A stretch of 64,000 bases of DNA from Botrimarina mediterranea. Its GTDB lineage: Bacteria > Planctomycetota > Planctomycetia > Pirellulales > Lacipirellulaceae. Each line of letters begins with the position of its first letter. The stretch's first letter is position 1. The notes under the pieces are model-generated. The model worked only from the letters and a program-made list of their open reading frames with translations, was not told where the DNA came from and made no database searches. The stretch is taken from positions 4,869,363-4,933,362 of the forward strand of contig NZ_CP036349.1 of NCBI RefSeq assembly GCF_007753265.1, given 5' to 3'. Both the position numbers and the translations under genes were made by a program. Positions 1 through 64,000 of this stretch are shown here, piece after piece.

Positions 1-1156
1 GCATGCGATCGATTCGTTTGGCGTACTTATCGAACCAACGTCCGATTGTGTAGTAGGACGACGCGCCGTGCTCGCGACTCAGGTCCTTGAGGTGTTCCTC
101 GATCCCTCGAAAGTAGGCGAGCGTTGCGTCTGCGGTTGCCGCGTAGCGATCCTCGGAGGGATTCACTCCGCCCCCGTTGTCGTCGGCCGCTTGATCGAGG
201 ACCGTGCCGTCGAGCTCAAAGAGGCTAAAAATCCTCCGCAGCCCGCTGCCTGTCAGCTCGCCCGAGAGGCGGATCGAGTGCTCGTCGGTTTGCGGCTTCC
301 AGTCGTTGAACTCGTCGATGGCGAGACCCGCCTCGGCGAGCACCTCTAGCATCAGGGGCTTGGCGACGGGCTCGAGGGGAGAGACCGATTGTTCAAAGTC
401 CACTTTCAACGATCCGGACACGTGATCGGTAACCCGTGCGCCGAGAGTCAGTCCACGGACGCTCGCCAGGACGGCGGCCGCTTGATCGAGATCGACGCCT
501 TCGTCAGCGAGGACTTTCGAGCCGTTGAGCGCGTCGCGCGCCGCGGCTTGACCCACCGCGCCCGTCAAGTCGAGCGCCATAATCAGTTCCGTACCGACCC
601 GGTCGGGGTACTGAGCGGCCTTAGCTAGGTAGGGGGACAATGCGGGTTTGTCACGATCGATGACGGCGCTCAACCAACGCCCCGTCGATTGGCGGTCGCT
701 CGGTCGAACAATCGCGAACTCACTTGGGCCCAGCTTGATAATGTGACCGTCGCGCGGCGTTGAAACGACCTCCCGACCCGCGATCTCGTCGAGCGATCCC
801 CCAACTAGGCGTTGGACCATCGGGATGCTGAGGTCGGTGTTTATCCGTGTGACCGCGGTTTCGCGACTTGGCGTGAGAGTCGCCAGGTCAATTGAGGCCG
901 CCAAGACATACTGCCTAGCGTCAGGCGGCATTCGGAGCGGCGCGGCCGCGAATCGGGATTGGTACTCTTGTCGCCAGCCGCCGGCGACGCCGGCCTCGCT
1001 AGCGAAGATTTTCTCAGCGTTTACCATCACGACGAGATTTACGTCGCTGGGAACCTTTGCCATCAAGCTCTCAAAACCCTCACCGAAAGCGGGGGGAATC
1101 CAGCAGCAGACCAACAGCATCCCAGCGAAACAGGCCGTCGTTTTAGGAAGCGACAT
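1..1156 (-). CDS. Secreted hypothetical protein, partial (C-terminus beyond left edge)
   Basis: The minus strand is open without a stop from an ATG at 1154-1156 to the left edge, giving about 385 residues. The protein starts with a signal peptide (MSLPKTTACFAGMLLVCCW, then IPPAFG) followed by a mature start that reads VPSDVNLVVMVNAEKIF. I know this style from Pirellulales proteins of unknown function that begin with a 'cost of a protein in memory' type VP.D...V.NV motif; the resemblance is from memory and unverified. No catalytic motif is seen. Codon choice is strongly third-position GC biased. Nothing on the plus strand of this stretch looks like a gene. An AAGG lies about 10 bases before the ATG. 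The real length is unknown because the end is outside the window. Confidence 0.8.
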   Translation of the reverse strand, partial: MSLPKTTACFAGMLLVCCWIPPAFGEGFESLMAKVPSDVNLVVMVNAEKIFASEAGVAGGWRQEYQSRFAAAPLRMPPDARQYVLAASIDLATLTPSRETAVTRINTDLSIPMVQRLVGGSLDEIAGREVVSTPRDGHIIKLGPSEFAIVRPSDRQSTGRWLSAVIDRDKPALSPYLAKAAQYPDRVGTELIMALDLTGAVGQAAARDALNGSKVLADEGVDLDQAAAVLASVRGLTLGARVTDHVSGSLKVDFEQSVSPLEPVAKPLMLEVLAEAGLAIDEFNDWKPQTDEHSIRLSGELTGSGLRRIFSLFELDGTVLDQAADDNGGGVNPSEDRYAATADATLAYFRGIEEHLKDLSREHGASSYYTIGRWFDKYAKRIDRM

Positions 1157-1756
1157 CGTAAACAACCTTGGGAATGCGGACGTTCTTAATGAAGAGAGGC
1201 TACCGTCTCGGCCCAACGTGAATCGGCTTACTAACAGGTTGGCCCCAGCGAACGGAGGATCGCGGGACCTGCTGCGATAAGCAATTTACCACTTGGCGTT
1301 AGGGTTGAAGGTCAACGCTTGCCGTCAACCATCCCCGGGCCATGAAGAGCCGGCGTGGATTGTAGCTGAACCGCCACGTCAGATCGACAAACAACCCCGG
1401 ACATCGTCCTGCCTGTGTAGAGAGATAAGGAACACCTCCTGGACGGAAGGCGAGGACGGCGCCCTTTCACCGTAGCGGCCGCTCGCCCAAACGGTAACGA
1501 GTCGCTTTACGGCGCCTTCGGTGAGCGTCTCAGAAGCCGCTCCTCTGGCAGACTGCCGAGATCGCCCCGGAACGCAAACGTCTCAACTCCCTCGACCCCC
1601 TCCCCTGCTCCTGCAGTTACGAGGCAGCGCCGCCGAAAAGAGACTTAGAGGTGTCAGAAGGATGCGAACAAAGGGTAAACATCGGACAATCTGACAACCT
1701 CACGGCTACGCTGTTCAAGCTTACGGGTCATCTCAAGCAATCTGGGACCAAGTCAG
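1157..1756. other. Intergenic region, 600 bases
   Basis: This stretch lies upstream of the left-edge gene and downstream of the Ca2+/H+ exchanger gene. Short open frames exist on both strands but have no ribosome site, no coding bias and no recognisable product. It should hold the promoter of the left-edge gene close to 1157-1250, but I cannot point to convincing -35/-10 boxes. I see no repeat family or RNA gene. Confidence 0.5.
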
Positions 1757-2845
1757 CTAAACACGGGGCGGCAACAAGTACAGAGTCATCGCGAAGATCA
1801 GATAAACCATCAGCACCAGCACCCCCACGAACCACGCCGACCTTCCGGAGTTCGTGACCAGCGTCGCGGTCAGCGTCGCGATGAGGATCATCACCACCGC
1901 CCCCGGCCAGAACTGCAAGTCCATCGGCGCCGGCCCGACCACGTAACTGAGCAGCATCAGGACGGGCGCGACAAACAACGCGATTTGCGACGCGCTCCCC
2001 AGGGCGATGCCCACGCTCATGTCGAGCCGATCCTTGCGTGCGGCCGCGAACGCCGTCGCCATCTCGGCCGCGGCGCCGACCAGCGACACGACGATGAACC
2101 CCACGAAGGCCGGAGTCATCCCGAACGTCTCCGCCGCCTGCTGCACCGACTCGACAAAGACCTCGCTCACCAGCGCCACCAGCACCGTAACGCCGGCGAG
2201 GGTAGCCAAGGCCAACCCCAACGGCCACGGCGCCTCGTGGCCCGACTCGGCATGCTCCACGCTCGCAAACAACTCGCGGTGCGTCTTCAGCGAGAACAGC
2301 ATGCCCAGCGCGTAAGCCGTGATCAACAGAACGCCCAGGCCGACGCTCAGCTGTTGATTGAACGCCGCCGCGGAATCGGCGCCCGAGACCGCCGAAGGGA
2401 CCAGCAGCGCGATCGTCGCCAGGAAGAGCATGCCCGCCTGGACACGGGCGCTCGTCCTGTTGTACTCCTGCACGTGGTGCTTCAGGCCGCCGAGCAGGAA
2501 CGACGCGCCGAGCATGAACAGCGTATTGGTGACGATCGCGCCGGCGACCGACGCCTTCACCAGCATGATCTGCCCCGCGCGTAACGCCGTGATCGCGATC
2601 ACCAGCTCGGTGAGGTTGCCGAGCGTTGCGTTGAGGAGGCCGCCAACCGAATCGCCCGTTTTGGCGGCGACCGATTCGGTGGCGTGGCTCAGCAGGGCCG
2701 CCAGCGGCACGATGGCCAGCACCGACAACACAAAGAGCAGTGTGTGCGCTTCGGGCCAGACCTGCGCCGCGGCAAAGACCAACGGCACAAACACCAGCAG
2801 CCACAACAGAGGGTTATGCCGAATTTCGTGCAACAGGCGTCTCAT
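1757..2845 (-). CDS. cax: Calcium/proton exchanger (CaCA superfamily, CAX type)
   Basis: A 362-residue inner-membrane antiporter expected to export Ca2+ (or similar divalent cations) in exchange for protons. It is hydrophobic throughout, with about 11 membrane spans in two inverted halves. The first alpha repeat has the family signature G76-N-L-T-E80. The second alpha repeat reads G257-A-A-A-E-M262, where many CAX proteins have GNAAEH: the acidic residue is kept but Asn and His are replaced. The downstream stretch ALGSASQIALFVAP is typical. The ATG at 2845 is preceded by GGAAGGGGG, a strong ribosome site. Length matches the family. It appears to be a single gene without operon partners; 520 bases separate it from top6B. 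Confidence 0.9.
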   Translation of the reverse strand: MRRLLHEIRHNPLLWLLVFVPLVFAAAQVWPEAHTLLFVLSVLAIVPLAALLSHATESVAAKTGDSVGGLLNATLGNLTELVIAITALRAGQIMLVKASVAGAIVTNTLFMLGASFLLGGLKHHVQEYNRTSARVQAGMLFLATIALLVPSAVSGADSAAAFNQQLSVGLGVLLITAYALGMLFSLKTHRELFASVEHAESGHEAPWPLGLALATLAGVTVLVALVSEVFVESVQQAAETFGMTPAFVGFIVVSLVGAAAEMATAFAAARKDRLDMSVGIALGSASQIALFVAPVLMLLSYVVGPAPMDLQFWPGAVVMILIATLTATLVTNSGRSAWFVGVLVLMVYLIFAMTLYLLPPRV

Positions 2846-3365
2846 CCGATCCCCCTTCCGTTGCGTGGCCTCGACTCCTAACCCACGAAGCGATTGGCGG
2901 ATCGAGTGTGAGTAAGGCGTTGAAGAGATTCGTTACAGTCCAGAGCCGCATCTGGCACTGACCGATCTTCAGAAGCTAACATCTTCAACGCCTGTCACCT
3001 ATTCAATTCACAGCTTCAAGACTTCTTCGTCAAACAACTCTGCATCAAGCGACAGCAGCTCGGCAGGTGGTTCGAGAACAATTCGCCGAGGCCTTCCATG
3101 TCGTTGCGCAAGTCGCGGTGCAACTCACAGGGCGACGCCACATCAGGTCAACAGCTGCGCGCCGGCCGCTTCCATCCGTCGGCAAGCTGCGACGGCTCTT
3201 CACTAACCGTGTGGTGAAGCACAACGGTGCTCGAATCGATGTGGCCTTCTTGTTGGTCATGATAGTCGGTCTCTTCTTGGACTACGGCCGAGTCGCCAAG
3301 GATGCCACTACGCCAAGCTAAGACCCGCCCATCACGGCCGTCGTGTCCTTCGTACCCTTTGTGGT
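2846..3365. other. Intergenic region with possible decayed coding remnant
   Basis: The 520 bases between top6B and cax hold no gene I can support. On the minus strand a short frame (about 3016-3126) reads HRDLRNDMEGLGELF, which looks protein-like. Near 3330-3369 another frame begins [14 protein letters not shown], a phrase that I recall as a recurrent intergenic leader in planctomycete genomes. The frames do not join without stops, so at best this is an eroded small gene. No top6A fragment was recognised here. Confidence 0.35.
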
Positions 3366-5369
3366 TCAATTCCCTAAAGCCGAAGGCTCGACGGCTTCCG
3401 GCGCCGTCACAACGCGGTTGATCGCCGCTTGATGGTGCGCTGGATCGACGATCAGCACGTTCTCGCCGAGGTCAAGCTGGGTCGGATCGTCGACAATCTT
3501 GCGGCCGCGGTCGTCCATCTTTACGTCGGCGTCGGCTGTGTGCTTTTGCGCGACCGTGACAAGTTGCTCGTACAGCTCTTTCTCCTCGGCGGCGTTGATT
3601 GTGCTCACGGCGCCGGCGACCTCTTTGAGGTAACGCATGAAGACTTCGCGGCGGTCGGTCTGCTGCCTTGTCTTCTGCCGGCGGCGGAGGAACATGCCGA
3701 GCTTGCGTCCGACCGATTGCAGGCCTAAGCGAATCTCTTTCTGAATCTCCGGGTACGCGGCGATCGCTTCCTTGCTCTCGCTGGTGAACGGCACCCACAC
3801 GCTGGCGATGTGGACCATCAGACGCACGGGGCCCTTCGGCAACGAGCCGCGGCTTTGGCTGAGGCCGTAGCCGCGCCAGTTGGTTTGCAGCACCGTCTGC
3901 GTCACGGCGCACGCCGCCTGCTGGAACTGTAGCGGCACGCGGTTGGCGAACCGCAGCACGTCCATCTGCTGGCCTTCGGCGACGTTAACGTTCTTCATCG
4001 CCTCGAACAGCTTCTCGCGCTCCTTCGGTTTCAGCTTGTTCGGCGTCTGCCGTGTCTTCAGGCCCGACTCTTTAACGATCCGGTCGGCGGCCTCGGCGCC
4101 GAGGCCGTTGAACGTGTTGATCAGGAACTGCCGCACCGTCCGCGTATCGGTCTCTTCAAGCAATTCGATCAGCAGGTCCATCGTCACGTTCTGCGTCGGC
4201 GCGGCGCCGCCGTAGGCGAGGCCGACTTCCACCACGAACGGGTTGCCGCGGTACACCGCCGGCGGCCGTGTCGCGGCGGCGTAGAACTCGGCCGGCACCA
4301 CGTGGTGCAAGCCACGCAGGATCAGGTCCTCGCCGATCGGACAGATGCAGTCGGTCGCCGGCGGTGAGATCTTCGTCGCTTGGATCGCCTCGTAGAGCTT
4401 CTCGATCGCCGGGCGGTCGAGCTTCTTCACGCTGGTGCGCGTGCTCACCTTCGCCGTCTCGCAGATCTTCTTGGCGATGGCCGGGGTCACGCGGCTGAAC
4501 TTCGTCTTGAAGAAGTCGCTCGCCGTGGACGACTCGGCCTCCTCGACCATCGTCGCGAGCCGGCCGATCTCGACGCCGTACGGGTGCGGCTTGATCTCCT
4601 TCGCTTCGGGCGGCAAGACCTCGGCGGAGCGCAGGTAGTCGTACTGGTAGCTCTCCGGGTCGATGTAGTGGAGCGTGATGTGCGGGTTGGCGATTGCCGT
4701 CTGCTCGAGGTACTCGTCAACGCTGCCGCGGCCGCGGACGTACTTCGCCTCAAGCTCGATCGTTACCCGCGTGCCATGGTCCTGCGGCACCCATTCGATG
4801 CCGTGCTTCTCGATGTAAGCGATCCCCTTGTCGCCGGTGGGGATGTCTTCGCCTTCGCCTTTACCGTTGAGGATGCGGGGCTCGTTCTTCTTGGTGTCGA
4901 TCTGGATTTCGTAGTAATGGGCCGGTTTGCCTTTGGAGATCTTCGAGACGATCTTTACCGGCTTACCGGTGGTCTGCACGCCGTACATGCCGGCGGCGGA
5001 GATGCCGATGCCCTGCTGCCCGCGGCTTTGTCTTAATCGGTGGAACTTCGAGCCGTAGAGCAGCTTGCCGAAGATCAGCGGGATCTGCTTTTTGAGGATG
5101 CCGGGGCCGTTGTCCTGGACGCCGACCTTGTACTTGCCGGCCGACGTGGGCTCGATGTGGACCCAGATCTCCGGCAGGATGCCCGCCTCTTCGCAGGCGT
5201 CGAGCGAGTTATCGACGGCCTCCTTGACCGTGGTCAGCAAGGCCTTCCGCGGGTTGTCGAAACCCAGCAGGTGGCGGTTCTTCGAGAAGAACTCGCTGAC
5301 GGAGATCTCTTTCTGGGACGCCGCCATCTTGGCGGCGTCACTGCGGCGGGAGGTCTTGGGGTTGGCCAT
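3366..5369 (-). CDS. top6B: DNA topoisomerase VI subunit B
   Basis: A 667-residue GHKL-type ATPase subunit of the type IIB topoisomerase, which needs the A subunit for DNA cleavage and strand passage. The Bergerat fold is complete: N box with E50 and N54 ([15 protein letters not shown]), D86-N-G-P-G90 (N/G1), and the lid/G2 loop [16 protein letters not shown] at 115-130. The helix-two-turn-helix and transducer domains follow, and the conserved GLPKGP-like and switch-lysine region lies around residues 505-535. Length is within the bacterial range. The ATG at 5369 is the only sensible start. Top6A, usually adjacent, is absent on either side: downstream is a non-coding gap then cax, upstream a divergent hypothetical gene. 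The A subunit must be elsewhere or missing. Confidence 0.95.
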
Positions 5370-5543
5370 CGGGGGTAGCTAGCGGATCGTGTCGGGGCGG
5401 TCGGCTCGAGGGGAAGCCTAAGATTCTGCCCGAAACGGGGCTGAGGCGAAGGGGGGCCGAGAATCGCCTTACCGGCGAACCGCGAAGGACCCTAGTATTG
5501 TCGTCGCCCTACAGGCTCTGACGCGACACCTTGGATTAGTCGG

Positions 5544-6062
5544 ATGGAAACCACAATCGACTATAACGGCGAGGGCGCTTGGTCTGCCGCTGAGATCGTC
5601 CGTCGCTACCATGTCTACGCGAAGCGGTTTGGGATAGCCAAGCCACTCGTCATCCAACCTGCTCAGCACAGCGAGGGTGATCGGCGATGGGTCTACCCTG
5701 TAATGCACGAAGTGATAATCGGCATCGAGACTGGCGACTTAGCCTGCGCTCAGCTGGGGATTGAGTTCATCGAACAAGACCAGGGATTTCCATTCGGCTC
5801 TTTAATCAAATCTTCGACAGCGAGGTCGTTGCGACGCTTCCCCAATCTGACTCGGGAACAGATCGATCGGATCAGGAGTCGTATCGTCTTCATGCTCCGC
5901 CGCGGCGCCGTGCCCCGTGAATATCGCGAATACGCCCGCCTCCTTCGAGCCGTCGGCGTCGGCCCCCACTGGAGCGACATTGAGAAGGCTGTGCCTGCGA
6001 ACCGGTACGCCGCTAGAGCAAAGGCGTACTTCTTGCAGCACTGCCGAATCATCGAACCGTGA
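5544..6062 (+). CDS. Conserved hypothetical protein
   Basis: A 172-residue soluble protein with no signal peptide or membrane span. Residues 75-105 read as IEFIEQDQGFPFGSLIKSS followed by TARSLRR, then an Arg-rich helix, a EYREYARLLRAVG stretch and a C-terminal AYFLQHCRII. I believe similar proteins occur in scattered bacteria as uncharacterised families, but I cannot name a domain. Codon bias is weaker than in neighbouring housekeeping genes, hinting at an accessory origin. It is divergent from top6B with 174 bases between. AGTCGG precedes the ATG. Confidence 0.75.
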   Translation: METTIDYNGEGAWSAAEIVRRYHVYAKRFGIAKPLVIQPAQHSEGDRRWVYPVMHEVIIGIETGDLACAQLGIEFIEQDQGFPFGSLIKSSTARSLRRFPNLTREQIDRIRSRIVFMLRRGAVPREYREYARLLRAVGVGPHWSDIEKAVPANRYAARAKAYFLQHCRIIEP

Positions 6063-6065
6063 GAT

Positions 6066-6141
6066 GCGAGCCGGGAAGCGTTAGCTCCCGGAGTAACGCC
6101 GGTACCTGCTTCCCTCCGAGGACTAACGTCACCCGGCTCGC
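6066..6141. repeat. Inverted-repeat element, 'GCGAGCCGG' family
   Basis: Left arm 6066-6085 and right arm 6123-6141 are imperfectly complementary; both ends carry GCGAGCCGGG / CCCGGCTCGC. The loop contains GGTACCTGCTTCC, which is nearly the reverse complement of the GGAAGCGGGTACC loop in the copies at 22290 and 41557, so this copy is degenerate and inverted. It begins three bases after the stop codon of the preceding gene. The remaining 6142-6375 holds no gene and probably the promoter of the next gene. Confidence 0.65.
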
Positions 6142-6375
6142 CTACGCTCTGCTAGCTCCACTTCTCTTCCGGTTAGGCAAACCTTGCCGCCCCCACCTTC
6201 CACAAAGTCCGGTCGTACCGGCTTTGCGGGCTTCGCCGAAAACTCTCCCCGCTCCGTCCACGCCACGCCGATCGTTGGGGCTAGACGATTATGAAAGGCA
6301 GTCGGGCGGAGCTTGGCTGCTACGCGTCACAAAGGGGGGCCTCCAGGGCCCAGTCACGGAGCAAGGAGGCTTCCG

Positions 6376-6825
6376 ATGTCGCGCTACTTCACCATCGCCG
6401 CCCTGGCGATCTGCACGCTGGGCCTCGTCGCTCAATCGGCCAACGCCAACAACGGGTGGAACGGCCGCCGCGTCGTGAGCCAACAGCGGCCTAACGACCT
6501 GTTCTACAACTCCTACGTCGGCCCGCAGCCCAGCGGCACGGCCGCGCAGATGTACGTCGCCCCGCAGCCCGTGCCGCCGGCGATGGGTCACACCTACGTG
6601 ACGTACCAGCCGTTCATGCCGCACGAGTACATGTACCAGCACCACCGCTCGTACTGGACCCACAACCCCGGCAACGGGTGGACCCGCACCAAGGTCCGCT
6701 ACCACGCCGGCGGCAACAAGCTGCAAGCCGCCGCCTTCGGCCTCTGGGACGACACGCTGTGGGGCCGGATGCGGGGCGCGAACTTCTTCGACCACCTGGA
6801 TGCGATCCCGTCCTACGCCTACTGA
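6376..6825 (+). CDS. Small secreted Tyr/His/Pro-rich protein
   Basis: 149 residues with a clear Sec signal peptide (MSRYFTIAALAICTLGLVAQ, then SANA) and a mature part rich in Tyr, His, Pro and Asn. Repeated YVxPQP-like phrases occur at 45-65 and an HEYMYQHHRSYW run near 80-95, which may bind metal or surface polymer (inference). An earlier in-frame start exists, but AAGGAGG at 6363-6369 sits ideally before the ATG at 6376 and the signal peptide begins there. It lies 109 bases before a second secreted protein of similar composition, and one terminator closes both, so they are probably co-transcribed. No known domain recognised. Confidence 0.8.
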   Translation: MSRYFTIAALAICTLGLVAQSANANNGWNGRRVVSQQRPNDLFYNSYVGPQPSGTAAQMYVAPQPVPPAMGHTYVTYQPFMPHEYMYQHHRSYWTHNPGNGWTRTKVRYHAGGNKLQAAAFGLWDDTLWGRMRGANFFDHLDAIPSYAY

Positions 6826-6934
6826 TGGCTGGGCAGTTAGGTCGCTCGGAACACCCCTCCGACGACTTGCGTCGCAGGCCCGCGTCTCAGCAATCGCTGT
6901 CCGTTTATTTCCCCCGCTAGAAGCGAGACTCGCC

Positions 6935-7288
6935 ATGCGTTCTCGGATCGTTGTCGCCGCCCTGGCGGTTGTTGGAATCGCGGCAGGCATCGCCGAAGCT
7001 GGCGGCCCCGTGATGTGGCCCCTGTACCGCGCCACCAACTACAACTGGCACGCCAACTACGCGCACCAGCAGTACGGCCAGCCCGTGGCGCTCGTCGTCC
7101 CGCCAACCGCGAACTTGCAAACGCAGTATCGCTGGGGCGTCGGTAGCAGCCGCGTCGGACGCCTCGATCACCAGTTCGGCCGCAACTGGCCGGGCCCCGG
7201 CCCTCACGGCGGCCCGTTCCAGCCCCAGCCGATCTGGCCGCAAGACACGACGCAGTTCGGCGTCTACCACGTCCGCGCTCCCTGGTGA
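6935..7288 (+). CDS. Small secreted protein, second of a pair
   Basis: 117 residues. The signal peptide MRSRIVVAALAVVGIAAG-IAEA is followed by a mature region GGPVMWPLYRATNYNWHANY that is rich in Trp, Tyr, His and Gln, then a Pro/Gly-rich tail (PGPGPHGGPFQPQP). The start at 6935 was chosen over an upstream in-frame codon near 6800 because it gives an exact signal peptide and does not overlap the previous gene. Composition resembles its upstream neighbour, suggesting a paralogous or jointly acting pair in the envelope. Function unknown. Confidence 0.8.
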   Translation: MRSRIVVAALAVVGIAAGIAEAGGPVMWPLYRATNYNWHANYAHQQYGQPVALVVPPTANLQTQYRWGVGSSRVGRLDHQFGRNWPGPGPHGGPFQPQPIWPQDTTQFGVYHVRAPW

Positions 7289-7353
7289 TCGCGACGAGTC
7301 CGATGCATCGAATCGGACGCTAATCGAATACGAAGGTCCCCCCCTTTGTGGAG

Positions 7354-7393
7354 AGGGCCGCCCGTTCCCAGGAACGGGCGGCCCTTTCTCTTT
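7354..7393 (+). terminator. Rho-independent terminator
   Basis: A perfect 15-bp stem (7354-7368 with 7371-7385, AGGGCCGCCCGTTCC) with a 2-base gap at the tip is followed by TTCTCTTTT. It ends the 6376-7288 gene pair. Confidence 0.9.
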
Positions 7394-7554
7394 TGGCGGC
7401 GGCTAAATTTTCCGTTGCGATGCCCGACACCAGCGCGTTCGGCTCAGGTTTTCACCTCTTCGTGGCTTCGCACTCAGCCCCCGGCTCGTCAGCTAGACTA
7501 CAATGGCCGAACCCTTGCAGCCGACCTGGAATCTCCACTTGCAGGCAAGACCCA

Positions 7555-8712
7555 ATGCGGTTTGGACATCGCCGTTACATTCTCCTGACAGGTTTGATTC
7601 TCTTTTTGTTTAGAGATGTCGCCGATTCTGCAATCATCGCCACCGGTCAAGTTCTGCCAAGCAATCCCATGGCTTGGACTTCGTCGCAGAACGCTTATGT
7701 GGGCAATACGGCCGACGGAAGTCTGACAATCGATGACGGAAGCACGATTCGCTCGAATGATGTCTATCTCGGCTTCCGCCCTCACGTAACCGGCATGGCG
7801 ATGGTCTCCGGGCATGGTTCGGCCTGGAATAGCAGGGGCTCTTTTTTTGTTGGCTACCTTGGATCAGGGGATCTCAGCATCCAAGATGGCGCCGTTGTCA
7901 ACAGCTCAAGTTCTTCTGTCGGAGGAAGCGTCTCTTCAAACTCCGTGGCGATCGTCAGTGGCGTTGGTTCGACGTGGTACAACCAGGTTCGACTTAATGT
8001 CGGATCCAGCAGCAAGGGAACCCTGACCGTATCGGCTGGTGGCGTCGTCGAGATCGGGAGCAACGGCCTCAGGGGAATCCTCTCCATGGGAACCCAGTAC
8101 GGTATTGGCGGCGTCAACTTGGAGGAGGGCGGGACGCTGCGACTCCGCGGTGGGGACATTGAGCTGACGAGCACAGGCAAAGCGACCTTCAACTTCAGTG
8201 GCGGCCGCCTTGAAGGTGTCGGTTCCTTCTACACATACAACAGCGGCAGATTGATCCAGAATGGCGGTGCGCTCGCCCCAGGCAATTCTGCTGGCGTTAC
8301 AAGAATCCTCGGCGACTACGACCTAAGAGCAGGCTCGCTGGAAATTGAACTCTTTGGCGACGGTGGGGTCGCAGGGACCGACTACGACCAACTTGTTGTC
8401 ACCGAAGATGTATCGCTCGGCGATGGCGCTACGCTCGAAGTCTTGCTTAACTATCCGGCGGAAGTCGGCGATTCCTTTCTCATCGTCAACCAGCGCGGAT
8501 CAAAGCCCGTTGGCGGTCTCTTCGCCAGCCATACCGATTTGACAACAGCGTTTGGCGATTACCGATACGGGTTTTCTGTAAACTACGCGGCGGGCGACGG
8601 CAATGACATCGGCCTCACGGTAGCGTCCATCAGGCCGATCCCCGAACCGAATGCCCTCGCATTACTTCTGTCAGCGGGCCTCGCGGTACGTTGCCGTGAC
8701 CACAAGCTGTAG
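7555..8712 (+). CDS. PEP-CTERM protein with autotransporter-associated beta repeats
   Basis: 385 residues. After an N-terminal hydrophobic signal (RRYILLTGLILFLF) come repeats of the form xxVGxxxxGSLTIDDGS / VSGxGSxW, typical of the repeats shared by PEP-CTERM and type V secreted proteins; these build a right-handed beta solenoid. A GTDYDQLVV segment (about 275-285) is a frequent C-terminal feature of such proteins. The tail has P-E-P, a hydrophobic span (ALALLLSAGLAV) and basic RCRDHK, the exosortase sorting signal. The protein is expected to be exported and processed by an exosortase that is not in this window. The ATG at 7555 was chosen because an upstream in-frame start would run through the terminator hairpin. 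Confidence 0.85.
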   Translation: MRFGHRRYILLTGLILFLFRDVADSAIIATGQVLPSNPMAWTSSQNAYVGNTADGSLTIDDGSTIRSNDVYLGFRPHVTGMAMVSGHGSAWNSRGSFFVGYLGSGDLSIQDGAVVNSSSSSVGGSVSSNSVAIVSGVGSTWYNQVRLNVGSSSKGTLTVSAGGVVEIGSNGLRGILSMGTQYGIGGVNLEEGGTLRLRGGDIELTSTGKATFNFSGGRLEGVGSFYTYNSGRLIQNGGALAPGNSAGVTRILGDYDLRAGSLEIELFGDGGVAGTDYDQLVVTEDVSLGDGATLEVLLNYPAEVGDSFLIVNQRGSKPVGGLFASHTDLTTAFGDYRYGFSVNYAAGDGNDIGLTVASIRPIPEPNALALLLSAGLAVRCRDHKL

Positions 8713-8763
8713 CGAGTGCAGCCCTGCTGCGGCGGAAGTGTCAAACATCGACTCGCCCTAGCG

Positions 8764-10035
8764 CTATGCCCGTTCGATCACCGCGGCGATCGCCTGCCCC
8801 GTCAGCGCATAATTGAGCGCCAGCATCGCCTCGCCGTCCGCGGGGCGGTGCTCGGCCGAGGCGTTCACCGGGCACGCCGGGTCGGGCGTCTCGTAGTTGA
8901 GCGTCGCGGGGACGACGCCTTGGCGCCAGCCGACCAGCGCGAGCGCCAACTCCAGCGATCCGCCCGCGGCGCCCGAAGACCCCAGATAACTTGTCGGCGC
9001 CGTTACCGGGGCGTCGCCGATCGTCTCCGCCAGGGCGGCGGCTTCCATCGCGTCGGTTTCGATGCGGGCCGAGCCATGGGCTTTGACCATCGCCAAGTCG
9101 CTCGGCGCGACGCTGGCTTTCTCGAGCGCGTCTTGTACGGCGCCAACGATCGCCTTACCTGTCGGTTGGCGTGAGTCGATCGATGGCTCGCAACGCGTCG
9201 AGACCGCTGCGACGCTGCCCCACGCCTTGCCGCCGCGTTGGGCGAAGCCGCGACGCTCGGCGTGATCGCGGCTTTCGAGGAGGAAGAACGCTGCGCCCTC
9301 CGCGGCGACGTACCCACCTCGGTCTTTATCAAACGGCCGGCAGGCTTCGGCGGGGTCGCCCGCGTGACGGCTCAGCCCGGCGCCGCCGTGGAAGACGAGG
9401 TCCGTGAGGTCGAGCTTCGTGCTGGCGCCGCCGGCGATCATCACGTCGGCCGCGCCGCGTTCGATCGCTGCGGCCGCCTCGCCGATCGCCAACAGGCTCG
9501 ACACGTCGCCCAGCGAGATCGTGTTGGTCGGCCCGAACGCCTGTTTGCGGATGCCGACGTGACACGCCGCCATGTTCGGCAGGTACTTGAGCATCCACAG
9601 CGGAAAGAGCTGCCGCATCCCTTGCGAGCCCCACAGCCGTAGATCGACCTCGCCCTTCTCGTTGAGGCTCTCGGCCAGCGGCGCGGCGAGCTCGTCCAGG
9701 CCGCAGTAGAGCAGCCCCGCGGCGCCGACGACGCCGACCCGTTCGGGATCGACCTCGATCGAGTCGAGCCCTGCGTCGGTCCAGGCGAGCTCGCCCGCCG
9801 CGAACGCCAGCTGGATCTCCCGGGCCATCACCTTGAGGCTTTTGCGGGGCTGGACGTAGCGTTTGCCGTCAAAGTCGGCGACCTGCCCCCCGAACGGGGC
9901 AATCCAGCCCACCTGGGCCAGCTCGTCGATGGAGCGGATGCCCGATCGCTTCGAGTTAAGCGAATCGCCGACCGCGTCCACACCGATCCCGATCGGTGAG
10001 ACGACGCCAACGCCGGTAATCAACACATCGGACAC
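8764..10035 (-). CDS. Beta-ketoacyl-ACP synthase homologue lacking the catalytic Cys
   Basis: 423 residues with the thiolase fold of FabF/KAS II: N-terminal VLITGVGVVSPIGIG, the GPTNTISLGDVSSLLAIG segment where KAS enzymes have the nucleophile, KAHGS with His320, and a degraded C-terminus. The position of the Cys is occupied by Asp177. The second His (KS-T-G-H in FabF) is replaced in TSYLGSSGAAGG (349-358), and the final GFGG loop is absent. It therefore cannot condense acyl chains by the usual mechanism and resembles chain-length-factor type partners, though those usually have Gln. It is divergent from a desaturase with 236 bases between, which hints at lipid metabolism. No active KS partner or ACP lies nearby. 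Confidence 0.85.
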   Translation of the reverse strand: MSDVLITGVGVVSPIGIGVDAVGDSLNSKRSGIRSIDELAQVGWIAPFGGQVADFDGKRYVQPRKSLKVMAREIQLAFAAGELAWTDAGLDSIEVDPERVGVVGAAGLLYCGLDELAAPLAESLNEKGEVDLRLWGSQGMRQLFPLWMLKYLPNMAACHVGIRKQAFGPTNTISLGDVSSLLAIGEAAAAIERGAADVMIAGGASTKLDLTDLVFHGGAGLSRHAGDPAEACRPFDKDRGGYVAAEGAAFFLLESRDHAERRGFAQRGGKAWGSVAAVSTRCEPSIDSRQPTGKAIVGAVQDALEKASVAPSDLAMVKAHGSARIETDAMEAAALAETIGDAPVTAPTSYLGSSGAAGGSLELALALVGWRQGVVPATLNYETPDPACPVNASAEHRPADGEAMLALNYALTGQAIAAVIERA

Positions 10036-10271
10036 GGAAGTCGGGCAGTCGCGGGGCAGAGGGCGGGGATCGAGGCCCCATTAAACGGGAAGGGCCTTCC
10101 GAGTGTAATTGACGGGCGGCTGCCGTGCGGGGGGGTCCAGGCTCGAAACGCAGCCCTGCCGAGGGGGGCGACAGCTTGCCTACTTGAACACAACCCCGGT
10201 TTTGCCGTACCAAGCAAGGATCGGCCTCGGTTGCATGGTTTCTGGATACTGGTGGTGAGGGAGTTCGCGGC

Positions 10272-11420
10272 GTGTCAGCAGAAATCGACCCTTCGGCCGC
10301 AGAGCCGGCTTTTTCGATGCGACAGGCGCGGGACCTGCTGCGTGACGAGGACCTACGGCCCAAGCTCTGGCTCTACTGGACCGACCTCTTGCTGAGCTGG
10401 GCCGGCTTGCTGGTCGGCATCCATTGCATGGTGGACGTTCACCTGCCATGGCCCGCACGGTTCGCGGGGTACGTAGCGGCGGTGATCCTCGGGTATCGGT
10501 GCGCTCTGTTCACCCACGAGATCGCCCACCAGCCCGAGAAGGAGTTCCGCACGTTCCGCTTCGTCTGGAACCTGTTGATCGGCATCCCCTTCTTGATGCC
10601 CTCGTTCACCTACGCGATCCATCTCGAGCATCACCGCCGCCGCAGCTACGGCACCAGCCACGACGGCGAGTACCTGCCCTTCGGCACGCGGCCTGTCTGG
10701 CATCTGCTGGCGTACCTGGGGCAGAGCTTCTTCATTCCCCTGCTGGCGATCTTCCGCTTCGGCGTGCTGACGCCGCTGACATGGCTCGGGCGGCCCGTCC
10801 GCGACTGGGTCCACCAGCACGCCTCGTCGATGATCATCGACCCCGCTTACGTCCGGCCGCTCCCTTCCGACCGCCAACTCAGCGCGATCCGTCTCCAAGA
10901 GGCGGCGACGTTCGGCTTTCTCGTCATCAGCACGGTGCTGAACGTTTGCAGCTGGATGGACATCGGCGGCGTCCGCGCGCTCGTCGAACCCTGGCTGCTG
11001 CTCAACGTTTACATCGTCGCCGTCTCGGTGATCTTCATCAACGCGGTGCGCACGCTCGGCGCCCACCGCTACTACTACGACCGCCGCGCCGAAGACGACC
11101 GACCGATGTCCTTCACCGAGCAACTGCTCGACTCGGTCAACTACCCACGACGTCCCTTCACGACAACGCTCTGGGCGCCGGTGGGCCTCCAGTTCCACGC
11201 CCTGCATCACCTCTTCCCGTCGCTGCCGTACCACTCGCTACGCGCAGCGCACCAACGCCTGATGGCGGGCTTGCCGGCCGACTCCCCGTACCGCCAAACC
11301 AACAGCCCCGGGCTGCTGCACGCGCTGGCGGACCTGTGGCGAAGGGCGAGCGAGTCGCAAACACCAAAGGGGAAAGTGGAAAGGGGAAAGCGGAAGAGCT
11401 CGGAACTCGAAGCGGCCTAA
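10272..11420 (+). CDS. Membrane fatty-acid desaturase family protein
   Basis: 382 residues. It has the three histidine boxes of di-iron membrane desaturases: H82-EIA-H86, H117-LEHH121 and H309-ALHH313, plus GAHRY at 264-267. Four or more hydrophobic spans separate them, so it should sit in the cytoplasmic membrane and introduce double bonds or hydroxyls into acyl chains; the substrate is not predictable. The last about 20 residues (TPKGKVERGKRKSSELEAA) are encoded by a genomic AG-rich repeat, so the natural end of the domain is near residue 362. The neighbouring divergent ketosynthase homologue supports a lipid role. Confidence 0.88.
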   Translation: MSAEIDPSAAEPAFSMRQARDLLRDEDLRPKLWLYWTDLLLSWAGLLVGIHCMVDVHLPWPARFAGYVAAVILGYRCALFTHEIAHQPEKEFRTFRFVWNLLIGIPFLMPSFTYAIHLEHHRRRSYGTSHDGEYLPFGTRPVWHLLAYLGQSFFIPLLAIFRFGVLTPLTWLGRPVRDWVHQHASSMIIDPAYVRPLPSDRQLSAIRLQEAATFGFLVISTVLNVCSWMDIGGVRALVEPWLLLNVYIVAVSVIFINAVRTLGAHRYYYDRRAEDDRPMSFTEQLLDSVNYPRRPFTTTLWAPVGLQFHALHHLFPSLPYHSLRAAHQRLMAGLPADSPYRQTNSPGLLHALADLWRRASESQTPKGKVERGKRKSSELEAA

Positions 11421-11464
11421 GCTTTCAAGCTTTTCCCTTTTCGGCATTCCCCTTTCCCCTTTCC
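11366..11464. repeat. AG-rich inverted repeat overlapping a gene end
   Basis: Purine arm 11366-11394 (AAAGGGGAAAGTGGAAAGGG...) pairs with the pyrimidine arm 11431-11464. It is the same family as the elements at 12605 and 16180. The left arm is inside the desaturase reading frame and the right arm ends two bases before the stop of the convergent GNAT-like gene. Confidence 0.8.
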
Positions 11465-11465
11465 G

Positions 11466-12599
11466 TCACAGCTCCTTCTCAAACACCCGCCACGTCTTGT
11501 AGCGCAACGCCCCCCCCTTCTCCACCGTCTTGCGCGACAGGTCGTTGCTCTCCAAGATCCAGCTGAACTCGCAGTCGGTCACGCCGTGCGCGAGCGCCGG
11601 TTCGAGCATGCTCACCGTCAGGCAGACGCCGACGCCCCAGCTCTGGTACTCGGGCAACACGTTGGTGCTCACCAGGCGGATCCGCTTCAGCCCCTTCCGA
11701 TTCGCCAGCAGCTTGACCCAACCGAACGGGAACAGCCGGCCGTCAATCTCCTTGATGCGTGGGTTGTAATCGAGCAAACCAAAGACGCACCCCACCGGCC
11801 TGCCGTCGACTTCGGCGATCCGCGCCAGTTCCGGCACCAGCAGTTGCCGCAGGTCCTTGGCGAAGTGAACGACCTCGTCGCGGGTCATCGGGCAGTGGCC
11901 CCAGGTCTCGACCATCGCCTGGTTGTAGATCGTGAGAAACGTCTCCACCTCGCGGCCAAAGTTCTTGGGGTCCATCGGCCGTACTTTGACGCCGAAGCGT
12001 TCGCGGACCATCTGATCGACCGTGATCAACTTCTTGTCCTTTGACACCGCGTCGAGCATCGAGACGTCGCCACGGTAGGCGTACATGTCGTGGGCCTTGC
12101 CGTAGCCCGCCGCTTCGATGAGCCGCTGGTAGTACGGCGGGTTGTGCGTCAGCAAGAAGTACGGCGGCGTGTCGAAGCCCTCGATCAGCACGCCGAACTC
12201 GTAGTTGATCGCCGGATTGAACGGCCCCCGAGCGCTGGCCCTGCCGCGCTCGCGTAGCCAGTCCTCGGCTGCCTTGAGCAGCCCGGCGGCCGCCTCGGGG
12301 TCGTCCCGGCACTCGAAGAAGCCGAAGAACCCCGTGTTCTCTTCGTGGAACTCGTTGTGGGTCGGGTTGTCGATCGCCAGGATGCGGCCCACGGGCTCAG
12401 GCCCGCGCATGGCGAGATAGGCCTGCCCCCGGATATTGTCCCAGATCGGGTGACGCCCGAACCCCGCCAGCTTCTTCTGCGTGTCCCGCAGCGGCGGAAC
12501 CCAGCACGGGTCGCCGACATTCACCTTCCAAGGCATTTCGAGCCAGTCGCGACGCTGGTAGCGGTTGGTGACGGGCTCGACGCGGAGCGGACGGGGCAT
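11466..12599 (-). CDS. GNAT-like acyltransferase family protein
   Basis: 377 residues, soluble. The N-terminal half (about 1-190) contains FGFFECRDDPEAAAGLL and RGPFNPAINYEFGVL, a pattern I associate with uncharacterised GNAT-superfamily proteins of about 380 residues. The C-terminal half (200-377) has GCVFGLLDYNP, ...LVSTNVLPEYQSWGVG and a late EFSWILESN, consistent with a GNAT fold including an N-myristoyl-transferase-like acetyl-CoA site. Substrate unknown. The ATG at 12599 lies directly at the border of the long hairpin shared with the divergent epimerase gene. Confidence 0.7.
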   Translation of the reverse strand: MPRPLRVEPVTNRYQRRDWLEMPWKVNVGDPCWVPPLRDTQKKLAGFGRHPIWDNIRGQAYLAMRGPEPVGRILAIDNPTHNEFHEENTGFFGFFECRDDPEAAAGLLKAAEDWLRERGRASARGPFNPAINYEFGVLIEGFDTPPYFLLTHNPPYYQRLIEAAGYGKAHDMYAYRGDVSMLDAVSKDKKLITVDQMVRERFGVKVRPMDPKNFGREVETFLTIYNQAMVETWGHCPMTRDEVVHFAKDLRQLLVPELARIAEVDGRPVGCVFGLLDYNPRIKEIDGRLFPFGWVKLLANRKGLKRIRLVSTNVLPEYQSWGVGVCLTVSMLEPALAHGVTDCEFSWILESNDLSRKTVEKGGALRYKTWRVFEKEL

Positions 12600-12604
12600 T
12601 GCGA

Positions 12605-12756
12605 AAAGGGGAATGCGGAAAGTGGAAAGGGGAAGGACCCGATGGCCATCGTGTCTCTAATGGCGAGAAGCGATAAACTCTCACGCCGTTTGGTTCAACG
12701 CAACCGATGGTCCCGACCCTGCGTCCTTCCCCTTTCCACTTTCCGCATTCCCCTTT
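12605..12756. repeat. Perfect 34-bp inverted repeat filling a divergent intergenic gap
   Basis: Arms 12605-12638 and 12723-12756 are complementary at all 34 positions (AAAGGGGAATGCGGAAAGTG...). The loop is 84 bases. The element occupies practically the whole 160 bases between two divergent ATGs (12599 and 12760), so it must coincide with both promoters and leaders. The AG-rich family is shared with 11366 and 16180. Confidence 0.9.
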
Positions 12757-12759
12757 CCC

Positions 12760-13788
12760 ATGCGTTCTGTCCTCGTCACCGGCGCCACCGGCTTCATCGG
12801 CGCCCGTCTCGCCCAGCGGCTTGTCGAGCGGGGCAACCGCGTGGCTTGCCTCGTCCGGCCAACCAGCGACACGTCGCGTCTCGAACGGCTGGGCGTTGAA
12901 TGCCGGGTCGGCTCACTCGGCGACGAGGAGAGCCTCTCCGCGGCCCTGGAGGGCGTTGACGCCGTCTATCACCTCGCCGGCCTCGTCCACGCCACACGGC
13001 TCGAAGACTTCCTGGAGGTCAACGCCGACGGCGCCGAGCGGCTCTGCCGGGCCGCTGCCGTCCAATCGACGCCGCCGACGGTGCTGTCGGTCAGCTCGCT
13101 GGCGGCAACGGGGCCCTCGCTCCCCGGCCAACCGCACAACGAAGCCACGCCGCCGTCCCCCGTCTCCTTCTACGGCCAGAGCAAACTCGCCGGCGAACAC
13201 GCCTGCCGCCGGCTCGCCGATCGCGTTCCGCTGTCGATCCTCCGCCCGCCGGTGGTCTTCGGCCCCGGCGACCGCGACGGCCTCTTGCTCTTTAAGACGC
13301 TACGAAAGTTCCCGATCCACTTCGTGCCGCAGATGAAGGGCCTGCCCCTGTCGCTGATCTACGTCGACGACCTCGTCGCAGCGATGATCGCCGTCGCCGA
13401 GCACGGCGAGCGCGTCGCCACCCCTACCGATCCCGATAACCCCGCCGAGCCCAACGACCCCCGCGGCCTCTACTTCGCCGCCGACCCCACCGAGTCGTCC
13501 TACGCCGACATGGGCCGCCTGGCCGCCGCGGCCCTCGGCAAAAAGATCGTGGTGATCCGCCGCCGTAAGTACCCGTTCTTACCGGTCGCGATCGCCGGCG
13601 ATGTCATTGGCCGCATCAAAGGCAAAGCCCCTCTCTTCGGCATGGACAAGCTGAGAGAAGCCTCGGCGAGCGGCTGGGTCTGTGACCCGACGAAGATCAT
13701 GACAACGCTAGGCTGGAAGCCGGCGGCTTCGTTGGGTGAGCGTTACGAGCAAACCCATGCTTGGTATCGCGAAGCCGGGTGGCTGTAA
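12760..13788 (+). CDS. NAD-dependent epimerase/dehydratase (extended SDR)
   Basis: 342 residues. The N-terminus has the Rossmann motif TGATGFIG (7-14). The SDR catalytic set is visible as the SVSSLAATG serine region (about 107-115) and Y-GQSK (Y/K about 136-140). The region RPPVVFGPGDRDG is typical of the dihydroflavonol-reductase / HpnA-like / 3-beta-hydroxysteroid group. It probably oxidises or epimerises a sugar nucleotide, terpenoid or similar alcohol; the substrate cannot be told. The ATG lies four bases after the right arm of a 34-bp inverted repeat, and no separate ribosome site is seen. It is convergent with the protease-HlyD gene. Confidence 0.85.
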   Translation: MRSVLVTGATGFIGARLAQRLVERGNRVACLVRPTSDTSRLERLGVECRVGSLGDEESLSAALEGVDAVYHLAGLVHATRLEDFLEVNADGAERLCRAAAVQSTPPTVLSVSSLAATGPSLPGQPHNEATPPSPVSFYGQSKLAGEHACRRLADRVPLSILRPPVVFGPGDRDGLLLFKTLRKFPIHFVPQMKGLPLSLIYVDDLVAAMIAVAEHGERVATPTDPDNPAEPNDPRGLYFAADPTESSYADMGRLAAAALGKKIVVIRRRKYPFLPVAIAGDVIGRIKGKAPLFGMDKLREASASGWVCDPTKIMTTLGWKPAASLGERYEQTHAWYREAGWL

Positions 13789-13792
13789 CGTG

Positions 13793-13883
13793 AATGACGA
13801 AATCCGAATGACGAATGACGAACCTGTCGGAAGCAGCACGGCCCTCCGGCAGGTTCGTCATTCGTCATTCGTGCTTCGTCATT
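13793..13883. repeat. Inverted repeat between convergent genes ('GAATGACGAA' family)
   Basis: Arms 13793-13826 and 13850-13883 match at 31 of 34 positions with a 23-base loop. Each arm is built from tandem CGAATGA units. The element starts five bases after the epimerase stop and ends 22 bases before the stop of the convergent gene, a position that fits a bidirectional transcript end, although there is no T tract. Confidence 0.85.
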
Positions 13884-13905
13884 TCTCCGACAATGTCGAC
13901 TGATC

Positions 13906-16176
13906 TCACAAATCGAAGTTCACCGTCTTCGTCAGGTACCGATAGAACCGCTGCCACAGCGTCCGTGGCTCGATCGTGATCTTCGCCTCGCCCACGAGGC
14001 CAACTCGCAAGAGGTCGTGTTGCTGCTTGTACTCTTCGGGGAGACTCGCGTAGTCGCCCAGCGGGACGGTCGCCTCGAACATCGGCGTTAGCGGTTTCGC
14101 TTGGCCCGACTTGTCCATCTCGGTGGCCACCGCGCCGCCGGTGAGGCTCGATAGCCGCGGCGGGGTCTCCGGCAATTCCTCGCGCGAGATCGACGTAATC
14201 TCGCTCGGATAGATCAGGTCCGTCGTCTGGTTGAGCATCAGCCGCACCGGCTGGCCCTCGGCCACGAGCTCGATGTCGTCCTGACCGATCAAGATGCGGG
14301 CCTCGAGCGACCGCGGGTCGCCGATCCGGCAGAAGCGCTCGGTCGCCTCGAGCGTCGCGCCGAGATTCTTCTCCGCCAGTGGCGATCCCTCCCAGCTCCC
14401 CAGGTCCTTCGGGTCCTGGGTGCGGTTCGACTTGTAGTCGGGCTCCATGACGACGCCCGCGATCGGCGCCCGCAGCGTCAACCGCTCGGCGTCCTCGAGC
14501 TGCTTCTTGAGTTGCCGTTCGGCGCTGGCGAGGCTCTCGCGCGCCAGCCCCAGCCGGCCCGACGCGGTCGCGTCGTTGAACGCGATGTTCTCGAGCGAAC
14601 GGATTTCCGCCTTGTAGCCATCGACCTCGCCTTGGAGGCGGGCGATGCCGATCTCCAGGTCGATGCTCTTGAGCCGCGCGAGCTCCTGGCCCGCCTCGAC
14701 ACGCTGGCCCGGTTTGACGAAGACCTCTTCGAGCATCGCGGGGACGCCGGCGTAAACGCTCGCCGCCCCGCGCGGGTGGATCACCGCCGGGCAGTAGACA
14801 TACGCGGGCAGCGGCACGGTGAACACCGCCGCGATGGCGGCCGCGATAATCGCCAGGGTCACCAACAGCGGGACGCGTTTCACTTTGTTCAGCCTCCCCG
14901 GCACCTTGAAGTACTTGTAGAGCTTCACGAACGGCTGCCCGACCAACCCCCACACCGCCATCAGCGCGATCGCCTGGCCGAGCGGCTTGAGCCCGTAAGG
15001 CTCGAAGACCTGATTGAGGAAGTAGAGGATCGACAACACCACCACCCAACGATACAGCGCCGCGGCGACGGTGTAGGTCGCGAACAACCACTGGTTCTTC
15101 TTCGGCAGGAAAGGGTCTTCTTGCTGCTCCATCCCTAGGCAGTACTTGGCCATCGTCCGGTTGAGGATGGTGCTCGCCTTCTGGCGGAGGTTGGGGACCT
15201 CCATCAGGTCGCTGAGGATGTAGTAGCCGTCGTAACGGAGCAGCGGGTTAGCGTTGAACAGGATCGTGCTCACCGAGCTCACGAACATGATGTTCAGACA
15301 CACGTAGTGCAGCAGCCCGGGCTCGGTGAACCACCAGATGAACGTGCAGATCGAGGCCAGCACGACCTCCACGTACATCCCCGCCGCGCCGATCGCCGCG
15401 CGATGCCACTTGTTGGGCAGCATCCACGAGTCACTGACGTTGCAGTACAGGCACGGCGTCAGCACCAGCAGCATGACGCCCATCTCGTGGCACTCGCCGC
15501 CGAAGTGCTTGCAAGACAGCCCGTGGCCGAACTCGTGGAGGATCTTCGTGCTGCCGAGCACGATCGCCAGCAGCAGCCAGTTCTCGGCCGCGAAGAACGT
15601 GTTGAAGTCCGGCAGCTTCGACTGGAACAAATCGAACTGCACCAAGATCAACGACAAGGCCGACAGGCACAGCACGATGCACAGCACCAGCGCCGTCCTG
15701 CTGAAGAACCACCGCACGGGCGGGAAGCTGTAGAGCAGATTGAGGATCCAGTCGGGATCAATCCCCTTGAAGCGGACCGAGAGGATGTTGGTGAACTTCT
15801 GTTGAACCTCTTTCCAGCGGCGCTCGTCACGTCGCTTCTTGAGCTGATCCCCCTGCCCCGGCGAGTCGGTGATCACCAGCCCGCTGCGGTGCAGCGTGCC
15901 GACGAATTGTTGCAACTCCTCGGTCTGGATCGACTGCGGCGGGAACCGGCGCTCGAACTCCTCGGCGATCTCGTCGAGGCTCGACTCGCCGTCGAGCATC
16001 GAGAGGATCGCAAACTCCTCTTCCTCGAACCGGAAGTACTGCAGCGCTACCGGGTCCTTCACGACCCAGTAGACGCGCCCCTGATAACGCTGCTTCTTCG
16101 CCTCGAGGTCAGGCCGCACCCGGATCGGCAGCCGCCGGCTGCTGGAAGAAACCAGGCTGTCGGCGAGAGTGGCCAT
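13906..16176 (-). CDS. PqqD-like / site-2 metalloprotease (M50) / HlyD fusion protein
   Basis: 756 residues and three modules. Residues about 30-105 resemble a PqqD-type peptide-binding winged helix. Residues 145-440 are a polytopic membrane region with the M50 zinc site H214-EFGH218 and the third ligand in NPLLRYDG (D316), plus the conserved PCLYCNVSDSW (241-251). Residues about 455-756 form a membrane-fusion-protein part: a lipoyl half motif around GVPAMLEEVFVKPGQRVEAG, a coiled-coil hairpin and a second lipoyl half (LRAPIAGVVM). It is last in a three-gene operon and separated from the HlyD gene by a hairpin element. Likely role: inner-membrane protease-linked component of an export or envelope system (inference). 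No ABC ATPase or TolC is nearby. Confidence 0.88.
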   Translation of the reverse strand: MATLADSLVSSSSRRLPIRVRPDLEAKKQRYQGRVYWVVKDPVALQYFRFEEEEFAILSMLDGESSLDEIAEEFERRFPPQSIQTEELQQFVGTLHRSGLVITDSPGQGDQLKKRRDERRWKEVQQKFTNILSVRFKGIDPDWILNLLYSFPPVRWFFSRTALVLCIVLCLSALSLILVQFDLFQSKLPDFNTFFAAENWLLLAIVLGSTKILHEFGHGLSCKHFGGECHEMGVMLLVLTPCLYCNVSDSWMLPNKWHRAAIGAAGMYVEVVLASICTFIWWFTEPGLLHYVCLNIMFVSSVSTILFNANPLLRYDGYYILSDLMEVPNLRQKASTILNRTMAKYCLGMEQQEDPFLPKKNQWLFATYTVAAALYRWVVVLSILYFLNQVFEPYGLKPLGQAIALMAVWGLVGQPFVKLYKYFKVPGRLNKVKRVPLLVTLAIIAAAIAAVFTVPLPAYVYCPAVIHPRGAASVYAGVPAMLEEVFVKPGQRVEAGQELARLKSIDLEIGIARLQGEVDGYKAEIRSLENIAFNDATASGRLGLARESLASAERQLKKQLEDAERLTLRAPIAGVVMEPDYKSNRTQDPKDLGSWEGSPLAEKNLGATLEATERFCRIGDPRSLEARILIGQDDIELVAEGQPVRLMLNQTTDLIYPSEITSISREELPETPPRLSSLTGGAVATEMDKSGQAKPLTPMFEATVPLGDYASLPEEYKQQHDLLRVGLVGEAKITIEPRTLWQRFYRYLTKTVNFDL

Positions 16177-16179
16177 GTG

Positions 16180-16272
16180 AAAGGGGAAAAACGAAAGTGG
16201 AAAGGGGATACAAGGAACGAGAGCAGGTTTGCGGGCAAGACTTTCCGCATCCCCCTTTCAACTTTCCCCTTT
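16180..16272. repeat. AG-rich inverted repeat inside an operon
   Basis: Arm 16180-16209 (AAAGGGGAAAAACGAAAGTG...) pairs with 16241-16272. It fills the 100 bases between the HlyD stop (16277) and the ATG of the M50 gene (16176), so it lies in the transcript between two genes of the same operon. Confidence 0.8.
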
Positions 16273-16276
16273 AGCG

Positions 16277-17314
16277 TTAGCGGGCGGCCCGCGCCCTCGT
16301 CGCCCGTCCGCCCACCGCCGGCCCCTCCCCCTTCGTCCCCAGATGAATCTCCATCGTGGCGGGGAGGTTCGGGCTGATCGCCCAGCGGCCCCCTTCGAGG
16401 CGGTTGGCGATTTCGGCGCGGACGCGGTAGCGGGACCGTTCGCCGTCGTACTCGGCTAGCGGATCGACGTAGACGATGTAGCCGGTGGCCTCCTCCGTAC
16501 GGCCAGGCGCCACGGGGACACTCACCGTCACGCGGCAGTTCTCGATGTCGCGCTGGTCGAATTCGTCGAAGTAAACGAAGCCGTCTACCTGTAACAGGTC
16601 GAGCCGAGCGACCTCGGCGATCGTGTCGCCGGGCTGCACCCACTCCCCCTCTTCGCGATGGAGCTTGAGCACCTCGCCCCCGAACGGCGCACGAACGCGG
16701 CGCTTCTCGATCGCGATCTCCGCCAGCTGCATCTCGGCGCGCTTGACGTTCACTTCCATCATCGCGAGCTGCTGATCCTTGAGCGCCTTCTCGCCGCCCA
16801 GCTGGGCGCGCTTCCACTCGAGCTCCTCCTTGCGGACCTCGGCCTCGGGCACGGTGCCGGGGAGCCCCTTGTTGGCCTCGTAGATCTCTTCGAGGTCCGC
16901 CCGCTCGACCTTCTCTTGAGCCTCGGCGTAACGCTTCTCGATCTCGTCGTTCGCCCGCGCCAGCGTGTGCTGGTACTCCGCCTGGGCGCGCTTGTACGCC
17001 TGCTCGGCCTCGCGGGTGTCGATCTCGGCGATGATGTCCTCGCCCTGAAACCTCGACCCAATTTTAACGCCGACGTGCGTCAGGATACCCGCCTCCGTAG
17101 CGGCAAGGTCACGCTTGGTCACGAGGCCAATAAAGCCATCGATCGCGTGCGTCCGATCGCCAGCCGCGGCGCGGGCGCCCCCACCCCCGACCTGCGGGTC
17201 GGGCGGCAGCGGGTACTGCGCAGTCACCTGCGTAGCGAACGCGACGAGCACCGCCAACGCAGCGGGCGTTGTGACGAGCAGCAGGCGGCGGGTGGCGAGG
17301 GATCGCGTCTTCAT
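16277..17314 (-). CDS. HlyD-family periplasmic adaptor
   Basis: 345 residues from the ATG at 17314. A signal/anchor (RRLLLVTTPAALAVLVAF) is followed by a lipoyl half (GILTHVGVKIGSRFQGEDI), a long alpha-helical hairpin rich in Glu/Arg/Ala (about 120-225), and the second half RVRAPFGGEVLKLHREEGEW. This is a membrane-fusion protein bridging inner-membrane and outer components. An alternative GTG at 17392 overlaps the upstream stop (GTGA) and would allow translational coupling, but would add 26 residues in front of a perfect signal sequence. It is second in the GAF-HlyD / HlyD / M50-HlyD operon. Confidence 0.85.
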   Translation of the reverse strand: MKTRSLATRRLLLVTTPAALAVLVAFATQVTAQYPLPPDPQVGGGGARAAAGDRTHAIDGFIGLVTKRDLAATEAGILTHVGVKIGSRFQGEDIIAEIDTREAEQAYKRAQAEYQHTLARANDEIEKRYAEAQEKVERADLEEIYEANKGLPGTVPEAEVRKEELEWKRAQLGGEKALKDQQLAMMEVNVKRAEMQLAEIAIEKRRVRAPFGGEVLKLHREEGEWVQPGDTIAEVARLDLLQVDGFVYFDEFDQRDIENCRVTVSVPVAPGRTEEATGYIVYVDPLAEYDGERSRYRVRAEIANRLEGGRWAISPNLPATMEIHLGTKGEGPAVGGRATRARAAR

Positions 17315-17388
17315 GGCGGAAACGCTTCCATTATAAGGGTTTTTCAGCGGGGCGCCTGTTTTTTTGGCCACTATTCCGCACAAAAGGA

Positions 17389-19521
17389 TCACAGCCGGAA
17401 CAGGACCTTCATCCGGATGAAGTCCACCAAGTCATGCAGGTACGCGTAAGCGATGCTCGCACGGCCGCAGTGGACGCGGGCCTTCACCTCGGCGCCCACC
17501 TTGGGGTCGAGGATCGCCTCGCGGAACTCGCTCTGATCGAATTCGACCGTCAGCAGCACGGTATTCCCTTCGTCGCCACGGACCTCCGCCGAGGCGGCGA
17601 TGTTCTTCTCCGTCAACTTGCCGGTGAACGTCTTGTCGGTCGTCGTTGCTAGCAAGAAATCGACGTCCACCGACTTGTCCGGCGAGTCGTTGATCGCCTT
17701 GGTGATGTGGCCGAGCCGCTTGTCGGGCATCTCGACCTCGACGATCCAGTTTCCCTTCGGGTCGGCGATTTCCATCAAGACTTGGCCGCGGTTGACCGGA
17801 CGGTTCTCCAATCGCTCCTCGACCCGCGACGTGATCACTTGGCCGGTCATCGGGCTGAGGACTGATAGCAGCTGCTGCTTCTTCTCGAGCAGCGCCAGCT
17901 CGGCCTTCGAGGCGATCAGCTGTTCATAGAGCGTCGCCCGGCGGGCCTGCTTCTGCGACCGCTCTTCGGGCGTCAAGTTCTCGCTCCGCTGGCTGGTGAG
18001 CTGGCGGTCGATCTCAAGGTATTCACGGTTGGCGGCGTTTAGCTCACCGCGCGTCCGCTCCAAGTCTTTGCCGAGGTCGATGTTCTTCAGCTCGACCAGG
18101 ACTTCGCCTTTCTCGACCAGTGAGTCGTCGGTCACGTGGAGCTCATCGACGGTCCCTTCGATCTCGGTGAAGACGTTCGCCACGTCTTGCGGCCGCAGCT
18201 TGCCGTCCCCCTCGATCAAGAAGTCCTTCTGCACCAGCAGGGCCGCGGCGATGGCGCCGACGATCAGGCCGGTCACCAGCACCGTTTTGGGCAACGTGTG
18301 GCGGCGGAACATCCACGTCGATTTGCCCAGCGCCTTCCAGACGGGCATCAGGAAGAGCCCCTCGTGCTCCAGGGCGTTGCCCAGCGCCGTCTCGCTGTGT
18401 GTCCGCACCACGTCGACGCGCTGCGTGAAGCCGTCGGCGATGCGGTTGTCGACCATCTGCTCGACGATGAGCGCGCCGATGACCTCGCCCTCACGGCGGC
18501 CGCCCTTGCGGAGGTCTTCTTCGGTCGCCTCGGGATCGACGCCCCGGCGGTCCACCAGCGGCAGGATCGCCATCGCCTTGGTCTGCGACTCATCGACGTA
18601 AGCGTCGATCGCCTTCTCGACCTGCGGCGCGAGCTTCGAGGTGTCGCCCGTGTACCAAACGTCCTCGCGCGTCTTCGCCGCAGCGCGGGCGACTTTGGTG
18701 AGCAGCGTCGAGACGTTCGACCGGGTGTCGAAGACGTCCTGCCCACTGATCGCTTGGATCTTGAGCCGCCCGCCGTGGCCGACGGCGACCGTCACTCGGT
18801 CGGCGCCAATCAGCCGGCGGCCCTCGTTGGCGATCGTGAACGCGCTCTGCTTCACGTCGAGCCGGTCGTGCGCCAGCCGTGTGAACGACTCGAGCTGGTC
18901 CCACAGACCCTGCTTGTCGGCGAGATGCGCGAGACGCCGGCCCCGGAGGTAATCGCCGGCGAGCTGGCAGACCTGGAGCAGGAAGTTCAGGTACCCCTGC
19001 TGCACCGCGGGCCGGGCGCCGGGGCGCTGGAAGACCTCGACGATGCCCTGCGCGCCCTGGTCGTTGTGGACCGGAGCGAGCACGAGCAGGAAGTCGGTGG
19101 CGTTGGCGGGGAGGTGCTCGGCGCTGGCCGAATCGATCACCTCGCCCTCGGCGCTAAAACCCGACCGCGGCGGCGCCACCAAGCCCTCTTTGAAACCGGG
19201 CCCCACCGGGGCCGACAGCACTCGGTGCAGCAGCCGGCCGTGCTGCTCTTGGGCGATCGGGTTCTCCGCCAATCCGGTCTGGCGGAGGTTGATCTGGTAC
19301 CCGAGCTGCATCTGGCCGGTTTCGGAGACCGTCCAGATCGCCCCGCCGGGCGCTTGGAGGGCCGAGACGACCTTGTTCAGAAATTCTTCGTAATAGACAT
19401 CCGGCGAGACGTCCTGGCGGGACAGCTCGGAGATTTGGCGGACGATCGACTCGATCTCGGCCTTAGCGCGGCGGATCGCGTCGTCGTCGGGTGCGGCGGA
19501 TGATGGCGAGACCTGGGACAC
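17389..19521 (-). CDS. GAF-domain HlyD-family membrane-fusion protein
   Basis: 710 residues, GTG start. Residues about 30-180 and 195-390 are cytosolic and contain one or two GAF-like sensor domains (IANEGRRLIGADRVTVAVGH... AMAILPLVDRRG). A single membrane span follows at about 410-430 (VLVTGLIVGAIAAALLV). Residues 440-710 are the periplasmic HlyD part: lipoyl half near GTVDELHVTDDSLVEKGEVL, coiled coil 480-560, second half LSPMTGQVIT. A sensor domain on the cytoplasmic side of an adaptor is unusual and suggests that a ligand gates assembly or transport (inference). It is the first gene of the three-gene operon; its TGA overlaps a possible GTG of the next gene. Confidence 0.85.
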   Translation of the reverse strand: MSQVSPSSAAPDDDAIRRAKAEIESIVRQISELSRQDVSPDVYYEEFLNKVVSALQAPGGAIWTVSETGQMQLGYQINLRQTGLAENPIAQEQHGRLLHRVLSAPVGPGFKEGLVAPPRSGFSAEGEVIDSASAEHLPANATDFLLVLAPVHNDQGAQGIVEVFQRPGARPAVQQGYLNFLLQVCQLAGDYLRGRRLAHLADKQGLWDQLESFTRLAHDRLDVKQSAFTIANEGRRLIGADRVTVAVGHGGRLKIQAISGQDVFDTRSNVSTLLTKVARAAAKTREDVWYTGDTSKLAPQVEKAIDAYVDESQTKAMAILPLVDRRGVDPEATEEDLRKGGRREGEVIGALIVEQMVDNRIADGFTQRVDVVRTHSETALGNALEHEGLFLMPVWKALGKSTWMFRRHTLPKTVLVTGLIVGAIAAALLVQKDFLIEGDGKLRPQDVANVFTEIEGTVDELHVTDDSLVEKGEVLVELKNIDLGKDLERTRGELNAANREYLEIDRQLTSQRSENLTPEERSQKQARRATLYEQLIASKAELALLEKKQQLLSVLSPMTGQVITSRVEERLENRPVNRGQVLMEIADPKGNWIVEVEMPDKRLGHITKAINDSPDKSVDVDFLLATTTDKTFTGKLTEKNIAASAEVRGDEGNTVLLTVEFDQSEFREAILDPKVGAEVKARVHCGRASIAYAYLHDLVDFIRMKVLFRL

Positions 19522-19846
19522 AGTCCGTCAAGGTTACAGCAATCCTCTGGATTCCGCCCGGTCGATGTGCCAGGAACCGGCGCCCCTCTAGCTTGCTACG
19601 TCGTCACAACCCCACCGGGCCGGGCCCGGGGCCGGTTATGCCGATTTCGCCCGCGGTTTATGCGGCCTGAGCTAGTGCAAGCGGCCTAGAATTGTGTAGA
19701 CTCTTACGGTCTGGCCGGCCCCCCGAGCGCTTGTAACGCGCCCAAGCAGGGCCGCCGTCATAGAGTTCTCCCGCACATTACCCCTACACCTTACTCGTGT
19801 CGGGCCGTCTCCCTAGACGGCCCCCCTTTCCCGGTTACCGGACCGC
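19522..19846. other. Divergent intergenic region upstream of infA
   Basis: 325 bases between the GAF-HlyD gene and infA, which are divergent, so both promoters should lie here. I see no repeat family or RNA gene. A GC-rich palindromic stretch CCGGGCCGGGCCCGGGGCCGG occurs around 19616-19637. Confidence 0.45.
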
Positions 19847-20077
19847 ATGGCGAAGCAGAAAGAAAAAGAAGAAGCCCTCGAAGTCGAAGGCGTGGTGACC
19901 CAGGCCCTGGCGAACACGCGTTTCAACGTCGAGATCGAAGGCGGCCACATCGTCAACGCCTACATCGGCGGCCGGATGCGTAAGCACTACATCCGGATCG
20001 TCCCGGGTGACCGGGTGCGCGTCGAGCTTTCTCCCTACGACCTGACCAAGGGCCGCATTACCTACCGCGAACGCTAA
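19847..20077 (+). CDS. infA: Translation initiation factor IF-1
   Basis: 76 residues forming the S1-like OB fold of IF-1: [20 protein letters not shown], then [20 protein letters not shown] and a C-terminal [11 protein letters not shown]. It binds the ribosomal A site together with IF-2 and IF-3 during initiation. Length and motifs match bacterial IF-1, with a slightly longer Lys/Glu-rich start ([12 protein letters not shown]). It is a lone gene, outside the ribosomal-protein cluster where infA often sits. Confidence 0.97.
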
Positions 20078-20103
20078 AAGGGCTATCGCGAACGGTAAAA
20101 GGG
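20063..20103 (+). repeat. Short tandem duplication across the infA stop codon
   Basis: Units 20063-20082 and 20084-20103 agree at 18 of 20 positions. The first encodes the last residues and stop of IF-1; the second lies just downstream and carries a second in-phase TAA. It looks like a local 21-base duplication. Confidence 0.8.
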
Positions 20104-20388
20104 CGGCGAATGCTGGCCATTGGCGGTATCGGACCGCCGCAATGACTTATTCTTTCGGAACCGCGACCTCTCGGGAGCGTCAGACGGGCCAAGCCGATCT
20201 TCGGCGGCGCCCGCTGGACCTCCCTCCGCAGGCCGCGGTTCTGTCGTTTCAACTCCGGTCGATTCCTACGCGACGTCGTTCACGACCTTGCCAGCCCGGC
20301 AAGAAACCCGCAAGCTGTGCGAATCCCCCCAAGTGGCGTCCGTTTTCGCCGACCACTAATCACTCCACCGCCCGTTAGGACCCGCAGC

Positions 20389-22188
20389 GTGATTGCTCCC
20401 GCCCCGCGCTCCCGTACAAGTCGTCGCCTGGTAGCGTTGGCGACGCTCGTCTCGCTGACGCCGCTGGCGATCGGCCCCGCCGCCTTCGCGCAGGCCGTCG
20501 CCGCGCCTGAAGCGCCCGCCGCCCAGGCCCCGGCCGCCGTCGAGACCAAGACGATCGCCGTCGCCGCGCTGACCAACTACAACCAACTGATCAAGGAAAT
20601 CACCTTCCTTGGCGGCCTCGGTGGCAACCCGAACGCCGGCGACTGGGTCGAGGGCATGATCGCCTTCTTCACCGGCGGCCGCGGCCTCGAAGGACTCGAC
20701 AAGAACCGCCCGATCGGCGTCGTCGTCCAAACCGACGGCGCCGGCTTCGCCCCGATCGGCTGCCTGCCAATCGCCGACCTGACCCCAGTCCTTGAGCTGG
20801 CCGAGAACTTCGCCCTTGAGCCCATCGACAACGGCGACGGCGTCTACGAGCTGGAACTCCCCGAGCAGACGATCTACTTCCAGCAAGTCGGCGAGTGGAC
20901 CTTCGTTTCGAACACACCCGAAGCCCTCGCTCAGGCGCCCGCCGATCCCGCAAAGGACCTGCAAAAGCTCGTCGAGAAGTACGACCTCGGCGTCACGCTC
21001 TATTCGCAGAACCTCCCCGCGATGTACCGGCAGATCGCGCTGGAGCAACTCCGCCAGGGGATGGAAGAGGGCCTCGTCCAGCAAGAGAACGAGACCGAGG
21101 AAGAGTTCCAAGCCCGCCGTGCCCTCGCCGAGACGCAGATCGCCCAGATCAGCGACCTGATCGACGGCCTCAATGTCGTGACGATCGGCTGGTCGATCGA
21201 CGCCGAGAAGAAGCACACCTTCATCGACGCCGAGCTAACGGCCCTCGAAGGGACGGACCTCGCCCTGGCGATGACGACCTACGAGAACGCCACCAGCGGC
21301 GTCACGGGCTTCCACCGTCCGCAAGCGGCCGCCAGCTTCCTCACCTCGGGCGTCACGCCGGCGGAGCTGCTCGAGAAGCAGAAGGCCCAGAACGAAGCGG
21401 CCATCGAGATGGTCCGCTCGCAGATCGACAAGGCTCTCCAAGAGCAGATTGAAGAGGGCAAGATCCCCGACGACCCGGACGTGCAGGAGGCCATCAAGGG
21501 CGCCACCAGCGACCTCGTCGATGTCTACGCCGACATGATCCGCAACGGCCGCGTCGAGGTCGGCGGTTCGCTCGACTTGGCCGGTGAGGGCTTCGACGCC
21601 ATCGCCGCCGGTTACGTCCCCGACCCCACGAAGGTCGAGGCCGCATTCAAGAAGCTCGCCGAAGCCGCCGCCAAGGAGCCCAAGTTCCCCGGCGTCGAAT
21701 GGGCCTACGCGACCCACGCCGGCGTCACGCTCCACGGCATGACGGTCCCCGTCCCCGAAGAAGCCGGCCAGGCCCGCGAAGCGCTCGGTGAATCGGTGCG
21801 GCTGATCATGGGCGTCGGCGGCGAGCGCGTTTACTTCGCGATGGGCCCCCGCGGCGAGGAGTCGCTCAAGAAGGCGATCGACGAGTCCGCCGCCAAGGCC
21901 GGCCAGCCGATCTCGCCCCCCGGCGAGCTGATCGTCTCGGTCGGTCAAATCCTCACCGCCGCCGAGAAGGTCGCCCCGCCGAACGCCGCTCCGATGATCG
22001 GCATGATCCTCAGCGGCATGGAAGACGTCCCGGCCGGCGCCGATCGCTTGATCGTCACGAGCGAGCCGATCGACGGCGGCCTGCGGGTCCGCTACCTGCT
22101 CGAGGAGGGCGTCCTCAAGGCGATCGGCCAAGCCGCCGCCACCGCCGCCGCGATGCAGCAACAGGGCGGCGCTCCCGGCGGGTTCTGA
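20389..22188 (+). CDS. Large secreted hypothetical protein
   Basis: 599 residues from a GTG preceded by TTAGGA. The signal peptide runs through about residue 35 (RRLVALATLVSLTPLAIGPA...FAQA), then an Ala/Pro-rich spacer. The mature part is acidic, helix-rich and contains FLGGLGGNPNAGDWVEG and YELELPEQTIYFQQVGEW. Residues 330-400 are a charged helix with many Glu/Lys. I know of similar Pirellulales proteins only as uncharacterised; no enzymatic motif seen. An upstream in-frame start at 20317 would precede the signal peptide by 24 residues and was rejected. A strong terminator follows, so it is monocistronic. The 311-base gap upstream (20078-20388) has no gene. Confidence 0.8.
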   Translation: MIAPAPRSRTSRRLVALATLVSLTPLAIGPAAFAQAVAAPEAPAAQAPAAVETKTIAVAALTNYNQLIKEITFLGGLGGNPNAGDWVEGMIAFFTGGRGLEGLDKNRPIGVVVQTDGAGFAPIGCLPIADLTPVLELAENFALEPIDNGDGVYELELPEQTIYFQQVGEWTFVSNTPEALAQAPADPAKDLQKLVEKYDLGVTLYSQNLPAMYRQIALEQLRQGMEEGLVQQENETEEEFQARRALAETQIAQISDLIDGLNVVTIGWSIDAEKKHTFIDAELTALEGTDLALAMTTYENATSGVTGFHRPQAAASFLTSGVTPAELLEKQKAQNEAAIEMVRSQIDKALQEQIEEGKIPDDPDVQEAIKGATSDLVDVYADMIRNGRVEVGGSLDLAGEGFDAIAAGYVPDPTKVEAAFKKLAEAAAKEPKFPGVEWAYATHAGVTLHGMTVPVPEEAGQAREALGESVRLIMGVGGERVYFAMGPRGEESLKKAIDESAAKAGQPISPPGELIVSVGQILTAAEKVAPPNAAPMIGMILSGMEDVPAGADRLIVTSEPIDGGLRVRYLLEEGVLKAIGQAAATAAAMQQQGGAPGGF

Positions 22189-22220
22189 ACCCAAAGCCGC
22201 TGACCATGGTCCCACGAAAG

Positions 22221-22249
22221 GGGCCCGCCCAAGTGGCGGGCCCTTTTTT
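22221..22249 (+). terminator. Rho-independent terminator
   Basis: Stem GGGCCCGCC (22221-22229) pairs with 22235-22243 around the loop CAAGT, followed by six T. It ends the 20389-22188 gene. Confidence 0.9.
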
Positions 22250-22270
22250 CATGACGCCATCACGAAAGAC

Positions 22271-22378
22271 GGCGAGCCGGCGATATGAGGCGAGCCGGCG
22301 ACGTTAGTCGTCGGTGGGAAGCGGGTACCAGCGCCGAATACAAACGAATGACACCGACGACTAACGTCGCCGGCTCGC
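22271..22378. repeat. Perfect 27-bp inverted repeat, 'GCGAGCCGG' family
   Basis: Arms 22290-22316 and 22352-22378 are complementary at all 27 positions (GCGAGCCGGCGACGTTAGTC...). The 35-base loop begins GGAAGCGGGTACCAG, shared with the copy at 41557. A partial extra GGCGAGCCGGCGA lies just before it at 22271-22283. The element sits between the upstream terminator and lysA. Confidence 0.93.
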
Positions 22379-22482
22379 TACAAACGAGAACCAGCTGCGT
22401 AACCCGGGGCTCACACTCCCCACCCCGCGCGTCTACCGTAGATGCCTCCACAACCGCGTCCACCAACACGACCCCGCCCAGC

Positions 22483-23808
22483 GTGTCCCCGATCCTCACC
22501 CACTTCGCCGGCGTCCCCATCCCGCAGCTCGCCGCCGAGTTCGGCACGCCGCTCTACGTCTACGACGCTGCGATGATCCGCCAACGGGCGCGTGACCTCG
22601 CGCCGTTCGACGTGACCCGCTTCGCGCAGAAGGCTTGCTCGAACCTCTCGATCCTCCGCCTGATGCGCGACGAGGGCGTCCTCGTTGACGCGGTGAGCGC
22701 CGGTGAGATCGCCCGCGCGCTCGCGGCCGGTTACGCGCCGTCCGAGAAGGACCACGACGACGCGGCGATCGCCGCCGGCCATCACCCCGCGATCGTCTAC
22801 ACGGCCGACGTGTTCGACCGCGCCGCGATCGATACCGTCATCGAGCACGACCTGCCGGTCAACTGCGGCTCGCCCGACATGATCGACCAGTACGGCGAGC
22901 GTTGCCAAGCGCTCGGCCGGCGCCACGGCGTGACGCTACGCATCAACCCGGGCTTCGGTCACGGCCATAGCCAGAAGACCAACACGGGCGGCGAGGGCTC
23001 GAAGCACGGCGTCTGGCACACCGAGGTGGCCGACTGCGTCGCCCGCGCCGAGCGCTGGGGCCTACGCGTCACTGGCGTGCACATGCACATCGGCTCGGGG
23101 ACCGACATGTCGCACCTCCACAAGGTCGGCGAAGCGCTCGAGCGCATCGCGCTGGAGGTCGGCTCCAGCGTGCTCACCATCTCCGCCGGCGGCGGCCTCA
23201 GCACCCCCTACCGCGGCGACGAACCGCCGATCGATGTCGCTGGCTACTACAACACCTGGAACGCCGTCCGCGAAAGACTAGCCAGTGCGTTCGGCCACGC
23301 GGTGAACCTCGAGATCGAACCCGGCCGCTACCTCGTCGCCGAGTCGGGCGCCCTTCTCACCGAAGTCCGCGCCGTCAAGAAGCAAGGCACGCTCAACTAC
23401 GTCCTCGTCGACGCCGGCTTCAACAACCTCGCGCGACCGGCGATGTACGGCGCGTACCATCCTGTGTCGATGTGCCCGGCGGGGAGCGGGCAGGACAAAG
23501 AAGGTGGCTCGTCAGCAACTACTGCCGACTGCCCACCGCCGACTGCCGACTTCGTCATCGCCGGCCCCCTCTGCGAGTCCGGCGACGTCTTCACGCAAAA
23601 AGACGGCGGCATCGTCGAGGCGCGTCCGCTGCCTCAGCCCACGATCGGCGACTACCTCGTCATCGGCGGAGCCGGCGCCTACGGCTACACGATGGCGAGC
23701 AACTACAACAGCAAGCCGCTGTGCGCCGAGGTGCTCATCGAGAACGGCCAGCCAAGGCTGATCCGTCGGGCGCAGACGGTGGACGATCTCTTGGCGGCGG
23801 AGCTTTAG
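22483..23808 (+). CDS. lysA: Diaminopimelate decarboxylase (PLP, fold III)
   Basis: 441 residues from a GTG at 22483; the last step of lysine synthesis, decarboxylating meso-DAP. Motifs: AQKACSNLSILRLM (lysine-bearing KAN-like region appears as FAQKACSN), RINPGFGHGHSQKTNTGG, HMHIGSG, the Gly-rich ISAGGGLSTPY, EPGRYLV and CESGDVF (cofactor/substrate Cys of the second subunit). The conserved block before CESGDVF is interrupted by about 24 residues (AGSGQDKEGGSSATTADCPP...), encoded by a tandem repeat at 23518-23550. An in-frame ATG at 22285 lies inside a hairpin repeat and was rejected. Its TAG overlaps the TAA of the convergent small gene. Confidence 0.92.
   Translation: MSPILTHFAGVPIPQLAAEFGTPLYVYDAAMIRQRARDLAPFDVTRFAQKACSNLSILRLMRDEGVLVDAVSAGEIARALAAGYAPSEKDHDDAAIAAGHHPAIVYTADVFDRAAIDTVIEHDLPVNCGSPDMIDQYGERCQALGRRHGVTLRINPGFGHGHSQKTNTGGEGSKHGVWHTEVADCVARAERWGLRVTGVHMHIGSGTDMSHLHKVGEALERIALEVGSSVLTISAGGGLSTPYRGDEPPIDVAGYYNTWNAVRERLASAFGHAVNLEIEPGRYLVAESGALLTEVRAVKKQGTLNYVLVDAGFNNLARPAMYGAYHPVSMCPAGSGQDKEGGSSATTADCPPPTADFVIAGPLCESGDVFTQKDGGIVEARPLPQPTIGDYLVIGGAGAYGYTMASNYNSKPLCAEVLIENGQPRLIRRAQTVDDLLAAEL
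23518..23550 (+). repeat. ACTGCCGACTGCC tandem repeat inside lysA
   Basis: Three imperfect copies of a 9-12 base CTGCCGAC unit lie in frame in lysA and encode TTADCPPPTAD. The same phrase is a common spacer-type repeat in planctomycete intergenic DNA as I recall it. Here it sits in a surface loop of the enzyme, judged by the alignment to other LysA sequences from memory. Confidence 0.7.
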
Positions 23809-24077
23809 AAAGAACTTCGAGCAATACTCTCGATGTCCTCTCCAATCCTCTCGTACTTCACTTCGCAGTAGTCGCCGTCTATCGCGTTGAGCATTCTGAT
23901 AGGAGTTTCGCTTCTGTAGTCATCGACCTGCAGAATCAGGATACCCTCTTGGGGGGGAATGACTCCGTAGTCGTGAGCAACGTGGAAAAAATCGGGGCCT
24001 ACTTGCGCAATCGAAACGTCTTGATCGCTAAGGCGTAACGTCAGTCGCACATCAGCCGAGAAAGCGTTAGCTGCCAT
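23805..24077 (-). CDS. Hypothetical protein, small
   Basis: 90 residues from the ATG at 24077, or 101 from a TTG at 24110. The sequence is soluble, acidic and beta-rich (VRLTLRLSDQDVSIAQVGPD, GILILQVDD). No family recognised. It lies directly downstream of the DUF2513-type gene in the same frame, separated from it by one TGA and 4 codons, so the two are probably co-transcribed. Base composition is lower in GC than the housekeeping neighbours, suggesting an accessory gene. Its stop overlaps the lysA stop by two bases. Confidence 0.65.
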   Translation of the reverse strand: MAANAFSADVRLTLRLSDQDVSIAQVGPDFFHVAHDYGVIPPQEGILILQVDDYRSETPIRMLNAIDGDYCEVKYERIGEDIESIARSSF

Positions 24078-24122
24078 ATGCTGCTCTACTTGAAAAGAGT
24101 GTGCTTTCAAATGCCGTGCAAG

Positions 24123-24551
24123 TCAGCTCTTGGTTGCGCCGACTAAGCCGTCAATTAGAATCGACTTTACGACTTCGAATGGCAGCTCAACTAATGCTTG
24201 GCCAGCCTTGGTCCTTATCTCGTTGAGCCGTGACCGCCAGTATCCTTCGTTCCTTGCTGCAGAAAGAAACTCACATCCCTCCCACGTCAGCATCGGTCGA
24301 CTGGTAGTCCAGACGTATGCGTTGCCTGCAACACACCACTGTGCCGAGATGCCTTCGACAAGCTTGGCTTGGTTGAGAAGCCAAATGTGGTAGTTCCAAA
24401 TCTCTTCGTCGTATTGCTTCTGCTGGCTAAGCAGGGTGCCGGCTTCGATCTCCAACAACATCGATCGGATAAGGTCGAGATCTCTTTTCAATGGCGTGAA
24501 CGCCCGCGGAGCGGCTGGCTCTTTAGGTCCTTCCGAAGCTTGGTATGCCAT
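24123..24551 (-). CDS. DUF2513-like protein
   Basis: 142 residues from the ATG at 24551. The core matches what I know of DUF2513: LKRDLDLIRSMLLEIE, then NYHIWLLNQAKLVEG, and MLTWEGCEFLSAARNEGYW, a helix-turn-helix-like small protein common in prophages and accessory regions. Function unknown. Possible starts are TTG 24629, ATG 24617, ATG 24551 and a TTG just before KRDLD at about 24494, which would match the usual family N-terminus. The gene is divergent from the methyltransferase and followed by a small ORFan. Confidence 0.75.
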   Translation of the reverse strand: MAYQASEGPKEPAAPRAFTPLKRDLDLIRSMLLEIEAGTLLSQQKQYDEEIWNYHIWLLNQAKLVEGISAQWCVAGNAYVWTTSRPMLTWEGCEFLSAARNEGYWRSRLNEIRTKAGQALVELPFEVVKSILIDGLVGATKS

Positions 24552-24657
24552 ATCGGTAACCCGTACAGGCTCCAATTCCCTAAACGTGACATTGGTGCGG
24601 CCTACGAAGGAATCCATCGCCTTTTCCAAGGGTGGCTTAACCTATACGCTAGCGTCT

Positions 24658-26535
24658 ATGAGCACCGCCACCCAGCCTAGTCCCTCGTCCCTGGCCCCCC
24701 GCCCCTCGTCCCTCCGCTTGGACACCATCCACCAGGGCGACTGCGTCCAGCTCCTCCGCCAGGTCGCCGACGAGTCGGTCGACCTCGCCTTCGCCGACCC
24801 GCCGTACAACATCGGCTTCAAGTACGACGAGTACCAAGACAACCATGCCGACGAGGTCTACCTCAACTGGTGCGAGGAGTGGATCACCGAGCTGCACCGC
24901 GTCGTCAAACCGACCGGCGCCTTCTGGCTGGCGATCGGCGACGAGTACGCCGCCGAGCTGAAGGTCGCCGCGCAGAAGATCGGCTTCACCGCCCGCAACT
25001 GGGTCATCTGGTACTACACCTTCGGCCAGAATTGCCGCCGCAAGTTCAACCGCTCGCACGCCCACCTCTTCCACTTCGTCAAAGACGAAGAGCTGCACAC
25101 GTTCAACGCCGCCGACCCGTCGATCCGCATCCCTTCGGCAAGGGCGTTGGTTTACGGTGACCGCCGCGCAAACCCAACGGGGCGTCTACCTGACGACACT
25201 TGGATTCTGCGTCCCCAGGACCTTCGCGAAGACGACGCCGCGTTCCATCCGCAAGACGACACCTGGTACCTGAGCCGCGTCGCGGGGACGTTCAAGGAAC
25301 GCCAGGGCTTTCACGGCTGCCAGATGCCCGAGCAGCTGCTGGGGCGTATCGTCCGCGTCAGCTCGAACGAGGGCGACGTCGTGCTCGACCCGTTCGGCGG
25401 CAGCGGCACGACGCTCGCCGTCGCCAAGAAGCTCGGCCGCCACTGGCTCGGCTTCGAGCTCTCGAGCGACTACGTCAAATACGCGACCGAACGCATCGAA
25501 GGCGTCACCAAAGGCGACGAGTTGCACGGCCCCGCCGACCCAGTCCGCAGCGCGCCCACCACTGCCGCAGGGCGCAAGCTCAAAGGCCATCCGATGGCCG
25601 AAGCCGCGAGCGAGGCGAGCCGTAAGCGTCAGCGCCCGGAGGAACCCGCGAACGGTTCTCCAATCACAGAGCGTGTATCCACTTCAACTCCGGTCGCTGA
25701 CGCTCACGGCTCGCCAAGAGCTTCGCTGCGCGAACTGACGCGTCTGGCCCTCGTCAAAGCCTTCCACACCGCCAGCGCCGGCGCCTCGCTCGACTGGCTC
25801 TTGTGTCGTCCCGAGCTACAAACCACCTTCCACACCGCCTGTGCCGAAGCGGGCCTCATGGGCTCCGCCTACGAGTGGAACCGCGAGCTCCTAAAACTCC
25901 GCAAGTCCGGCGCGCTCGGCAAGGGAACGAAGGACACGGCCCACACCACGAACCCTCACGCCTCAAGCCTCAAACCTCAAGCGGCGCACGCCGCCGAGAT
26001 CGCCTGGGCCAAGGTCCGCGCGAAACACCCGGGCGCATCGCTCGATGATATGCTCTGCGACCCCCGCAAGCTCGACCTCTTCGACAAAGCCGCTAGGCAA
26101 GCGGCGCCCGGTTGCGACGTGAGCGACTACCGCTGGGAGGCCCTCCGGCTCCGCAAGTCGGCCAAGACGCACAAGGCCGAGGCCGCCCAGTACGACTACG
26201 TCGTCGAGAAGCCGCTCGGCAGCGTGCTCGCCGAGCGGCCCAAGAAGCTCACCGCCCGCGCCGCAAAGACGCTCACCAGCGTTGGCGGCGTCTACCTCAT
26301 CACGACCGACAAGAAGATCACCGAGGGCCTGAGCGGCTACATCGGCGCCGCGGACGACCTCGGCGAACGCCTCGCCACGCACCTCAAGTCATCGCGCGGA
26401 GAAACCTACTTCAGCGTCATCGCCGACAACACACTCCCCAGCTCCGACTACCGCGACGCGCTACGCTGGAACCTCGTGCATCGGCTGAAGCCGACGCTGT
26501 CGGTGGATTTGCTTGATGAGAGTGCGACGCTGTGA
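24658..26535 (+). CDS. DNA methyltransferase (DPPY type) fused to a GIY-YIG-like domain
   Basis: 625 residues. Residues 22-285 form a site-specific N4/N6-type methyltransferase with motif IV DPPY (47-50) before motif I FGGSGTT (246-252), the beta-class order. A linker follows (290-360), then two copies of a 45-residue unit: SLDWLLCRPELQTTF...EWNRELLKLRKS (378-417) and SLDDMLCDPRKLDLF...YRWEALRLRKS (461-501). Residues 540-615 look like a GIY-YIG nuclease domain: GVY (544-546), YIG (561-563), R571 and H575, but R603 stands where the metal-binding Glu is expected. The N-terminal extension and two linkers are encoded by genomic repeat units. It is divergent from the DUF2513-like gene. Confidence 0.87.
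   Translation: MSTATQPSPSSLAPRPSSLRLDTIHQGDCVQLLRQVADESVDLAFADPPYNIGFKYDEYQDNHADEVYLNWCEEWITELHRVVKPTGAFWLAIGDEYAAELKVAAQKIGFTARNWVIWYYTFGQNCRRKFNRSHAHLFHFVKDEELHTFNAADPSIRIPSARALVYGDRRANPTGRLPDDTWILRPQDLREDDAAFHPQDDTWYLSRVAGTFKERQGFHGCQMPEQLLGRIVRVSSNEGDVVLDPFGGSGTTLAVAKKLGRHWLGFELSSDYVKYATERIEGVTKGDELHGPADPVRSAPTTAAGRKLKGHPMAEAASEASRKRQRPEEPANGSPITERVSTSTPVADAHGSPRASLRELTRLALVKAFHTASAGASLDWLLCRPELQTTFHTACAEAGLMGSAYEWNRELLKLRKSGALGKGTKDTAHTTNPHASSLKPQAAHAAEIAWAKVRAKHPGASLDDMLCDPRKLDLFDKAARQAAPGCDVSDYRWEALRLRKSAKTHKAEAAQYDYVVEKPLGSVLAERPKKLTARAAKTLTSVGGVYLITTDKKITEGLSGYIGAADDLGERLATHLKSSRGETYFSVIADNTLPSSDYRDALRWNLVHRLKPTLSVDLLDESATL
25614..25715. repeat. Inverted repeat carried in frame inside the methyltransferase gene
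   Basis: Arms 25614-25641 and 25688-25715 agree at 26 of 28 positions; both ends read GGCGAGCCGT / ACGGCTCGCC. It belongs to the same loose family as the intergenic elements at 6066, 22290 and 41557. It encodes the linker between the methyltransferase core and the repeat units. Confidence 0.85.
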
Positions 26536-26570
26536 ACTTCACTTCATTGTGAATTCGAGCCGCGAAATTG

Positions 26571-27056
26571 TCAGCAACTCAAACTCTTAACAAAGCTGTC
26601 CGAACACCCCTTAATCCAAAGGTGATCGCCTTTGACCTTTGCCACACGAAGGGGAGAGGTCCAGCAATTCATCGCAGCGAAACCTCCGTAGAAGCAAACA
26701 ATAAACAATACGAGAGCCGCGAAAACGCCTTCAACTGATCCCGTCACTACGACAAGAGGCACCGGGGCTAGAAATGCTGCTGCAATGACGAATCCGGTCA
26801 CGACTTTTCGGAGCAGGTATTTACGTCGCATCGCGGGCGACAAACCATACCTCATTTTACAAATATCCCCGTGCATCATGGGGACGAAGAGACAAACCAA
26901 CGCCGGGCTGAGGACCAACATCGCCGGGAGCATCCATCCCGGCGTGTACGGTAAAGCCTGCGTTCTATAGTCCTTGTCAGAAACCTCGATATTGGTGCGT
27001 ACGCACCGTGGAGGCAGGGCTGTTCGTCCTGGAACGACTAGGCACTCGCTCGACAT
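26571..27056 (-). CDS. Hypothetical membrane protein
   Basis: 161 residues from the ATG at 27056. There are two or three hydrophobic spans (MLVLSPALVCLFVPMM; VVTGFVIAAAFLAPVPLVVV; ALVLFIVCFYGGF) and a C-terminal cytosolic or periplasmic motif PLRVAKVKGDHLWIKGC that resembles the 'I-KGDYVWLKGV' ending I associate with small planctomycete membrane proteins. Function unknown. GC and codon bias are lower than average. An earlier TTG would place the start in non-coding DNA. Confidence 0.65.
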   Translation of the reverse strand: MSSECLVVPGRTALPPRCVRTNIEVSDKDYRTQALPYTPGWMLPAMLVLSPALVCLFVPMMHGDICKMRYGLSPAMRRKYLLRKVVTGFVIAAAFLAPVPLVVVTGSVEGVFAALVLFIVCFYGGFAAMNCWTSPLRVAKVKGDHLWIKGCSDSFVKSLSC

Positions 27057-27318
27057 AATAAAGGTGCTCTTTCGCTGGCGGATCGATGGCACGCAAAACA
27101 ACCCTGGGACTAGATCGCGCGGGTTGTAGCCTAAAGTCGACTATGGAGGCAAGATGTTCTAGCTCTTCAATCGGTTGTTGAGGACACATTCCCGTGTTCG
27201 CCGCCAAGCACGCCCCCGCCCGAGTCGACGACATAGCGACTCCTTTGCGTGGCCAAAAGCAAGCAAAGCGCCGCTCTAATGCCGAGAAAGGCGACCCCTC
27301 GCCTGAGCTCCACAGTTC

Positions 27319-27387
27319 GTAGGTCAGGCTATGCCTGACGCCCCACCAACTCGATCCGGCGTGTGCGTCAGGCACAGCCTGACCTAC
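27319..27387. repeat. GTAGGTCAGGC inverted repeat, copy 1
   Basis: Arms 27319-27341 and 27365-27387 match at 22 of 23 positions. Each arm is itself a small palindrome (GTCAGGC-NNN-GCCTGAC), so the element can fold as two nested or three-way hairpins. The spacer CCCACCAACTCGATCC is shared with copies at 29366, 29724 and 30237. Confidence 0.9.
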
Positions 27388-27442
27388 GGATCTGGTATTC
27401 ATGCACAACGGTTTCACAACAAACGGCAGCCGTTTATAAAAG

Positions 27443-27568
27443 GCCCCGGAGGGGCGGCAGCAGCCCGGCGAAGGGAGTTGCTGCCGCCCCTCCGGCGCTT
27501 CTCGACTTACGCGTCGCTTCTCACCAGGGGCTCGCGCCCCGGGCTACGCGCTGCCGCCCCTCCGGGGC
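27443..27568. repeat. GGAGGGGCGGCAG inverted repeat
   Basis: One left arm (27443-27460) can pair with either of two right arms (27481-27495 and 27551-27568). The family also occurs at 43869-43989 at the end of the Rieske gene. Confidence 0.8.
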
Positions 27569-27930
27569 TGTGAATCCGACGCCGCGCGGGGCGGCTAGAG
27601 CATGGGAAGTGGGTGGCCAAAAGCAAGCGAAACGTCGGCAAAACCCCCGAGAAATCCAGGCCTCACCAGAGCCCCAAATCGGCCCCTTAACCGCGTTTCG
27701 GCGCCGCCCCTTGGAAAGTCCCACCGGCGTTCAGCGAGGGGCTTCTAGGGCCCTTTATGGCCGCCTGCGACGGTGTTAGCGGCCCCGCGTCCAGCCGTCC
27801 TGCTCGGGCGTCGTATGGCGCGGCCCCGACCGCCGTGGGCGAGTCGTTGCAGCGTTCGAGAAGACCCCTCGAAAACACTGTTGGGGCCGGCCGCGGTCGA
27901 GTAGAGTGCCCGTTCAACGATCCCGCTGAC

Positions 27931-28035
27931 TTCTCAAGTTCGCTTGCGTTCTCTTCGACTGCTTTCGACTCGATTGGTTTTAATCCGACTGCGTTCGCTC
28001 GGACGGTGTTCGCTCGGACTGATTTCAAACTGACT
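27931..28035 (+). repeat. 15-base periodic leader sequence before a PEP-CTERM gene
   Basis: Seven tandem degenerate units of 15 bases, each with a TT at the same phase and mostly ending CGACT or GGACT (e.g. GCGTTCGCTCGGACG, GTGTTCGCTCGGACT). In one frame this reads as F-x-x-x-x pentapeptides (FSSTA FDSIG FNPTA FARTV FARTD), and that frame ends in TGA overlapping the ATG of the next gene (ATGA). It may be a remnant of a pentapeptide-repeat gene or an untranslated leader structure. Confidence 0.6.
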
Positions 28036-28046
28036 GGGAACGAAAC

Positions 28047-29354
28047 ATGAAAGCTCCTCTCGCCGCTGCCGTTCCCTTGCTTGGTCGCTACGCCCTGGGC
28101 GCGGCATTGGTGTTGCTTCTTGAAGCGACGCCGAGCTTGGGCGCTTGGAGCGTGCAGCCTGTTGGCGAAGGCGTCGCCGCGCGGATCCGGACCGATTCGA
28201 CCGGGGCGCCGCACATCGCGGTCTCCAACAGCGGTTTCCGCTATTCGACCCTTGTTGGCGACGCCTGGGAAGAACGCAGCGTCCTTCCGTTTGCGGACGA
28301 CATCGCGTTGGATCACAACGACAACGTCTTCTTCCTCGACACGCCGAGCCCCGACTTCTTCCCCACCTTGCAGGTCCTCCTTGGCAACGGTCTAGCGCTG
28401 ACGACCGAGATCGTGGGGCATCGTATCGGCGAGTTGGAGTTCTTAGGGTTCGATAGCGAGAACCGACCCCACATCGCCTACAACAACACCAGCACGCAGC
28501 AGCTGATTCACAATCGCTGGACGGGTGAGTCGTGGGAAGCTCGGGTCGTCGCGACCGACGCCCGCTTCCGATTCGGCAACCCGGGCTTCGATTCGTTCCT
28601 CGACTCGTCAGACCAAGCCCACTTCGCTTGGAGGAACGACGCCGGCGTCTTGCGTTACTCCGACCCGACATCCTCGGGCTGGGTCACCTCGACTCCCTTC
28701 CCAACGCTCGACGCCCGGATCGTCGATCTGGCGGTCGATGAAGAAGGCGTCGCTCACATGGCGTACGACGTGTTCACCGGGTTCACTTTGACCGGGGGCC
28801 TTCACTACGCGAACAACGCTTCTGGCGGAGCCTGGCAGGGCGATCGGATCCCCAAGGCGAAGAGCTCGGGGGCGACCCGGGCGTCCCTGGTCCTCGACGA
28901 CCACGGACGCCCCAACCTCTTCGACTACGAGTCGCCGTTTACGGGTCCGGTCGATCTGGTCCACTACCTGCTCGACGACGGTCAGTGGGAATCGACGATC
29001 CTGCACACGCACGCCGAGCCGCAGTTCAGCGGACCGGATCAGATCGAGGCCGCTTTCGACGGCGCCAACCTCCACGTGTTGTTCTCGACGGGCGACTCCG
29101 ACGTCTACTACGCCGTGCAAGAACCCGACCCTCTCCTCGGCGATTACAACAACGACGGCGCCGTCAACGCGGCCGACTACACGGTGTGGCGGGACGGCGC
29201 TTCGATCAACAGCGGCCAAGCCGGCTACAACGTCTGGGCGAGCAACTACGGCGCGACCGCGGCCGGCGCGGCGTCCCAAACAGTTCCCGAACCTACGGCG
29301 GTCGCCACGCTGCTGCTGGCCTGCATCGGGGCGATGAACTACGCCCGGCGTTAG
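28047..29354 (+). CDS. PEP-CTERM protein with a dockerin-like repeat
   Basis: 435 residues. Signal peptide (about 1-32, YALGAALVLLLEATPSLG), then a beta-propeller-like region with recurring HIAxxNS / DNVFFLD phrases, reminiscent of BNR/sialidase-like blades without catalytic residues. Residues 366-408 carry GDYNNDGAVNAADYTVWRD, the dockerin type I-like Ca2+ loop typical of planctomycetes, then a PEP-CTERM tail (VPEPTAVATLLLACIG, basic YARR). Expected to be exported and anchored or released by an exosortase. The ATG has GGGAACG before it. The 15-base periodic leader sits immediately upstream; a GTAGGTC element follows 12 bases after the stop. Confidence 0.88.
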   Translation: MKAPLAAAVPLLGRYALGAALVLLLEATPSLGAWSVQPVGEGVAARIRTDSTGAPHIAVSNSGFRYSTLVGDAWEERSVLPFADDIALDHNDNVFFLDTPSPDFFPTLQVLLGNGLALTTEIVGHRIGELEFLGFDSENRPHIAYNNTSTQQLIHNRWTGESWEARVVATDARFRFGNPGFDSFLDSSDQAHFAWRNDAGVLRYSDPTSSGWVTSTPFPTLDARIVDLAVDEEGVAHMAYDVFTGFTLTGGLHYANNASGGAWQGDRIPKAKSSGATRASLVLDDHGRPNLFDYESPFTGPVDLVHYLLDDGQWESTILHTHAEPQFSGPDQIEAAFDGANLHVLFSTGDSDVYYAVQEPDPLLGDYNNDGAVNAADYTVWRDGASINSGQAGYNVWASNYGATAAGAASQTVPEPTAVATLLLACIGAMNYARR

Positions 29355-29365
29355 ATAAGAAGCTC

Positions 29366-29434
29366 GTAGGTCAGGCTGTGCCTGACGCCCCACCATCACG
29401 ATTCGGCTTGAGCGTCAGGCACAGCCTGACCTAC
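29366..29434. repeat. GTAGGTCAGGC inverted repeat, copy 2
   Basis: Arms 29366-29388 and 29412-29434 are complementary at all 23 positions. It lies between the PEP-CTERM gene and the next small gene on the same strand. Confidence 0.93.
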
Positions 29435-29445
29435 TGAAATCAGCC

Positions 29446-29727
29446 ATGCCAAAAATGGGTCGGTCAACTCGATGGCTTATTGCAGCAGTGCTCGGTCTGT
29501 TCCTCTACGTCGGATCGTACCTCCACCTGACCCTTCAAGGCGCCTACGTGCCCGGCGTCGATGGAGCCAGTGGGCCAAAGAGTTACCGCTGGGCGCCGCG
29601 GAATTTTGTCCGAGCTAATGGGACCATCAAGTACGAGTTGGCGTACTTCTACGCGCCCTTGTACATCCTCGACTCTCGCCTTTGGCACGTGCACCTGGAT
29701 GCTGCCGGCGGACCTCTCTCCCCGTAG
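29446..29727 (+). CDS. Small hypothetical membrane-anchored protein
   Basis: 93 residues. An N-terminal span (WLIAAVLGLFLYVGSYLHL) anchors a short extracytoplasmic part rich in Tyr (YRWAPRNF, YELAYFYAPLYILDS). No family recognised. It begins 12 bases after a repeat element, and its TAG stop is the TAG of GTAGGTCAGGC, the first bases of the next element; the last four residues (PLSP) may therefore be an altered end. Lower GC and weak codon bias, as in its neighbours. Confidence 0.6.
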   Translation: MPKMGRSTRWLIAAVLGLFLYVGSYLHLTLQGAYVPGVDGASGPKSYRWAPRNFVRANGTIKYELAYFYAPLYILDSRLWHVHLDAAGGPLSP

Positions 29728-29779
29728 GTCAGGCTGTGCCTGACGCCCCACCAACTCGGTCCACTGTATGCGTCAGGCT
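29724..29779. repeat. GTAGGTCAGGC element, copy 3, right arm truncated
   Basis: The left arm 29724-29746 is intact and identical to copy 2; the right arm is reduced to GCGTCAGGCT (29770-29779). It touches the stop codons of both flanking convergent genes (29725-29727 and 29784-29786). Confidence 0.85.
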
Positions 29780-29783
29780 GAAC

Positions 29784-30218
29784 TTAGCGAGTGTAAGGAT
29801 ACGGGTATTTGCCGACATGCAGTAGTTGCTTCCAAGTCGGGGCGTAAGTCGTATTGAGGATCGTTCGCACCTCGTCAGGACTCAGGGCTGCACACCGTAG
29901 GTCGATCGAGTCGATCATCTCAAACCAGTCAGGCAGGCTCGCCCGTTTGTCGTGCGGCAACCACAGAACAAGCAAAGGGACGAGCCCGATGTTGTGTGCG
30001 TGCCCGCCAGCAACTAGGTAGAGTTCGCCTTCTGCGGGCACTCCCTCGACGAGTTTCGCAAAGTTCGTTCGCACGAACTCCATGAAATTAACCTCTCGAT
30101 CGATGTCACCGCTGACGAACCGAGGGGGAGTGAAGTCGATGACCGTGTAATCGCGATCGCTTGCGTCACCCGTCAGGACGTACCCGAAAATGCTGGCCAT
30201 ACAATCAATCCCAAACAC
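29784..30218 (-). CDS. Hypothetical protein
   Basis: 144 residues from a GTG at 30218; an ATG at 30200 is an alternative with GGGA at a suitable distance. The protein is soluble and mixed alpha/beta, with SGDIDREVNFMEFVRTNF and GHAHNIGLVPLLVLWLPHD. No family recognised. It is convergent with the small membrane protein and flanked on both sides by GTAGGTC elements. Confidence 0.65.
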   Translation of the reverse strand: MFGIDCMASIFGYVLTGDASDRDYTVIDFTPPRFVSGDIDREVNFMEFVRTNFAKLVEGVPAEGELYLVAGGHAHNIGLVPLLVLWLPHDKRASLPDWFEMIDSIDLRCAALSPDEVRTILNTTYAPTWKQLLHVGKYPYPYTR

Positions 30219-30236
30219 GATGCCGCTTATAGCTCG

Positions 30237-30305
30237 GTAGGTCAGGCTGTGACTGACGCCCCACCAACACGATCCGGCGTGTGCGTCAGGCAGAGACTGA
30301 CCTAT
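30237..30305. repeat. GTAGGTCAGGC inverted repeat, copy 4
   Basis: Arms 30237-30259 and 30283-30305 match at most positions (differences at the inner GTGACTGAC / GCAGAGACTGAC). Spacer as in copy 1. It lies between two minus-strand hypothetical genes. Confidence 0.88.
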
Positions 30306-30315
30306 TGAATTGACC

Positions 30316-30735
30316 CTACAGATGACAATTCATGATGGTCACAAGAACGTTGTCCGGCGCGGACCTGAGTCTTCGCACAACTTCTTCCTCCCAGCGCTTC
30401 ATCTCCGGGGAATCATCATTTACCCACGGACAACTGTGCCACTTGCCATCTTCGAGAACCGCCGCAACGTCTCCTAAGTTGCTTTGATCGATATCAATTT
30501 CGCAATTGCGAGCCTGCGATACGAATTCTCGGCACTTTGCGCCGAATAACTTGGCTAGGAACGCAGGCCGCTTCGGTTGCAGAAGCCTCAGGAGGTGTCG
30601 TTCGATTGCGATTCCGTAGTAATCGAACTTCACTTCGTTCGTGCGCTCGTCATCCGTCTCAGCCGCATATTCAGCAAACGGGTGCATCGCATCGTCGGGA
30701 GCATCGTCGATGACGAGCACAAGAAAGTGGCCCAT
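30316..30735 (-). CDS. Hypothetical protein resembling a phage-associated family
   Basis: 139 residues. The layout MGHFLVLVIDD... HPFAEYAAETDDE... KFDYYGI... VLEDGKWHSCPW... VVRRLRSAPDNVLVTIMNCH recalls a family of uncharacterised proteins in phages and actinobacteria that start MGHF-xVLVIG, carry KFDYYRIGGRW and end near L-T-V-V-D-C-H. This is pattern memory, not a search. Function unknown. The ATG at 30735 is the natural start. Confidence 0.65.
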   Translation of the reverse strand: MGHFLVLVIDDAPDDAMHPFAEYAAETDDERTNEVKFDYYGIAIERHLLRLLQPKRPAFLAKLFGAKCREFVSQARNCEIDIDQSNLGDVAAVLEDGKWHSCPWVNDDSPEMKRWEEEVVRRLRSAPDNVLVTIMNCHL

Positions 30736-30803
30736 ATCGATTGATTCACTTGCTCAGAGCTTTACCTGACGGGCGCGGTACAAAAGCGAACGAGCTCGCT
30801 CGT

Positions 30804-32294
30804 TCAGCGATTCGACCGCCGCAGCGACTCGCGCAACTCCCGCAAGCGAGTCTCCGCATCGATCACCACCAGCTCCACACCAAGCATCGACGCCAGATCC
30901 TCGTAATGCTCCGTCGTCAGCGCTTGGCTGTACGTTGGGTGGTGCGAGCCGCCGGCGTAGATCCACGCGGCGGCGGCTTTCTTGAGGTCGGGGGCGGGCT
31001 TCCAGACGGCGCGGGCCACCGGGAGTTTTGGCAGCTCGTGCGGCGGCTCGATCGTTTCGACTTCGTTGACCACGAGTCGGAAACGGTCGCCGAGATCGAC
31101 GATCGTGGCGTTCACCGCCGGGCCCGCGGGGGCGTCGAACACCAGCCGCACCGGGTCTTCCTTGCCGCCGATGCCTAGCGGATGGACTTCGCAGCTCGGC
31201 CGGTCGCCGGCGATCGACGGGCAGATCTCGAGCATATGTGAGCCGAGCACGAGGTCTTCGCCCGACTCAGGCATGTGGTAGGTGTAGTCCTCCATGAACG
31301 TCGTGCCGCCGGGCAGGCCGTGGGCCATGACCTTCGACGCCCGCGTCAGGGCGGCCGCCTTCCAGTCCCCCTCGCCGCCGAAGCCATAGCCCGCCGCCAT
31401 CAGCCGCTGCGACGCGATGCCCGGCAGTTGCTTGATGCCAACCAGATTCTCGAACGTGTCGGTGTAACCGCCGAAGCCCCCCTCTTCGAGCATCGAGCGC
31501 AGGCCCAACTCGATCCGTGCCGCGTCACGCAGCGACTCACGCCGTGCGCCGCCGTGGCGCAGCACCTCGGCCATGTGGTAAGCGTCGTCGTACTCACGGC
31601 ACAGCGAATCGACATCGGCGTCGCTGATCGAGTTGATCCGCGCCGCCAGATCGCCGACCGCGTAACCGTTCACCGAGACGCCTAGCACCTCTTGAGCGGC
31701 GACCTTGTCCCCTTCGGTGACGGCGACCTCGCGCATGTTGTCGCCGAAGCGCGCGATCTTGCCATTCGCTAGTTCGTGCCGGCCCGCCGCGGCGCGCGAC
31801 CAAACGCCGACTTGCCGCACGACATCCTTATCGGTCCAGTGACCGACGACGACCTTGCGTTCGATTCGAAGGCGTGTGCAGATGAACCCGAACTCGCGGC
31901 CGCCGTGGGCCGACTGGTGCAGGTTCATGAAGTCCATGTCGATCGACGACCACGGGATCTCACGACCGAACTGCGTGTGCAGATGCAGCAACGGTTTGGT
32001 CAGCGCCCGCAGCCCGGCGATCCACATCTTCGCGGGCGAGAACGTGTGCATCCACGTGATCACGCCGATGCAGCGGTCGTCGGCGCTGGCGGCGGCGAGC
32101 GTGGCCTTGATCTCTTCGGGCCCCTTCAGCACCGGCTTGAAGACGATCTTCACCGGCACGTCACCCGACGCGTCGAGCGAAGCGGCGACGGCTTGCGCGT
32201 CCTTGGCGACCTGCTCCAGAGCGGCCGGGCCGTAAAGGTGCTGGCTGCCGGTGAGGAACCAGACTTCGTACTGGTTGAGATTGGGAAGAGCCAT
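30804..32294 (-). CDS. araA: L-arabinose isomerase
   Basis: 496 residues, the usual length. It converts L-arabinose to L-ribulose with a divalent metal. Motifs: [12 protein letters not shown] at the start, [11 protein letters not shown]-like [11 protein letters not shown] (82-92), [23 protein letters not shown], the metal-binding [15 protein letters not shown]... with [17 protein letters not shown], and H in [11 protein letters not shown] at 32294 with GGAGAGG-type upstream AAGGAGAGG. Third gene of araB-araD-araA, separated from araD by a perfect hairpin element. Confidence 0.97.
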
Positions 32295-32350
32295 GAAGGA
32301 GAGGATCGATGCTAGAGGCTAGAGGCTAGGGAATGCGATCGGCATTTATC

Positions 32351-32435
32351 TGTAGGAGGCGTCTCCGACGCCGATTACGGTATCCAATCCCAAACGGCAC
32401 GGAGCGCGAAATCGGCGTCGGAGACGCCTCCTACA
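32351..32435. repeat. Perfect 26-bp inverted repeat between araD and araA
   Basis: Arms 32351-32376 and 32410-32435 are complementary at all 26 positions (TGTAGGAGGCGTCTCCGACG...). The 33-base loop carries ACGGTATCCAATCCC. It sits in the transcript between two operon genes. A short tandem AGAGGCTAGAGGCTAG follows toward araA (32311-32328). The same family occurs at 38134. Confidence 0.93.
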
Positions 32436-32444
32436 ATTTTGTGA

Positions 32445-33146
32445 TCAATGCGGTTTCCCTTGCCCGTAATAAGCGCCGGGGCCGTGCTTGCGGTTGTAGT
32501 GCTTTTGGAGGAGGTAGTCTTCGACGGGGCCGAGCGAGGGCGAGAGCGTGAGGCTGTCGATCGCCATCGCGGCGCAGGCCTCCAGCGCGATCGCGTTCTT
32601 CACCGACTCGGCGGCCGACTTGCCCCAGGCGAACGGCGCGTGGCTCGCCACGAGCACCGCGGGGATCGCGATCGGATCGAGGCCTTCGAACCGTTCAAGG
32701 ATGACGTGACCGGTGTTCGCTTCGTAAGCGGTCTCGATCTCTTCTTGCGTCAGCGCTCGCGCGACGGGAACCGTTCCCGAAAAGTGATCGGCGTGTGTCG
32801 TGCCGTAGCAAGGCAGCTCGCGCCGCGCTTGGGCGAAGGCGGTCGCCTTGGGGCTGTGCGTGTGCGTGATGCCGCCGACGCCGGGCCACGCCCGGTACAG
32901 CAACAGGTGCGTCGCCGTATCGGAGGAGGGTTTGAGGTCCCCTTCGACGCGCTCGCCGCTCTTGAGGTCCACGACCACCATGTGCTCGGGCCGCATGGCG
33001 TCGTACGCCACGCCGCTGGGCTTGATGACGACGTGCCGGCGATCGTCCGACAGCCCGCTAACGTTCCCCCAAGTGAGCGTCACCAACCCCGCCGACACGA
33101 GGTCGAGGTTCGCCTGGCAGACCTGCTCTTTGAGGGTTTCCAGCAT
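32445..33146 (-). CDS. araD: L-ribulose-5-phosphate 4-epimerase
   Basis: 233 residues from the ATG at 33146. Class II aldolase fold. Motifs: LVTLTWGNVSG, IKPSGVAYDAM, HTHSPKATAFAQ (zinc His pair), THADHFSGTVP, and C-terminal HYNRKHGPGAYYGQ. It converts L-ribulose-5-P to D-xylulose-5-P for the pentose phosphate pathway. An upstream TTG (33239) would add 31 residues not found in the family. It is second in araB-araD-araA. No clear ribosome site is seen. Confidence 0.95.
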   Translation of the reverse strand: MLETLKEQVCQANLDLVSAGLVTLTWGNVSGLSDDRRHVVIKPSGVAYDAMRPEHMVVVDLKSGERVEGDLKPSSDTATHLLLYRAWPGVGGITHTHSPKATAFAQARRELPCYGTTHADHFSGTVPVARALTQEEIETAYEANTGHVILERFEGLDPIAIPAVLVASHAPFAWGKSAAESVKNAIALEACAAMAIDSLTLSPSLGPVEDYLLQKHYNRKHGPGAYYGQGKPH

Positions 33147-33509
33147 GGAGGGGTTACGAGGCGACGCGACGAGAGAGGGGAAAAGGCATTCTTGAAGGCC
33201 GATCGAGGCCCACCCAATAATGGCCTGCCAGACCAACAATCTAAATAAAAATGACGCTATTTGCGAGTAGCCGCCGCCCCTCCGCCACGTTTCCCCCCGA
33301 AAAACGCCTTCTCGAGGGAAGGGGATGGTGGGGATGCTGGTGTTCAGGGGGATCGCAGGCGATTAGCGACGCCAAACGGGGGGCAAACCTAGCCCCAGGT
33401 CGGCAGGTCGCTTTTGCAGGATTGGTACGTGCGGATCGGCGCCGGTCCACCCGCCGGTGGAACATCCTCCCTCTCACCAACCTCCCCCTATCTCCTTCCT
33501 TGCAAGCGA
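33147..33509. other. Intergenic gap inside the arabinose operon
   Basis: 363 bases between araB and araD, unusually long for genes of one pathway on the same strand. It contains no gene and no hairpin family. It may hold a separate promoter for araD-araA; I cannot name boxes with confidence. Confidence 0.45.
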
Positions 33510-35189
33510 CTAGCGCTTCCGGGCGCGCTCGCGGATGGCGATGAGGTCCTTCATCACGTGGTGCAGCGAGCCGGTCCATTCCTTAGTCCCGAAGGCGTCG
33601 TGCAGGGTGCGGTAGACCTCGTACAGCTCGGCGTAGACGGCGGCGTTCTCGGGGATCGGCGTGTAGACCTTCTCCTTGACGCCGGTCATCGCCTTCTGGG
33701 CGTCGACCGCCGAGGCGTGAGCGCCGCCGACGACTGCGCCGAAGATCGCCGCCCCCAAGGCACAGGTCTGGGCCGAACGGCTCACCTTCATCGGGCGATT
33801 GCAGACGTCGGCGTAGACCTGCATCACGAAGGCGTTCTTCTCGGCGATGCCGCCGCAGTTGACGACTTCCTTCACCGAGACGCCGTACTCCTCGACGCGC
33901 TTGATGATCGTCAGCGCCCCGAAGGCCGTCGCCTCGACTAGCGCCCGATAAACTTCCGCCGCCGTGGTGTGCAGCGTCTGTCCGATCAGCAGGCCGGTCA
34001 GCAGCGGATCGACCAGGATGGTCCGGTTGCCGTTGTTCCAATCGAGCGCCACGAGGCCCGTCGCTCCCGGGCGGAGCTTGGCGGCCTCTTCGGTGAGGCG
34101 CACGTGGGCGTCGCCCCCCTCGCCGTAGGAGGCGGGCGTGAGCCGCTTCACGAACCAATTGAAGATGTCGCCGACCGCCGACTGGCCCGCTTCGAGGCCA
34201 TAGTAACCCGGCAGGATCGACTCGGGGACGATGCCGCACAGACCCGGTATGTCGGGGAGCGCGTTCTCCAGCGGCGACGGCAGACAGTCGCACGTGCTGG
34301 TGCCCATAATCTTCACAAGCGTCCCGTCGCCGGCGCCGGCGCCGACCGCGCCGTGGTGCGCGTCGAACGCCCCGACCGCCACGGGCACGCCCGCCGGCAA
34401 GCCGACCTTCGCGGCGATGTCGGCCGTCAGGTCGCCCGCCTTGTGGTCCGACGGCACGGCCTTGGTCGTGTAGCGGAACCGGCTCAGCCCCGGCTCGACC
34501 GCCTCCAGAAACTCGGCGCTCGGCAGGCCGTCCCACGACTCGTGGTACAGCGCCTTGTGGCCCGCCGCGCAGATGCAACGTGCGAGCTTGTCCGGCGCCG
34601 GATTGCCGGTGACATAGGCGGGCACAAAGTCGGCCAGCTCGACCCAGCTCGCCGCCGCGGCTGCGACTTCCGGCGCGGTCCGCATGCAGTGCGTGATCTT
34701 CGACCAGTACCACTCAGACGAGTACACGCCGCCGCACTTGGCGAGGTAGGGCTCGCCGCGCTCGCGGGCCTTGCGCGAGATCTCTTCGGCCTCGGCGTAC
34801 GAGGTGTGGTCTTTCCACAGCCAAGCGTGCGCGGCGGGGTTGCCCTTGAACTCGTCCTTACAGGCGAGGGCGACGCCATCGGCGTCCACCGGGATCGGCG
34901 TCGAGCCGGTCGTATCGACGCCGATCCCGACCACCGCCTCCGGCGAGAAGCCGGCCGTTGCCTTCGCCTGCTCGACCGCCTTCTTTACCGAGTCGATAAA
35001 GCCATCGATGTAGTCGGCCGGGTTCTGGCGTGCGACGTTCGGGTCGCGCGGGTCGAGCAGGATGCCGGCGTCGCCCGATGGGTAGTCGTAGACGGCCGTG
35101 CCGATCTCGTCTCCGGTCGCGGTGTTAACCACGAGCGCGCGGACGCTGTTGGTGCCGTAATCGACGCCGATCGCAAACTTATCTGCCAC
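33510..35189 (-). CDS. araB: Ribulokinase
   Basis: 559 residues, FGGY-kinase family. N-terminal ATPase phosphate loop IGVDYGTNSVRALVV, GIGVDTTGSTPIPVD, and the signature GAFDAHHGAVGAGAGDGTLVKIMGTS, then LEAGQSAVGDIFNWF and VVNCGGIAEKNAFVMQVYADV. It phosphorylates L-ribulose. The ATG at 35189 gives the canonical start MADKFAIGVDYG. First of araB-araD-araA; divergent from the sulfatase-fold gene, so a shared control region is possible at 35190-35421. No araC/araR regulator or arabinose transporter is present here. Confidence 0.97.
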   Translation of the reverse strand: MADKFAIGVDYGTNSVRALVVNTATGDEIGTAVYDYPSGDAGILLDPRDPNVARQNPADYIDGFIDSVKKAVEQAKATAGFSPEAVVGIGVDTTGSTPIPVDADGVALACKDEFKGNPAAHAWLWKDHTSYAEAEEISRKARERGEPYLAKCGGVYSSEWYWSKITHCMRTAPEVAAAAASWVELADFVPAYVTGNPAPDKLARCICAAGHKALYHESWDGLPSAEFLEAVEPGLSRFRYTTKAVPSDHKAGDLTADIAAKVGLPAGVPVAVGAFDAHHGAVGAGAGDGTLVKIMGTSTCDCLPSPLENALPDIPGLCGIVPESILPGYYGLEAGQSAVGDIFNWFVKRLTPASYGEGGDAHVRLTEEAAKLRPGATGLVALDWNNGNRTILVDPLLTGLLIGQTLHTTAAEVYRALVEATAFGALTIIKRVEEYGVSVKEVVNCGGIAEKNAFVMQVYADVCNRPMKVSRSAQTCALGAAIFGAVVGGAHASAVDAQKAMTGVKEKVYTPIPENAAVYAELYEVYRTLHDAFGTKEWTGSLHHVMKDLIAIRERARKR

Positions 35190-35421
35190 GGGCGAGAGCC
35201 CTCGTAAGCTGGTTGAGGAAAAGAGTATGGGCGGGCCAGGCGTCGCCGCGAAGCGAGCCGCGGCCTCATAGTCTCCCTTTTTTACTTGCCGCTAGCGACG
35301 GGAGGTAGGCGCCGCAGGGCCCGGTTTCCGGCGAGAACGCCTTGCTTTGCGACAAGAGGCTTTGCTTTGCGACACGGGCTAGAATGGAGGGGTACCGCGT
35401 CCCCGTGCCCCAAGAGTTGGT

Positions 35422-37074
35422 ATGCCGTTCCGAGCCGCACTCCTCGTCGCATTCCTCGCCATCGCCGGCGCTCTCGCGCCCGTCCCCGCCTGTGCCGCCG
35501 ACAAGCCGAACATCGTGATTGTGGTCGTCGATGGCCTGGGAGACCTCGCCACGCCGCTCGGCGGCGCCAACGCGATCCTGCCGGACCCCGAGTACCGTGC
35601 GCGGCTGACGCCGAACCTTGACCGCCTGGCGATGCTCGGCGCGACGTTTACCAACGCACAGGCGGTGGACACGCTTGAGCCGCCGGAAGTGTTGTCGCTG
35701 GGACGCGACGGCGATTCGGTTGCGCTACTGCTCAAGGCCGCGGGCTACACGACGGCAGGGACGGGTCTGCCAAAGGACGCGGAAGAAGGCTGGGACGAGG
35801 TGCGGACGTACGAGCAGAAGGCGGTAAAGCCTCACCGCATTGACGGCGGGCCGAAGAACGTCGAATTGAATTTAGGCTGGCCGATACCAACATGGGGACG
35901 ACTTGTTCCGATCGATAAACGCCGCAAAGATGATCAGTCGATCGAGGCGTGGGAAGGGCTCACCGAATCTCTCGACGACCAACTCGCCGCCGCTTGGGCC
36001 GCCGAACAAGTACGAACCAAGGGCGCCGACACGCCGCAGCAGTTCGTCTACGTCGAACTATTAGGCCCCGCTGTGCCGTATCGCGGGTTCGTCGCGCCGG
36101 GCGTCTTCTTCGATCGATTCCCCCTCGATCAGATCAAAGTTCCTCCCTTCGATCCCGGGGACCTGAAAGACCTCCCCGAAGGACATTGGAAGAAAGGCCA
36201 CGCCTCGGCGTCACTCTCCGACGACGACCGGCTCGCCGTCATCCAGGCGTACCTCGCCACGGTTTCCGCCGCTGACTACGCGATCGGCAAAGTGGTTGAC
36301 GCTGTGGAAGAGTTGAACAGCGATGAAGTCAAATCCAACGACTGGACGCTCGTCGTGGTCTCAAAGCGTGGGACGCCCCTCGGTCAGAAAGGCGTCTGGG
36401 CGTTCTCACCCTGGGAGGCCGCTACGAATGCCAACCTCATGATCTACGCGCCCCAGATAACTACCGCCGAGCAGCGAGTCACGACACCGGTCGGCATCGG
36501 CAGCGTGGCGCCAACGGTCGCGGTGCTCGCAGGGGTCGAGTCGCCACGTCCTACCGGCGACAACCTCATGTCACTCTTACCCATCAAGGAACATTTGCCC
36601 GGCGTCGTTGCGCTGACGACCGTTGGCGAACGGGCTCTCAGTGTTCGCTCGCACCGCTTCCGACTCGTCCGCTACGATGACGGCGGCGAGGAACTTTACG
36701 ACCACGATCACGACGGCGAAGAACTCTTCAACCTGCTCCATCCGAGTCAGGCGGCAAAGGTCAAACTCTTCGGCATGAGCGAAACGCAGGTCGAAGCGGT
36801 GAAGCAATGGCTCAGCCAACGTCTCGACGAGGCGCTTGCGCAGCGCGCCAAGCCCGGCCACCCCTCCGCCATCGACGATCTCCTCCCCGGAGATTTCAAC
36901 AATGACGGTCGTGTTGACGCCGCCGACTCGACCGTCTGGCGCGACAATCTTGGCAAGGAAGTGCCCGTCGGCGCGGCGGGCGATGGCGATTTCGACGGCC
37001 GCGTCGAGCAAGACGACCGCCCCATCTGGCTCGATAACTACGGACGCAAGCGAGAGCCGGCGCCTGTCGAGTAA
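35422..37074 (+). CDS. Sulfatase-fold protein without catalytic residues, dockerin-like tail
   Basis: 550 residues. Signal peptide 1-26. The alkaline-phosphatase/sulfatase frame is clear: NIVIVVVDGLGD (30-41), LTPNLDRLAMLGATFTNA (62-79), YLATVSAADYAIGKVVDAVEEL, GQKGVWAFSPWEAATNANLM, ELYDHDHDGEELFNL. Key residues are lost: the second metal Asp of VVDD is Gly38; the C/S-x-P-x-R nucleophile block is VDTLEPPEVLSLG; the later D-H pair is K315-R316 in SKRG. It is therefore most likely a pseudoenzyme. Residues about 490-545 are a pair of Ca2+ loops (GDFNNDGRVDAADSTVWRDN and GDFDGRVEQDDRPIWLDN) as in dockerins. It is divergent from araB; its stop abuts the next convergent gene's stop (TAATTA). Confidence 0.85.
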   Translation: MPFRAALLVAFLAIAGALAPVPACAADKPNIVIVVVDGLGDLATPLGGANAILPDPEYRARLTPNLDRLAMLGATFTNAQAVDTLEPPEVLSLGRDGDSVALLLKAAGYTTAGTGLPKDAEEGWDEVRTYEQKAVKPHRIDGGPKNVELNLGWPIPTWGRLVPIDKRRKDDQSIEAWEGLTESLDDQLAAAWAAEQVRTKGADTPQQFVYVELLGPAVPYRGFVAPGVFFDRFPLDQIKVPPFDPGDLKDLPEGHWKKGHASASLSDDDRLAVIQAYLATVSAADYAIGKVVDAVEELNSDEVKSNDWTLVVVSKRGTPLGQKGVWAFSPWEAATNANLMIYAPQITTAEQRVTTPVGIGSVAPTVAVLAGVESPRPTGDNLMSLLPIKEHLPGVVALTTVGERALSVRSHRFRLVRYDDGGEELYDHDHDGEELFNLLHPSQAAKVKLFGMSETQVEAVKQWLSQRLDEALAQRAKPGHPSAIDDLLPGDFNNDGRVDAADSTVWRDNLGKEVPVGAAGDGDFDGRVEQDDRPIWLDNYGRKREPAPVE

Positions 37075-37305
37075 TTAGCGGGTCGGCGCCGCTTGTGGGG
37101 GCTTCGTGCTTGAGCCCTCAGCGCGCGCGGGCTTGCCCGGCATGAACAGCGTGCATCCGCCGTTACCGGAGATGCGCAGCTTAACGTCTTGCAGCTGCTC
37201 TTCGATGCAGAGCCCCATTGTGCGATCAGCAATCGACGCGCCGGGCTCGATCTGCCACCACTTGCAGTCCTTACAAAGTCCCCAATGTTGGTCCTGTGAG
37301 TCCAT
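37075..37305 (-). CDS. Small four-cysteine protein
   Basis: 76 residues from the ATG at 37305, with AAGGAGC 11 bases upstream. C-K-D-C-K-W-W near the start, then GLC and GGC, which suggests a small zinc-ribbon-like or redox domain, followed by a disordered Pro/Thr/Ala tail. Upstream in-frame extension to 37494 runs through non-coding DNA and was rejected. No family recognised. Confidence 0.7.
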   Translation of the reverse strand: MDSQDQHWGLCKDCKWWQIEPGASIADRTMGLCIEEQLQDVKLRISGNGGCTLFMPGKPARAEGSSTKPPQAAPTR

Positions 37306-37497
37306 GGCTGGTGCTCCTTGGTGTGTGAGGCGATAAGCGCGCTTGGCTAAAACGCTTTCGCTTCTACGCACGCAAACGCGATGCCACCGCGGTGCGAAGA
37401 GCCGGACGCTAAGGCGTGCCGGCTGATACGCTGGCGCTCCCCCCATCAGCCGGGGGCCTTCTCCGGCGGTTCCGTGGCGCGTGTGCTCACGCACCGA

Positions 37498-38118
37498 TCA
37501 GGCTGGCTCCACCGACTCCAGCAGCCGCACTGGCACGATCCACTTCCGCCACACCGCCAGCAGCCGCAGCGTCGCGGCCGCCGTGATCGCTAGGGGTTGT
37601 GAGATCGTCGCCGGAATCGCCAGCGACTCCCCCGTTAGATAGACGATCGCCCCCAGCAGCGCGCACGTCGCGCAAAGCGGCGAGGTGCGGAAGATGTTCG
37701 GCGTCTCGTTGCAGATCACGTCGCAGATGACGCTGCCGAACGTCCCGGTGATGACCCCCATCACCGCGGCGATCAGCGGCGACATCCCCTCGTTCACCGC
37801 CACTGCCGCCCCCGCAACACTGAAGAGCCCGAGCCCCAACGCGTCGGGCCAGATGAGGTACGGCTCGATCCGCGCCACCATCCGCGGCGTCACGGCGCTC
37901 ACCGCCGCCAGTCCGAACACTACCCACAGCAGATACTCGTGCTCAACCCAGAACAGCGGCGTCCGGTCGAGGAACAGGTCCCTTAGAGTGCCGCCGCCAA
38001 ACGCCGTTGCCGCCCCGACGCACAAGAGGCCGACGATATCAAAGCCGTCGCGTAGCCCGCGGAGGATGCCGTACAGGGCCGAGGCGGCGACCGCGGCGAG
38101 TTCAATCGTGGGGATCAT
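37498..38118 (-). CDS. TRIC/UPF0126 family membrane channel or glycine transporter
   Basis: 206 residues in two repeats of three membrane spans. Signatures: GFDIVGLLCVGAATAFGGGTLRDLFL and GMSPLIAAVMGVITGTFGSVICDVI, the two inverted repeats of bacterial TRIC (YicG/YadS-type) proteins, with WPDALGLGLFSVAGA between. Monovalent cation channel or amino-acid transporter role has been proposed for the family. The ATG at 38118 gives the expected N-terminus. A single gene, downstream of a hairpin element. Confidence 0.9.
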   Translation of the reverse strand: MIPTIELAAVAASALYGILRGLRDGFDIVGLLCVGAATAFGGGTLRDLFLDRTPLFWVEHEYLLWVVFGLAAVSAVTPRMVARIEPYLIWPDALGLGLFSVAGAAVAVNEGMSPLIAAVMGVITGTFGSVICDVICNETPNIFRTSPLCATCALLGAIVYLTGESLAIPATISQPLAITAAATLRLLAVWRKWIVPVRLLESVEPA

Positions 38119-38133
38119 GGTTCATGCTGTTCG

Positions 38134-38219
38134 GTGGGAGGGGTCTCCAGACCCCGATAACGCGCACCATACCGTTGCGACCAAGCGACCGTAATCGGCG
38201 TCTGGAGAAGGCTTCCCAC
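38134..38219. repeat. Inverted repeat of the GGCGTCTCCGACGCC family, degenerate
   Basis: Left arm 38134-38158 (GGTGGGAGGGGTCTCCAGAC...) and right arm 38194-38219 pair with about five mismatches. Loop and flanking CCGATAACG / GTAATCGGCG resemble the perfect copy at 32351. It lies between divergent genes (TRIC and pta). Confidence 0.75.
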
Positions 38220-38309
38220 AGCGAGCGCGACGAGTGGGCTAGGCCGAAGGGACGTTAGGAGCGACCATCAAAGCTACAGACCAGCACGCCTCACCCTTAG
38301 TTCGCCCCG

Positions 38310-40412
38310 ATGTCCAACGCCGCCTACGTCGTCGCCTGGGAGCCCCGCAGCGGCAAGTCGCTCGTGGTGTTGGGGCTCATGGAGCTGCTGTCGCGGCGGG
38401 TCGAACGGCTCGCCTACTTCCGCCCCCTGGTGGACGGCGATCCGGAAGCCGACCCCCACCTACGGCTGGTGCGTGAGCGTTACCGGCTGACCACGCCCGT
38501 CGATCGGATGGTCGGCGTGCGCCAAGACCGGGCCGAGCAACTGGTCGCCGACGGTCAGGAGGCGACGCTGATCAAGGAGGTGCTGGCTCGCTACCGGGCG
38601 ATCGCGGCCGAGTCCGACTTCGTCCTCTGCGAAGGCCCCGACTACATCGGCGCCCAGGCGGCGTTCCAGCACGATTTCAACTCGGAGCTCTCAAAACACC
38701 TCGGCGCGCCGCTGGTGATGGTGGGGACCGGCGCCGGTCGGTCGGCCGCTGAAACGGTCCGCGATGTCCGCGCGGCGACGGCCGGCTATCACGAACAGGG
38801 CGACGTCGTTGCCGCGACGTTCGTCAACCGCGTGCCGCCCGACGAAGCCCGCGCCCTCCGCGAAGCATTTCAAGAGCGATCGCCCAGCGACGGGCCGATT
38901 TATGTCATCGAAGAAGAGCCCTCGCTCGCCCGCCCCACGCTCGCCCAGGTCGCCGACGCCATCGGCGCCCGCTGGCTCTACAAGCCGGACGACGTTCATC
39001 AGCGCGACGTCACCACCTGCCGCGTCGCGGCGATGACGCTGCCGCACTTCCTTGATCGCACCGCCGAGGGCGCGCTGGTGATTACGCCCGGCGACCGTTC
39101 CGACATCCTGGTGGGTGTCGTCGCGTCACTGGTCTCTGACGGCGTCCCGAAGGCGGCGGGCGTCCTGCTCACCGGCGGGCTCGAGCCCGAGCCCTCAGTG
39201 CGACGGCTCATCGAAGGCATGCGTCGTTGGGTCCCGCCGGCGATGATGGTCGATTGCGACACCTACCGCGCCGCCACCGCGGTCGAGTCGGTCCGCGCGG
39301 TGCTCGCCCCGGAGAACCTCACGAAGATCGCCACGGCGCTGGGCGTCTTCGAGCGCGAGGTCGATTCCGACGCCCTCGCCGAGCGGATCGCCGTCACCCG
39401 CACCGAGCGGGTGACGCCGCTGATGTTCGAGTACGACCTCATCGAGCGTGCCAAACGCATCCCGCGAACGATCGTCCTCCCCGAGGGGGAAGACGATCGC
39501 ATCCTCCGTGCCGCGGCCGTGCTCTTGCGGCGGCACGTGGCGTCGCTGGTGATTCTCGGCGAGCCCGATGCGATCACCGCTCGCGCCGCGGCGCTGGGGC
39601 TCGACCTCGCCAAGGCGCGACTCATCAACCCGATTGCGTCGCCCGACCGCCGTCGCCTCGCCGAAGAGCTATCGAATCTCCGCGCGCACAAGGGCGTCAC
39701 GGTCGAGATGGCGTACGACCTCTTGGGCGACCCCAACTACTTCGGCACGATGATGGTCCAGGTCGGCGACGCCCACGGCATGGTCTCCGGCGCGACGCAC
39801 ACCACCGCTCAGACGATCCGCCCCGCCCTGCAAGCGATCCGTACGCGCGACGACTGCTCGATCGTGTCGAGCGTCTTCCTGATGTGCCTCGAAGACCGGG
39901 TGCTGGTTTACGGCGACTGCGCCGTGAATCCCGACCCGACGCCCGAGCAGCTCGCCGACATCGCGATCAGCTCGGCAAAGACAGCCAAGCAGTTCGGCGT
40001 CACGCCGCGCGTGGCGATGCTCTCGTACTCGACGGGCGAATCAGGGAGCGGCTCGGCGGTCGACAAGGTCCGCGAAGCGACACGACTTGCTCGTCAAAGG
40101 GCGCCGGAGCTGTCGATCGAAGGTCCGATCCAGTACGACGCCGCCGTCGATGCCTCGGTCGCCAAGTCAAAGATGCCCGGCAGCCAGGTCGCCGGCCACG
40201 CGACGGTGTTCGTCTTCCCCGACCTCGACTCGGGCAATAACACCTACAAAGCCGTCCAGCGCACCGCCGGCGCCGTTGCGGTTGGGCCAATACTGCAAGG
40301 ACTCCGCAAGCCGGTGAACGACCTCAGCCGCGGCTGCACGATCGACGACATCGTCAACACGGTCGCGATCACCGCCATCCAGGCCCAGCCCGAGGGAGAC
40401 CGCCCCTCGTGA
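38310..40412 (+). CDS. pta: Phosphate acetyltransferase (long form)
   Basis: 700 residues. N-terminal P-loop-like domain (VAWEPRSGKSLVVLGLMELL), a DRTGG middle domain (VDGDP..., about 220-340) and the catalytic C-terminal domain from about 375: RTIVLPEGEDDRILRAA, VEMAYDLLGDPNYFGTMMVQ, HTTAQTIRPALQAI, MLSYSTGESGSGSAVDKV, PDLDSGNNTYKAVQRT. It interconverts acetyl-CoA and acetyl phosphate. Its TGA overlaps the GTG of ackA by GTGA, so the two are translationally coupled. The start has no strong ribosome site. Confidence 0.97.
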   Translation: MSNAAYVVAWEPRSGKSLVVLGLMELLSRRVERLAYFRPLVDGDPEADPHLRLVRERYRLTTPVDRMVGVRQDRAEQLVADGQEATLIKEVLARYRAIAAESDFVLCEGPDYIGAQAAFQHDFNSELSKHLGAPLVMVGTGAGRSAAETVRDVRAATAGYHEQGDVVAATFVNRVPPDEARALREAFQERSPSDGPIYVIEEEPSLARPTLAQVADAIGARWLYKPDDVHQRDVTTCRVAAMTLPHFLDRTAEGALVITPGDRSDILVGVVASLVSDGVPKAAGVLLTGGLEPEPSVRRLIEGMRRWVPPAMMVDCDTYRAATAVESVRAVLAPENLTKIATALGVFEREVDSDALAERIAVTRTERVTPLMFEYDLIERAKRIPRTIVLPEGEDDRILRAAAVLLRRHVASLVILGEPDAITARAAALGLDLAKARLINPIASPDRRRLAEELSNLRAHKGVTVEMAYDLLGDPNYFGTMMVQVGDAHGMVSGATHTTAQTIRPALQAIRTRDDCSIVSSVFLMCLEDRVLVYGDCAVNPDPTPEQLADIAISSAKTAKQFGVTPRVAMLSYSTGESGSGSAVDKVREATRLARQRAPELSIEGPIQYDAAVDASVAKSKMPGSQVAGHATVFVFPDLDSGNNTYKAVQRTAGAVAVGPILQGLRKPVNDLSRGCTIDDIVNTVAITAIQAQPEGDRPS

Positions 40413-41536
40413 AAGTCCTCGTCCTGAACTGCGGCAGCTCATCGATCAAGCACCGGCTTTTTGAGATGCCCAATGATCATGAACCGGGTGGTATCGAGCT
40501 GGGCCGTGGCGCCATCGAAGGCATCGGCGCGGAGGGCTCGGTCGCCGATCACGCCGCAGGGCTACGGCAAGTGTGCGACGAGCTCGGCGTCGAGCCCGAG
40601 ATCGTCGCGCACCGCGTCGTTCACGGCGGCGAGCGTTTCGTCGCGCCGATAGTGATCGACGACGAGGTCGTCGCTGAACTCGACCGGCTCAACCCGCTCG
40701 CGCCGCTGCACAACCCCGCCAACGTGCTCGGCATCCGAGTCGCGCGCGAGTGGTTCCCCCGGGCGACGCATGTCGCCGTATTCGACACGGCGTTCCACGC
40801 CACGCTGCCGCTCTACGCCAGCCACTACGCGATCCCAAAGCACTTGGCGACCGAACACGGCGTGCGGCGCTACGGCTTCCACGGCTCGTCGCACGCCTGG
40901 GCGTCACAGCGCGCCGCAGAACTTCTCGGCAGACCGCTCGAAGAACTGCGGCTCGTCATCCTCCACCTCGGCGCCGGCGCGAGCGCCACGGCGGTCCTCG
41001 GCGGTAAGTCGATCGACACGTCGATGGGCATGACGCCAATGGAGGGCCTCGTGATGGCGACCCGTGCGGGCGACATCGACCCGGGCGTGCCGCTCTTCCT
41101 CCAGCGCGAACTCGGCATGACCGCCGCCGAGGTCGACCGCCTCCTCAATCGCGAAAGCGGCCTCCGCGGCTACTGTGACGAGTCCGACCTTCGCGAAGTT
41201 CTCCGCCGCGCTGATGAAGGGGACACCGACGCCCAGCTCGCCGTCGAAGCCTACGTCTACCGCATCGCCAAGTACGTCGGCGCCTACGCCGTCGCCCTCG
41301 GCGGCCTCGACGCGGTGGTCTTCACCGCCGGCGTCGGCGAACGCAGCGCGCCGATCCGGGCGCTGGTTGCCCAGCGGCTGACGTTGTTCGGCGCGAAGCT
41401 CGACGCCGAAGCGAACGACGCATCGACTAGCGAAGACCGTGCGATTCAAACCGCCGACAGCCCCGTAGCCCTCTTGATCGTGGCGACGAATGAAGAGCTA
41501 CAGATCGCCCGCGAAGCGGCGGCGCTGGTGGAGTGA
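40409..41536 (+). CDS. ackA: Acetate kinase
   Basis: 375 residues, slightly shorter than typical AckA (about 400). Motifs: VLNCGSSSIKHRLFEM at the start, HRVVHGGERF, AVFDTAFHATLP, RRYGFHGSSHAW, ILHLGAGASATAV, STMGMTPMEGLVMATRAGDID (as DTSMGMTPMEGLVM), FTAGVGERSAPIR. It makes ATP and acetate from acetyl phosphate. GTG start overlaps pta, so the two genes form an acetate/ATP module. A perfect hairpin element follows 20 bases after the stop. Confidence 0.96.
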   Translation: MKVLVLNCGSSSIKHRLFEMPNDHEPGGIELGRGAIEGIGAEGSVADHAAGLRQVCDELGVEPEIVAHRVVHGGERFVAPIVIDDEVVAELDRLNPLAPLHNPANVLGIRVAREWFPRATHVAVFDTAFHATLPLYASHYAIPKHLATEHGVRRYGFHGSSHAWASQRAAELLGRPLEELRLVILHLGAGASATAVLGGKSIDTSMGMTPMEGLVMATRAGDIDPGVPLFLQRELGMTAAEVDRLLNRESGLRGYCDESDLREVLRRADEGDTDAQLAVEAYVYRIAKYVGAYAVALGGLDAVVFTAGVGERSAPIRALVAQRLTLFGAKLDAEANDASTSEDRAIQTADSPVALLIVATNEELQIAREAAALVE

Positions 41537-41556
41537 TCGCGAACCACGACAGAGAG

Positions 41557-41632
41557 GGCGAGCCGGCGACGTTAGTCGTCGGTGCGAAGCGGGTACCAGG
41601 GTTCCACCGACGACTAACGTCGCCGGCTCGCC
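41557..41632. repeat. Perfect 28-bp inverted repeat, 'GCGAGCCGG' family
   Basis: Arms 41557-41584 and 41605-41632 are complementary at all 28 positions; the 20-base loop begins CGAAGCGGGTACCAG, as in the copy at 22290. It lies between convergent ackA and the ABC ATPase gene. Confidence 0.95.
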
Positions 41633-41656
41633 GTCATTCGTTCGAGCAGCGCTACG

Positions 41657-42562
41657 TCAAGCGCCGACGGCCGTTGCCGCCTTCTTCTCGTACTCCTCCC
41701 AAAACGTCACGTACCTGCGGTGGTCCTTGGCGAACGACTCGCTGAACACGGCCTCGACCATCTCGTTCTTCTGCTGCACGAACTTCGCCAGGTCCTTCGG
41801 CTCGCCGGGCTTGAAACGCGGCGCGGGGCGGTCGTAGACGATCGTTGCGCCGTTGGCGCCGTCGGTGTGGTACTGCGAGAGGCCCACCACGCGGTCGGAG
41901 ACGTACAGCGCCTCGTTCAATTCGTGCGTAACGATGATGATCGTGTAGGGCGGCGGCTCGTTCGCCGCGATCGCTGCTAAGTTCTCTTCGTAGAGTTGCA
42001 GCAGCATCAGTTGCAGTTCTTCGCGCGTCGCCTCGTCGAGCGCGCCGAACGGCTCGTCGAGCAGCAGCACCCGCGGCTTCATGATCAGCGCCTGAGCGAT
42101 CGCCACCCGTTGCCGCATGCCGCCCGACATCTGGCTCGGGTAGAGGTCGCGCGCGGCGGTCAGGCCGACCTTGTCGAGCAGCTCGTCCGCCCGTTCGAGG
42201 TGCTCGGCGCGTTGACGCAGCCAACCGGGGTAGTTGAAGAAGCGATACGGCGCCGAGGTCTCGTTGAGCATCAGCCCGAACGCCACGTTCTTGCGCGCCG
42301 TCAAGAAGTCGTAGAGGCTGTAGTGCTGGTAGACGATCCCCACGTCGCGTGACGGCCGCAGCATCGGCTCGCCCGCCACCCGGACGACGCCGCCGGTGGG
42401 CGGATGCGTGCCGAGAATCGCGTGGAGCAAGGTGGACTTGCCGCACCCGCTCGGCCCCACCAGCGCCACGAGCTGCCCCGCCTCGACGCGGAGGTTCACG
42501 TCATTCAGCACCTTCTTGGGGCCGTAGGCGTGGTGGACGTGGTCGATTTCCAGATTTGCCAT
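41657..42562 (-). CDS. ABC transporter ATP-binding protein (nitrate/sulfonate-like)
   Basis: 301 residues from the ATG at 42562. Walker A GPSGCGKST (about 39-47), Q loop YQHYSLYDFL, signature SGGMRQRVAIAQAL, Walker B VLLLDEPFGALD and the H loop VTHELNEALYVSD. The closest type I know is the NtrD/SsuB/TauB group of ATPases. A C-terminal extension of about 65 residues (FKPGEPKDLAKFVQQK...FWEEYEKKAA) is outside the core. No permease or binding-protein gene is adjacent, so the substrate is unknown. An upstream start (42628) runs into the hairpin element. Confidence 0.9.
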   Translation of the reverse strand: MANLEIDHVHHAYGPKKVLNDVNLRVEAGQLVALVGPSGCGKSTLLHAILGTHPPTGGVVRVAGEPMLRPSRDVGIVYQHYSLYDFLTARKNVAFGLMLNETSAPYRFFNYPGWLRQRAEHLERADELLDKVGLTAARDLYPSQMSGGMRQRVAIAQALIMKPRVLLLDEPFGALDEATREELQLMLLQLYEENLAAIAANEPPPYTIIIVTHELNEALYVSDRVVGLSQYHTDGANGATIVYDRPAPRFKPGEPKDLAKFVQQKNEMVEAVFSESFAKDHRRYVTFWEEYEKKAATAVGA

Positions 42563-42581
42563 AGAGTCGCCCGAGAAAAAA

Positions 42582-42652
42582 CCCAATGTCCAAGCCCCAA
42601 TGACCAATAGCTCGTACACAAACCTCATTGGTCATAGGGGCATGGTCATTGG
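42582..42652. repeat. CCAATGACCAA inverted repeat between divergent genes
   Basis: Arm 42582-42608 and arm 42626-42652 match at about 23 of 26 positions with a 17-base loop. Same family as 50098. It lies 20 bases upstream of the ABC ATPase ATG and about 100 before the Rieske gene, so it is in a promoter region, not a gene end. Confidence 0.85.
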
Positions 42653-42748
42653 TCATACCACAAGCTGGAGCATAAGCCTTTCGCCCCAATCGTTCGAGTC
42701 TTGGAGTTCCTTTGCGTTTCCAACGTCTTCGCGGTTACCATCCCAGAC

Positions 42749-43891
42749 ATGGACCTCCAGTTCGATCCGTCGATCCCCGTCGAGGCCGCCACGACGCCGC
42801 CGGCCGTGTGGTACACCGACCCGCGCGTTCTTGAGCTGGAACGGCGCAACGTCTTCGAGAAGGCTTGGGTCGCCGTCGGCCGAGCGGACCAGGTCGCCGA
42901 GCCCGGCCGTTACTTCACCGGCGATGTCGTTGGCAACCCTTTCGTCGTCTTGCGGGACGAGTCGGGCAAGTTGCGGGCGTTCCACAACGTCTGCCGCCAC
43001 CACGCCGCCGTCGTCGCCCAGGAGTGTGGCAAGGCCCGCGAGCTGGTCTGCCCCTACCACGGCTGGACCTACCGGCTCGATGGCTCACTGCGTACGGCGC
43101 CACGGATGGGCCGCATGGAAGGGTTCGACCCCAAGGAGTTCGGCCTGCCGCCGATCAGCGTCGCGACGTGGGGGCCCCTGGTGCTGCTCGACCTCGACGG
43201 CCACGCCGGCGGCGAAAACAACCCGCGCGACCTGGCCATCGACGCGGCCCCGCTGATTGGGCCGCTCGATGAACTCGGCTTCGAGCACATGCGGTGGGTC
43301 GAGCGCCGCACCTATGAGATGAATTGCAACTGGAAGGTGTTCGTCGATAACTCGCTCGACGGCGGCTATCACGTCGCCTACGCGCACGAGGGGCTGGCCG
43401 AGGGGCTGGCGTTCGACGGCTACCGCACGGAACTGTTCGAGCGCTCGGCGATTCAGGTCTGCGAGTCGAGCGGCGCCGACGAACGGCTCGGCGAGAAGGT
43501 TGTCTACGCTTGGCTGTACCCGAATCTCTTCATCAACCGCTACGGCCGGATGATGGACACCAACATCGTCTACCCCACGGCGGTCGATCGCTGCGAAGTG
43601 GTATTCGACTTTTATGTCGACGCCGATGTCCCCGACGGCGACGACCTTCAAGAGTGGGCCGCCAAACGCCGCCTCCGCAAAGCGATCGGCGCAAGCCACG
43701 TCATCCAGAACGAGGACATCGAGATTTGCGAATCCACCCAGCGCGGCCTGGGCTCGATGTCGTTCCGAACCGGCCGCTACTCGTCCCAACTCGAACGCGC
43801 GGTGCACGCGTTTCACGGGATGCTGTATCGGGATTTGAGTTGTGAGGCGACCTCCATTTCATCGGAGTCCCCGAGGGGCGGCAGCGTTTAG
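42749..43891 (+). CDS. Rieske non-heme iron oxygenase, alpha-subunit type
   Basis: 380 residues from the ATG at 42749. Rieske [2Fe-2S] ligands C82-R-H84 and C101-PY-H104. The catalytic domain has NWKVFVDNSLDGGYHVAYAH with the Asp and two His iron ligands, then NLFINRYGRMMDTNIVYPT. It belongs with ring-hydroxylating and choline/carnitine-monooxygenase-like proteins; substrate unknown, and no reductase or ferredoxin is adjacent. The last residues (SSESPRGGSV) and the TAG stop come from the GGAGGGGCGGCAG repeat. Divergent from an ABC ATPase, which could supply the substrate (inference). Confidence 0.9.
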   Translation: MDLQFDPSIPVEAATTPPAVWYTDPRVLELERRNVFEKAWVAVGRADQVAEPGRYFTGDVVGNPFVVLRDESGKLRAFHNVCRHHAAVVAQECGKARELVCPYHGWTYRLDGSLRTAPRMGRMEGFDPKEFGLPPISVATWGPLVLLDLDGHAGGENNPRDLAIDAAPLIGPLDELGFEHMRWVERRTYEMNCNWKVFVDNSLDGGYHVAYAHEGLAEGLAFDGYRTELFERSAIQVCESSGADERLGEKVVYAWLYPNLFINRYGRMMDTNIVYPTAVDRCEVVFDFYVDADVPDGDDLQEWAAKRRLRKAIGASHVIQNEDIEICESTQRGLGSMSFRTGRYSSQLERAVHAFHGMLYRDLSCEATSISSESPRGGSV

Positions 43892-43989
43892 CAGGGGCGC
43901 AGGCCCCTGGAGATCGGCGCCGGAGCCTTGCTCGCCCACGGAGGAGCGAGAGCGGGTTGGCAGAATCCGATACTGTCGCCCCTCCGGGG
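43869..43989. repeat. GGAGGGGCGGCAG inverted repeat at a gene end
   Basis: Left arm 43869-43884 and right arm 43973-43989 are nearly perfect complements. The left arm is inside the Rieske gene and the TAG stop follows five bases later. A secondary pair GGGGCGCAGGCCCC (43893-43906) lies in the loop. Confidence 0.82.
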
Positions 43990-44063
43990 CTTTTCATGCA
44001 TCGCCCGTGCGGCGACCATCGCGGTTGTCAGCTGTCGTCTGCCTCCTCGGCCCCTAACGAAAC

Positions 44064-45851
44064 ATGTCCGATACCCCCGAGTTCTTCACCCGGCTGGCGC
44101 GACTCCTGAACTCCGGGCAATCGCGGAGCGTGCTGTTGGGGGGCGCGATCCACGACCTCTTCTGGGATGGCGAGCGGCACACGCCGCTCGTGCCATTCTT
44201 GCTCAAGAAGACCAAGACCAACGGGCTCTTACCGCTGGTCTACGAGCTCAACGGTCCCATCCGCATCGCCGACGCCGACCGCGACCGACTGCGCGGCGCC
44301 TGGGTGGAGTGGAAGTCGGGCGTCGATCCGGCGTTGCTCGGCCTGGAGGACCTGCGCAAGAAGAGCTCGCAGCTTGAGTTCCACCAGCAGGAGTTCGATC
44401 GCCACCTCACCAGCGCGATCGGCTCGCCGACCGCGGCGTTAGAGCTTTTGCGGCAACTGACGATCTGCTCCCGCACGGCGCTGCGCGAGCACCTGCTGAT
44501 CATTGTCGAGGCGGCCGACATGCTGCTGCCCGAGACCGGCGACCTTTCGCGCCTGAACGACGCGCAGCTCCGCCGCATTAGTATCGTCGAGGACTGGTTC
44601 AGCGACCCGGACTTTGTCGCCGGCGACGACTCGGTCGTGTTGTTGGCCGAGTCGCGGAGCATGGTGCACAGCCGCGTTGCGCGGATGCCGCAGGTGCTGT
44701 CGGTCGAGGCGCCGGCGCCGACGCTTGGCGAACGCGTACGCTTCATCGACGAGTTCATAAAGACCGCCGAACGGAAGCCGCGGCTCTGGTCCACGCAAGA
44801 AGCCCTCGGCGAATGCACCGCGGGGCTCTCCCTGCATGCGCTGCGACAGATGCTCGCCGGCGCCGCATACTCGGGCGATCCGCTCACGCCCGCGGCGGTG
44901 TTTGGCAAGGTCGAAGAGTTCATCCAGACGCGGCTCGGCGACGATGTCGTCGAGTTCAAGAAGCCCTCGCACCGGATGACCGACGTCATCGGCTTCACGC
45001 AGCTCAAGAAGTTCCTCACCGAAGAGTTGATGCCACGCTTCAAGGCGGCGGCCGACACGGCGCTGCCGGGCGCGGCGGTGGCCGGCGCGATCGGCGGCGG
45101 CAAGACGTTCATCTTCGAGGCGGTCGCGGCGGAGCTCGACCTGCCCGTTCTGGTGCTGAAGAACATCCGCAGCCAGTGGTTCGGACAGACCGACGTCATC
45201 TTCGAACGGCTCCGCGCGGTGCTCGAAGCGCTCGGCAAGGTCGTGATCTTTGTCGACGAAGCCGACACACAATTCGGCCGCGTCGACGCCAATGCCCACG
45301 AGACCGAGCGCCGCCTCACCGGCAAGATCCAGCAGATGATGAGCGACCCCAAGCTCCGCGGCGAGGTGCTGTGGCTACTGATGACGGCGCGGATCCACCT
45401 GCTGTCGCCCGACATCCGCCGCCCAGGACGCGTCGGCGACCTGATCATCCCGGTGCTCGACCCAACGGGCGACGACCGCGTCGCGTTCATCAACTGGGTG
45501 GTCGATGCGATCAAGCTCGACGAAGCCCAACTCGAGAAGGAGGGCCTGACGCGTCTTGACCTCGTGCAGCGGATGAACGACGAGCTGCTGCCGCCAGAGT
45601 ACTCGGCCGCGTCGTTCGCGTCGCTCCGCTCGTACCTTAAGGCGACGCAGCCCAAGACCTGGGCCGAGGTGATGACCGCCGTCCACGACCAACTCCCGCC
45701 CGCCATCGGCCCGACGCGCGAGTACCAAACGCTGCAAGCCCTAGTGAACTGCACGAGGCGATCGCTACTCCCCAATCCCGACTCGGCGCTCGAAGACCGC
45801 GTCGAGTGGGAACGGCGGATCCGGGAACTTGAATTAGAAGGGATCAGCTAA
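44064..45851 (+). CDS. AAA ATPase with an N-terminal degenerate ATPase-like region
   Basis: 595 residues, cytosolic. Residues 1-260 resemble a second, P-loop-free AAA-like domain (LLGGAIHDLFWDGE, LLIIVEAADMLLPE, VVLLAESRSMVHSR), like the tandem layout of Ycf46-type proteins. The C-terminal domain has Walker A G341-AIGGGKT348, Walker B VVIFVDEADTQFG (about 392-404) and the RIHLLSPDIRRPGR sensor/Arg-finger region. Probably a remodelling ATPase; partner unknown. The TAA stop is part of TAACCGCCAAG, the first bases of the next repeat element. Convergent with a small secreted protein gene. Confidence 0.85.
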   Translation: MSDTPEFFTRLARLLNSGQSRSVLLGGAIHDLFWDGERHTPLVPFLLKKTKTNGLLPLVYELNGPIRIADADRDRLRGAWVEWKSGVDPALLGLEDLRKKSSQLEFHQQEFDRHLTSAIGSPTAALELLRQLTICSRTALREHLLIIVEAADMLLPETGDLSRLNDAQLRRISIVEDWFSDPDFVAGDDSVVLLAESRSMVHSRVARMPQVLSVEAPAPTLGERVRFIDEFIKTAERKPRLWSTQEALGECTAGLSLHALRQMLAGAAYSGDPLTPAAVFGKVEEFIQTRLGDDVVEFKKPSHRMTDVIGFTQLKKFLTEELMPRFKAAADTALPGAAVAGAIGGGKTFIFEAVAAELDLPVLVLKNIRSQWFGQTDVIFERLRAVLEALGKVVIFVDEADTQFGRVDANAHETERRLTGKIQQMMSDPKLRGEVLWLLMTARIHLLSPDIRRPGRVGDLIIPVLDPTGDDRVAFINWVVDAIKLDEAQLEKEGLTRLDLVQRMNDELLPPEYSAASFASLRSYLKATQPKTWAEVMTAVHDQLPPAIGPTREYQTLQALVNCTRRSLLPNPDSALEDRVEWERRIRELELEGIS

Positions 45852-46012
45852 CCGCCAAGACGCCAAGAGCGACAGGGATCGCCAGGAAGTTTATTAAGAC
45901 AGGATTTGCAGGATCGACAGGATATTGGTTTTTTCAACTCATCGTGTAAATCCTGTTGATCCTGTCTAATTTTTTCTTGGCGATCTTTGGCGCCCTTGGC
46001 GTCTTGGCGGTT
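45849..46012. repeat. TAACCGCCAAGACGCC inverted repeat, copy 1
   Basis: Outer arms 45850-45871 and 45991-46012 match at 21 of 22; inner arms GACAGGATTTGCAGGATC / GATCCTGTTGATCCTGTC around 45900 and 45950 pair also. T-rich TTTTTTC follows at 45971-45977. It fills the gap between two convergent genes and provides the TAA of the AAA ATPase. Confidence 0.9.
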
Positions 46013-46020
46013 CCCCGTCG

Positions 46021-46530
46021 TTAGTGATTGATGATTGTGATCGTCGGCTCACCCTTTTCGCTCTCGAGCGCCACGTGGGCCGTGATGCGTTGAGTCGCCT
46101 CGGCGGCTTGGACCGCGTAGGCGCGTCGCGTCTCTCGGTTGTAGCGTTGTTCGAGAATGAGCTGCTCGCGCAGGTCGCGGAGGACCATGTTCTCGCGCAT
46201 TAGTTCGAGGCGCACCTGGGCGGCCGACAGGGTCAGGGCGTTGCCCGTGCCGAAGCGGTTGACGCGGTTGTATTCGCGTTGCAGAAGGCGGAGCGAATCG
46301 ATGCGCGCCTCGGCGTACTTGATCTCCATCCGCAGAGCGCGCATCCGCGCGGGGTGGTCGAGCCGGCGGTAGAGCCTCTCTTCCATCGCCGCAACCTGAA
46401 CAGCCCTTCCACCCGACAGGGCGTCGCCGCACTCGTAGCACTGGTTGACGTTGATCTGCGCCGAGGCAATGGGAGCGAGCGTGGCGAAGCCCACTAGCGG
46501 GAAGAGCAACGCGGGGACGAGACGACGCAT
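46021..46530 (-). CDS. Small secreted coiled-coil protein
   Basis: 169 residues from the ATG at 46530. Signal peptide (RRLVPALLFPLVGFATLAP...ASAQ), then a CYECG pair of Cys and a long helical region (about 50-150) with regular Leu/Arg/Glu heptads (EERLYRRLDHPARMRALRME, LELMRENMVLRDLREQLILE). Periplasmic. Unknown family. Stop lies eight bases after the repeat element. Confidence 0.7.
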   Translation of the reverse strand: MRRLVPALLFPLVGFATLAPIASAQINVNQCYECGDALSGGRAVQVAAMEERLYRRLDHPARMRALRMEIKYAEARIDSLRLLQREYNRVNRFGTGNALTLSAAQVRLELMRENMVLRDLREQLILEQRYNRETRRAYAVQAAEATQRITAHVALESEKGEPTITIINH

Positions 46531-46673
46531 GGCTGAGCGGCTGATTAGGAGGAGCGGCCCACCCACGGGCCGATGACTCCACGCTAATCAGGGCCGCCGC
46601 CCGCCACAAAAAAGCGAACCGCCCGACGCCGCAACGGGTCCCTGAGGCCGACTCACCCGAACCGGATGCCGGC

Positions 46674-47222
46674 ATGTTCGCCACAACGCTTACAACCGAA
46701 CGCCTTGTCTTGCGACCTCCGTGCGTCGAGGACGCCGGCGCCATCTTCGAGCGCTACGCCAGCGACTCGGTGGTCACCCGGTATCTCTCTTGGCGGACGC
46801 ACCAGTCGGTCGAAGAGACTCGCGCGTTCTTGAACCAGATCACGAATCCACCCATCGACAACCACGATCGACAGTGGGTAATCGGCTTCGAAGGCGATTC
46901 GCTCCCCTGCGGCATGATCACGGTCTTCGGATCGGGCCAGCTCGTCGGGCTCGGCTACGTGCTCCAGCGTTCACTGTGGGGACGCGGCGTGATGCCCGAG
47001 GCGTTGCGAGCGGTTGCCGCGGAGGTGTGGCGTGACGAACGGACGTGGCGCCTGCAAGCGCTCGCCCACGTCGATAACGTCGGCTCGCAACGCGTCATGG
47101 AGAAGTGCGGCCTGCGGCGCGAAGGCGTCTTGCGCCGGCAGTTGGTCATGCCGCAGATTAGCGACGAGCCGCAGGACTGTGCGCTGTATGCGCAGGTGAG
47201 AGATGACTTCAACGCGCGATGA
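46674..47222 (+). CDS. GNAT N-acetyltransferase (RimJ/RimL type)
   Basis: 182 residues. The start ATTLTTERLVLRPPCVEDA is typical of the RimJ/RimL group. The acetyl-CoA binding segment lies at LGYVLQRSLWGRGVMPEAL and the C-terminal ALAHVDNVGSQRVMEKCGLRREGVLR is characteristic. Substrate unknown, possibly an alpha-amino group or small molecule. Single gene, convergent with the P450. Confidence 0.9.
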   Translation: MFATTLTTERLVLRPPCVEDAGAIFERYASDSVVTRYLSWRTHQSVEETRAFLNQITNPPIDNHDRQWVIGFEGDSLPCGMITVFGSGQLVGLGYVLQRSLWGRGVMPEALRAVAAEVWRDERTWRLQALAHVDNVGSQRVMEKCGLRREGVLRRQLVMPQISDEPQDCALYAQVRDDFNAR

Positions 47223-47268
47223 GCGAATTGGTGGGGCGCCACGAACGAGGACGCCACCCACACCGCTC

Positions 47269-48795
47269 TCAACGCGGCTTCCGCGGCGCAGAGTTCGCCG
47301 CCGACAGATCGACGAGCTCCGTGACGTTCCCCGTCACGGGGCTCGCTTTAAAGCCGCCGTCGTGGGGCGGGGTCGCCGTGTGACGCTCGGCGATCATCGG
47401 CACGCCGTGCTTGGGGTTGAGCATCGTCGACTTCACCTCGGCGGACACCGTCGCGCCGGGGACGACCGAAAGGCGCCAGTCGCGGAGGAAGATCGGCAAT
47501 GACGTACGGAGCACTTCCATCGCCAGCGGGCCGCCGATGCAACGCCGCGGACCACCGCCGAACGGGTGATACGCGTAGGGCGACGGGTTGATCGAGAGCC
47601 AACGGTCGGGGGCGAAGCGCGTCGGGTCGGGGAACGACGACTCGAGCCGGTGCGTGATCAGCGGCGTGAAGACGATCGGCGTTCCGGGCGGCAGGTCGAG
47701 CGGGCCGAGCTGTTCGCGCTCGACGTTCATCCGCACCGAGTAGGCCGACGCAGGCAGCACCCGCATCGCTTCTTTGATGACGCGCTCCAGCAGCGGTAGG
47801 CCGCCCGAGGCGTCGGGCTCTTCGACCGTCCCGGCGTGGATCTGTTCCCACAGAGCCTGCATCACCTCGGGGTGCTGCGCGAGCAGGAACGTCGTCCAGC
47901 TGAACGAGTGAGCCGTCGTCATATGGGCGGCGGCGAACAGCACGCAGCATTGGCCGACGAGCTCTTCATCGCTGAGCCCCCCGTCGCCGTCGTGCGAGCG
48001 GACGAGGATCGACAGCACGTCGTTGGCGGTTGGGTCGGGGTTGTCCTTGCGGCGGCGGATGAGCCGCATCACGTTGACCTCGAGCCCCTTGGCGAAGTCG
48101 AGCAGCCCCTCATAGCCGGCGTGGAACTCGGGCGTCGAGACCAGGGCGCCGATGCCGATCTCGTGGTTGAGCGTCACCCATTGGGCGATCTGCTCACCGA
48201 GTTCGTAAGCGAGCGTCGGCTCGTCGAGGCCGAACAGCAGCCGGCTCGTGACCCGCAGGTTGTAGCGGATCATCGCCTGATTGAAGTCGAACTCGACCCC
48301 GTCACGCCACAGCGCCGACTCTTCGCGGGCGATCGCGTCAATCGTCGGGCGGTAGGCGGCGATCGCCTTCGGGCCGAACGGCTCTTTGACCATCCGCCGG
48401 TTGCGCTTGTGCTGTTCGCCGTTCATGGCGAGCAGGCCACAGGTGACGCGGCGTTGGCTCGAGCGCTTGGGCCCGCGGATGCCGAAGAACCGGGCGTGGA
48501 ACCGGTCGGCCCGGCTGAGGACCTGCTGGTTGTATTCTGGGGCGAAGAGGCAGACGATCATCTGCCCCGCCTGGCTGTCGCGGAGGGCGGCGATCGGGCC
48601 GTGCTCGCGGTGCAGCTGGAAGAGCCCCCCCATGAGGTCGCGACTGAACTCGACCAAGCACCCCTCGGTAATGGGGCAGGCTTCGTTCGTGGAGCCAGCC
48701 CCGCCGATCGGGTGGGCGCAGTCGCTCCCTACTAATGGCGCGACGACAGGAGCGGTGGGGAAGGACATCAGCGGGAGGGACGTCGGCGGAGTCAT
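47269..48795 (-). CDS. Cytochrome P450
   Basis: 508 residues, longer than most bacterial P450s because of an N-terminal extension. I-helix: FAAAHMTTAHSF (acid/alcohol pair replaced by H-M-T-T), ExxR: ERVIKEAMRVLP, and the heme loop YHPFGGGPRRCIGG with Cys419. The organisation resembles lipid- or terpenoid-type bacterial P450s; the substrate is unknown. No ferredoxin partner nearby. ATG at 48795. The C-terminal tail (about 40 residues) is low-complexity. Confidence 0.93.
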   Translation of the reverse strand: MTPPTSLPLMSFPTAPVVAPLVGSDCAHPIGGAGSTNEACPITEGCLVEFSRDLMGGLFQLHREHGPIAALRDSQAGQMIVCLFAPEYNQQVLSRADRFHARFFGIRGPKRSSQRRVTCGLLAMNGEQHKRNRRMVKEPFGPKAIAAYRPTIDAIAREESALWRDGVEFDFNQAMIRYNLRVTSRLLFGLDEPTLAYELGEQIAQWVTLNHEIGIGALVSTPEFHAGYEGLLDFAKGLEVNVMRLIRRRKDNPDPTANDVLSILVRSHDGDGGLSDEELVGQCCVLFAAAHMTTAHSFSWTTFLLAQHPEVMQALWEQIHAGTVEEPDASGGLPLLERVIKEAMRVLPASAYSVRMNVEREQLGPLDLPPGTPIVFTPLITHRLESSFPDPTRFAPDRWLSINPSPYAYHPFGGGPRRCIGGPLAMEVLRTSLPIFLRDWRLSVVPGATVSAEVKSTMLNPKHGVPMIAERHTATPPHDGGFKASPVTGNVTELVDLSAANSAPRKPR

Positions 48796-48883
48796 GCCTC
48801 TAGGATCGGGATTCCATAGCCATCATCGCTAGCAGGGCGACGACTCTCGACCCTATCTTCCCAATCCGTACGAATTCCCTAGT

Positions 48884-50053
48884 CTAGCTCCCCTCTGCGT
48901 CCCTCACTAGCGCCAAATCATTGCGGTGGACGGCCACCGAGTAGGGGGCGCGCCCGAGGATATCAGCGATGGCTTCGCTCGGCTGGCCCATGATCTTGCC
49001 CAGATCGGACGAATCGTAGTTGGTCAGCCCACGGGCGATTTCGACGCCCGCCTCGTCGATCAGCGAGACGAGATCGCCCTTGTCGAAGATGCCCGTGATC
49101 GCCTTGATGCCGATCGGCAGGAGGCTTTTGCCCCGCTCGGCGACGGCCTCGACGGCGCCGGCGTCGAGCGTCAGGGCGCCGATGGGCATGGCGGCCGAGC
49201 CGATCCAGCGCTTCCGCTCCGCCAGCCGCCCGCCCTGCCCAGGGATCAGTGTCCCTAGCGGTTCGCCAGCCATCAGGTCCACCAGGATGTTGGGGCTCCG
49301 GCCGTTGGCCAGAATGACGCTCTCCCCCGCATGGGTGGCGATCGACGCGGCCTGGAGCTTGCTCAGCATCCCCCCCTTCGAGAGGACCGGTCCCGATTTG
49401 TGCGTCCCCACCACGGCAAAGCCCGTCGTCGACTCGTCGATCGCCTCGACCATGCCAATGACTTGCGAGCTCTCGTCCGCCGGGTCGCCGTCGTAGAGGC
49501 CGTCCACGTCGGTCAGGATAACGAGGAGGGGCGCCCGGAGGGCGTTCGTAACCATCGCGGCGAGCTGGTCGTTATCGCCCACGGTGCGCGACAGCTCGGC
49601 GGTGCGGACCGTGTCGTTCTCGTTGACAATCGGGATGGCGCCGTACTCGAACAAGGCCCGGATCGCGTTGCGGAAATTGAGATAACGCCGGCGGTCGTTG
49701 ATGTCGTCCGCCGTCAGCAGCACCTGGGCCGCCAGCAGGCCGTGCTCCTGGAACGCCCGGTTGTAAGACTCCATCAGGTGGCACTGCCCGACGGCGGCGG
49801 CGGCCTGCAGGCTCGGCAGGTCGGTGGGCCGCTCGGGGAGCTTGAGCAGCCCGATCCCGGCGCCCACGGCCCCGCTACTCACGAGCACCACGCGCCGCGT
49901 GGTGCCGGCCCCGATCCTCACCAGCTGCTCGGCGATCGACTCGACTTGGCACTCGTCGAGCGTCCCGTCCGGTAGCGTCAGGCAGCGCGTACCAACCTTT
50001 ACAACCAGTGGGTCGGCGTCGTGAGCGAGCTGTTGGCGGGCGAGGTCGATCAT
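48884..50053 (-). CDS. proB: Glutamate 5-kinase with PUA domain
   Basis: 389 residues from the ATG at 50053. Amino-acid kinase fold: VVKVGTRCLTLPDG, VVLVSSGAVGAGIG, PIVNENDTVRTAEL, GDNDQLAAMVTNALRAPLLVILTDVDGLYDGDP, GGMLSKLQAASIATHAGES. The C-terminal PUA domain is from about 290 (GALTLDAGAVEAV...GIFDKGDLVSLIDEAGVEIARGLTNYDS). First step of proline synthesis. The frame extends upstream to 50122 only through a repeat element, so this start is preferred. No proA is adjacent. Confidence 0.95.
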   Translation of the reverse strand: MIDLARQQLAHDADPLVVKVGTRCLTLPDGTLDECQVESIAEQLVRIGAGTTRRVVLVSSGAVGAGIGLLKLPERPTDLPSLQAAAAVGQCHLMESYNRAFQEHGLLAAQVLLTADDINDRRRYLNFRNAIRALFEYGAIPIVNENDTVRTAELSRTVGDNDQLAAMVTNALRAPLLVILTDVDGLYDGDPADESSQVIGMVEAIDESTTGFAVVGTHKSGPVLSKGGMLSKLQAASIATHAGESVILANGRSPNILVDLMAGEPLGTLIPGQGGRLAERKRWIGSAAMPIGALTLDAGAVEAVAERGKSLLPIGIKAITGIFDKGDLVSLIDEAGVEIARGLTNYDSSDLGKIMGQPSEAIADILGRAPYSVAVHRNDLALVRDAEGS

Positions 50054-50097
50054 AAGCGGGGGAGCAGGCGTTAGAGTCGACGCACCGTTATCGCCGG

Positions 50098-50229
50098 CCA
50101 AGCCCCAATGACCAACCCCCAACGACCAATCCGCTTGCCAGGGGGCAACCTATCTGTCGTCAGAGATCAGACAAGAAGCCGACGTCCGTGCGGCAGCACT
50201 TCATCGGTCACTGGGGCTTGGTCATTGGG
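50098..50229. repeat. CCAATGACCAA inverted repeat, copy 2
   Basis: Arm 50098-50130 and arm 50203-50229 pair with about four mismatches over 26 bases; loop about 72 bases. It lies between proB and the ABM gene (same strand). Confidence 0.8.
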
Positions 50230-50238
50230 ACTTCGCCC

Positions 50239-50547
50239 TCAGGCGGGCTCCAGCGCCAGCAGCGTCACGCCGCGCGTCATGTCCGCGGTCTGCTGACGGA
50301 ACGCGTCCATGTGCGGGGCGGCGAGGTGGGCCTCCAGGGCGGCGACGCTTTCCCACTTTTCCACGACAACGACCGCGTCGTCTCCCGCCGGCGCCTGCAC
50401 GGGGATCGACGTCGGCGTATCGATCGCGGCGCCGTACTCGAGGCAGCCGTCCTCGGCGAGCACCAGCGGCGTCAGCTCGGCGAACGCGGCGAGGAAATCC
50501 TCACGCCGGGCGGGATCGACTTTGAGCGTGGCGATGACGTGGATCAT
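50239..50547 (-). CDS. Quinol/antibiotic-biosynthesis monooxygenase (ABM) domain protein
   Basis: 102 residues from the ATG at 50547. A ferredoxin-like alpha/beta ABM fold: IHVIATLKVDPARREDFLAA, EDGCLEYGAAID, VVVVEKWESVAALEAHLAAP, followed by a helix and beta strand. It resembles YgiN-type small cytosolic oxygenases acting on quinols or similar; no metal or cofactor motif is needed in this family. The frame stays open upstream to 50856 but this passes through the repeat and another gene's strand, so the ATG at 50547 is chosen. Two genes (ABM, proB) run in the same direction. Confidence 0.88.
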   Translation of the reverse strand: MIHVIATLKVDPARREDFLAAFAELTPLVLAEDGCLEYGAAIDTPTSIPVQAPAGDDAVVVVEKWESVAALEAHLAAPHMDAFRQQTADMTRGVTLLALEPA

Positions 50548-50567
50548 GAATTCTCTCGACTGCTTGG

Positions 50568-50706
50568 TAACCCGAAGACGCAAACGCTCTTGACGGGATG
50601 AACAGGATCGACGGGATGAACCCTGAAAGTTCTCGATCCTGGTAATCCTGTCAAAAAAGAACCGCCGTGGCGATCCCTGACGCGTTTGGCGCGTCTTGGC
50701 GGTTAC
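50568..50706. repeat. TAACCGCCAAGACGCC inverted repeat, copy 2
   Basis: The right arm (50687-50706, read on the minus strand as TAACCGCCAAGACGCGCC) provides the TAA of the degenerate protease gene. The left arm (about 50568-50588) is eroded, but inner pairs GACGGGATGAACAGGAT / ATCCTGGTAATCCTGTC remain. Same family as 45849 and 53313. Confidence 0.8.
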
Positions 50707-51950
50707 AGACCGACGGGCGCCAGACGGCCCGACATCAGGTCCAAGAGCCGCGACCGCACCAACGACACGGGCAGAGCGTAGCTCTCCGTGCGCCCCGCAC
50801 GGGCGATGTTGAAGGCGACCACGCGCCCGTCGAGGTCCACCACCGGGCCACCGCATTCATTTGGCGAGAGCACCGTGTCGTGCTGCAGTGCGGTTGGGAA
50901 ACCGAAGCGGCGTTCGCTGAGATCGCCGCCGAGATGATTCTGGTAGTGGGCCCGTTGCTCGGCGGGGTTGGGCGCCCAACCGTGGAGGGTCGCGACGATC
51001 TCGAGCCTCTCGTCGCCGCGCTGAACGGTGAGTTCGACGCGGTCGCCCGGGTTGCGATCGCCGATCGCTTCCTTGAGGCCTTGCGGCGAGGTCGTTGGCG
51101 TCCGACCCACGGCGGTGATGAAGTCGCCCGGTTGGATTCCCGCCTGCTGCGCCCCGCCACCATCGGTAACGGTCTCGATCCGCACGCCGATGACGCCGTC
51201 TTCCGTCGGGACATAGTTGAGATCGATCTGCACGCCAAGGAAGCCGGGACTCTTGTCGATCTCACGCGGGAGGACGCTGACAACGCCCACCGCGATCGGG
51301 TCGCGGCTCAGCCCCACTGTCGCCAGCCAGTCGCCCGCCTGGAGGTCGCCGCTGTTTTCCGTCGAAGACGCCGGCTGAGCCGCAACCGACGCTGGGGTCG
51401 CGGGCCTGATCGCGACCGTCTGGGTCTTCTCGACGGTCGGCTGACTCCCGAGGTTGAGCGTGGGCAGGTTCTTGGCGTCAAGCTTGAGCATCGCCAGATC
51501 GGTAGCGATATCGACGCCAACGATCGCCGCGTCGAACTCGCGACCGTCACGCAGACGGCATTGGACCTCGCCCTGGATGAGGCTCGCCTTGGTGACGACC
51601 CAGCCGTCGGGTCCGACGATCCCGCCGTAAGCGATCCGCCGCTTGCCGACCCGCACCTCGACGGTCGCTTCGCGGACCTCGGCGACCACCGGGCGGAACA
51701 CGGCGCGCAGGTGGGGCCCATTGGTGTAACGCGACTGCGGCACCCAGAGGCTGTTGAACAGCGACTGGATCGACTCGCTAACGACGTCTTGCTCTGGCGC
51801 CTCCGCGGGCGCCGCTTCCGCCGTTGGGGGCTCGGTCGCGGGCGCCTCGGCCAAGGGAGTCTGGGCGTGGAGCGCCGGGGCCTGGAGCGTCGCGCCGATG
51901 GCCAGAAGCACCAGCGTTAGCCAGCGGTGATCGAATCGTCCGTTCGTCAT
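50703..51950 (-). CDS. Trypsin-like PDZ protein with degenerate triad
   Basis: 415 residues. Signal peptide, Ala/Pro/Glu-rich spacer (about 30-55), then an S1 HtrA-like barrel and a C-terminal PDZ domain (GIRIETVTDGGGAQQAGIQPGDFI as GVRIETVTDGGGAQQAGIQP..., about 255-335). The His block reads GPDGWVVTKASL, without His, and the Ser block is PNECGGPVVDLDG, with Cys in place of the nucleophile. The Asp block is VDIATDLAMLKLD. A Cys nucleophile could be active, but not without His, so the protein is probably a non-catalytic partner. It is in a two-gene operon with the next entry, its ATG overlapping that gene's stop (ATGA). Confidence 0.88.
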   Translation of the reverse strand: MTNGRFDHRWLTLVLLAIGATLQAPALHAQTPLAEAPATEPPTAEAAPAEAPEQDVVSESIQSLFNSLWVPQSRYTNGPHLRAVFRPVVAEVREATVEVRVGKRRIAYGGIVGPDGWVVTKASLIQGEVQCRLRDGREFDAAIVGVDIATDLAMLKLDAKNLPTLNLGSQPTVEKTQTVAIRPATPASVAAQPASSTENSGDLQAGDWLATVGLSRDPIAVGVVSVLPREIDKSPGFLGVQIDLNYVPTEDGVIGVRIETVTDGGGAQQAGIQPGDFITAVGRTPTTSPQGLKEAIGDRNPGDRVELTVQRGDERLEIVATLHGWAPNPAEQRAHYQNHLGGDLSERRFGFPTALQHDTVLSPNECGGPVVDLDGRVVAFNIARAGRTESYALPVSLVRSRLLDLMSGRLAPVGL

Positions 51951-53155
51951 CGGCGGTCCTCATTGTCGAGTCGGGCGCCGGGGAAGTCGGTCGTCGCCCG
52001 GCCGAGCCATAGCGTCAGCTCGATCTTGGTCCCTTGCCGATCGATCACGACCGGCACCCGAGTATACGGCTCGCTGTTGCGGATCGTGCGATCGACTTCC
52101 GCCAGGCTCTCCGGTTGCTTGCCATCGATCTCGAGCAGAATGTCTCCGGACAACAACCCCGCTTCGGCGGCGGAGCGGCGGGGGAAGACCTGGGTCACCA
52201 CCAGTGCGCCGTTCACTTCACGCAACGTGAGTCCGGCGAAGGGTCGCCAATCGTCGGGGTCTTCGCCATCGGGGACGCCCGTCATCCGGCCGTCGTTGAG
52301 TCGTTGCCACTCGCGGCGGAAAGCGGTGACGGGGACGTGGTAGTTACTGGTGATCTGCTCGCCGATCTTGCTGTGGATCCCGACCACCTCGCCGCGGAGA
52401 TTGAACAGCGGTCCCCCCGAGTCGCCGCCCACCAGGGTGGCGTCGGTGTTAATCATCTGGTCGTCGATCGACAGCACGCGTCCCAGGCGGACCGGCGGGT
52501 TGCGGCCTTCGACGAAGCCATTGGGCTGCCCGAGGACGACGACCCAGTCGCCCGGTTTGGGGGCTTCGGTGGCGATCGGCAGGAAGGGCCAAGCGGGGAG
52601 CGAGCCGGTCACCGCCGAGTCGGAAGAGTCATCGTCGGGCGACGGCGGCGGGACGCTGATCCGCACCATCCCGCAATCGAGTTCGTGGTTCACGCCTAGC
52701 GAGCGGCCTTTCACACGGTGGCCGTCGGGGAAGCGGACCGACACCTCACGGTTGGGTTCGATGCTGACGTGTCCCGCGGTGAGCACCAGCCCGTCGGCGG
52801 AGATGATGACGCCCGAACCGACCGAATCGTTCATCTCGATCGCCACCGTCACCGGCCGGCCGAGGGCGACCACCCGGCGGACTTGGTCCTGCAACATCCG
52901 GAGCTGTTTGACGGTCTTGGGCGGCCCGGGGCGGAGCGACTCGGCGAGCTCCGTGGGGATGGCGAGCGGGGCCGACAGCGGTTCCGCCGCGGCTTTGCTG
53001 GCGACGGTCTTGGCCAGGGGGGGCTTGGTGGCAACCGGCTCGGCGGCGCCGATGACGCCCCCAAACGCAAGCATCCAAGGCAGAATTACCGCCAAAAGCC
53101 CACCCCGCGCGCCGGCGACACGACCACGGGCTAGGAGATTACTGTACATCCGCAC
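51947..53155 (-). CDS. HtrA-like trypsin-fold protease with PDZ domain, intact triad
   Basis: 402 residues from a GTG at 53155, or 400 from the ATG at 53149. Signal peptide, then an S1C protease domain: SGVIISADGLVLTAGHV (His), DCGMVRIS (Asp), TDATLVGGDSGGPLFNL (Ser). The PDZ domain follows from about 300 (FAGLTLREVNGALVVTQVFP...LLSGDILLEIDGKQPESL). It is probably a periplasmic quality-control protease. First gene of a two-gene operon with a degenerate homologue; the overlap (ATGA) ensures coupled synthesis, which suggests a heteromeric complex (inference). Confidence 0.9.
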   Translation of the reverse strand: MRMYSNLLARGRVAGARGGLLAVILPWMLAFGGVIGAAEPVATKPPLAKTVASKAAAEPLSAPLAIPTELAESLRPGPPKTVKQLRMLQDQVRRVVALGRPVTVAIEMNDSVGSGVIISADGLVLTAGHVSIEPNREVSVRFPDGHRVKGRSLGVNHELDCGMVRISVPPPSPDDDSSDSAVTGSLPAWPFLPIATEAPKPGDWVVVLGQPNGFVEGRNPPVRLGRVLSIDDQMINTDATLVGGDSGGPLFNLRGEVVGIHSKIGEQITSNYHVPVTAFRREWQRLNDGRMTGVPDGEDPDDWRPFAGLTLREVNGALVVTQVFPRRSAAEAGLLSGDILLEIDGKQPESLAEVDRTIRNSEPYTRVPVVIDRQGTKIELTLWLGRATTDFPGARLDNEDRR

Positions 53156-53470
53156 TTGACAGTAAACAGGTGTTTAGCAGAATAGATGAAGGCAGCGCCG
53201 GCTTGCTTCCGACAAAGACAGCCAAAGTCAAACGCAGCAAAGTCAAACGCAGCGCCGACGCCGAATTATAGCTAACCGCTCCCAATTGAACCGCCCAATT
53301 GAGCCACCCGACGTTAAGGACGCCAAGATAACGCCAGGAAGATCATTCGGACCGGATCACCAGGAATCTACGCCGTATGGCGCCCGATTGATCCGGTAAT
53401 TCCTGTCAAAACTTGGCGATCCGTTGCGCCCTTGGCGACTTGGCGGTTCCCGAAAAAGCCTGAGGTCCCC
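53156..53470. other. Divergent intergenic region with a repeat element
   Basis: 315 bases between the protease operon and lexA, which are divergent. A degenerate TAACCGCCAAG-family element lies at 53313-53452 (right arm GCCCTTGGCGACTTGGCGGTT at about 53427-53447; inner AGGAATCT / AATTCCTGTC). I looked for CTGT-N8-ACAG and GAAC-N4-GTTC operators near lexA and found none convincing. Confidence 0.65.
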
Positions 53471-54088
53471 GTGTCCGACTCTCCCGTTGTCTCGCTCAAC
53501 TCGCTCACCGCTCGCCAACGGGAGGTGCTCGACTTCATCCGCGACAAGATCGAGAGTCGTGGTTACGGCCCGACGGTCCGCGAAATCGGCGAGTCCTTCG
53601 ACATTGCTTCGCCCAACGGCGTGATGTGTCACCTCAAGGCGCTTGAGAAGAAGGGCCTCATCACCCGTGAGGCGAACCGCTCCCGTGCAATCCAGCTCTC
53701 GCCCGAGGCCCAGACGCAAACCGGCGTCCCGCTGGTGGGCTCGATCGCGGCCGGCAATCTGACCGAAGCCATCGAGGTCGCCGAGCGGTTCCAGTTCGAG
53801 GACTGGTTCCCTGCTAAGAAGAGCCACTTCGCCCTGCGAGTGAAGGGCGACTCGATGATTGAGGCCCAGATCGCCGACGGCGACCTCGTCATCTGCCGCA
53901 AGGCCCGGACGGCCAACAAGGGCGACATCGTCGTGGCGATCACCGACGAAGGGGAAGCCACGCTCAAGTACTGGTACCCCGAGGCCAATCGCATCCGCCT
54001 GCAACCCGCCAACAGCAGCATGAAGCCCATCTACTGCCGCAACGCCCAAGTGCAGGGCGTGGTGACGGGCGTCGTCCGGCGGTTGTGA
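53471..54088 (+). CDS. lexA: LexA repressor
   Basis: 205 residues from a GTG with GAGG ten bases upstream. The N-terminal winged helix reads RQREVLDFIRDKIESRGYGP, TVREIGESFDIASPNGVMCHL. The C-terminal peptidase domain has the Ala-Gly self-cleavage site in GSIAAGNLTEA, the nucleophile Ser in VKGDSMIEAQ, and the Lys in TANKGDIVVA. It represses the SOS regulon and cleaves itself with RecA. It stands alone; no dinB or imuB nearby. Confidence 0.96.
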   Translation: MSDSPVVSLNSLTARQREVLDFIRDKIESRGYGPTVREIGESFDIASPNGVMCHLKALEKKGLITREANRSRAIQLSPEAQTQTGVPLVGSIAAGNLTEAIEVAERFQFEDWFPAKKSHFALRVKGDSMIEAQIADGDLVICRKARTANKGDIVVAITDEGEATLKYWYPEANRIRLQPANSSMKPIYCRNAQVQGVVTGVVRRL

Positions 54089-54254
54089 GTTGCGGAGAGG
54101 AGAGAGAAGTTGGCGAATCGTTCGTTGCGCCGCCGCTGGTTTCCGCCCGCGGCGGCAGCGCCTCCCCCCAACGCCTCAGCGAGAGCTCCCTCACCAGCGT
54201 TAATTTCTTGCGGCCCCCGCTCGACAGCCCGCGCCGCATCGGCATGATGGCCCC

Positions 54255-55934
54255 ATGCTGCGGAGCCGCCTGTTCTGGAAACTCTTCCTCGGGTTCACCC
54301 TGGTGAACCTGCTGACGGGCGCTGCGCTAGTGGCGGCCACCTGGGGCTGGCAGCGTGAGGGCGCTCGGCAACTCGTCGAGCGCGAGGTCGCCACGATGGC
54401 CGCGTTTCTCACCCCCGCCGCAACAGCGTGGGCGGAGAATCCGTCACCCGAAACCGAAGAGGCCGTACGGTCACAGGCCGCCAAAGTCGGCGCAGCCATT
54501 CGGGTTCGCCTCTCCGACGAGAAGCAGCTGGCGATCGGCAAGACTTCCACCGGGCGGAGCGACCGCATCCAAGAGCGCGTCAATCTCGGCCCCGTGACGA
54601 AGCCGATCGGCGAATTGATCGTCGAACGCCCGGACGATCGCCTCGGCGAAGTGCTGGCCCGTCTCGCGACGCGTTACGCGTTCTTTTTTCCGTTCATCGT
54701 CTTGGTGACGCTCGGCGCCGGTTACGCCGTCATCGCGCACCTCGTTTCGCCGGTGCAAGCGCTCCACAAAGCGGCGATCGCAATGGCGTCGGGGGCCTAT
54801 CGGCAACGGGCGTTCGTCACCAACCGTGACGAGCTTGGCGCGTTGGCCGGTTCGTTCAACAAGATGAGCGAAGAGCTCGGCCAGCGGCTCTCGCAGCTCC
54901 AGGAGAGCGACCGCCGCCAGGCGACGGTGCTCGGCGGCATGATCGAGGGGGTCGTCGCGGTCGATGACCGCCAGCGTGTCCTGTTCGCCAACGACGCCGC
55001 CGGCCGACTGTTCGACTTTGATCCGCACCAGGTCGTGAACCGGCCCCTTTTGGAAGTGGTCCGCAGCCATCCTCTCCACCTGGCGGTGAAGTCGGCGATC
55101 GCGTCGCGCGCGCCGCAGCGTCTCGAAGTCGAGTGGGACGACCGCGTCCTCTCCGTGCAAGTGACGCCGCTCATCGGCGAGCCCGCCGGCGCCGTCATCG
55201 TGCTCCACGACACGACCGACCTGCGCCGGCTCGAGAACCTGCGTCGCGACTTTGTCGCGAACGTTTCGCACGAGCTCAAGACGCCGCTGAGCACGATCAA
55301 GGCCAACGCCGAGACGCTGCTCCTCGGCGCCGTGGACGACAAAGAGAACCGCATGCGTTTCATCGAAGGGATCGGCGTGCAGTCCGAGCGGCTCGAGGCG
55401 CTGATCCAGGACATGCTGACGCTCGCCCGCATCGAGTCGGCGCAGCAGCCGTTCGACATCGCCAAAGTCAACCTCGAGAAGGCGGTCGAGTCGTGCCTGC
55501 ACGACTTCAAGGACCGCGCCGAGATGAAACAGATCGACCTGCGAGCCGTGCCGCCGCTGGGGATCGACAAGGTCCTCGTCCGCGCCGACCGCAACGGCTT
55601 CCGGGTGATCCTCAGCAACCTCGTTGACAACGCGGTGAAGTACTCGCCCGATGGCGGCGCGGTGACGGTGAGCTGGGCGCCGATGACGGTCAACGGGTCG
55701 CCGATGGTCCGCATCGAGGTCGCCGACACGGGCGGCGGCATCCCCGAAGAGAAGCAGGCCCGCGTCTTCGAGCGCTTCTACCGCGTCGACGAAGCCCGCT
55801 CGCGCGACCGCGGCGGCACGGGCCTGGGCCTGTCGATCGTCAAGCACCTGACGCAATCGTTCGGCGGCGACGTCGCGGTGGCGAATCGGGCCGAAGGCGG
55901 CGCGGTGTTTACCGTGACATTGCCGGCGGCGTGA
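54255..55934 (+). CDS. Membrane sensor histidine kinase (PhoR-like), orphan
   Basis: 559 residues. Two membrane spans (about 8-30 and 140-162) flank a periplasmic part; HAMP follows (LVSPVQALHKAAIAMASG), then a PAS domain (DRRQATVLGGMIEGVVAVDD...ANDAAGRLFDFD), DHp with H339 in NVSHELKTPLST, and the HATPase domain with N-box NLVDNAVKYSPDGG, DTGGGIPEE and RGGTGLGLSIVKHL. Overall layout matches PhoR. The partner response regulator normally next to phoR is absent here. Signal unknown. Confidence 0.92.
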   Translation: MLRSRLFWKLFLGFTLVNLLTGAALVAATWGWQREGARQLVEREVATMAAFLTPAATAWAENPSPETEEAVRSQAAKVGAAIRVRLSDEKQLAIGKTSTGRSDRIQERVNLGPVTKPIGELIVERPDDRLGEVLARLATRYAFFFPFIVLVTLGAGYAVIAHLVSPVQALHKAAIAMASGAYRQRAFVTNRDELGALAGSFNKMSEELGQRLSQLQESDRRQATVLGGMIEGVVAVDDRQRVLFANDAAGRLFDFDPHQVVNRPLLEVVRSHPLHLAVKSAIASRAPQRLEVEWDDRVLSVQVTPLIGEPAGAVIVLHDTTDLRRLENLRRDFVANVSHELKTPLSTIKANAETLLLGAVDDKENRMRFIEGIGVQSERLEALIQDMLTLARIESAQQPFDIAKVNLEKAVESCLHDFKDRAEMKQIDLRAVPPLGIDKVLVRADRNGFRVILSNLVDNAVKYSPDGGAVTVSWAPMTVNGSPMVRIEVADTGGGIPEEKQARVFERFYRVDEARSRDRGGTGLGLSIVKHLTQSFGGDVAVANRAEGGAVFTVTLPAA

Positions 55935-55940
55935 TGCTGC

Positions 55941-57242
55941 TCACTCGCCGATCGCGTACAGCGCCTCGAACGTCCGTAGGTAGAGCACGCCGTCGCCCGG
56001 CACGGGGGACGCGGACATCTCTTCGCCCAGTTCGTTTTGGGCGAGTTGCTCGAAGTCGCGGCCGGCGCGAGCAACCGTCACGATGCCGCGACGGCTGGTA
56101 AGGTAGAGCTTGCCATCGGCCAGCAGCGGCGACGCGCGGTAACGGTCGCTGACCGTGCGCTCGCGGTAGATCCGCTTGCCGGTCGCCGCGTCGAAGCAGG
56201 TGAGGTTGCCGTTCTCGCCGCACAGATAGACCAAGCCATCGGCGACGATCGGCGAGGGGACGTCGGGCGTCCCTTTGTCGAGCCGCCACGCCTCGTTCTC
56301 GGTCCCGGTGAGGTCCCCTTCGCCGCCGAGCTTCACCGCCGCGACGGCGCTCTGCTTGGCGGTTGGAATCACCACGATTCCTTCTCCTCCGTCGGGGCCC
56401 TCGCCCCAAGCGGGCGACGCGACGAAGCGTAGCGTAGCGTGGTACGTGCCCGGCGGGTTGAAGCCCATCTGCCGCCAACGCTCGGCCCCGGTTTGCGGGT
56501 CGTAAGCGACGGTCGCGTCGCCGCCGTGGGTGACGAACACGGCGTCGTTCCCTGCGCCGGCGAGGATCGGCGACGCGTACGAGTGCTCGCACTCGAGCTT
56601 CGCGCCGGTCAATCGCTTGACGGACCACAGCGTCTCGCCCGTCGCCAAGTCGAACGCCGCTACGCGGGCCTCCTCGGTCTCGGCGTCGCCGTCGCCGTGG
56701 AGCCACTGCACGAGGACCTTGCCCTCATGCACGATCGGCGACGAGGCGTAGCCGAACTGGATGTCGAGCGGCGTCAGGCGTTCGCTCAGCGACAGACGCC
56801 AGACGGGCTCGCCCTCCGTCGTGTAGCAGGCAAGCACGCCATCTCCCATCGCGGTGACGACGAGCTTGCCGTCGGTCGCGGGCGACGGCGAGGCGAGGTT
56901 CCCCTCGTCGCCGCGGAACGAAGCTTCGCCCGTCGTCACGGTGCGGCGCCATAGCTCGTCGCCGGTCTTGGCGTCCAGCGCCATGAGCAGCAACTCCGTG
57001 CCGTCGGGCGTCGTCAGGTACAGCATGTCGCCGACGAGGATCGGCGTCGAACCCGCCGGCCCCGGCAGCGGCGTCCGCCAGCGGACGTGCTCGTCGGGCG
57101 ACCACGTCGTCGGCAGGCCTTTCACGTCGGCGACGCCGTTGGTCTTCGGCCCCCGCCAGTGCGGCCAGTCGGCCCACGCCGTTTCATCCAGCGCCGGCAA
57201 GACGGCGACAAGCAGCAGCGTGAGTGTCCGACAAAACCGCAT
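55941..57242 (-). CDS. PQQ-like beta-propeller repeat protein, secreted
   Basis: 433 residues. Signal peptide (CRTLTLLLVAVLPALDETAWA), then the planctomycete-typical DWPHWRGPKTNGV opening and eight-bladed PQQ-like repeats: VYD/AFDLATGETLWSVKR, AYDPQTGAERWRQ, CFDAATGKRIYRE, each with an A-x-D-x-x-T-G-x-x-x-W pattern. These repeats usually form a BamB-like or dehydrogenase-like propeller; without the PQQ-coordinating residues seen, this is probably a scaffold. Convergent with the kinase gene (6 bases apart) and divergent from the UbiB-family gene. Confidence 0.9.
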   Translation of the reverse strand: MRFCRTLTLLLVAVLPALDETAWADWPHWRGPKTNGVADVKGLPTTWSPDEHVRWRTPLPGPAGSTPILVGDMLYLTTPDGTELLLMALDAKTGDELWRRTVTTGEASFRGDEGNLASPSPATDGKLVVTAMGDGVLACYTTEGEPVWRLSLSERLTPLDIQFGYASSPIVHEGKVLVQWLHGDGDAETEEARVAAFDLATGETLWSVKRLTGAKLECEHSYASPILAGAGNDAVFVTHGGDATVAYDPQTGAERWRQMGFNPPGTYHATLRFVASPAWGEGPDGGEGIVVIPTAKQSAVAAVKLGGEGDLTGTENEAWRLDKGTPDVPSPIVADGLVYLCGENGNLTCFDAATGKRIYRERTVSDRYRASPLLADGKLYLTSRRGIVTVARAGRDFEQLAQNELGEEMSASPVPGDGVLYLRTFEALYAIGE

Positions 57243-57322
57243 CGAATGAACCTGAGGGAAGCGTCAACGGCGGGACGCGAATTGCGCAATTACGCGCCGC
57301 CCCGGGGGGACCTAGAGTTAAC

Positions 57323-59044
57323 ATGAGTATTTTAATCGATTCGGTGGCCATTTTCGCGGCAAATCTGGCCAACGCACCACCCTCAGGCGTAATGAAGCTC
57401 ACGTCGATCCCGCAGATCTACCGCAACGCCAACCGGTGGCGCGATATCTTCGCGATCCTCAGCAAGCACGGGCTCGCCGACTGGTTTAGCCGGTTCGACC
57501 TGCCGTTCACCAAGCGGCTGCGCGGCAGGGGCGGCGCCGGCAAGCCGACGGTGCGTCGCGAAGAACGCGTCCGCCGCGCGCTCGAAGAGCTCGGCCCCGC
57601 GTTCATCAAGTTCGGCCAAGTGCTCGCCACTCGGCCCGACATGGTCGGCGTCGAACTAGCGGACGAACTCGCCAAGCTCCAGACCGCCGCCCCCGCCGAC
57701 CCGCCCGAGGTGGTGCGCCGCTCGATCGCCATGGCGCTCGGCAAGCCGGTCGAGGAGTGCTTCGCGACGTTCGACGACGTCCCCATCGCGTCGGCGTCGA
57801 TCGGCCAGGTCCACCGCGCGCGGCTCTTCGACGGACGCGAGGTCGCCGTCAAGGTGCGCCGCGCCGGCGTCGAGCACTTGCTGCGTGTCGACACCGACAT
57901 CCTCATCGGTCTGGCGGACCTCGCCGAGAAGCTGCCCGAGTTCGCGCCCTACCGCCCGCGCGCGACGGCCATTGAGTTCAGCCGCACGGTGCGGCGTGAG
58001 CTCGACTTCCGCGACGAGCTGCGCCGCATCGAGCAGTTCCGTGAGGCGTTCGCCGGCGACCCGCGCGTCCTCATCCCGCAGCCGCACGCCGAGCTGTCTT
58101 CGGGGCAGGTGCTCACGTTGCAGTGGCTCGACGGCGCGAAGCTTTCGGACCCCAACTTCGCGTCGCTAGCCAACACCGACCTCAGCGAGGTGGCCCGCCA
58201 CGGCGCCGAGGTCTTCCTCGAAATGATCTTCGATCACGGCCTCTACCACGCCGACCCCCACCCGGGGAACCTGCTGATCCTGCCCGGTGGCGTGATCGGG
58301 CTGCTCGACTTCGGCATGGTCGGACGGATCAGCGACGCCCTTCGCGAAGACCTCGAGGACATGCTCATCGCGATCGTCGCCGACGACCCGCCCGAGCTGA
58401 CCGCCGTGCTGCTGCGGATCGGCGTCTGCCCCACGACGCTCGACGAGGACGCCTTCTCCGCCGACATCGCCGACTTCGTCGATCACTACGGCCAGATGGA
58501 CGTCGATCGCTTCGACCTCGCCGGCGCGCTGACCGAGCTCTTCCGCTTGGTGCGGCGGCACGGCGTCTCGCTGACGCCGCAGCTGGCGATGCTGCTGAAG
58601 CTGTTGGTGATGCTCGAAGGGACCGCCAAGCGACTCTCACCGCATTTCTCGCTCGTCGAGCTGCTCGGGCCGATGCAACGGCGGATGATCCTCCGCCGGC
58701 TCAACCCGATGCGACAGGCGAAGAAAATCCGGCGGCTGTACGGCGAGGTCGAGCAGCTCGCCGAAGAGATGCCCCGCCGCGTTCGCGACCTGCTAACCCA
58801 GTTCCAGTCGGGTCGCTTCGAGGTGCACCTCGAGCACCGTGGCCTCGAGCCCTCGGTGAACCGCCTCGTGCTCGGCCTGCTGACCAGCTCGCTGATCCTC
58901 GCTGGCGCCCTGATGGTGCGCACCGAGGTGTGGCCGATCTACGGCGTCTCGGCCCCGGGAGCGATCGCCTTCGTGTTCAGCGGCCTGCTAGGACTGCGAT
59001 TGCTGCGGGCGATCAGCAAATCGGGCTGGCTCGATTCGCACTGA
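57323..59044 (+). CDS. ubiB: UbiB/ABC1-type atypical kinase
   Basis: 573 residues from the ATG at 57323; an alternative ATG at 57392 would start MKLTSIPQIYRNANRW, the more usual form. Motifs: K96-FGQ99 (KxGQ), SIGQVHRARL and EVAVKV (Ala-rich nucleotide loop), RELDFRDE (ExD), H309-ADPHPGN316 and LLDFGMVG. Two C-terminal membrane spans anchor it. The family supports ubiquinone/menaquinone synthesis as ATPase or kinase. Divergent from the PQQ propeller gene. Symbol given by family; function in quinone synthesis is an inference. Confidence 0.93.
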   Translation: MSILIDSVAIFAANLANAPPSGVMKLTSIPQIYRNANRWRDIFAILSKHGLADWFSRFDLPFTKRLRGRGGAGKPTVRREERVRRALEELGPAFIKFGQVLATRPDMVGVELADELAKLQTAAPADPPEVVRRSIAMALGKPVEECFATFDDVPIASASIGQVHRARLFDGREVAVKVRRAGVEHLLRVDTDILIGLADLAEKLPEFAPYRPRATAIEFSRTVRRELDFRDELRRIEQFREAFAGDPRVLIPQPHAELSSGQVLTLQWLDGAKLSDPNFASLANTDLSEVARHGAEVFLEMIFDHGLYHADPHPGNLLILPGGVIGLLDFGMVGRISDALREDLEDMLIAIVADDPPELTAVLLRIGVCPTTLDEDAFSADIADFVDHYGQMDVDRFDLAGALTELFRLVRRHGVSLTPQLAMLLKLLVMLEGTAKRLSPHFSLVELLGPMQRRMILRRLNPMRQAKKIRRLYGEVEQLAEEMPRRVRDLLTQFQSGRFEVHLEHRGLEPSVNRLVLGLLTSSLILAGALMVRTEVWPIYGVSAPGAIAFVFSGLLGLRLLRAISKSGWLDSH

Positions 59045-59059
59045 CCACGGCCGATGGAC

Positions 59060-59227
59060 TCAGCCGCAGGCGGAAGCCTGCGGAGCCCCGCTGAACAGCG
59101 TAATCGCCGCCTCGACGCGCTGATTCAGCGAGTCGAGTTCCGACAGCAACCGCTGCTGACGCTCATCGATGGCCGCCAGCCGTTCGGCGGGCGTGGGGCC
59201 ATTCGCGGGGCTGGGAGGCTGCGACAT
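59060..59227 (-). CDS. Very small hypothetical coiled-coil protein
   Basis: 55 residues from the ATG at 59227: Pro-rich start MSQPPSPANGPTPAERLAA, then a helix IDERQQRLLSELDSLNQRVEAAI with heptad spacing. It may be a small coiled-coil adaptor. No family recognised. Short size and high GC keep confidence moderate. Convergent with ubiB. Confidence 0.55.
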   Translation of the reverse strand: MSQPPSPANGPTPAERLAAIDERQQRLLSELDSLNQRVEAAITLFSGAPQASACG

Positions 59228-59599
59228 CAGAAGCCGGCGCGGAAAGCTTCGCGACGGCTCTCCGGCGGCGTCGCAGGGAAGAGAATCGACCGCCGGACGG
59301 CCAGGCCCGCAGCCCCTGTGGGGCCCAGGGGGATGAGTCTTCCCCCCGAGGAAGCCGGTCGTGCCGGCCGCTGGAAACGGGGGGAATAGGCGGGCTATTC
59401 CGCCGCCAGTAAGGCCAGCAGCGACCTTCGGCAGAGACCACCCCACCGGCAAAAGCTCCAGAAACCGGGTGGCGTCCCGGACGAGAAGGCGTTATTCTTC
59501 CGGGTCTGCCGAAGCCGCCACGGCTCGGCCGTAGAACCCCATCCCCCGGCGGGCGGCCAGAAGCCCTTCCGCCAAGCGTCACCGGAGCGAGCGACAAAC
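59228..59599. other. Intergenic region upstream of rpsU
   Basis: 372 bases with no supported gene. Some GC-rich palindromes (GGGGAAGACTCATCCCCCTGGG around 59323-59347) are present, and the rpsU promoter should lie near its end. Confidence 0.4.
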
Positions 59600-59797
59600 G
59601 TGGTTAAGCTGACCCTTCGCGACAAAGAGACGGCTCAAGAAGCCGTGCGGCGGTTCCGCAAGTTGGTGGAGCGGAGCGGCATCAAGAAGGAAATGCGGAT
59701 CCGCGAGTTCTACGAGAAGCCCAGCGCGACCAAGCGCCGCGCCAAGATCCGCGCCCAGCGCCGCAACAAGCGTGAGCGCACCGCGCCCCGCGGTTGA
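59600..59797 (+). CDS. rpsU: Ribosomal protein bS21
   Basis: 65 residues from a [23 protein letters not shown], then a strongly basic region [20 protein letters not shown]. The family is small-subunit protein S21 with the usual length (about 60-71). It binds the 30S platform. Followed by a bidirectional terminator. Confidence 0.96.
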
Positions 59798-59891
59798 TCC
59801 TGCGACCCGCCGCCAGGCGCAGAACGCCCGGCGCCGAAGCTGACAGCGAGAGCCGAATAGGCCTCCGCCAGTCGCCCAATGAAACAAACGC

Positions 59892-59930
59892 GGCCCGCGT
59901 CGGGATGCTCCCGACGCGGGCCTTTCGTTT
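59892..59930. terminator. Bidirectional rho-independent terminator
   Basis: A 14-bp perfect stem (59892-59905 with 59909-59922, GGCCCGCGTCGGGA) with a 3-base loop. On the plus strand TTTCGTTT follows (rpsU); on the minus strand the reverse complement has CGTTTGTTTC (porin gene). Confidence 0.9.
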
Positions 59931-59989
59931 GGGATGAATGGCAGGTACCGCCTGTGTCGCCCCCGTCCCTTTGCGGGACGGTCGTCATG

Positions 59990-61147
59990 TCAGAACGCGG
60001 CCGTCGCCCGGATGAAGAAGCCGTCGAACATCATCATGTTCGCGTCATCCATCGAGTAAACCTGGCTCGGGCTCACCGAGTAGTTGTACTCCGTACGATG
60101 CCCCAGGTCGTGCCAAGCCGACAGCAAGTATCCGGCAGACACCGACAGGTTCTGTGTGACATAGCCCGTGAGGCCCGCCTCGATCTCCGTTACCGGAATG
60201 ACCTCGGTGGTCGTGATCGACGTGTCGGTGAAAGTCGTGCCCGACACGCCATGCTCGACATCGCCTAACAGCAGCGAGATGTCGCCACGGAGGTAGGCGC
60301 TGAGCACGCCGGTGCGGCCGAAGTAGCGACGACCCGTCAGGCCGAAGCGGAGGCCGGCGCCGTCGAAGTTGACGGTGCTCTCCGCGAACCGGTTGGGAAC
60401 GTTGCTGGTCGAAGCGCGGGTCGTGCCGTAAGCGAGCGAGCTATCGACACTGGCGAAACGGACGCCGCCGCTCCAGGTAATGTCCCACGCCGCACACGGC
60501 TGGCAACAAGGGTCGCAGCAGTCGCCGCAGTCGCCGCAGCCGCTTTGCAGCGGGCATCCCAGCGGAATCGTCTTGGAGAAGCCAATGTCGTAGTTGTCGA
60601 CGTTCACCTTGGCCCGTCCGTACACTACGTCGCCGTCGCCGAGGGCGAGCTCATACGGCGCGTAGTAGATCGTATCGGTATTGTCATTCGGGTTTGGGGG
60701 CGACGTGAATCCGCCGTCGCTATTGAAGTTGGTGTAGGTGAAGCGAACCTCGCCACCGCAATTGCAGAGGCGATAGCCACCAAACACGCGGTAAGAGCTG
60801 CCGTAGTCCATGTCGAACTGGTGAAACGTCTCCAGGTCGTTCGCCAGGCTGTACTCCCGATAGGCGGTTGCTTCGGAAAACGTGCCCCGCACACTGAGCC
60901 ACTCGGCCCCCACGAAGACCTGACCACCGCCGCCAACGCCACTGCCGCAATAGCCCAGGTCGCACGTCCCGCATTCGTCGCCGATCGGGCCGCAATCGCA
61001 GCTGGCCTGCTGCACCGCGTTGGCCAACGCCATGTCGCTATCGAACTTGGCGGCTACGGCGCCCTTGTCGATCGACTGTGCCGAAACTCCGCCCACGAAG
61101 CCGGCGGCTAGCAGGAGCGCGCACGCTCCGCGCATGAGAATCGTCAT
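59990..61147 (-). CDS. Cys-rich outer-membrane porin (Lpg1974/MOMP-like)
   Basis: 385 residues. Signal peptide 1-24 (CALLLAAGFVGGVSAQ), then Cys-rich segments CDCGPIGDECGTCDLGYC (50-67) and CGDCGDCCDPCCQPC (about 205-219), and a beta-barrel of alternating aromatic strands ending in ATAAF, the terminal Phe of barrel proteins. The closest type I know is the Legionella/Lpg1974 pore-forming outer-membrane family seen in planctomycetes. The Cys pairs may form disulphide bridges. The ATG at 61147 is preceded by GGGGGGGAT. Confidence 0.85.
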   Translation of the reverse strand: MTILMRGACALLLAAGFVGGVSAQSIDKGAVAAKFDSDMALANAVQQASCDCGPIGDECGTCDLGYCGSGVGGGGQVFVGAEWLSVRGTFSEATAYREYSLANDLETFHQFDMDYGSSYRVFGGYRLCNCGGEVRFTYTNFNSDGGFTSPPNPNDNTDTIYYAPYELALGDGDVVYGRAKVNVDNYDIGFSKTIPLGCPLQSGCGDCGDCCDPCCQPCAAWDITWSGGVRFASVDSSLAYGTTRASTSNVPNRFAESTVNFDGAGLRFGLTGRRYFGRTGVLSAYLRGDISLLLGDVEHGVSGTTFTDTSITTTEVIPVTEIEAGLTGYVTQNLSVSAGYLLSAWHDLGHRTEYNYSVSPSQVYSMDDANMMMFDGFFIRATAAF

Positions 61148-61802
61148 CGGTTATCCCCCCCGGGTGTTTTGTCGTTTGGCGACGTCTCGGCTGGCGGCGC
61201 CGCTGGCCTTCATCAAGCCAGGGCGGCCGCATTGAGGGACGTTACACAACGTCCCCACTAGGGCCCGAGCCCGCAGGATCGCCAACTCCTTCCCAAGAAT
61301 CGGAATCGGCGCAACGCGTCTTGCGTGCATTTCGAGATTTACCGGCGCAATCGCTCGTGCTGGAACAATCGGCCCAACCGGACCCGCCACGGGTGGAGCA
61401 AGCAAGCGTCATGCGTAACGAGTCGAGAGGACGCGTCCACCCCGCGGTTTCGCCCGATCCGTGACGCGAGGCCCCGGAGTGAGGCTCGCTCTAGGGGCAA
61501 CTCCGAGGGCTAACGCTCAGACGTTCTACGGCTGTGGGCCTTGAGTGGGTTGGGTCGGCGAGACCAACCGCGCCGCCCCCCCCCTCATGGGTGGCATCGC
61601 CAGGAAGGCCCCTAGCAGGCCGCCTACGGCGTCTAACGCCCCAGCCGACAAAACCCCGAGGAGGGCGCCAAGGGGCGTCTACTGGCCCTCTCCGTGGCTG
61701 TAAACGCATGTCCATGACCACGCCGGGCTGCCTTGCCGGAAGACGACTCCTCAGCCCCTCTGAAGGTGTATAGAAGTCTCCCTCGTTGCTGATCCCCCTC
61801 CG
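61148..61802. other. Intergenic region, about 650 bases
   Basis: Between the porin gene and the terminator of the next gene. Open frames here begin in low-complexity DNA and read as Arg/Pro-rich translation of non-coding sequence. A nine-base C run (about 61577-61585) and several GC-rich palindromes occur. No family member of the long inverted repeats was found. Confidence 0.5.
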
Positions 61803-61846
61803 GAAACGAAAGAAGCCCTCTCCCCAAGCGAATGGGAGAGGGCTTC
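61803..61846 (-). terminator. Rho-independent terminator of the PEP-CTERM gene
   Basis: A 13-bp stem (61812-61824 with 61834-61846, GAAGCCCTCTCCC) with a 9-base loop; on the minus strand TTTCGTTTCC follows, so it ends transcription of the gene at 61955. Confidence 0.88.
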
Positions 61847-61954
61847 GAAGGTCGCTCGGGGCAATCGCTCCGTCCTTTGAACGGCAGCCCCAGGGGGTCG
61901 TCGTGCTAGAGGCGCCCAAGCCACGGCACGACAACTGAAAGCGAATCGGACGGG

Positions 61955-62752
61955 CTAGGCCTTGCGGCGAGCGACAACCGTCGCGGTCGCCAACGCCGCC
62001 AGCATGCCGGCGGTCGGTTCGGGGATCTCGGGGAAGCCCACCGGCACGTCCGGAAAGACGTCGATCGGCTGCATCACCGAATAGGGACGCGGCGTCGTTA
62101 GAAACCCAGTCGTCGCGTCCGACATCGAATAATTCGGGAGCGTCGTCGAGGTAGTCTGACTGGTTCCCACGTAGCTCATCTTGATCACCGAGTTGCCGGT
62201 CGTGTCGGCGCCGCCGTTGGGCGTAAAGAAGACCGAGGGGTAATCAGCGAACAACTTCATGCCACCGACATCGGTGTCGCGATCGATATCGACCTGGAAT
62301 CGCACCACCTCGCCCGGTTGCAGGCCGCCGCGGGCGCTGAAGTCCACGAGCAGCGTGTCACCGCCGTCTTCGATCCCTGTGGCGAACTCGATGTCCGGCG
62401 TTGAAAAGCCCGTCAGCGCGTACTCGCCGTTGGCCGTGAACGGATAGGAGTTAGTCTCTTCCTTCCGGAAAAAGACGTTCGAGAAACCGTAGTTCTCATC
62501 ACCGATCGACATGCGGAACGTCTCTACCGCAAACGGGGCATTGGAGTCGTTCTTCAACTCGATAAACGGCATGTTGTACTCGTAGACCTGTGTGGCCCAG
62601 CCGGTCCACAGCGCAGTCATCTTGTCGTTCATACCCATCGGGTTAGCGAGGACCGTCTCCAGGCTGCTGAAGTTGATCGTCGTCTGGGCAGCAGCCGGCG
62701 CGGTGATCGCCACGAGGGCGAGCAGGCCGGGTAATAGTAGGAAGGGTTTCAT
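61955..62752 (-). CDS. PEP-CTERM protein, secreted
   Basis: 265 residues from the ATG at 62752. Signal peptide (FLLLPGLLALVAITAPAAAQ), then a beta-rich domain (SLETVLANPMGMNDKM, IELKNDSNAPFAVETFRMSI) of unknown function, and a tail EIPEPTAGMLAALATATVVARRKA with P-E-P, hydrophobic span and basic end. The frame stays open upstream to 63187 but that part is low-quality DNA without a signal peptide. Terminator follows 110 bases downstream. The protein looks like a structural surface protein. Confidence 0.87.
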   Translation of the reverse strand: MKPFLLLPGLLALVAITAPAAAQTTINFSSLETVLANPMGMNDKMTALWTGWATQVYEYNMPFIELKNDSNAPFAVETFRMSIGDENYGFSNVFFRKEETNSYPFTANGEYALTGFSTPDIEFATGIEDGGDTLLVDFSARGGLQPGEVVRFQVDIDRDTDVGGMKLFADYPSVFFTPNGGADTTGNSVIKMSYVGTSQTTSTTLPNYSMSDATTGFLTTPRPYSVMQPIDVFPDVPVGFPEIPEPTAGMLAALATATVVARRKA

Positions 62753-63430
62753 CGGTGGGCGCCTCAAGTTGGCCCGTGCCGGCTCAGCCAGCGTCGGGCG
62801 GGTGGGTTTCAACGGAGCGAAATCTTCTCGGAGGGGCGTTGGTGAGCGTCGTTCTGCGTAGCGCGGGCGGTTCACCGGAGAACGGACAAGGGGCATTCCC
62901 CAAAGCCGCGGGTGGGTTGCCGGCAGAAGGCCTGGCTGCAGAAGAGTCCGGCGGGAGGAGACGCTGGCGCCACGGAGGCGAGAGGTCTCAGCCGCTTCGC
63001 GTCGAGCGCATCGCAACCCCCTTCGGGCTTGCCACAGCGCGCATCGCGAGCGGGTTATCGCGGCCGAGTCGAACGGTCGCGGGGCCGGTCTGGCTAGCTG
63101 AATCCGCGCGATCGATGTCGCACGAGATAACTGGAAGGCTTCGACCCAAGAGCCCGTTAGAGACGGGCAAGAAGGGCTGTTCGCCATCCACAGAATGCCA
63201 GAGGCCGCACGACGGATCGCTCCGCCGCCGCCGGATTGACACTCACGAGGACGACTCCCAGCTTAGGGTGAAAACGGGTCACAGACGCTGTGCAAAACAC
63301 AACGCCAGCCAGTTCAGAATAGACGTCCGGAAGGCCGTGTCAACGACTTTTCACGCCCGTTTCCGTGAAGGGCGGACTATTTAGGCGGCCAGCCGCATTC
63401 CTGGCAGATTTGACGGATTCGAGTGACAGA
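62753..63430. other. Intergenic region, about 680 bases
   Basis: Between two minus-strand genes. It should hold the promoter of the PEP-CTERM gene. No gene, RNA or repeat family recognised; reading frames that cross it lack coding bias. Confidence 0.5.
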
Positions 63431-64000
63431 TCATCGCCAATCCAGCCCTAAGTCCAGCCCCACCGCCGAATGGGTTAGCGCCCCGACGCTGATCCGATCG
63501 ACGCCGGTTGCAGCGATGGCGCCGATCGTGTCGAGCCGCACCCCGCCGGAGGCCTCAAGCACAACGCCCGGCGCCTCCGCCGCGCGGATGGCGACCGCCT
63601 CACGCAGTTGGTCTAGCGACATGTTGTCGAGCAGCACCACGTCGGGCCCGGCCGGCAGCACGTTGCGTAACTGCTCCAGCGAATCGACCTCGACCTCGAT
63701 CACCCGCCCCGGCTGCTTATCCCGCGCCCGACCGACCGCGTCGGCAGGGGTCATACCGGCCTCGTCGGCTAGTGCGAGGTGGTTGTCCTTGATCATCACC
63801 GCGTCGTAGAGCCCCGTGCGGTGGTTCACGCCGCCGCCGCAGTGCACGGCAAACTTGTCCAACAGCCGCCAGCCCGGCATGGTCTTGCGCGTGTCATAGA
63901 CCTTCGCCGCCGACACGCCGACCGCATCGACGTGCCGCCGAGTCAGCGTCGCGACGCCGCACAATCGACTCATCAAGTTGAGCGTCACGCGCTCGCACCG
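63431..64000 (-). CDS. nadC: Nicotinate-nucleotide pyrophosphorylase (quinolinate phosphoribosyltransferase), partial
   Basis: 190 residues of the C-terminal part are in the window; the frame is open to the right edge (RCERVTLNLMSRLCGVATLT). Motifs: DTRKTMPGWRLLDKFAVHCGG (PRPP/quinolinate site), HRTGLYDAVMIKDNH, IEVEVDSLEQL, VVLLDNMS, LEASGGV and GVDRISVGALTHS. It makes nicotinate mononucleotide from quinolinate in NAD synthesis. The N-terminal part lies outside. Confidence 0.95.
   Translation of the reverse strand, partial: RCERVTLNLMSRLCGVATLTRRHVDAVGVSAAKVYDTRKTMPGWRLLDKFAVHCGGGVNHRTGLYDAVMIKDNHLALADEAGMTPADAVGRARDKQPGRVIEVEVDSLEQLRNVLPAGPDVVLLDNMSLDQLREAVAIRAAEAPGVVLEASGGVRLDTIGAIAATGVDRISVGALTHSAVGLDLGLDWR

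Follow-up and report, generated by a model that had tools for sequence, protein, structure and literature searches.

Inverted repeats in the window

The window analysed here, 64,000 nt of the 5.87-Mb chromosome of Botrimarina mediterranea, carries inverted repeats at the coordinates that had originally been predicted (Table 1), and, as had also been said, the repeat families can be told apart by sequence. All five arm pairs described as perfect are perfect, namely those marked 34/34, 27/27, 26/26 and 23/23 in Table 1 and the 28/28 pair at 41557–41632. When matches were scored +1 and mismatches -2, with loops of up to 150 nt, 10 repeats in the window scored at least 18, while none did in 10 first-order Markov shuffles of the window. 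Such repeats are typical of the genome, as 60 were found when twenty 20-kb stretches, spread more or less evenly over this chromosome, were scanned, and additional families occur outside the window.

The claim that the repeats occupy most intergenic gaps proved too strong. With gaps defined by a simple gene caller made for this analysis, repeats scoring at least 15 lie in 11 of the 39 window gaps of at least 50 nt, and the most generous count, degenerate repeats included, reaches 15 of 39 (16 of 41 for gaps of at least 30 nt). Five of the 10 divergent gaps hold a repeat by that count, one element (25614–25715) falls within a called ORF and two others extend across the end of a called gene. Over 464 kb surveyed, 73 of 240 gaps contain a repeat and 82 of 93 repeats are intergenic: 52 in 154 same-strand gaps, 19 in 38 convergent gaps and 11 in 48 divergent gaps.

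Table 1. Inverted-repeat elements of the window, with comparison to the same-genus relative G001.
Position	Element	Basis
6066–6141	Degenerate class A1 (GCGAGCCGG) pair; G001 has a better-paired A1 element here	Repeat scan, G001 comparison
11366–11462	Class B F3, heptamer arms (GGAAAGN units), overlaps called gene end; none found at the G001 place	Repeat scan
12605–12756	Class B F3, arms 34/34, divergent gap; orthologous G001 place has a single arm, of GGATTGN units	Repeat scan
13793–13883	Class B F6 (CGAATGA units), gene-less relative of four-helix-bundle element G000:C1:5735387	Repeat scan, arm comparison
16180–16272	Class B F3; GGATTGC units in the element at the orthologous G001 place	Repeat scan, G001 comparison
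22290–22378	Class A1 REPIN, 27/27	Repeat scan
25614–25715	Class A1 REPIN within called ORF 24718–26535 (DNA methylase); different repeat family there in G001	Repeat scan
27318–27388	Class A2 (GTAGGTCAGGC) REPIN, GTAG-tagged; same repeat brackets RAYT locus L014	Repeat scan
27443–27568	Class A4 (GGAGGGGCGGCAG) repeats; same repeat on one side of Y1 transposase L009	Repeat scan
29366–29434	Class A2 REPIN, 23/23	Repeat scan
30238–30304	Class A2, third copy, degenerate	Single-arm homology
32351–32435	Class A3 (GTAGGAGGCGTCTCC) REPIN, GTAG-tagged, 26/26; absent at the same place in G001; same repeat brackets RAYT locus L010	Repeat scan
38130–38219	Class A3 copy, degenerate	
41554–41635	Class A1 REPIN, core 28/28	Repeat scan
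42583–42652	Class B F5 (CCAATGA units), gene-less relative of four-helix-bundle element G000:C1:312797; overlaps called gene end; other repeats there in G001	Repeat scan
45850–46012	Class B F4 (CCGCCAAGACG, period 8–10), gene-less relative of GxxExxY element G000:C1:947828	Repeat scan, arm comparison
45897–45967	Second inverted repeat (ACAGGAT units) nested in F4 loop; similar arms around two GxxExxY genes elsewhere (L285, L295)	Repeat scan
50096–50237	Class B F5, degenerate	Repeat scan
53310–53452	Class B F4, degenerate	

REP and REPIN families with Y1 transposases

Four families, GCGAGCCGG, GTAGGTCAGGC, GTAGGAGGCGTCTCC and GGAGGGGCGGCAG (class A), are REPs and head-to-head REPINs, an already known kind. 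The original prediction of an unnamed multi-family REP-like system is right for these four as REP/REPIN families, but the REP-RAYT kind already has a name and the other four families do not form one REP-like system. The 464 kb contain 69 A1 units (22 pairs, 20 of them head-to-head, and 25 singles), 28 A3 units (12 pairs, 4 singles) and 13 A2 units (4 pairs, 5 singles); whole-genome pattern counts covered GCGAGCCGG and, in class B, AAAGGGGAAAG.

A link to RAYT-type transposases, which had also been raised, was found for these same four of the eight families: Y1-transposase/RAYT genes in the genome adjoin the same or related repeats. The exact window repeats bracket RAYT L010 (A3) and L014 (A2), GAGCC-type arms related but not identical to A1 bracket L011 and L012, L009 has its A4 repeat at one side only, and L016 is flanked by a family absent from the window. 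A regular expression found the HuH motif in five of the six transposases (none detected in L016), and the catalytic Y motif is of the Y..NP type in L010 and L014 and Y....Q in L011 and L012. The GTAG or GTGG foot is present in A2 and A3 and missing from A1 and A4. The transposase-flank test left out L013, a Y1 gene interrupted by an internal stop; a class B-type repeat lies upstream of it.

Tandem-repeat arms and their likely parents

Another three families, CGAATGACGAA, CCAATGACCAA and CCGCCAAGACG (class B), are separate from REPs and have arms formed of short tandem repeats; AAAGGGGAAAG, with arms of the same build, probably belongs with them. For three class B families the genome contains likely parents, in each of which arms made of the family's own units flank a single small gene; this encodes a four-helix-bundle protein (PF05635) in two and a GxxExxY PD-(D/E)XK protein (PF13366) in one. 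L022 (PF05635) sits between arms of CGAATGA units; L024 (PF05635) is flanked by two identical 33-nt CCAATGACCAA arms, which recur in a gene-less copy within locus L063 except for one base of one arm; and L028 (PF13366) is flanked by CCGCCAAGACG arms. None of these likely parent genes is a RAYT. An AAAGGGG-armed parent, i.e. one for AAAGGGGAAAG, was not found in this genome.

Some related loci have poor arms: in this genome one frameshifted PF05635 gene (L021/L023) has an arm score of only 8 and the GxxExxY loci L029 and L030 score only 13 and 10, and the arms of two orthologous G001 sites now match each other poorly. Nor does PF05635 gene content predict gene-less copies, since G050 and G117, both rich in PF05635, had none in 120 and 60 kb, respectively, and G126 had few.

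The two arms of an element had been said to stay complementary while diverging between copies, as under selection for pairing or recent gene conversion. We compared arms in five families (GCGAGCCGG, GTAGGAGG, GTAGGTCAGGC, CGAATGACGAA, CCGCCAAG), with units found by single-arm homology and paired afterwards. Arms of GCGAGCCGG are clearly more alike within than between elements (0.867 versus 0.696; 0 of 2000 permutations), and those of GTAGGAGG weakly so (0.911 versus 0.875, p 0.0075), while in GTAGGTCAGGC, CGAATGACGAA and CCGCCAAG arms are no more alike within an element than between elements. The pattern in GCGAGCCGG can simply be explained by subfamilies spreading as whole pairs, and selection for pairing was not borne out. 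Arm mismatches showed no sense-strand G-U bias (24 v 36, 23 v 17, 21 v 20), which argues against an RNA hairpin under selection.

One-gene elements across bacteria

The architecture of one gene between arms is widespread over many bacterial groups. A parent spans ~420–510 nt and consists of one inverted arm, built from roughly three to five short tandem units, the gene and a second arm, with units mostly of 7 nt where the gene is PF05635/TIGR02436 and of 8–10 nt where it is GxxExxY PF13366/TIGR04256. Within the phylum of B. mediterranea, at a score of at least 16, inverted arms enclose PF05635 in 26 of 31 cases versus 0.5% of permuted flank pairs, and PF13366 in 21 of 30 versus 4.4%. Among named genomes, where 75 of the best 80 of 587 PF05635 loci were tested at a score of at least 14, 54 of the 75 have inverted arms, versus 0.9% of permuted flanks and 3 of 139 control ORFs in the same loci; two of the 21 loci below threshold, both from Xanthomonas, have degenerate heptamer arms. 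PF13366 loci have inverted arms in 18 of 24 cases versus 1.6%, and one of three plasmid GxxExxY loci is without them (score 8).

The period differs accordingly. Self-match of PF05635 arms at lags 7/14 is 0.54/0.55 and, in the named genomes, 0.65/0.60, and that of PF13366 arms is raised at lags 8–10; five RAYT arms show no lag peak of this kind. Heptamer likeness does not correlate with protein likeness (n = 39, Spearman 0.045, Mantel p 0.20), which argues against sequence-specific recognition. All 24 rows of a GxxExxY alignment share the D, E and K residues that match the PD-(D/E)XK pattern. Our literature search found no description of such one-gene elements with tandem-repeat arms, which would be an overlooked kind of tiny mobile DNA.

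Evidence for insertion comes from plasmids, where the annotated loci of these elements lie between protein genes. Comparison of filled with empty sites, which covers the PF05635 kind alone, revealed clean insertion of a whole element at three of seven sites: 428 nt with the direct repeat GTAAT, 417 nt with TTCTA and 506 nt with no clean repeat, i.e. 5-nt direct repeats at two. All nine copies scored at the seven sites have heptamer arms, and at one site a relative carries a gene-less armed element (L348) instead. One element, 78–83% alike over ~415 nt, was found in three unrelated flanks. Heptamer number differs even between close copies (five in the left arm of L342, three in that of L354).

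A proposed mechanism and its alternatives

The best overall explanation, and in our view a probable one, is that the window hairpins represent two unrelated mobile systems sharing gaps, class A (REP/REPIN) and class B. Class B would comprise short gene-less copies of one-gene transposable elements, and these copies likely derive from the gene-bearing elements or are moved by them. With roughly even chances, the element protein acts on its own arms and recognises them by period and hairpin shape rather more than by base sequence, since the unit sequence changes fast and does not follow the protein. More tentatively, and as a joint proposal, the moving form could be single-stranded and folded, its insertion producing a short target duplication; in GxxExxY elements the nuclease itself would do the inserting, whereas the four-helix protein, not being a nuclease, would depend on a partner, either from the host or a reverse transcriptase.

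An unrelated transposase, from the host or another element, might instead move whatever carries arms of this type, with the four-helix or GxxExxY gene as cargo that, for example, protects or processes a hairpin transcript. Three scanned PF05635 proteins do match no nuclease family, gene-less copies occur and heptamer sequence does not follow the protein; yet in many bacterial groups it is these two families of small genes that are found again and again between the arms, unlike free cargo, and with the invariant D, E and K of the GxxExxY proteins this makes the cargo explanation unlikely. Mobility through RNA, in which element RNA is excised at the hairpin (as RNase III does with rRNA intervening sequences) and handed by the four-helix protein, as an Avd relative, to a reverse transcriptase whose copy is inserted, seems less probable still. 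It draws on the described resemblance of PF05635 to Avd of diversity-generating retroelements (PMC10053308), on weak Avd matches of L018 (E 4e-4 and 0.0016) and on a report of RNase III excising an rRNA intervening sequence (PMC4990558), but must contend with the lack of a sense-strand G-U bias and of any reverse transcriptase gene between the arms of the elements examined.

That class B repeats are immobile, arising in place by short-unit slippage and hairpin-templated copying or serving as terminators, would account for the differing unit numbers of close copies and the turnover of unit sequence at orthologous places. It is very improbable given precise whole-element insertion where relatives are empty, related elements in unrelated flanks and the many class B repeats in same-strand and divergent gaps. 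Hardest to sustain is the original reading of all eight families as REP-like and moved by RAYTs: it fits the four class A families, and the repeat upstream of L013 speaks for it, but class B arms are tandem-built, have no GTAG foot and bracket PF05635 or PF13366 genes, their period is missing from the five RAYT arms, and the gene in the likely parents of CGAATGACGAA, CCAATGACCAA and CCGCCAAG is not a RAYT.

Returning to class B as gene-less copies of one-gene elements, we suggest a wider reading that is quite possible, though as a whole short of an even chance. PF05635 and GxxExxY genes would each be the hallmark of a class of minimal transposable element that occurs throughout the bacteria. 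Such elements would measure a few hundred bases and have inverted arms of tandem repeats that renew themselves, with units of 7 nt in the first class and 8–10 nt in the second. The protein would read period and fold, not sequence, so that the unit could change in concert across units and copies; the four-helix pentameric ring may sit on some five heptamers; and rRNA intervening sequences, orphan heptamers and many REP-like hairpins would be the same thing. The findings as a whole suggest an origin for repeats that are catalogued but unexplained and a place for rRNA intervening sequences, long suspected to be mobile, and they give two common genes, so far labelled just 'four helix bundle protein' and 'GxxExxY protein', a role that can be tested. 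They also caution that 'REP-like' intergenic hairpins within one genome can come from different systems. Movement without a recognised transposase is directly testable in cultured cyanobacteria, as filled and empty sites are at hand.

Relation to known systems

Class A resembles described REP/REPIN-RAYT systems (GTAG superfamily, PMC3733652; class 3 TnpAY1, PMC6006769) in its many copies, as singles and head-to-head pairs, and in the HuH tyrosine transposases that adjoin the repeats; A2 and A3 share the GTAG/GTGG foot (PMC3733652), and L011 and L012 the Y....Q of class 3 (PMC6006769). R. baltica is described as having several REP families side by side and a plethora of tyrosine transposases (Di Nocera 2013, PMC3733652), and class 3 is reported mainly from Planctomycetes, Acidobacteria and Proteobacteria (Quentin 2018, PMC6006769). 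Class B has only the inverted layout in common with these systems.

Like MITEs and insertion sequences, class B has gene-less copies with inverted ends, and two of the insertion events show a target duplication, but its parents have no recognised transposase; an insertion sequence proper was rejected on this ground, the gene between the arms being PF05635 or PF13366. TIRtrons/TIRYTs, as described in PMC3733652, also have a small gene between long inverted repeats that form dispersed families as well. There the gene is a tyrosine transposase, here a profile scan identified PF05635 or PF13366, and a TIRtron was likewise rejected.

Orphan heptamer repeats, GGGAATC in two Xanthomonas genomes and GGGGA(C/T)T in Nostoc (PMC4692102) and TAACTGA in Beggiatoaceae (PMC4679880), are like class B in their 7-nt tandem units and mostly intergenic position, and many of those in Xanthomonas are described as inverted pairs, like class B arms (PMC4692102). 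In these papers they are connected with G-quadruplexes or a possible regulatory role; neither S23 nor 23S occurs as a term in PMC4692102, and 23S is absent from PMC4679880. In two other Xanthomonas species we found GGGAATC heptamers on both sides of a PF05635 gene, and the orphan Xanthomonas heptamers resemble the arms of the PF05635 gene of that genus.

The closest parallel to the PF05635 kind, and to that kind only, is with 23S rRNA intervening sequences, which encode the same protein family (S23p/IVP) and are likewise described as ~430 nt long with terminal inverted repeats and tandem heptamers in the 5' arm (PMC4990558). In one of them the S23p ATG is preceded by three tandem heptamers, and the terminal stem measures 28 bp; that account describes the heptamers for one species and does not present them as general (PMC4990558). 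The elements here differ in lying between protein genes and on plasmids, in having gene-less relatives and in the short direct repeats that are possible at insertion. We consider it probable that the rRNA intervening sequences, encoding the same protein, are members of these elements that landed in rRNA.

Inverted repeats in the window and along the chromosome

The long inverted repeats reported in the original prediction are present in the window with the arms it described, and ten Markov shuffles of the window gave zero inverted repeats reaching a similar score. A further 60 were found in twenty approximately evenly spaced 20-kb stretches of the complete 5.87-Mb chromosome, and the window is therefore typical of the chromosome. 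Over 464 kb, 82 of 93 repeats were intergenic and 73 of 240 gaps (≥ 50 nt) were occupied. The claim that such repeats fill most intergenic gaps was too strong, as 11 of the 39 gaps in the window were occupied at score 15 and 15 of 39 when degenerate repeats were included, all gap counts resting on gene calls from our own simple script. The window contained zero Rfam matches at gathering score and zero tRNAs by ARAGORN.

The families fall into class A (GCGAGCCGG, GTAGGTCAGGC, GTAGGAGGCGTCTCC and GGAGGGGCGGCAG) and class B, whose arms are built of tandem units (CGAATGACGAA, CCAATGACCAA, CCGCCAAGACG and probably AAAGGGGAAAG). Some individual sites deserve mention. A GCGAGCCGG element (25614–25715) lies within a called ORF (24718–26535), the first part of which matches a DNA methylase, and two GTAGGTCAGGC elements (29366–30304) enclose two predicted genes (29488–29727 and 29784–30200), both without a Pfam match. 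Inverted repeats of another family, of GGGGAGGGGTTAGGGG type, lie in the gaps that correspond to 16180, 22290 and 25614 of the window in another genome (G003), and in the one corresponding to 25614 in the same-genus relative G001. In G001 (contig C6), the sequences that flank the CGAATGACGAA element (13782–13904) are separated by approximately 11.7 kb.

Class A repeats and RAYT transposases

Transposase models have matches at seven places in the genome: Pfam Y1_Tnp at five, and the NCBIfam REP-associated transposase model at four, where one match falls below the cut-off. When 300 nt on either side of six of these loci was searched (L013, with an internal stop, omitted), long inverted repeats bracketed five of them, as compared with none of 30 permuted flank pairs scoring 14. 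A regex search found HuH motifs at five of the six loci and none in L016. The GCGAGCCGG units occur singly and in pairs, with 20 of 22 pairs head-to-head, and the genome-wide pattern GCGAGCCGGN{8,20}CCGG had 159 matches versus 52 for its reversed control. The original prediction had suggested looking for a RAYT-type transposase elsewhere in the genome, and Y1/RAYT genes do lie beside class A or related repeats. Class A is of the REP/REPIN-RAYT kind.

Transposase and small-gene loci of the genome and the repeats beside them
Locus	Position	Gene	Flanking repeats	Remarks
L009		transposase	GGAGGGGCGGCAG repeats, one side	
L010		transposase	GTAGGAGGCGTCTCC arms, bracketing	
L011, L012		transposases	GAGCC-type arms related to GCGAGCCGG, bracketing	Y....Q motif
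L013	G000:C1:1846890	Y1_Tnp match	adjoins AAGACTCACGCAAAGG inverted repeat of class B look	internal stop
L014		transposase	GTAGGTCAGGC arms, bracketing	
L016	G000:C1:826063-826527	RAYT-like gene	GGGTGCCATGCCC inverted repeats (36 nt, identical), bracketing	family unseen in window
L021/L023	G000:C1:1896752-1897067	PF05635, frameshifted	degenerate AGGGACC-like heptamers, both sides	
L022		PF05635	between 40-nt CGAATGACGAA arms	
L024		PF05635	between 33-nt CCAATGACCAA arms	
L028		PF13366	between 38-nt CCGCCAAGACG arms	

Likely parents of class B in the same genome

Class B arms are themselves composed of short direct repeats. Two common small gene families often adjoin such repeats, PF05635 (a four-helix-bundle protein, the S23p of rRNA intervening sequences) and PF13366 (the GxxExxY PD-(D/E)XK protein), and this prompted a search for both. 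The genome has six PF13366 matches and seven of PF05635; the latter represent six genes, of which one is frameshifted and accounts for two of the matches and another contains two stops. Three of these genes (L022, L024 and L028) lie between arms 380–393 nt apart, and their arm units are those of three window families. By our gene calls, translation of both L022 and L024 starts within an arm. No gene-bearing parent of AAAGGGGAAAG was found in this genome; its units are heptamers in the style of the other class B families. The GGAWWGNGGAWWGGGG pattern, with one mismatch allowed, occurred 148 times in this genome (control 52), 53 times in G001 (5), 31 in G003 (2) and three in another genome, G002 (3). 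The suggestion of one multi-family REP-like system thus stands for class A and not for three of the class B families, whose units bracket PF05635 or PF13366 genes; class B repeats would be gene-less copies of elements carrying one gene between inverted arms. At four GxxExxY loci (L111, L115, L118 and L123) an arm seems to be translated, the predicted N-termini (similar to HRDTE or HGDTEN) being a reading of CACAGAGACACAGAG-like arms.

The arm architecture in other genomes

Among 119 genomes of the same phylum (our own included), PF05635 occurred in 58 and PF13366 in 55. At the best loci, arms scoring at least 16 flanked 26 of 31 PF05635 genes (permuted pairs, 0.5%) and 21 of 30 PF13366 genes (permuted pairs, 4.4%), after short flanks had excluded 3 of 34 and 5 of 35 loci, respectively, and with L021 and L023, pieces of one frameshifted gene, omitted. 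One permuted PF05635 pair, perhaps orthologous loci in opposite orientation, scored 198 and was counted as a permuted match.

The scan of named genomes gave the same picture for the best 80 of 587 PF05635 loci, which span many bacterial groups, including Proteobacteria, Acidobacteria, Bacteroidetes, Chloroflexi, Nitrospirae and Verrucomicrobia. With five of the 80 skipped, 54 of the 75 with enough flank scored at least 14, against 0.9% of permuted pairs, 3 of 139 other ORFs at those loci and 4 of 107 sampled genes < 900 nt in our own genome. PF13366, searched in the 36 genomes reached through PF05635 loci, was present in 23, where 18 of 24 loci (6 of 30 skipped) scored at least 14 versus 1.6% of permuted pairs. 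Viral contigs contributed two GxxExxY loci only.

The two families differ in arm period. Self-match of PF05635 arms in named genomes was 0.65 at lag 7 and 0.60 at lag 14, against 0.22–0.35 at other lags, and 42 of the 54 over-threshold loci combined a lag-7 match of at least 0.5 with an arm of at least 17 nt; PF13366 arms in the genomes searched were raised at lags 8–10 (0.33–0.40). The values in our own phylum were 0.54 and 0.55 at lags 7 and 14 for PF05635 and 0.33–0.38 at lags 8–10 for PF13366, and five RAYT arms had no peak at these lags. The heptamer consensus over the 42 loci, GYNAGKN, is weak (3.99 bits versus a maximum of 3.59 in 20 shuffles).

Mobility on plasmids

Of the 28 plasmid records on which PF05635 was found, 22 have cyanobacterial names, and seven filled plasmid sites were compared with empty ones. 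Clean insertion of the four-helix kind as a whole element is seen at three of the seven. A 428-nt insertion in plasmid C of Trichormus variabilis, relative to Nostoc linckia and Microchaete, has GTAAT on both sides and approximately 98% identity across the aligned flanks. In Nostoc ATCC 53789, pNsp_a carries a 417-nt insertion relative to the strain's own pNsp_c; TTCTA flanks it on either side, and a single adjacent base differs. A 506-nt insertion in pNsp_c, relative to Nostoc C052, has no clean repeat. The remaining four comparisons gave no clean join.

The elements L342, L359 and L361, from three of the seven sites, are 78–83% alike over approximately 415 nt, and blastn of their 250-nt flanks found nothing in common. 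Heptamer arms were present in all nine copies scored at the seven sites, from 12 filled PF05635 plasmid loci (L340, L344 and L353 omitted). At the first plasmid site, one arm is two heptamers longer in one copy than in another, and Nostoc C052 has a single arm and a portion of the gene; at the TraM site, two other plasmids have the full element and Nostoc ATCC 53789 an armed element without enough length to contain the gene.

Arms are present at two of three GxxExxY plasmid loci, which score 21 and 16, and absent from the remaining one, which scores 8; a search for empty sites at two of these loci yielded nothing usable. A GxxExxY gene lies inside a fabD-fabG run in Sphingomonas (L357) without inverted arms, and another in a gene run after radA in Bacteroides (L355) with them.

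Unit turnover and possible mechanism

Four places, 12605 and 16180 in the window and two aligned sites beyond it, keep the element or one arm of it in G001. The units at these four places are GGATTGC or GGGATGT/GGAAGTG in G001 and GGAAAGN or GGAATGC in our genome. Loop alignment is good at 411858 and partial at the other kept places, and at both sites beyond the window the paired arms of G001 are now poorly matched to each other. Elsewhere, relatives carry a different family at the corresponding place, or lack one. Class B units thus change and are recopied quickly while their places persist.

Residues fitting the PD-(D/E)XK pattern are kept in all 24 aligned rows of GxxExxY proteins, which, judging from these residues, could be able to cut. 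The four-helix proteins scanned had no nuclease family matches and showed weak matches to Avd, the partner of reverse transcriptases that this protein is said to resemble in PMC10053308. Sequence-specific recognition of the arms by the protein is disfavoured, since protein and heptamer similarity had no overall correlation in 39 of the 54 over-threshold loci (arm 17–80 nt, lag-7 match ≥ 0.5). The lack of a sense-strand wobble bias in the arms (subsets listed by hand, with 53, 27 and 41 loci passing) counts against selection for an RNA hairpin. Given both results, we tentatively favour a reading in which period and fold would be recognized in single-stranded DNA, at less than even odds. Gene presence fails to predict gene-less copies in two other genomes (G050 and G117), and amplification therefore needs something more.

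Comparison with known systems

For class A, PMC3733652 describes a plethora of such transposase genes with flanking repeats in R. baltica, and L011 and L012 agree in their Y....Q motif with the class 3 enzymes portrayed in PMC6006769.

For class B, a PDB search gave no sequence relative of the GxxExxY protein up to E 1 and, for PF05635, gave 2rld and 2gsc, the latter the solved structure of the Xanthomonas campestris member of the family; the paper on 2gsc, with five four-helix bundles in its title, is cited by PMC10053308. For two Xanthomonas genomes, PMC4692102 reports heptamer patterns of GGGAATC in 186 and 183 instances; inverted pairs number 70 and 75, and four is the most frequent number of units. 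In L199 and L244, from two further Xanthomonas species, heptamers of GGGAATC type flank the PF05635 gene on either side, with too much degeneracy to reach the arm score. The open-licence literature yielded no description of repeat-armed mobile elements with a PF05635 or GxxExxY gene outside rRNA, which is weak evidence of absence. Within rRNA, PMC4990558 describes an intervening sequence that has a 28-bp terminal stem and, ahead of the S23p start, three tandem heptamers; it also cites older proposals that rRNA intervening sequences are mobile.
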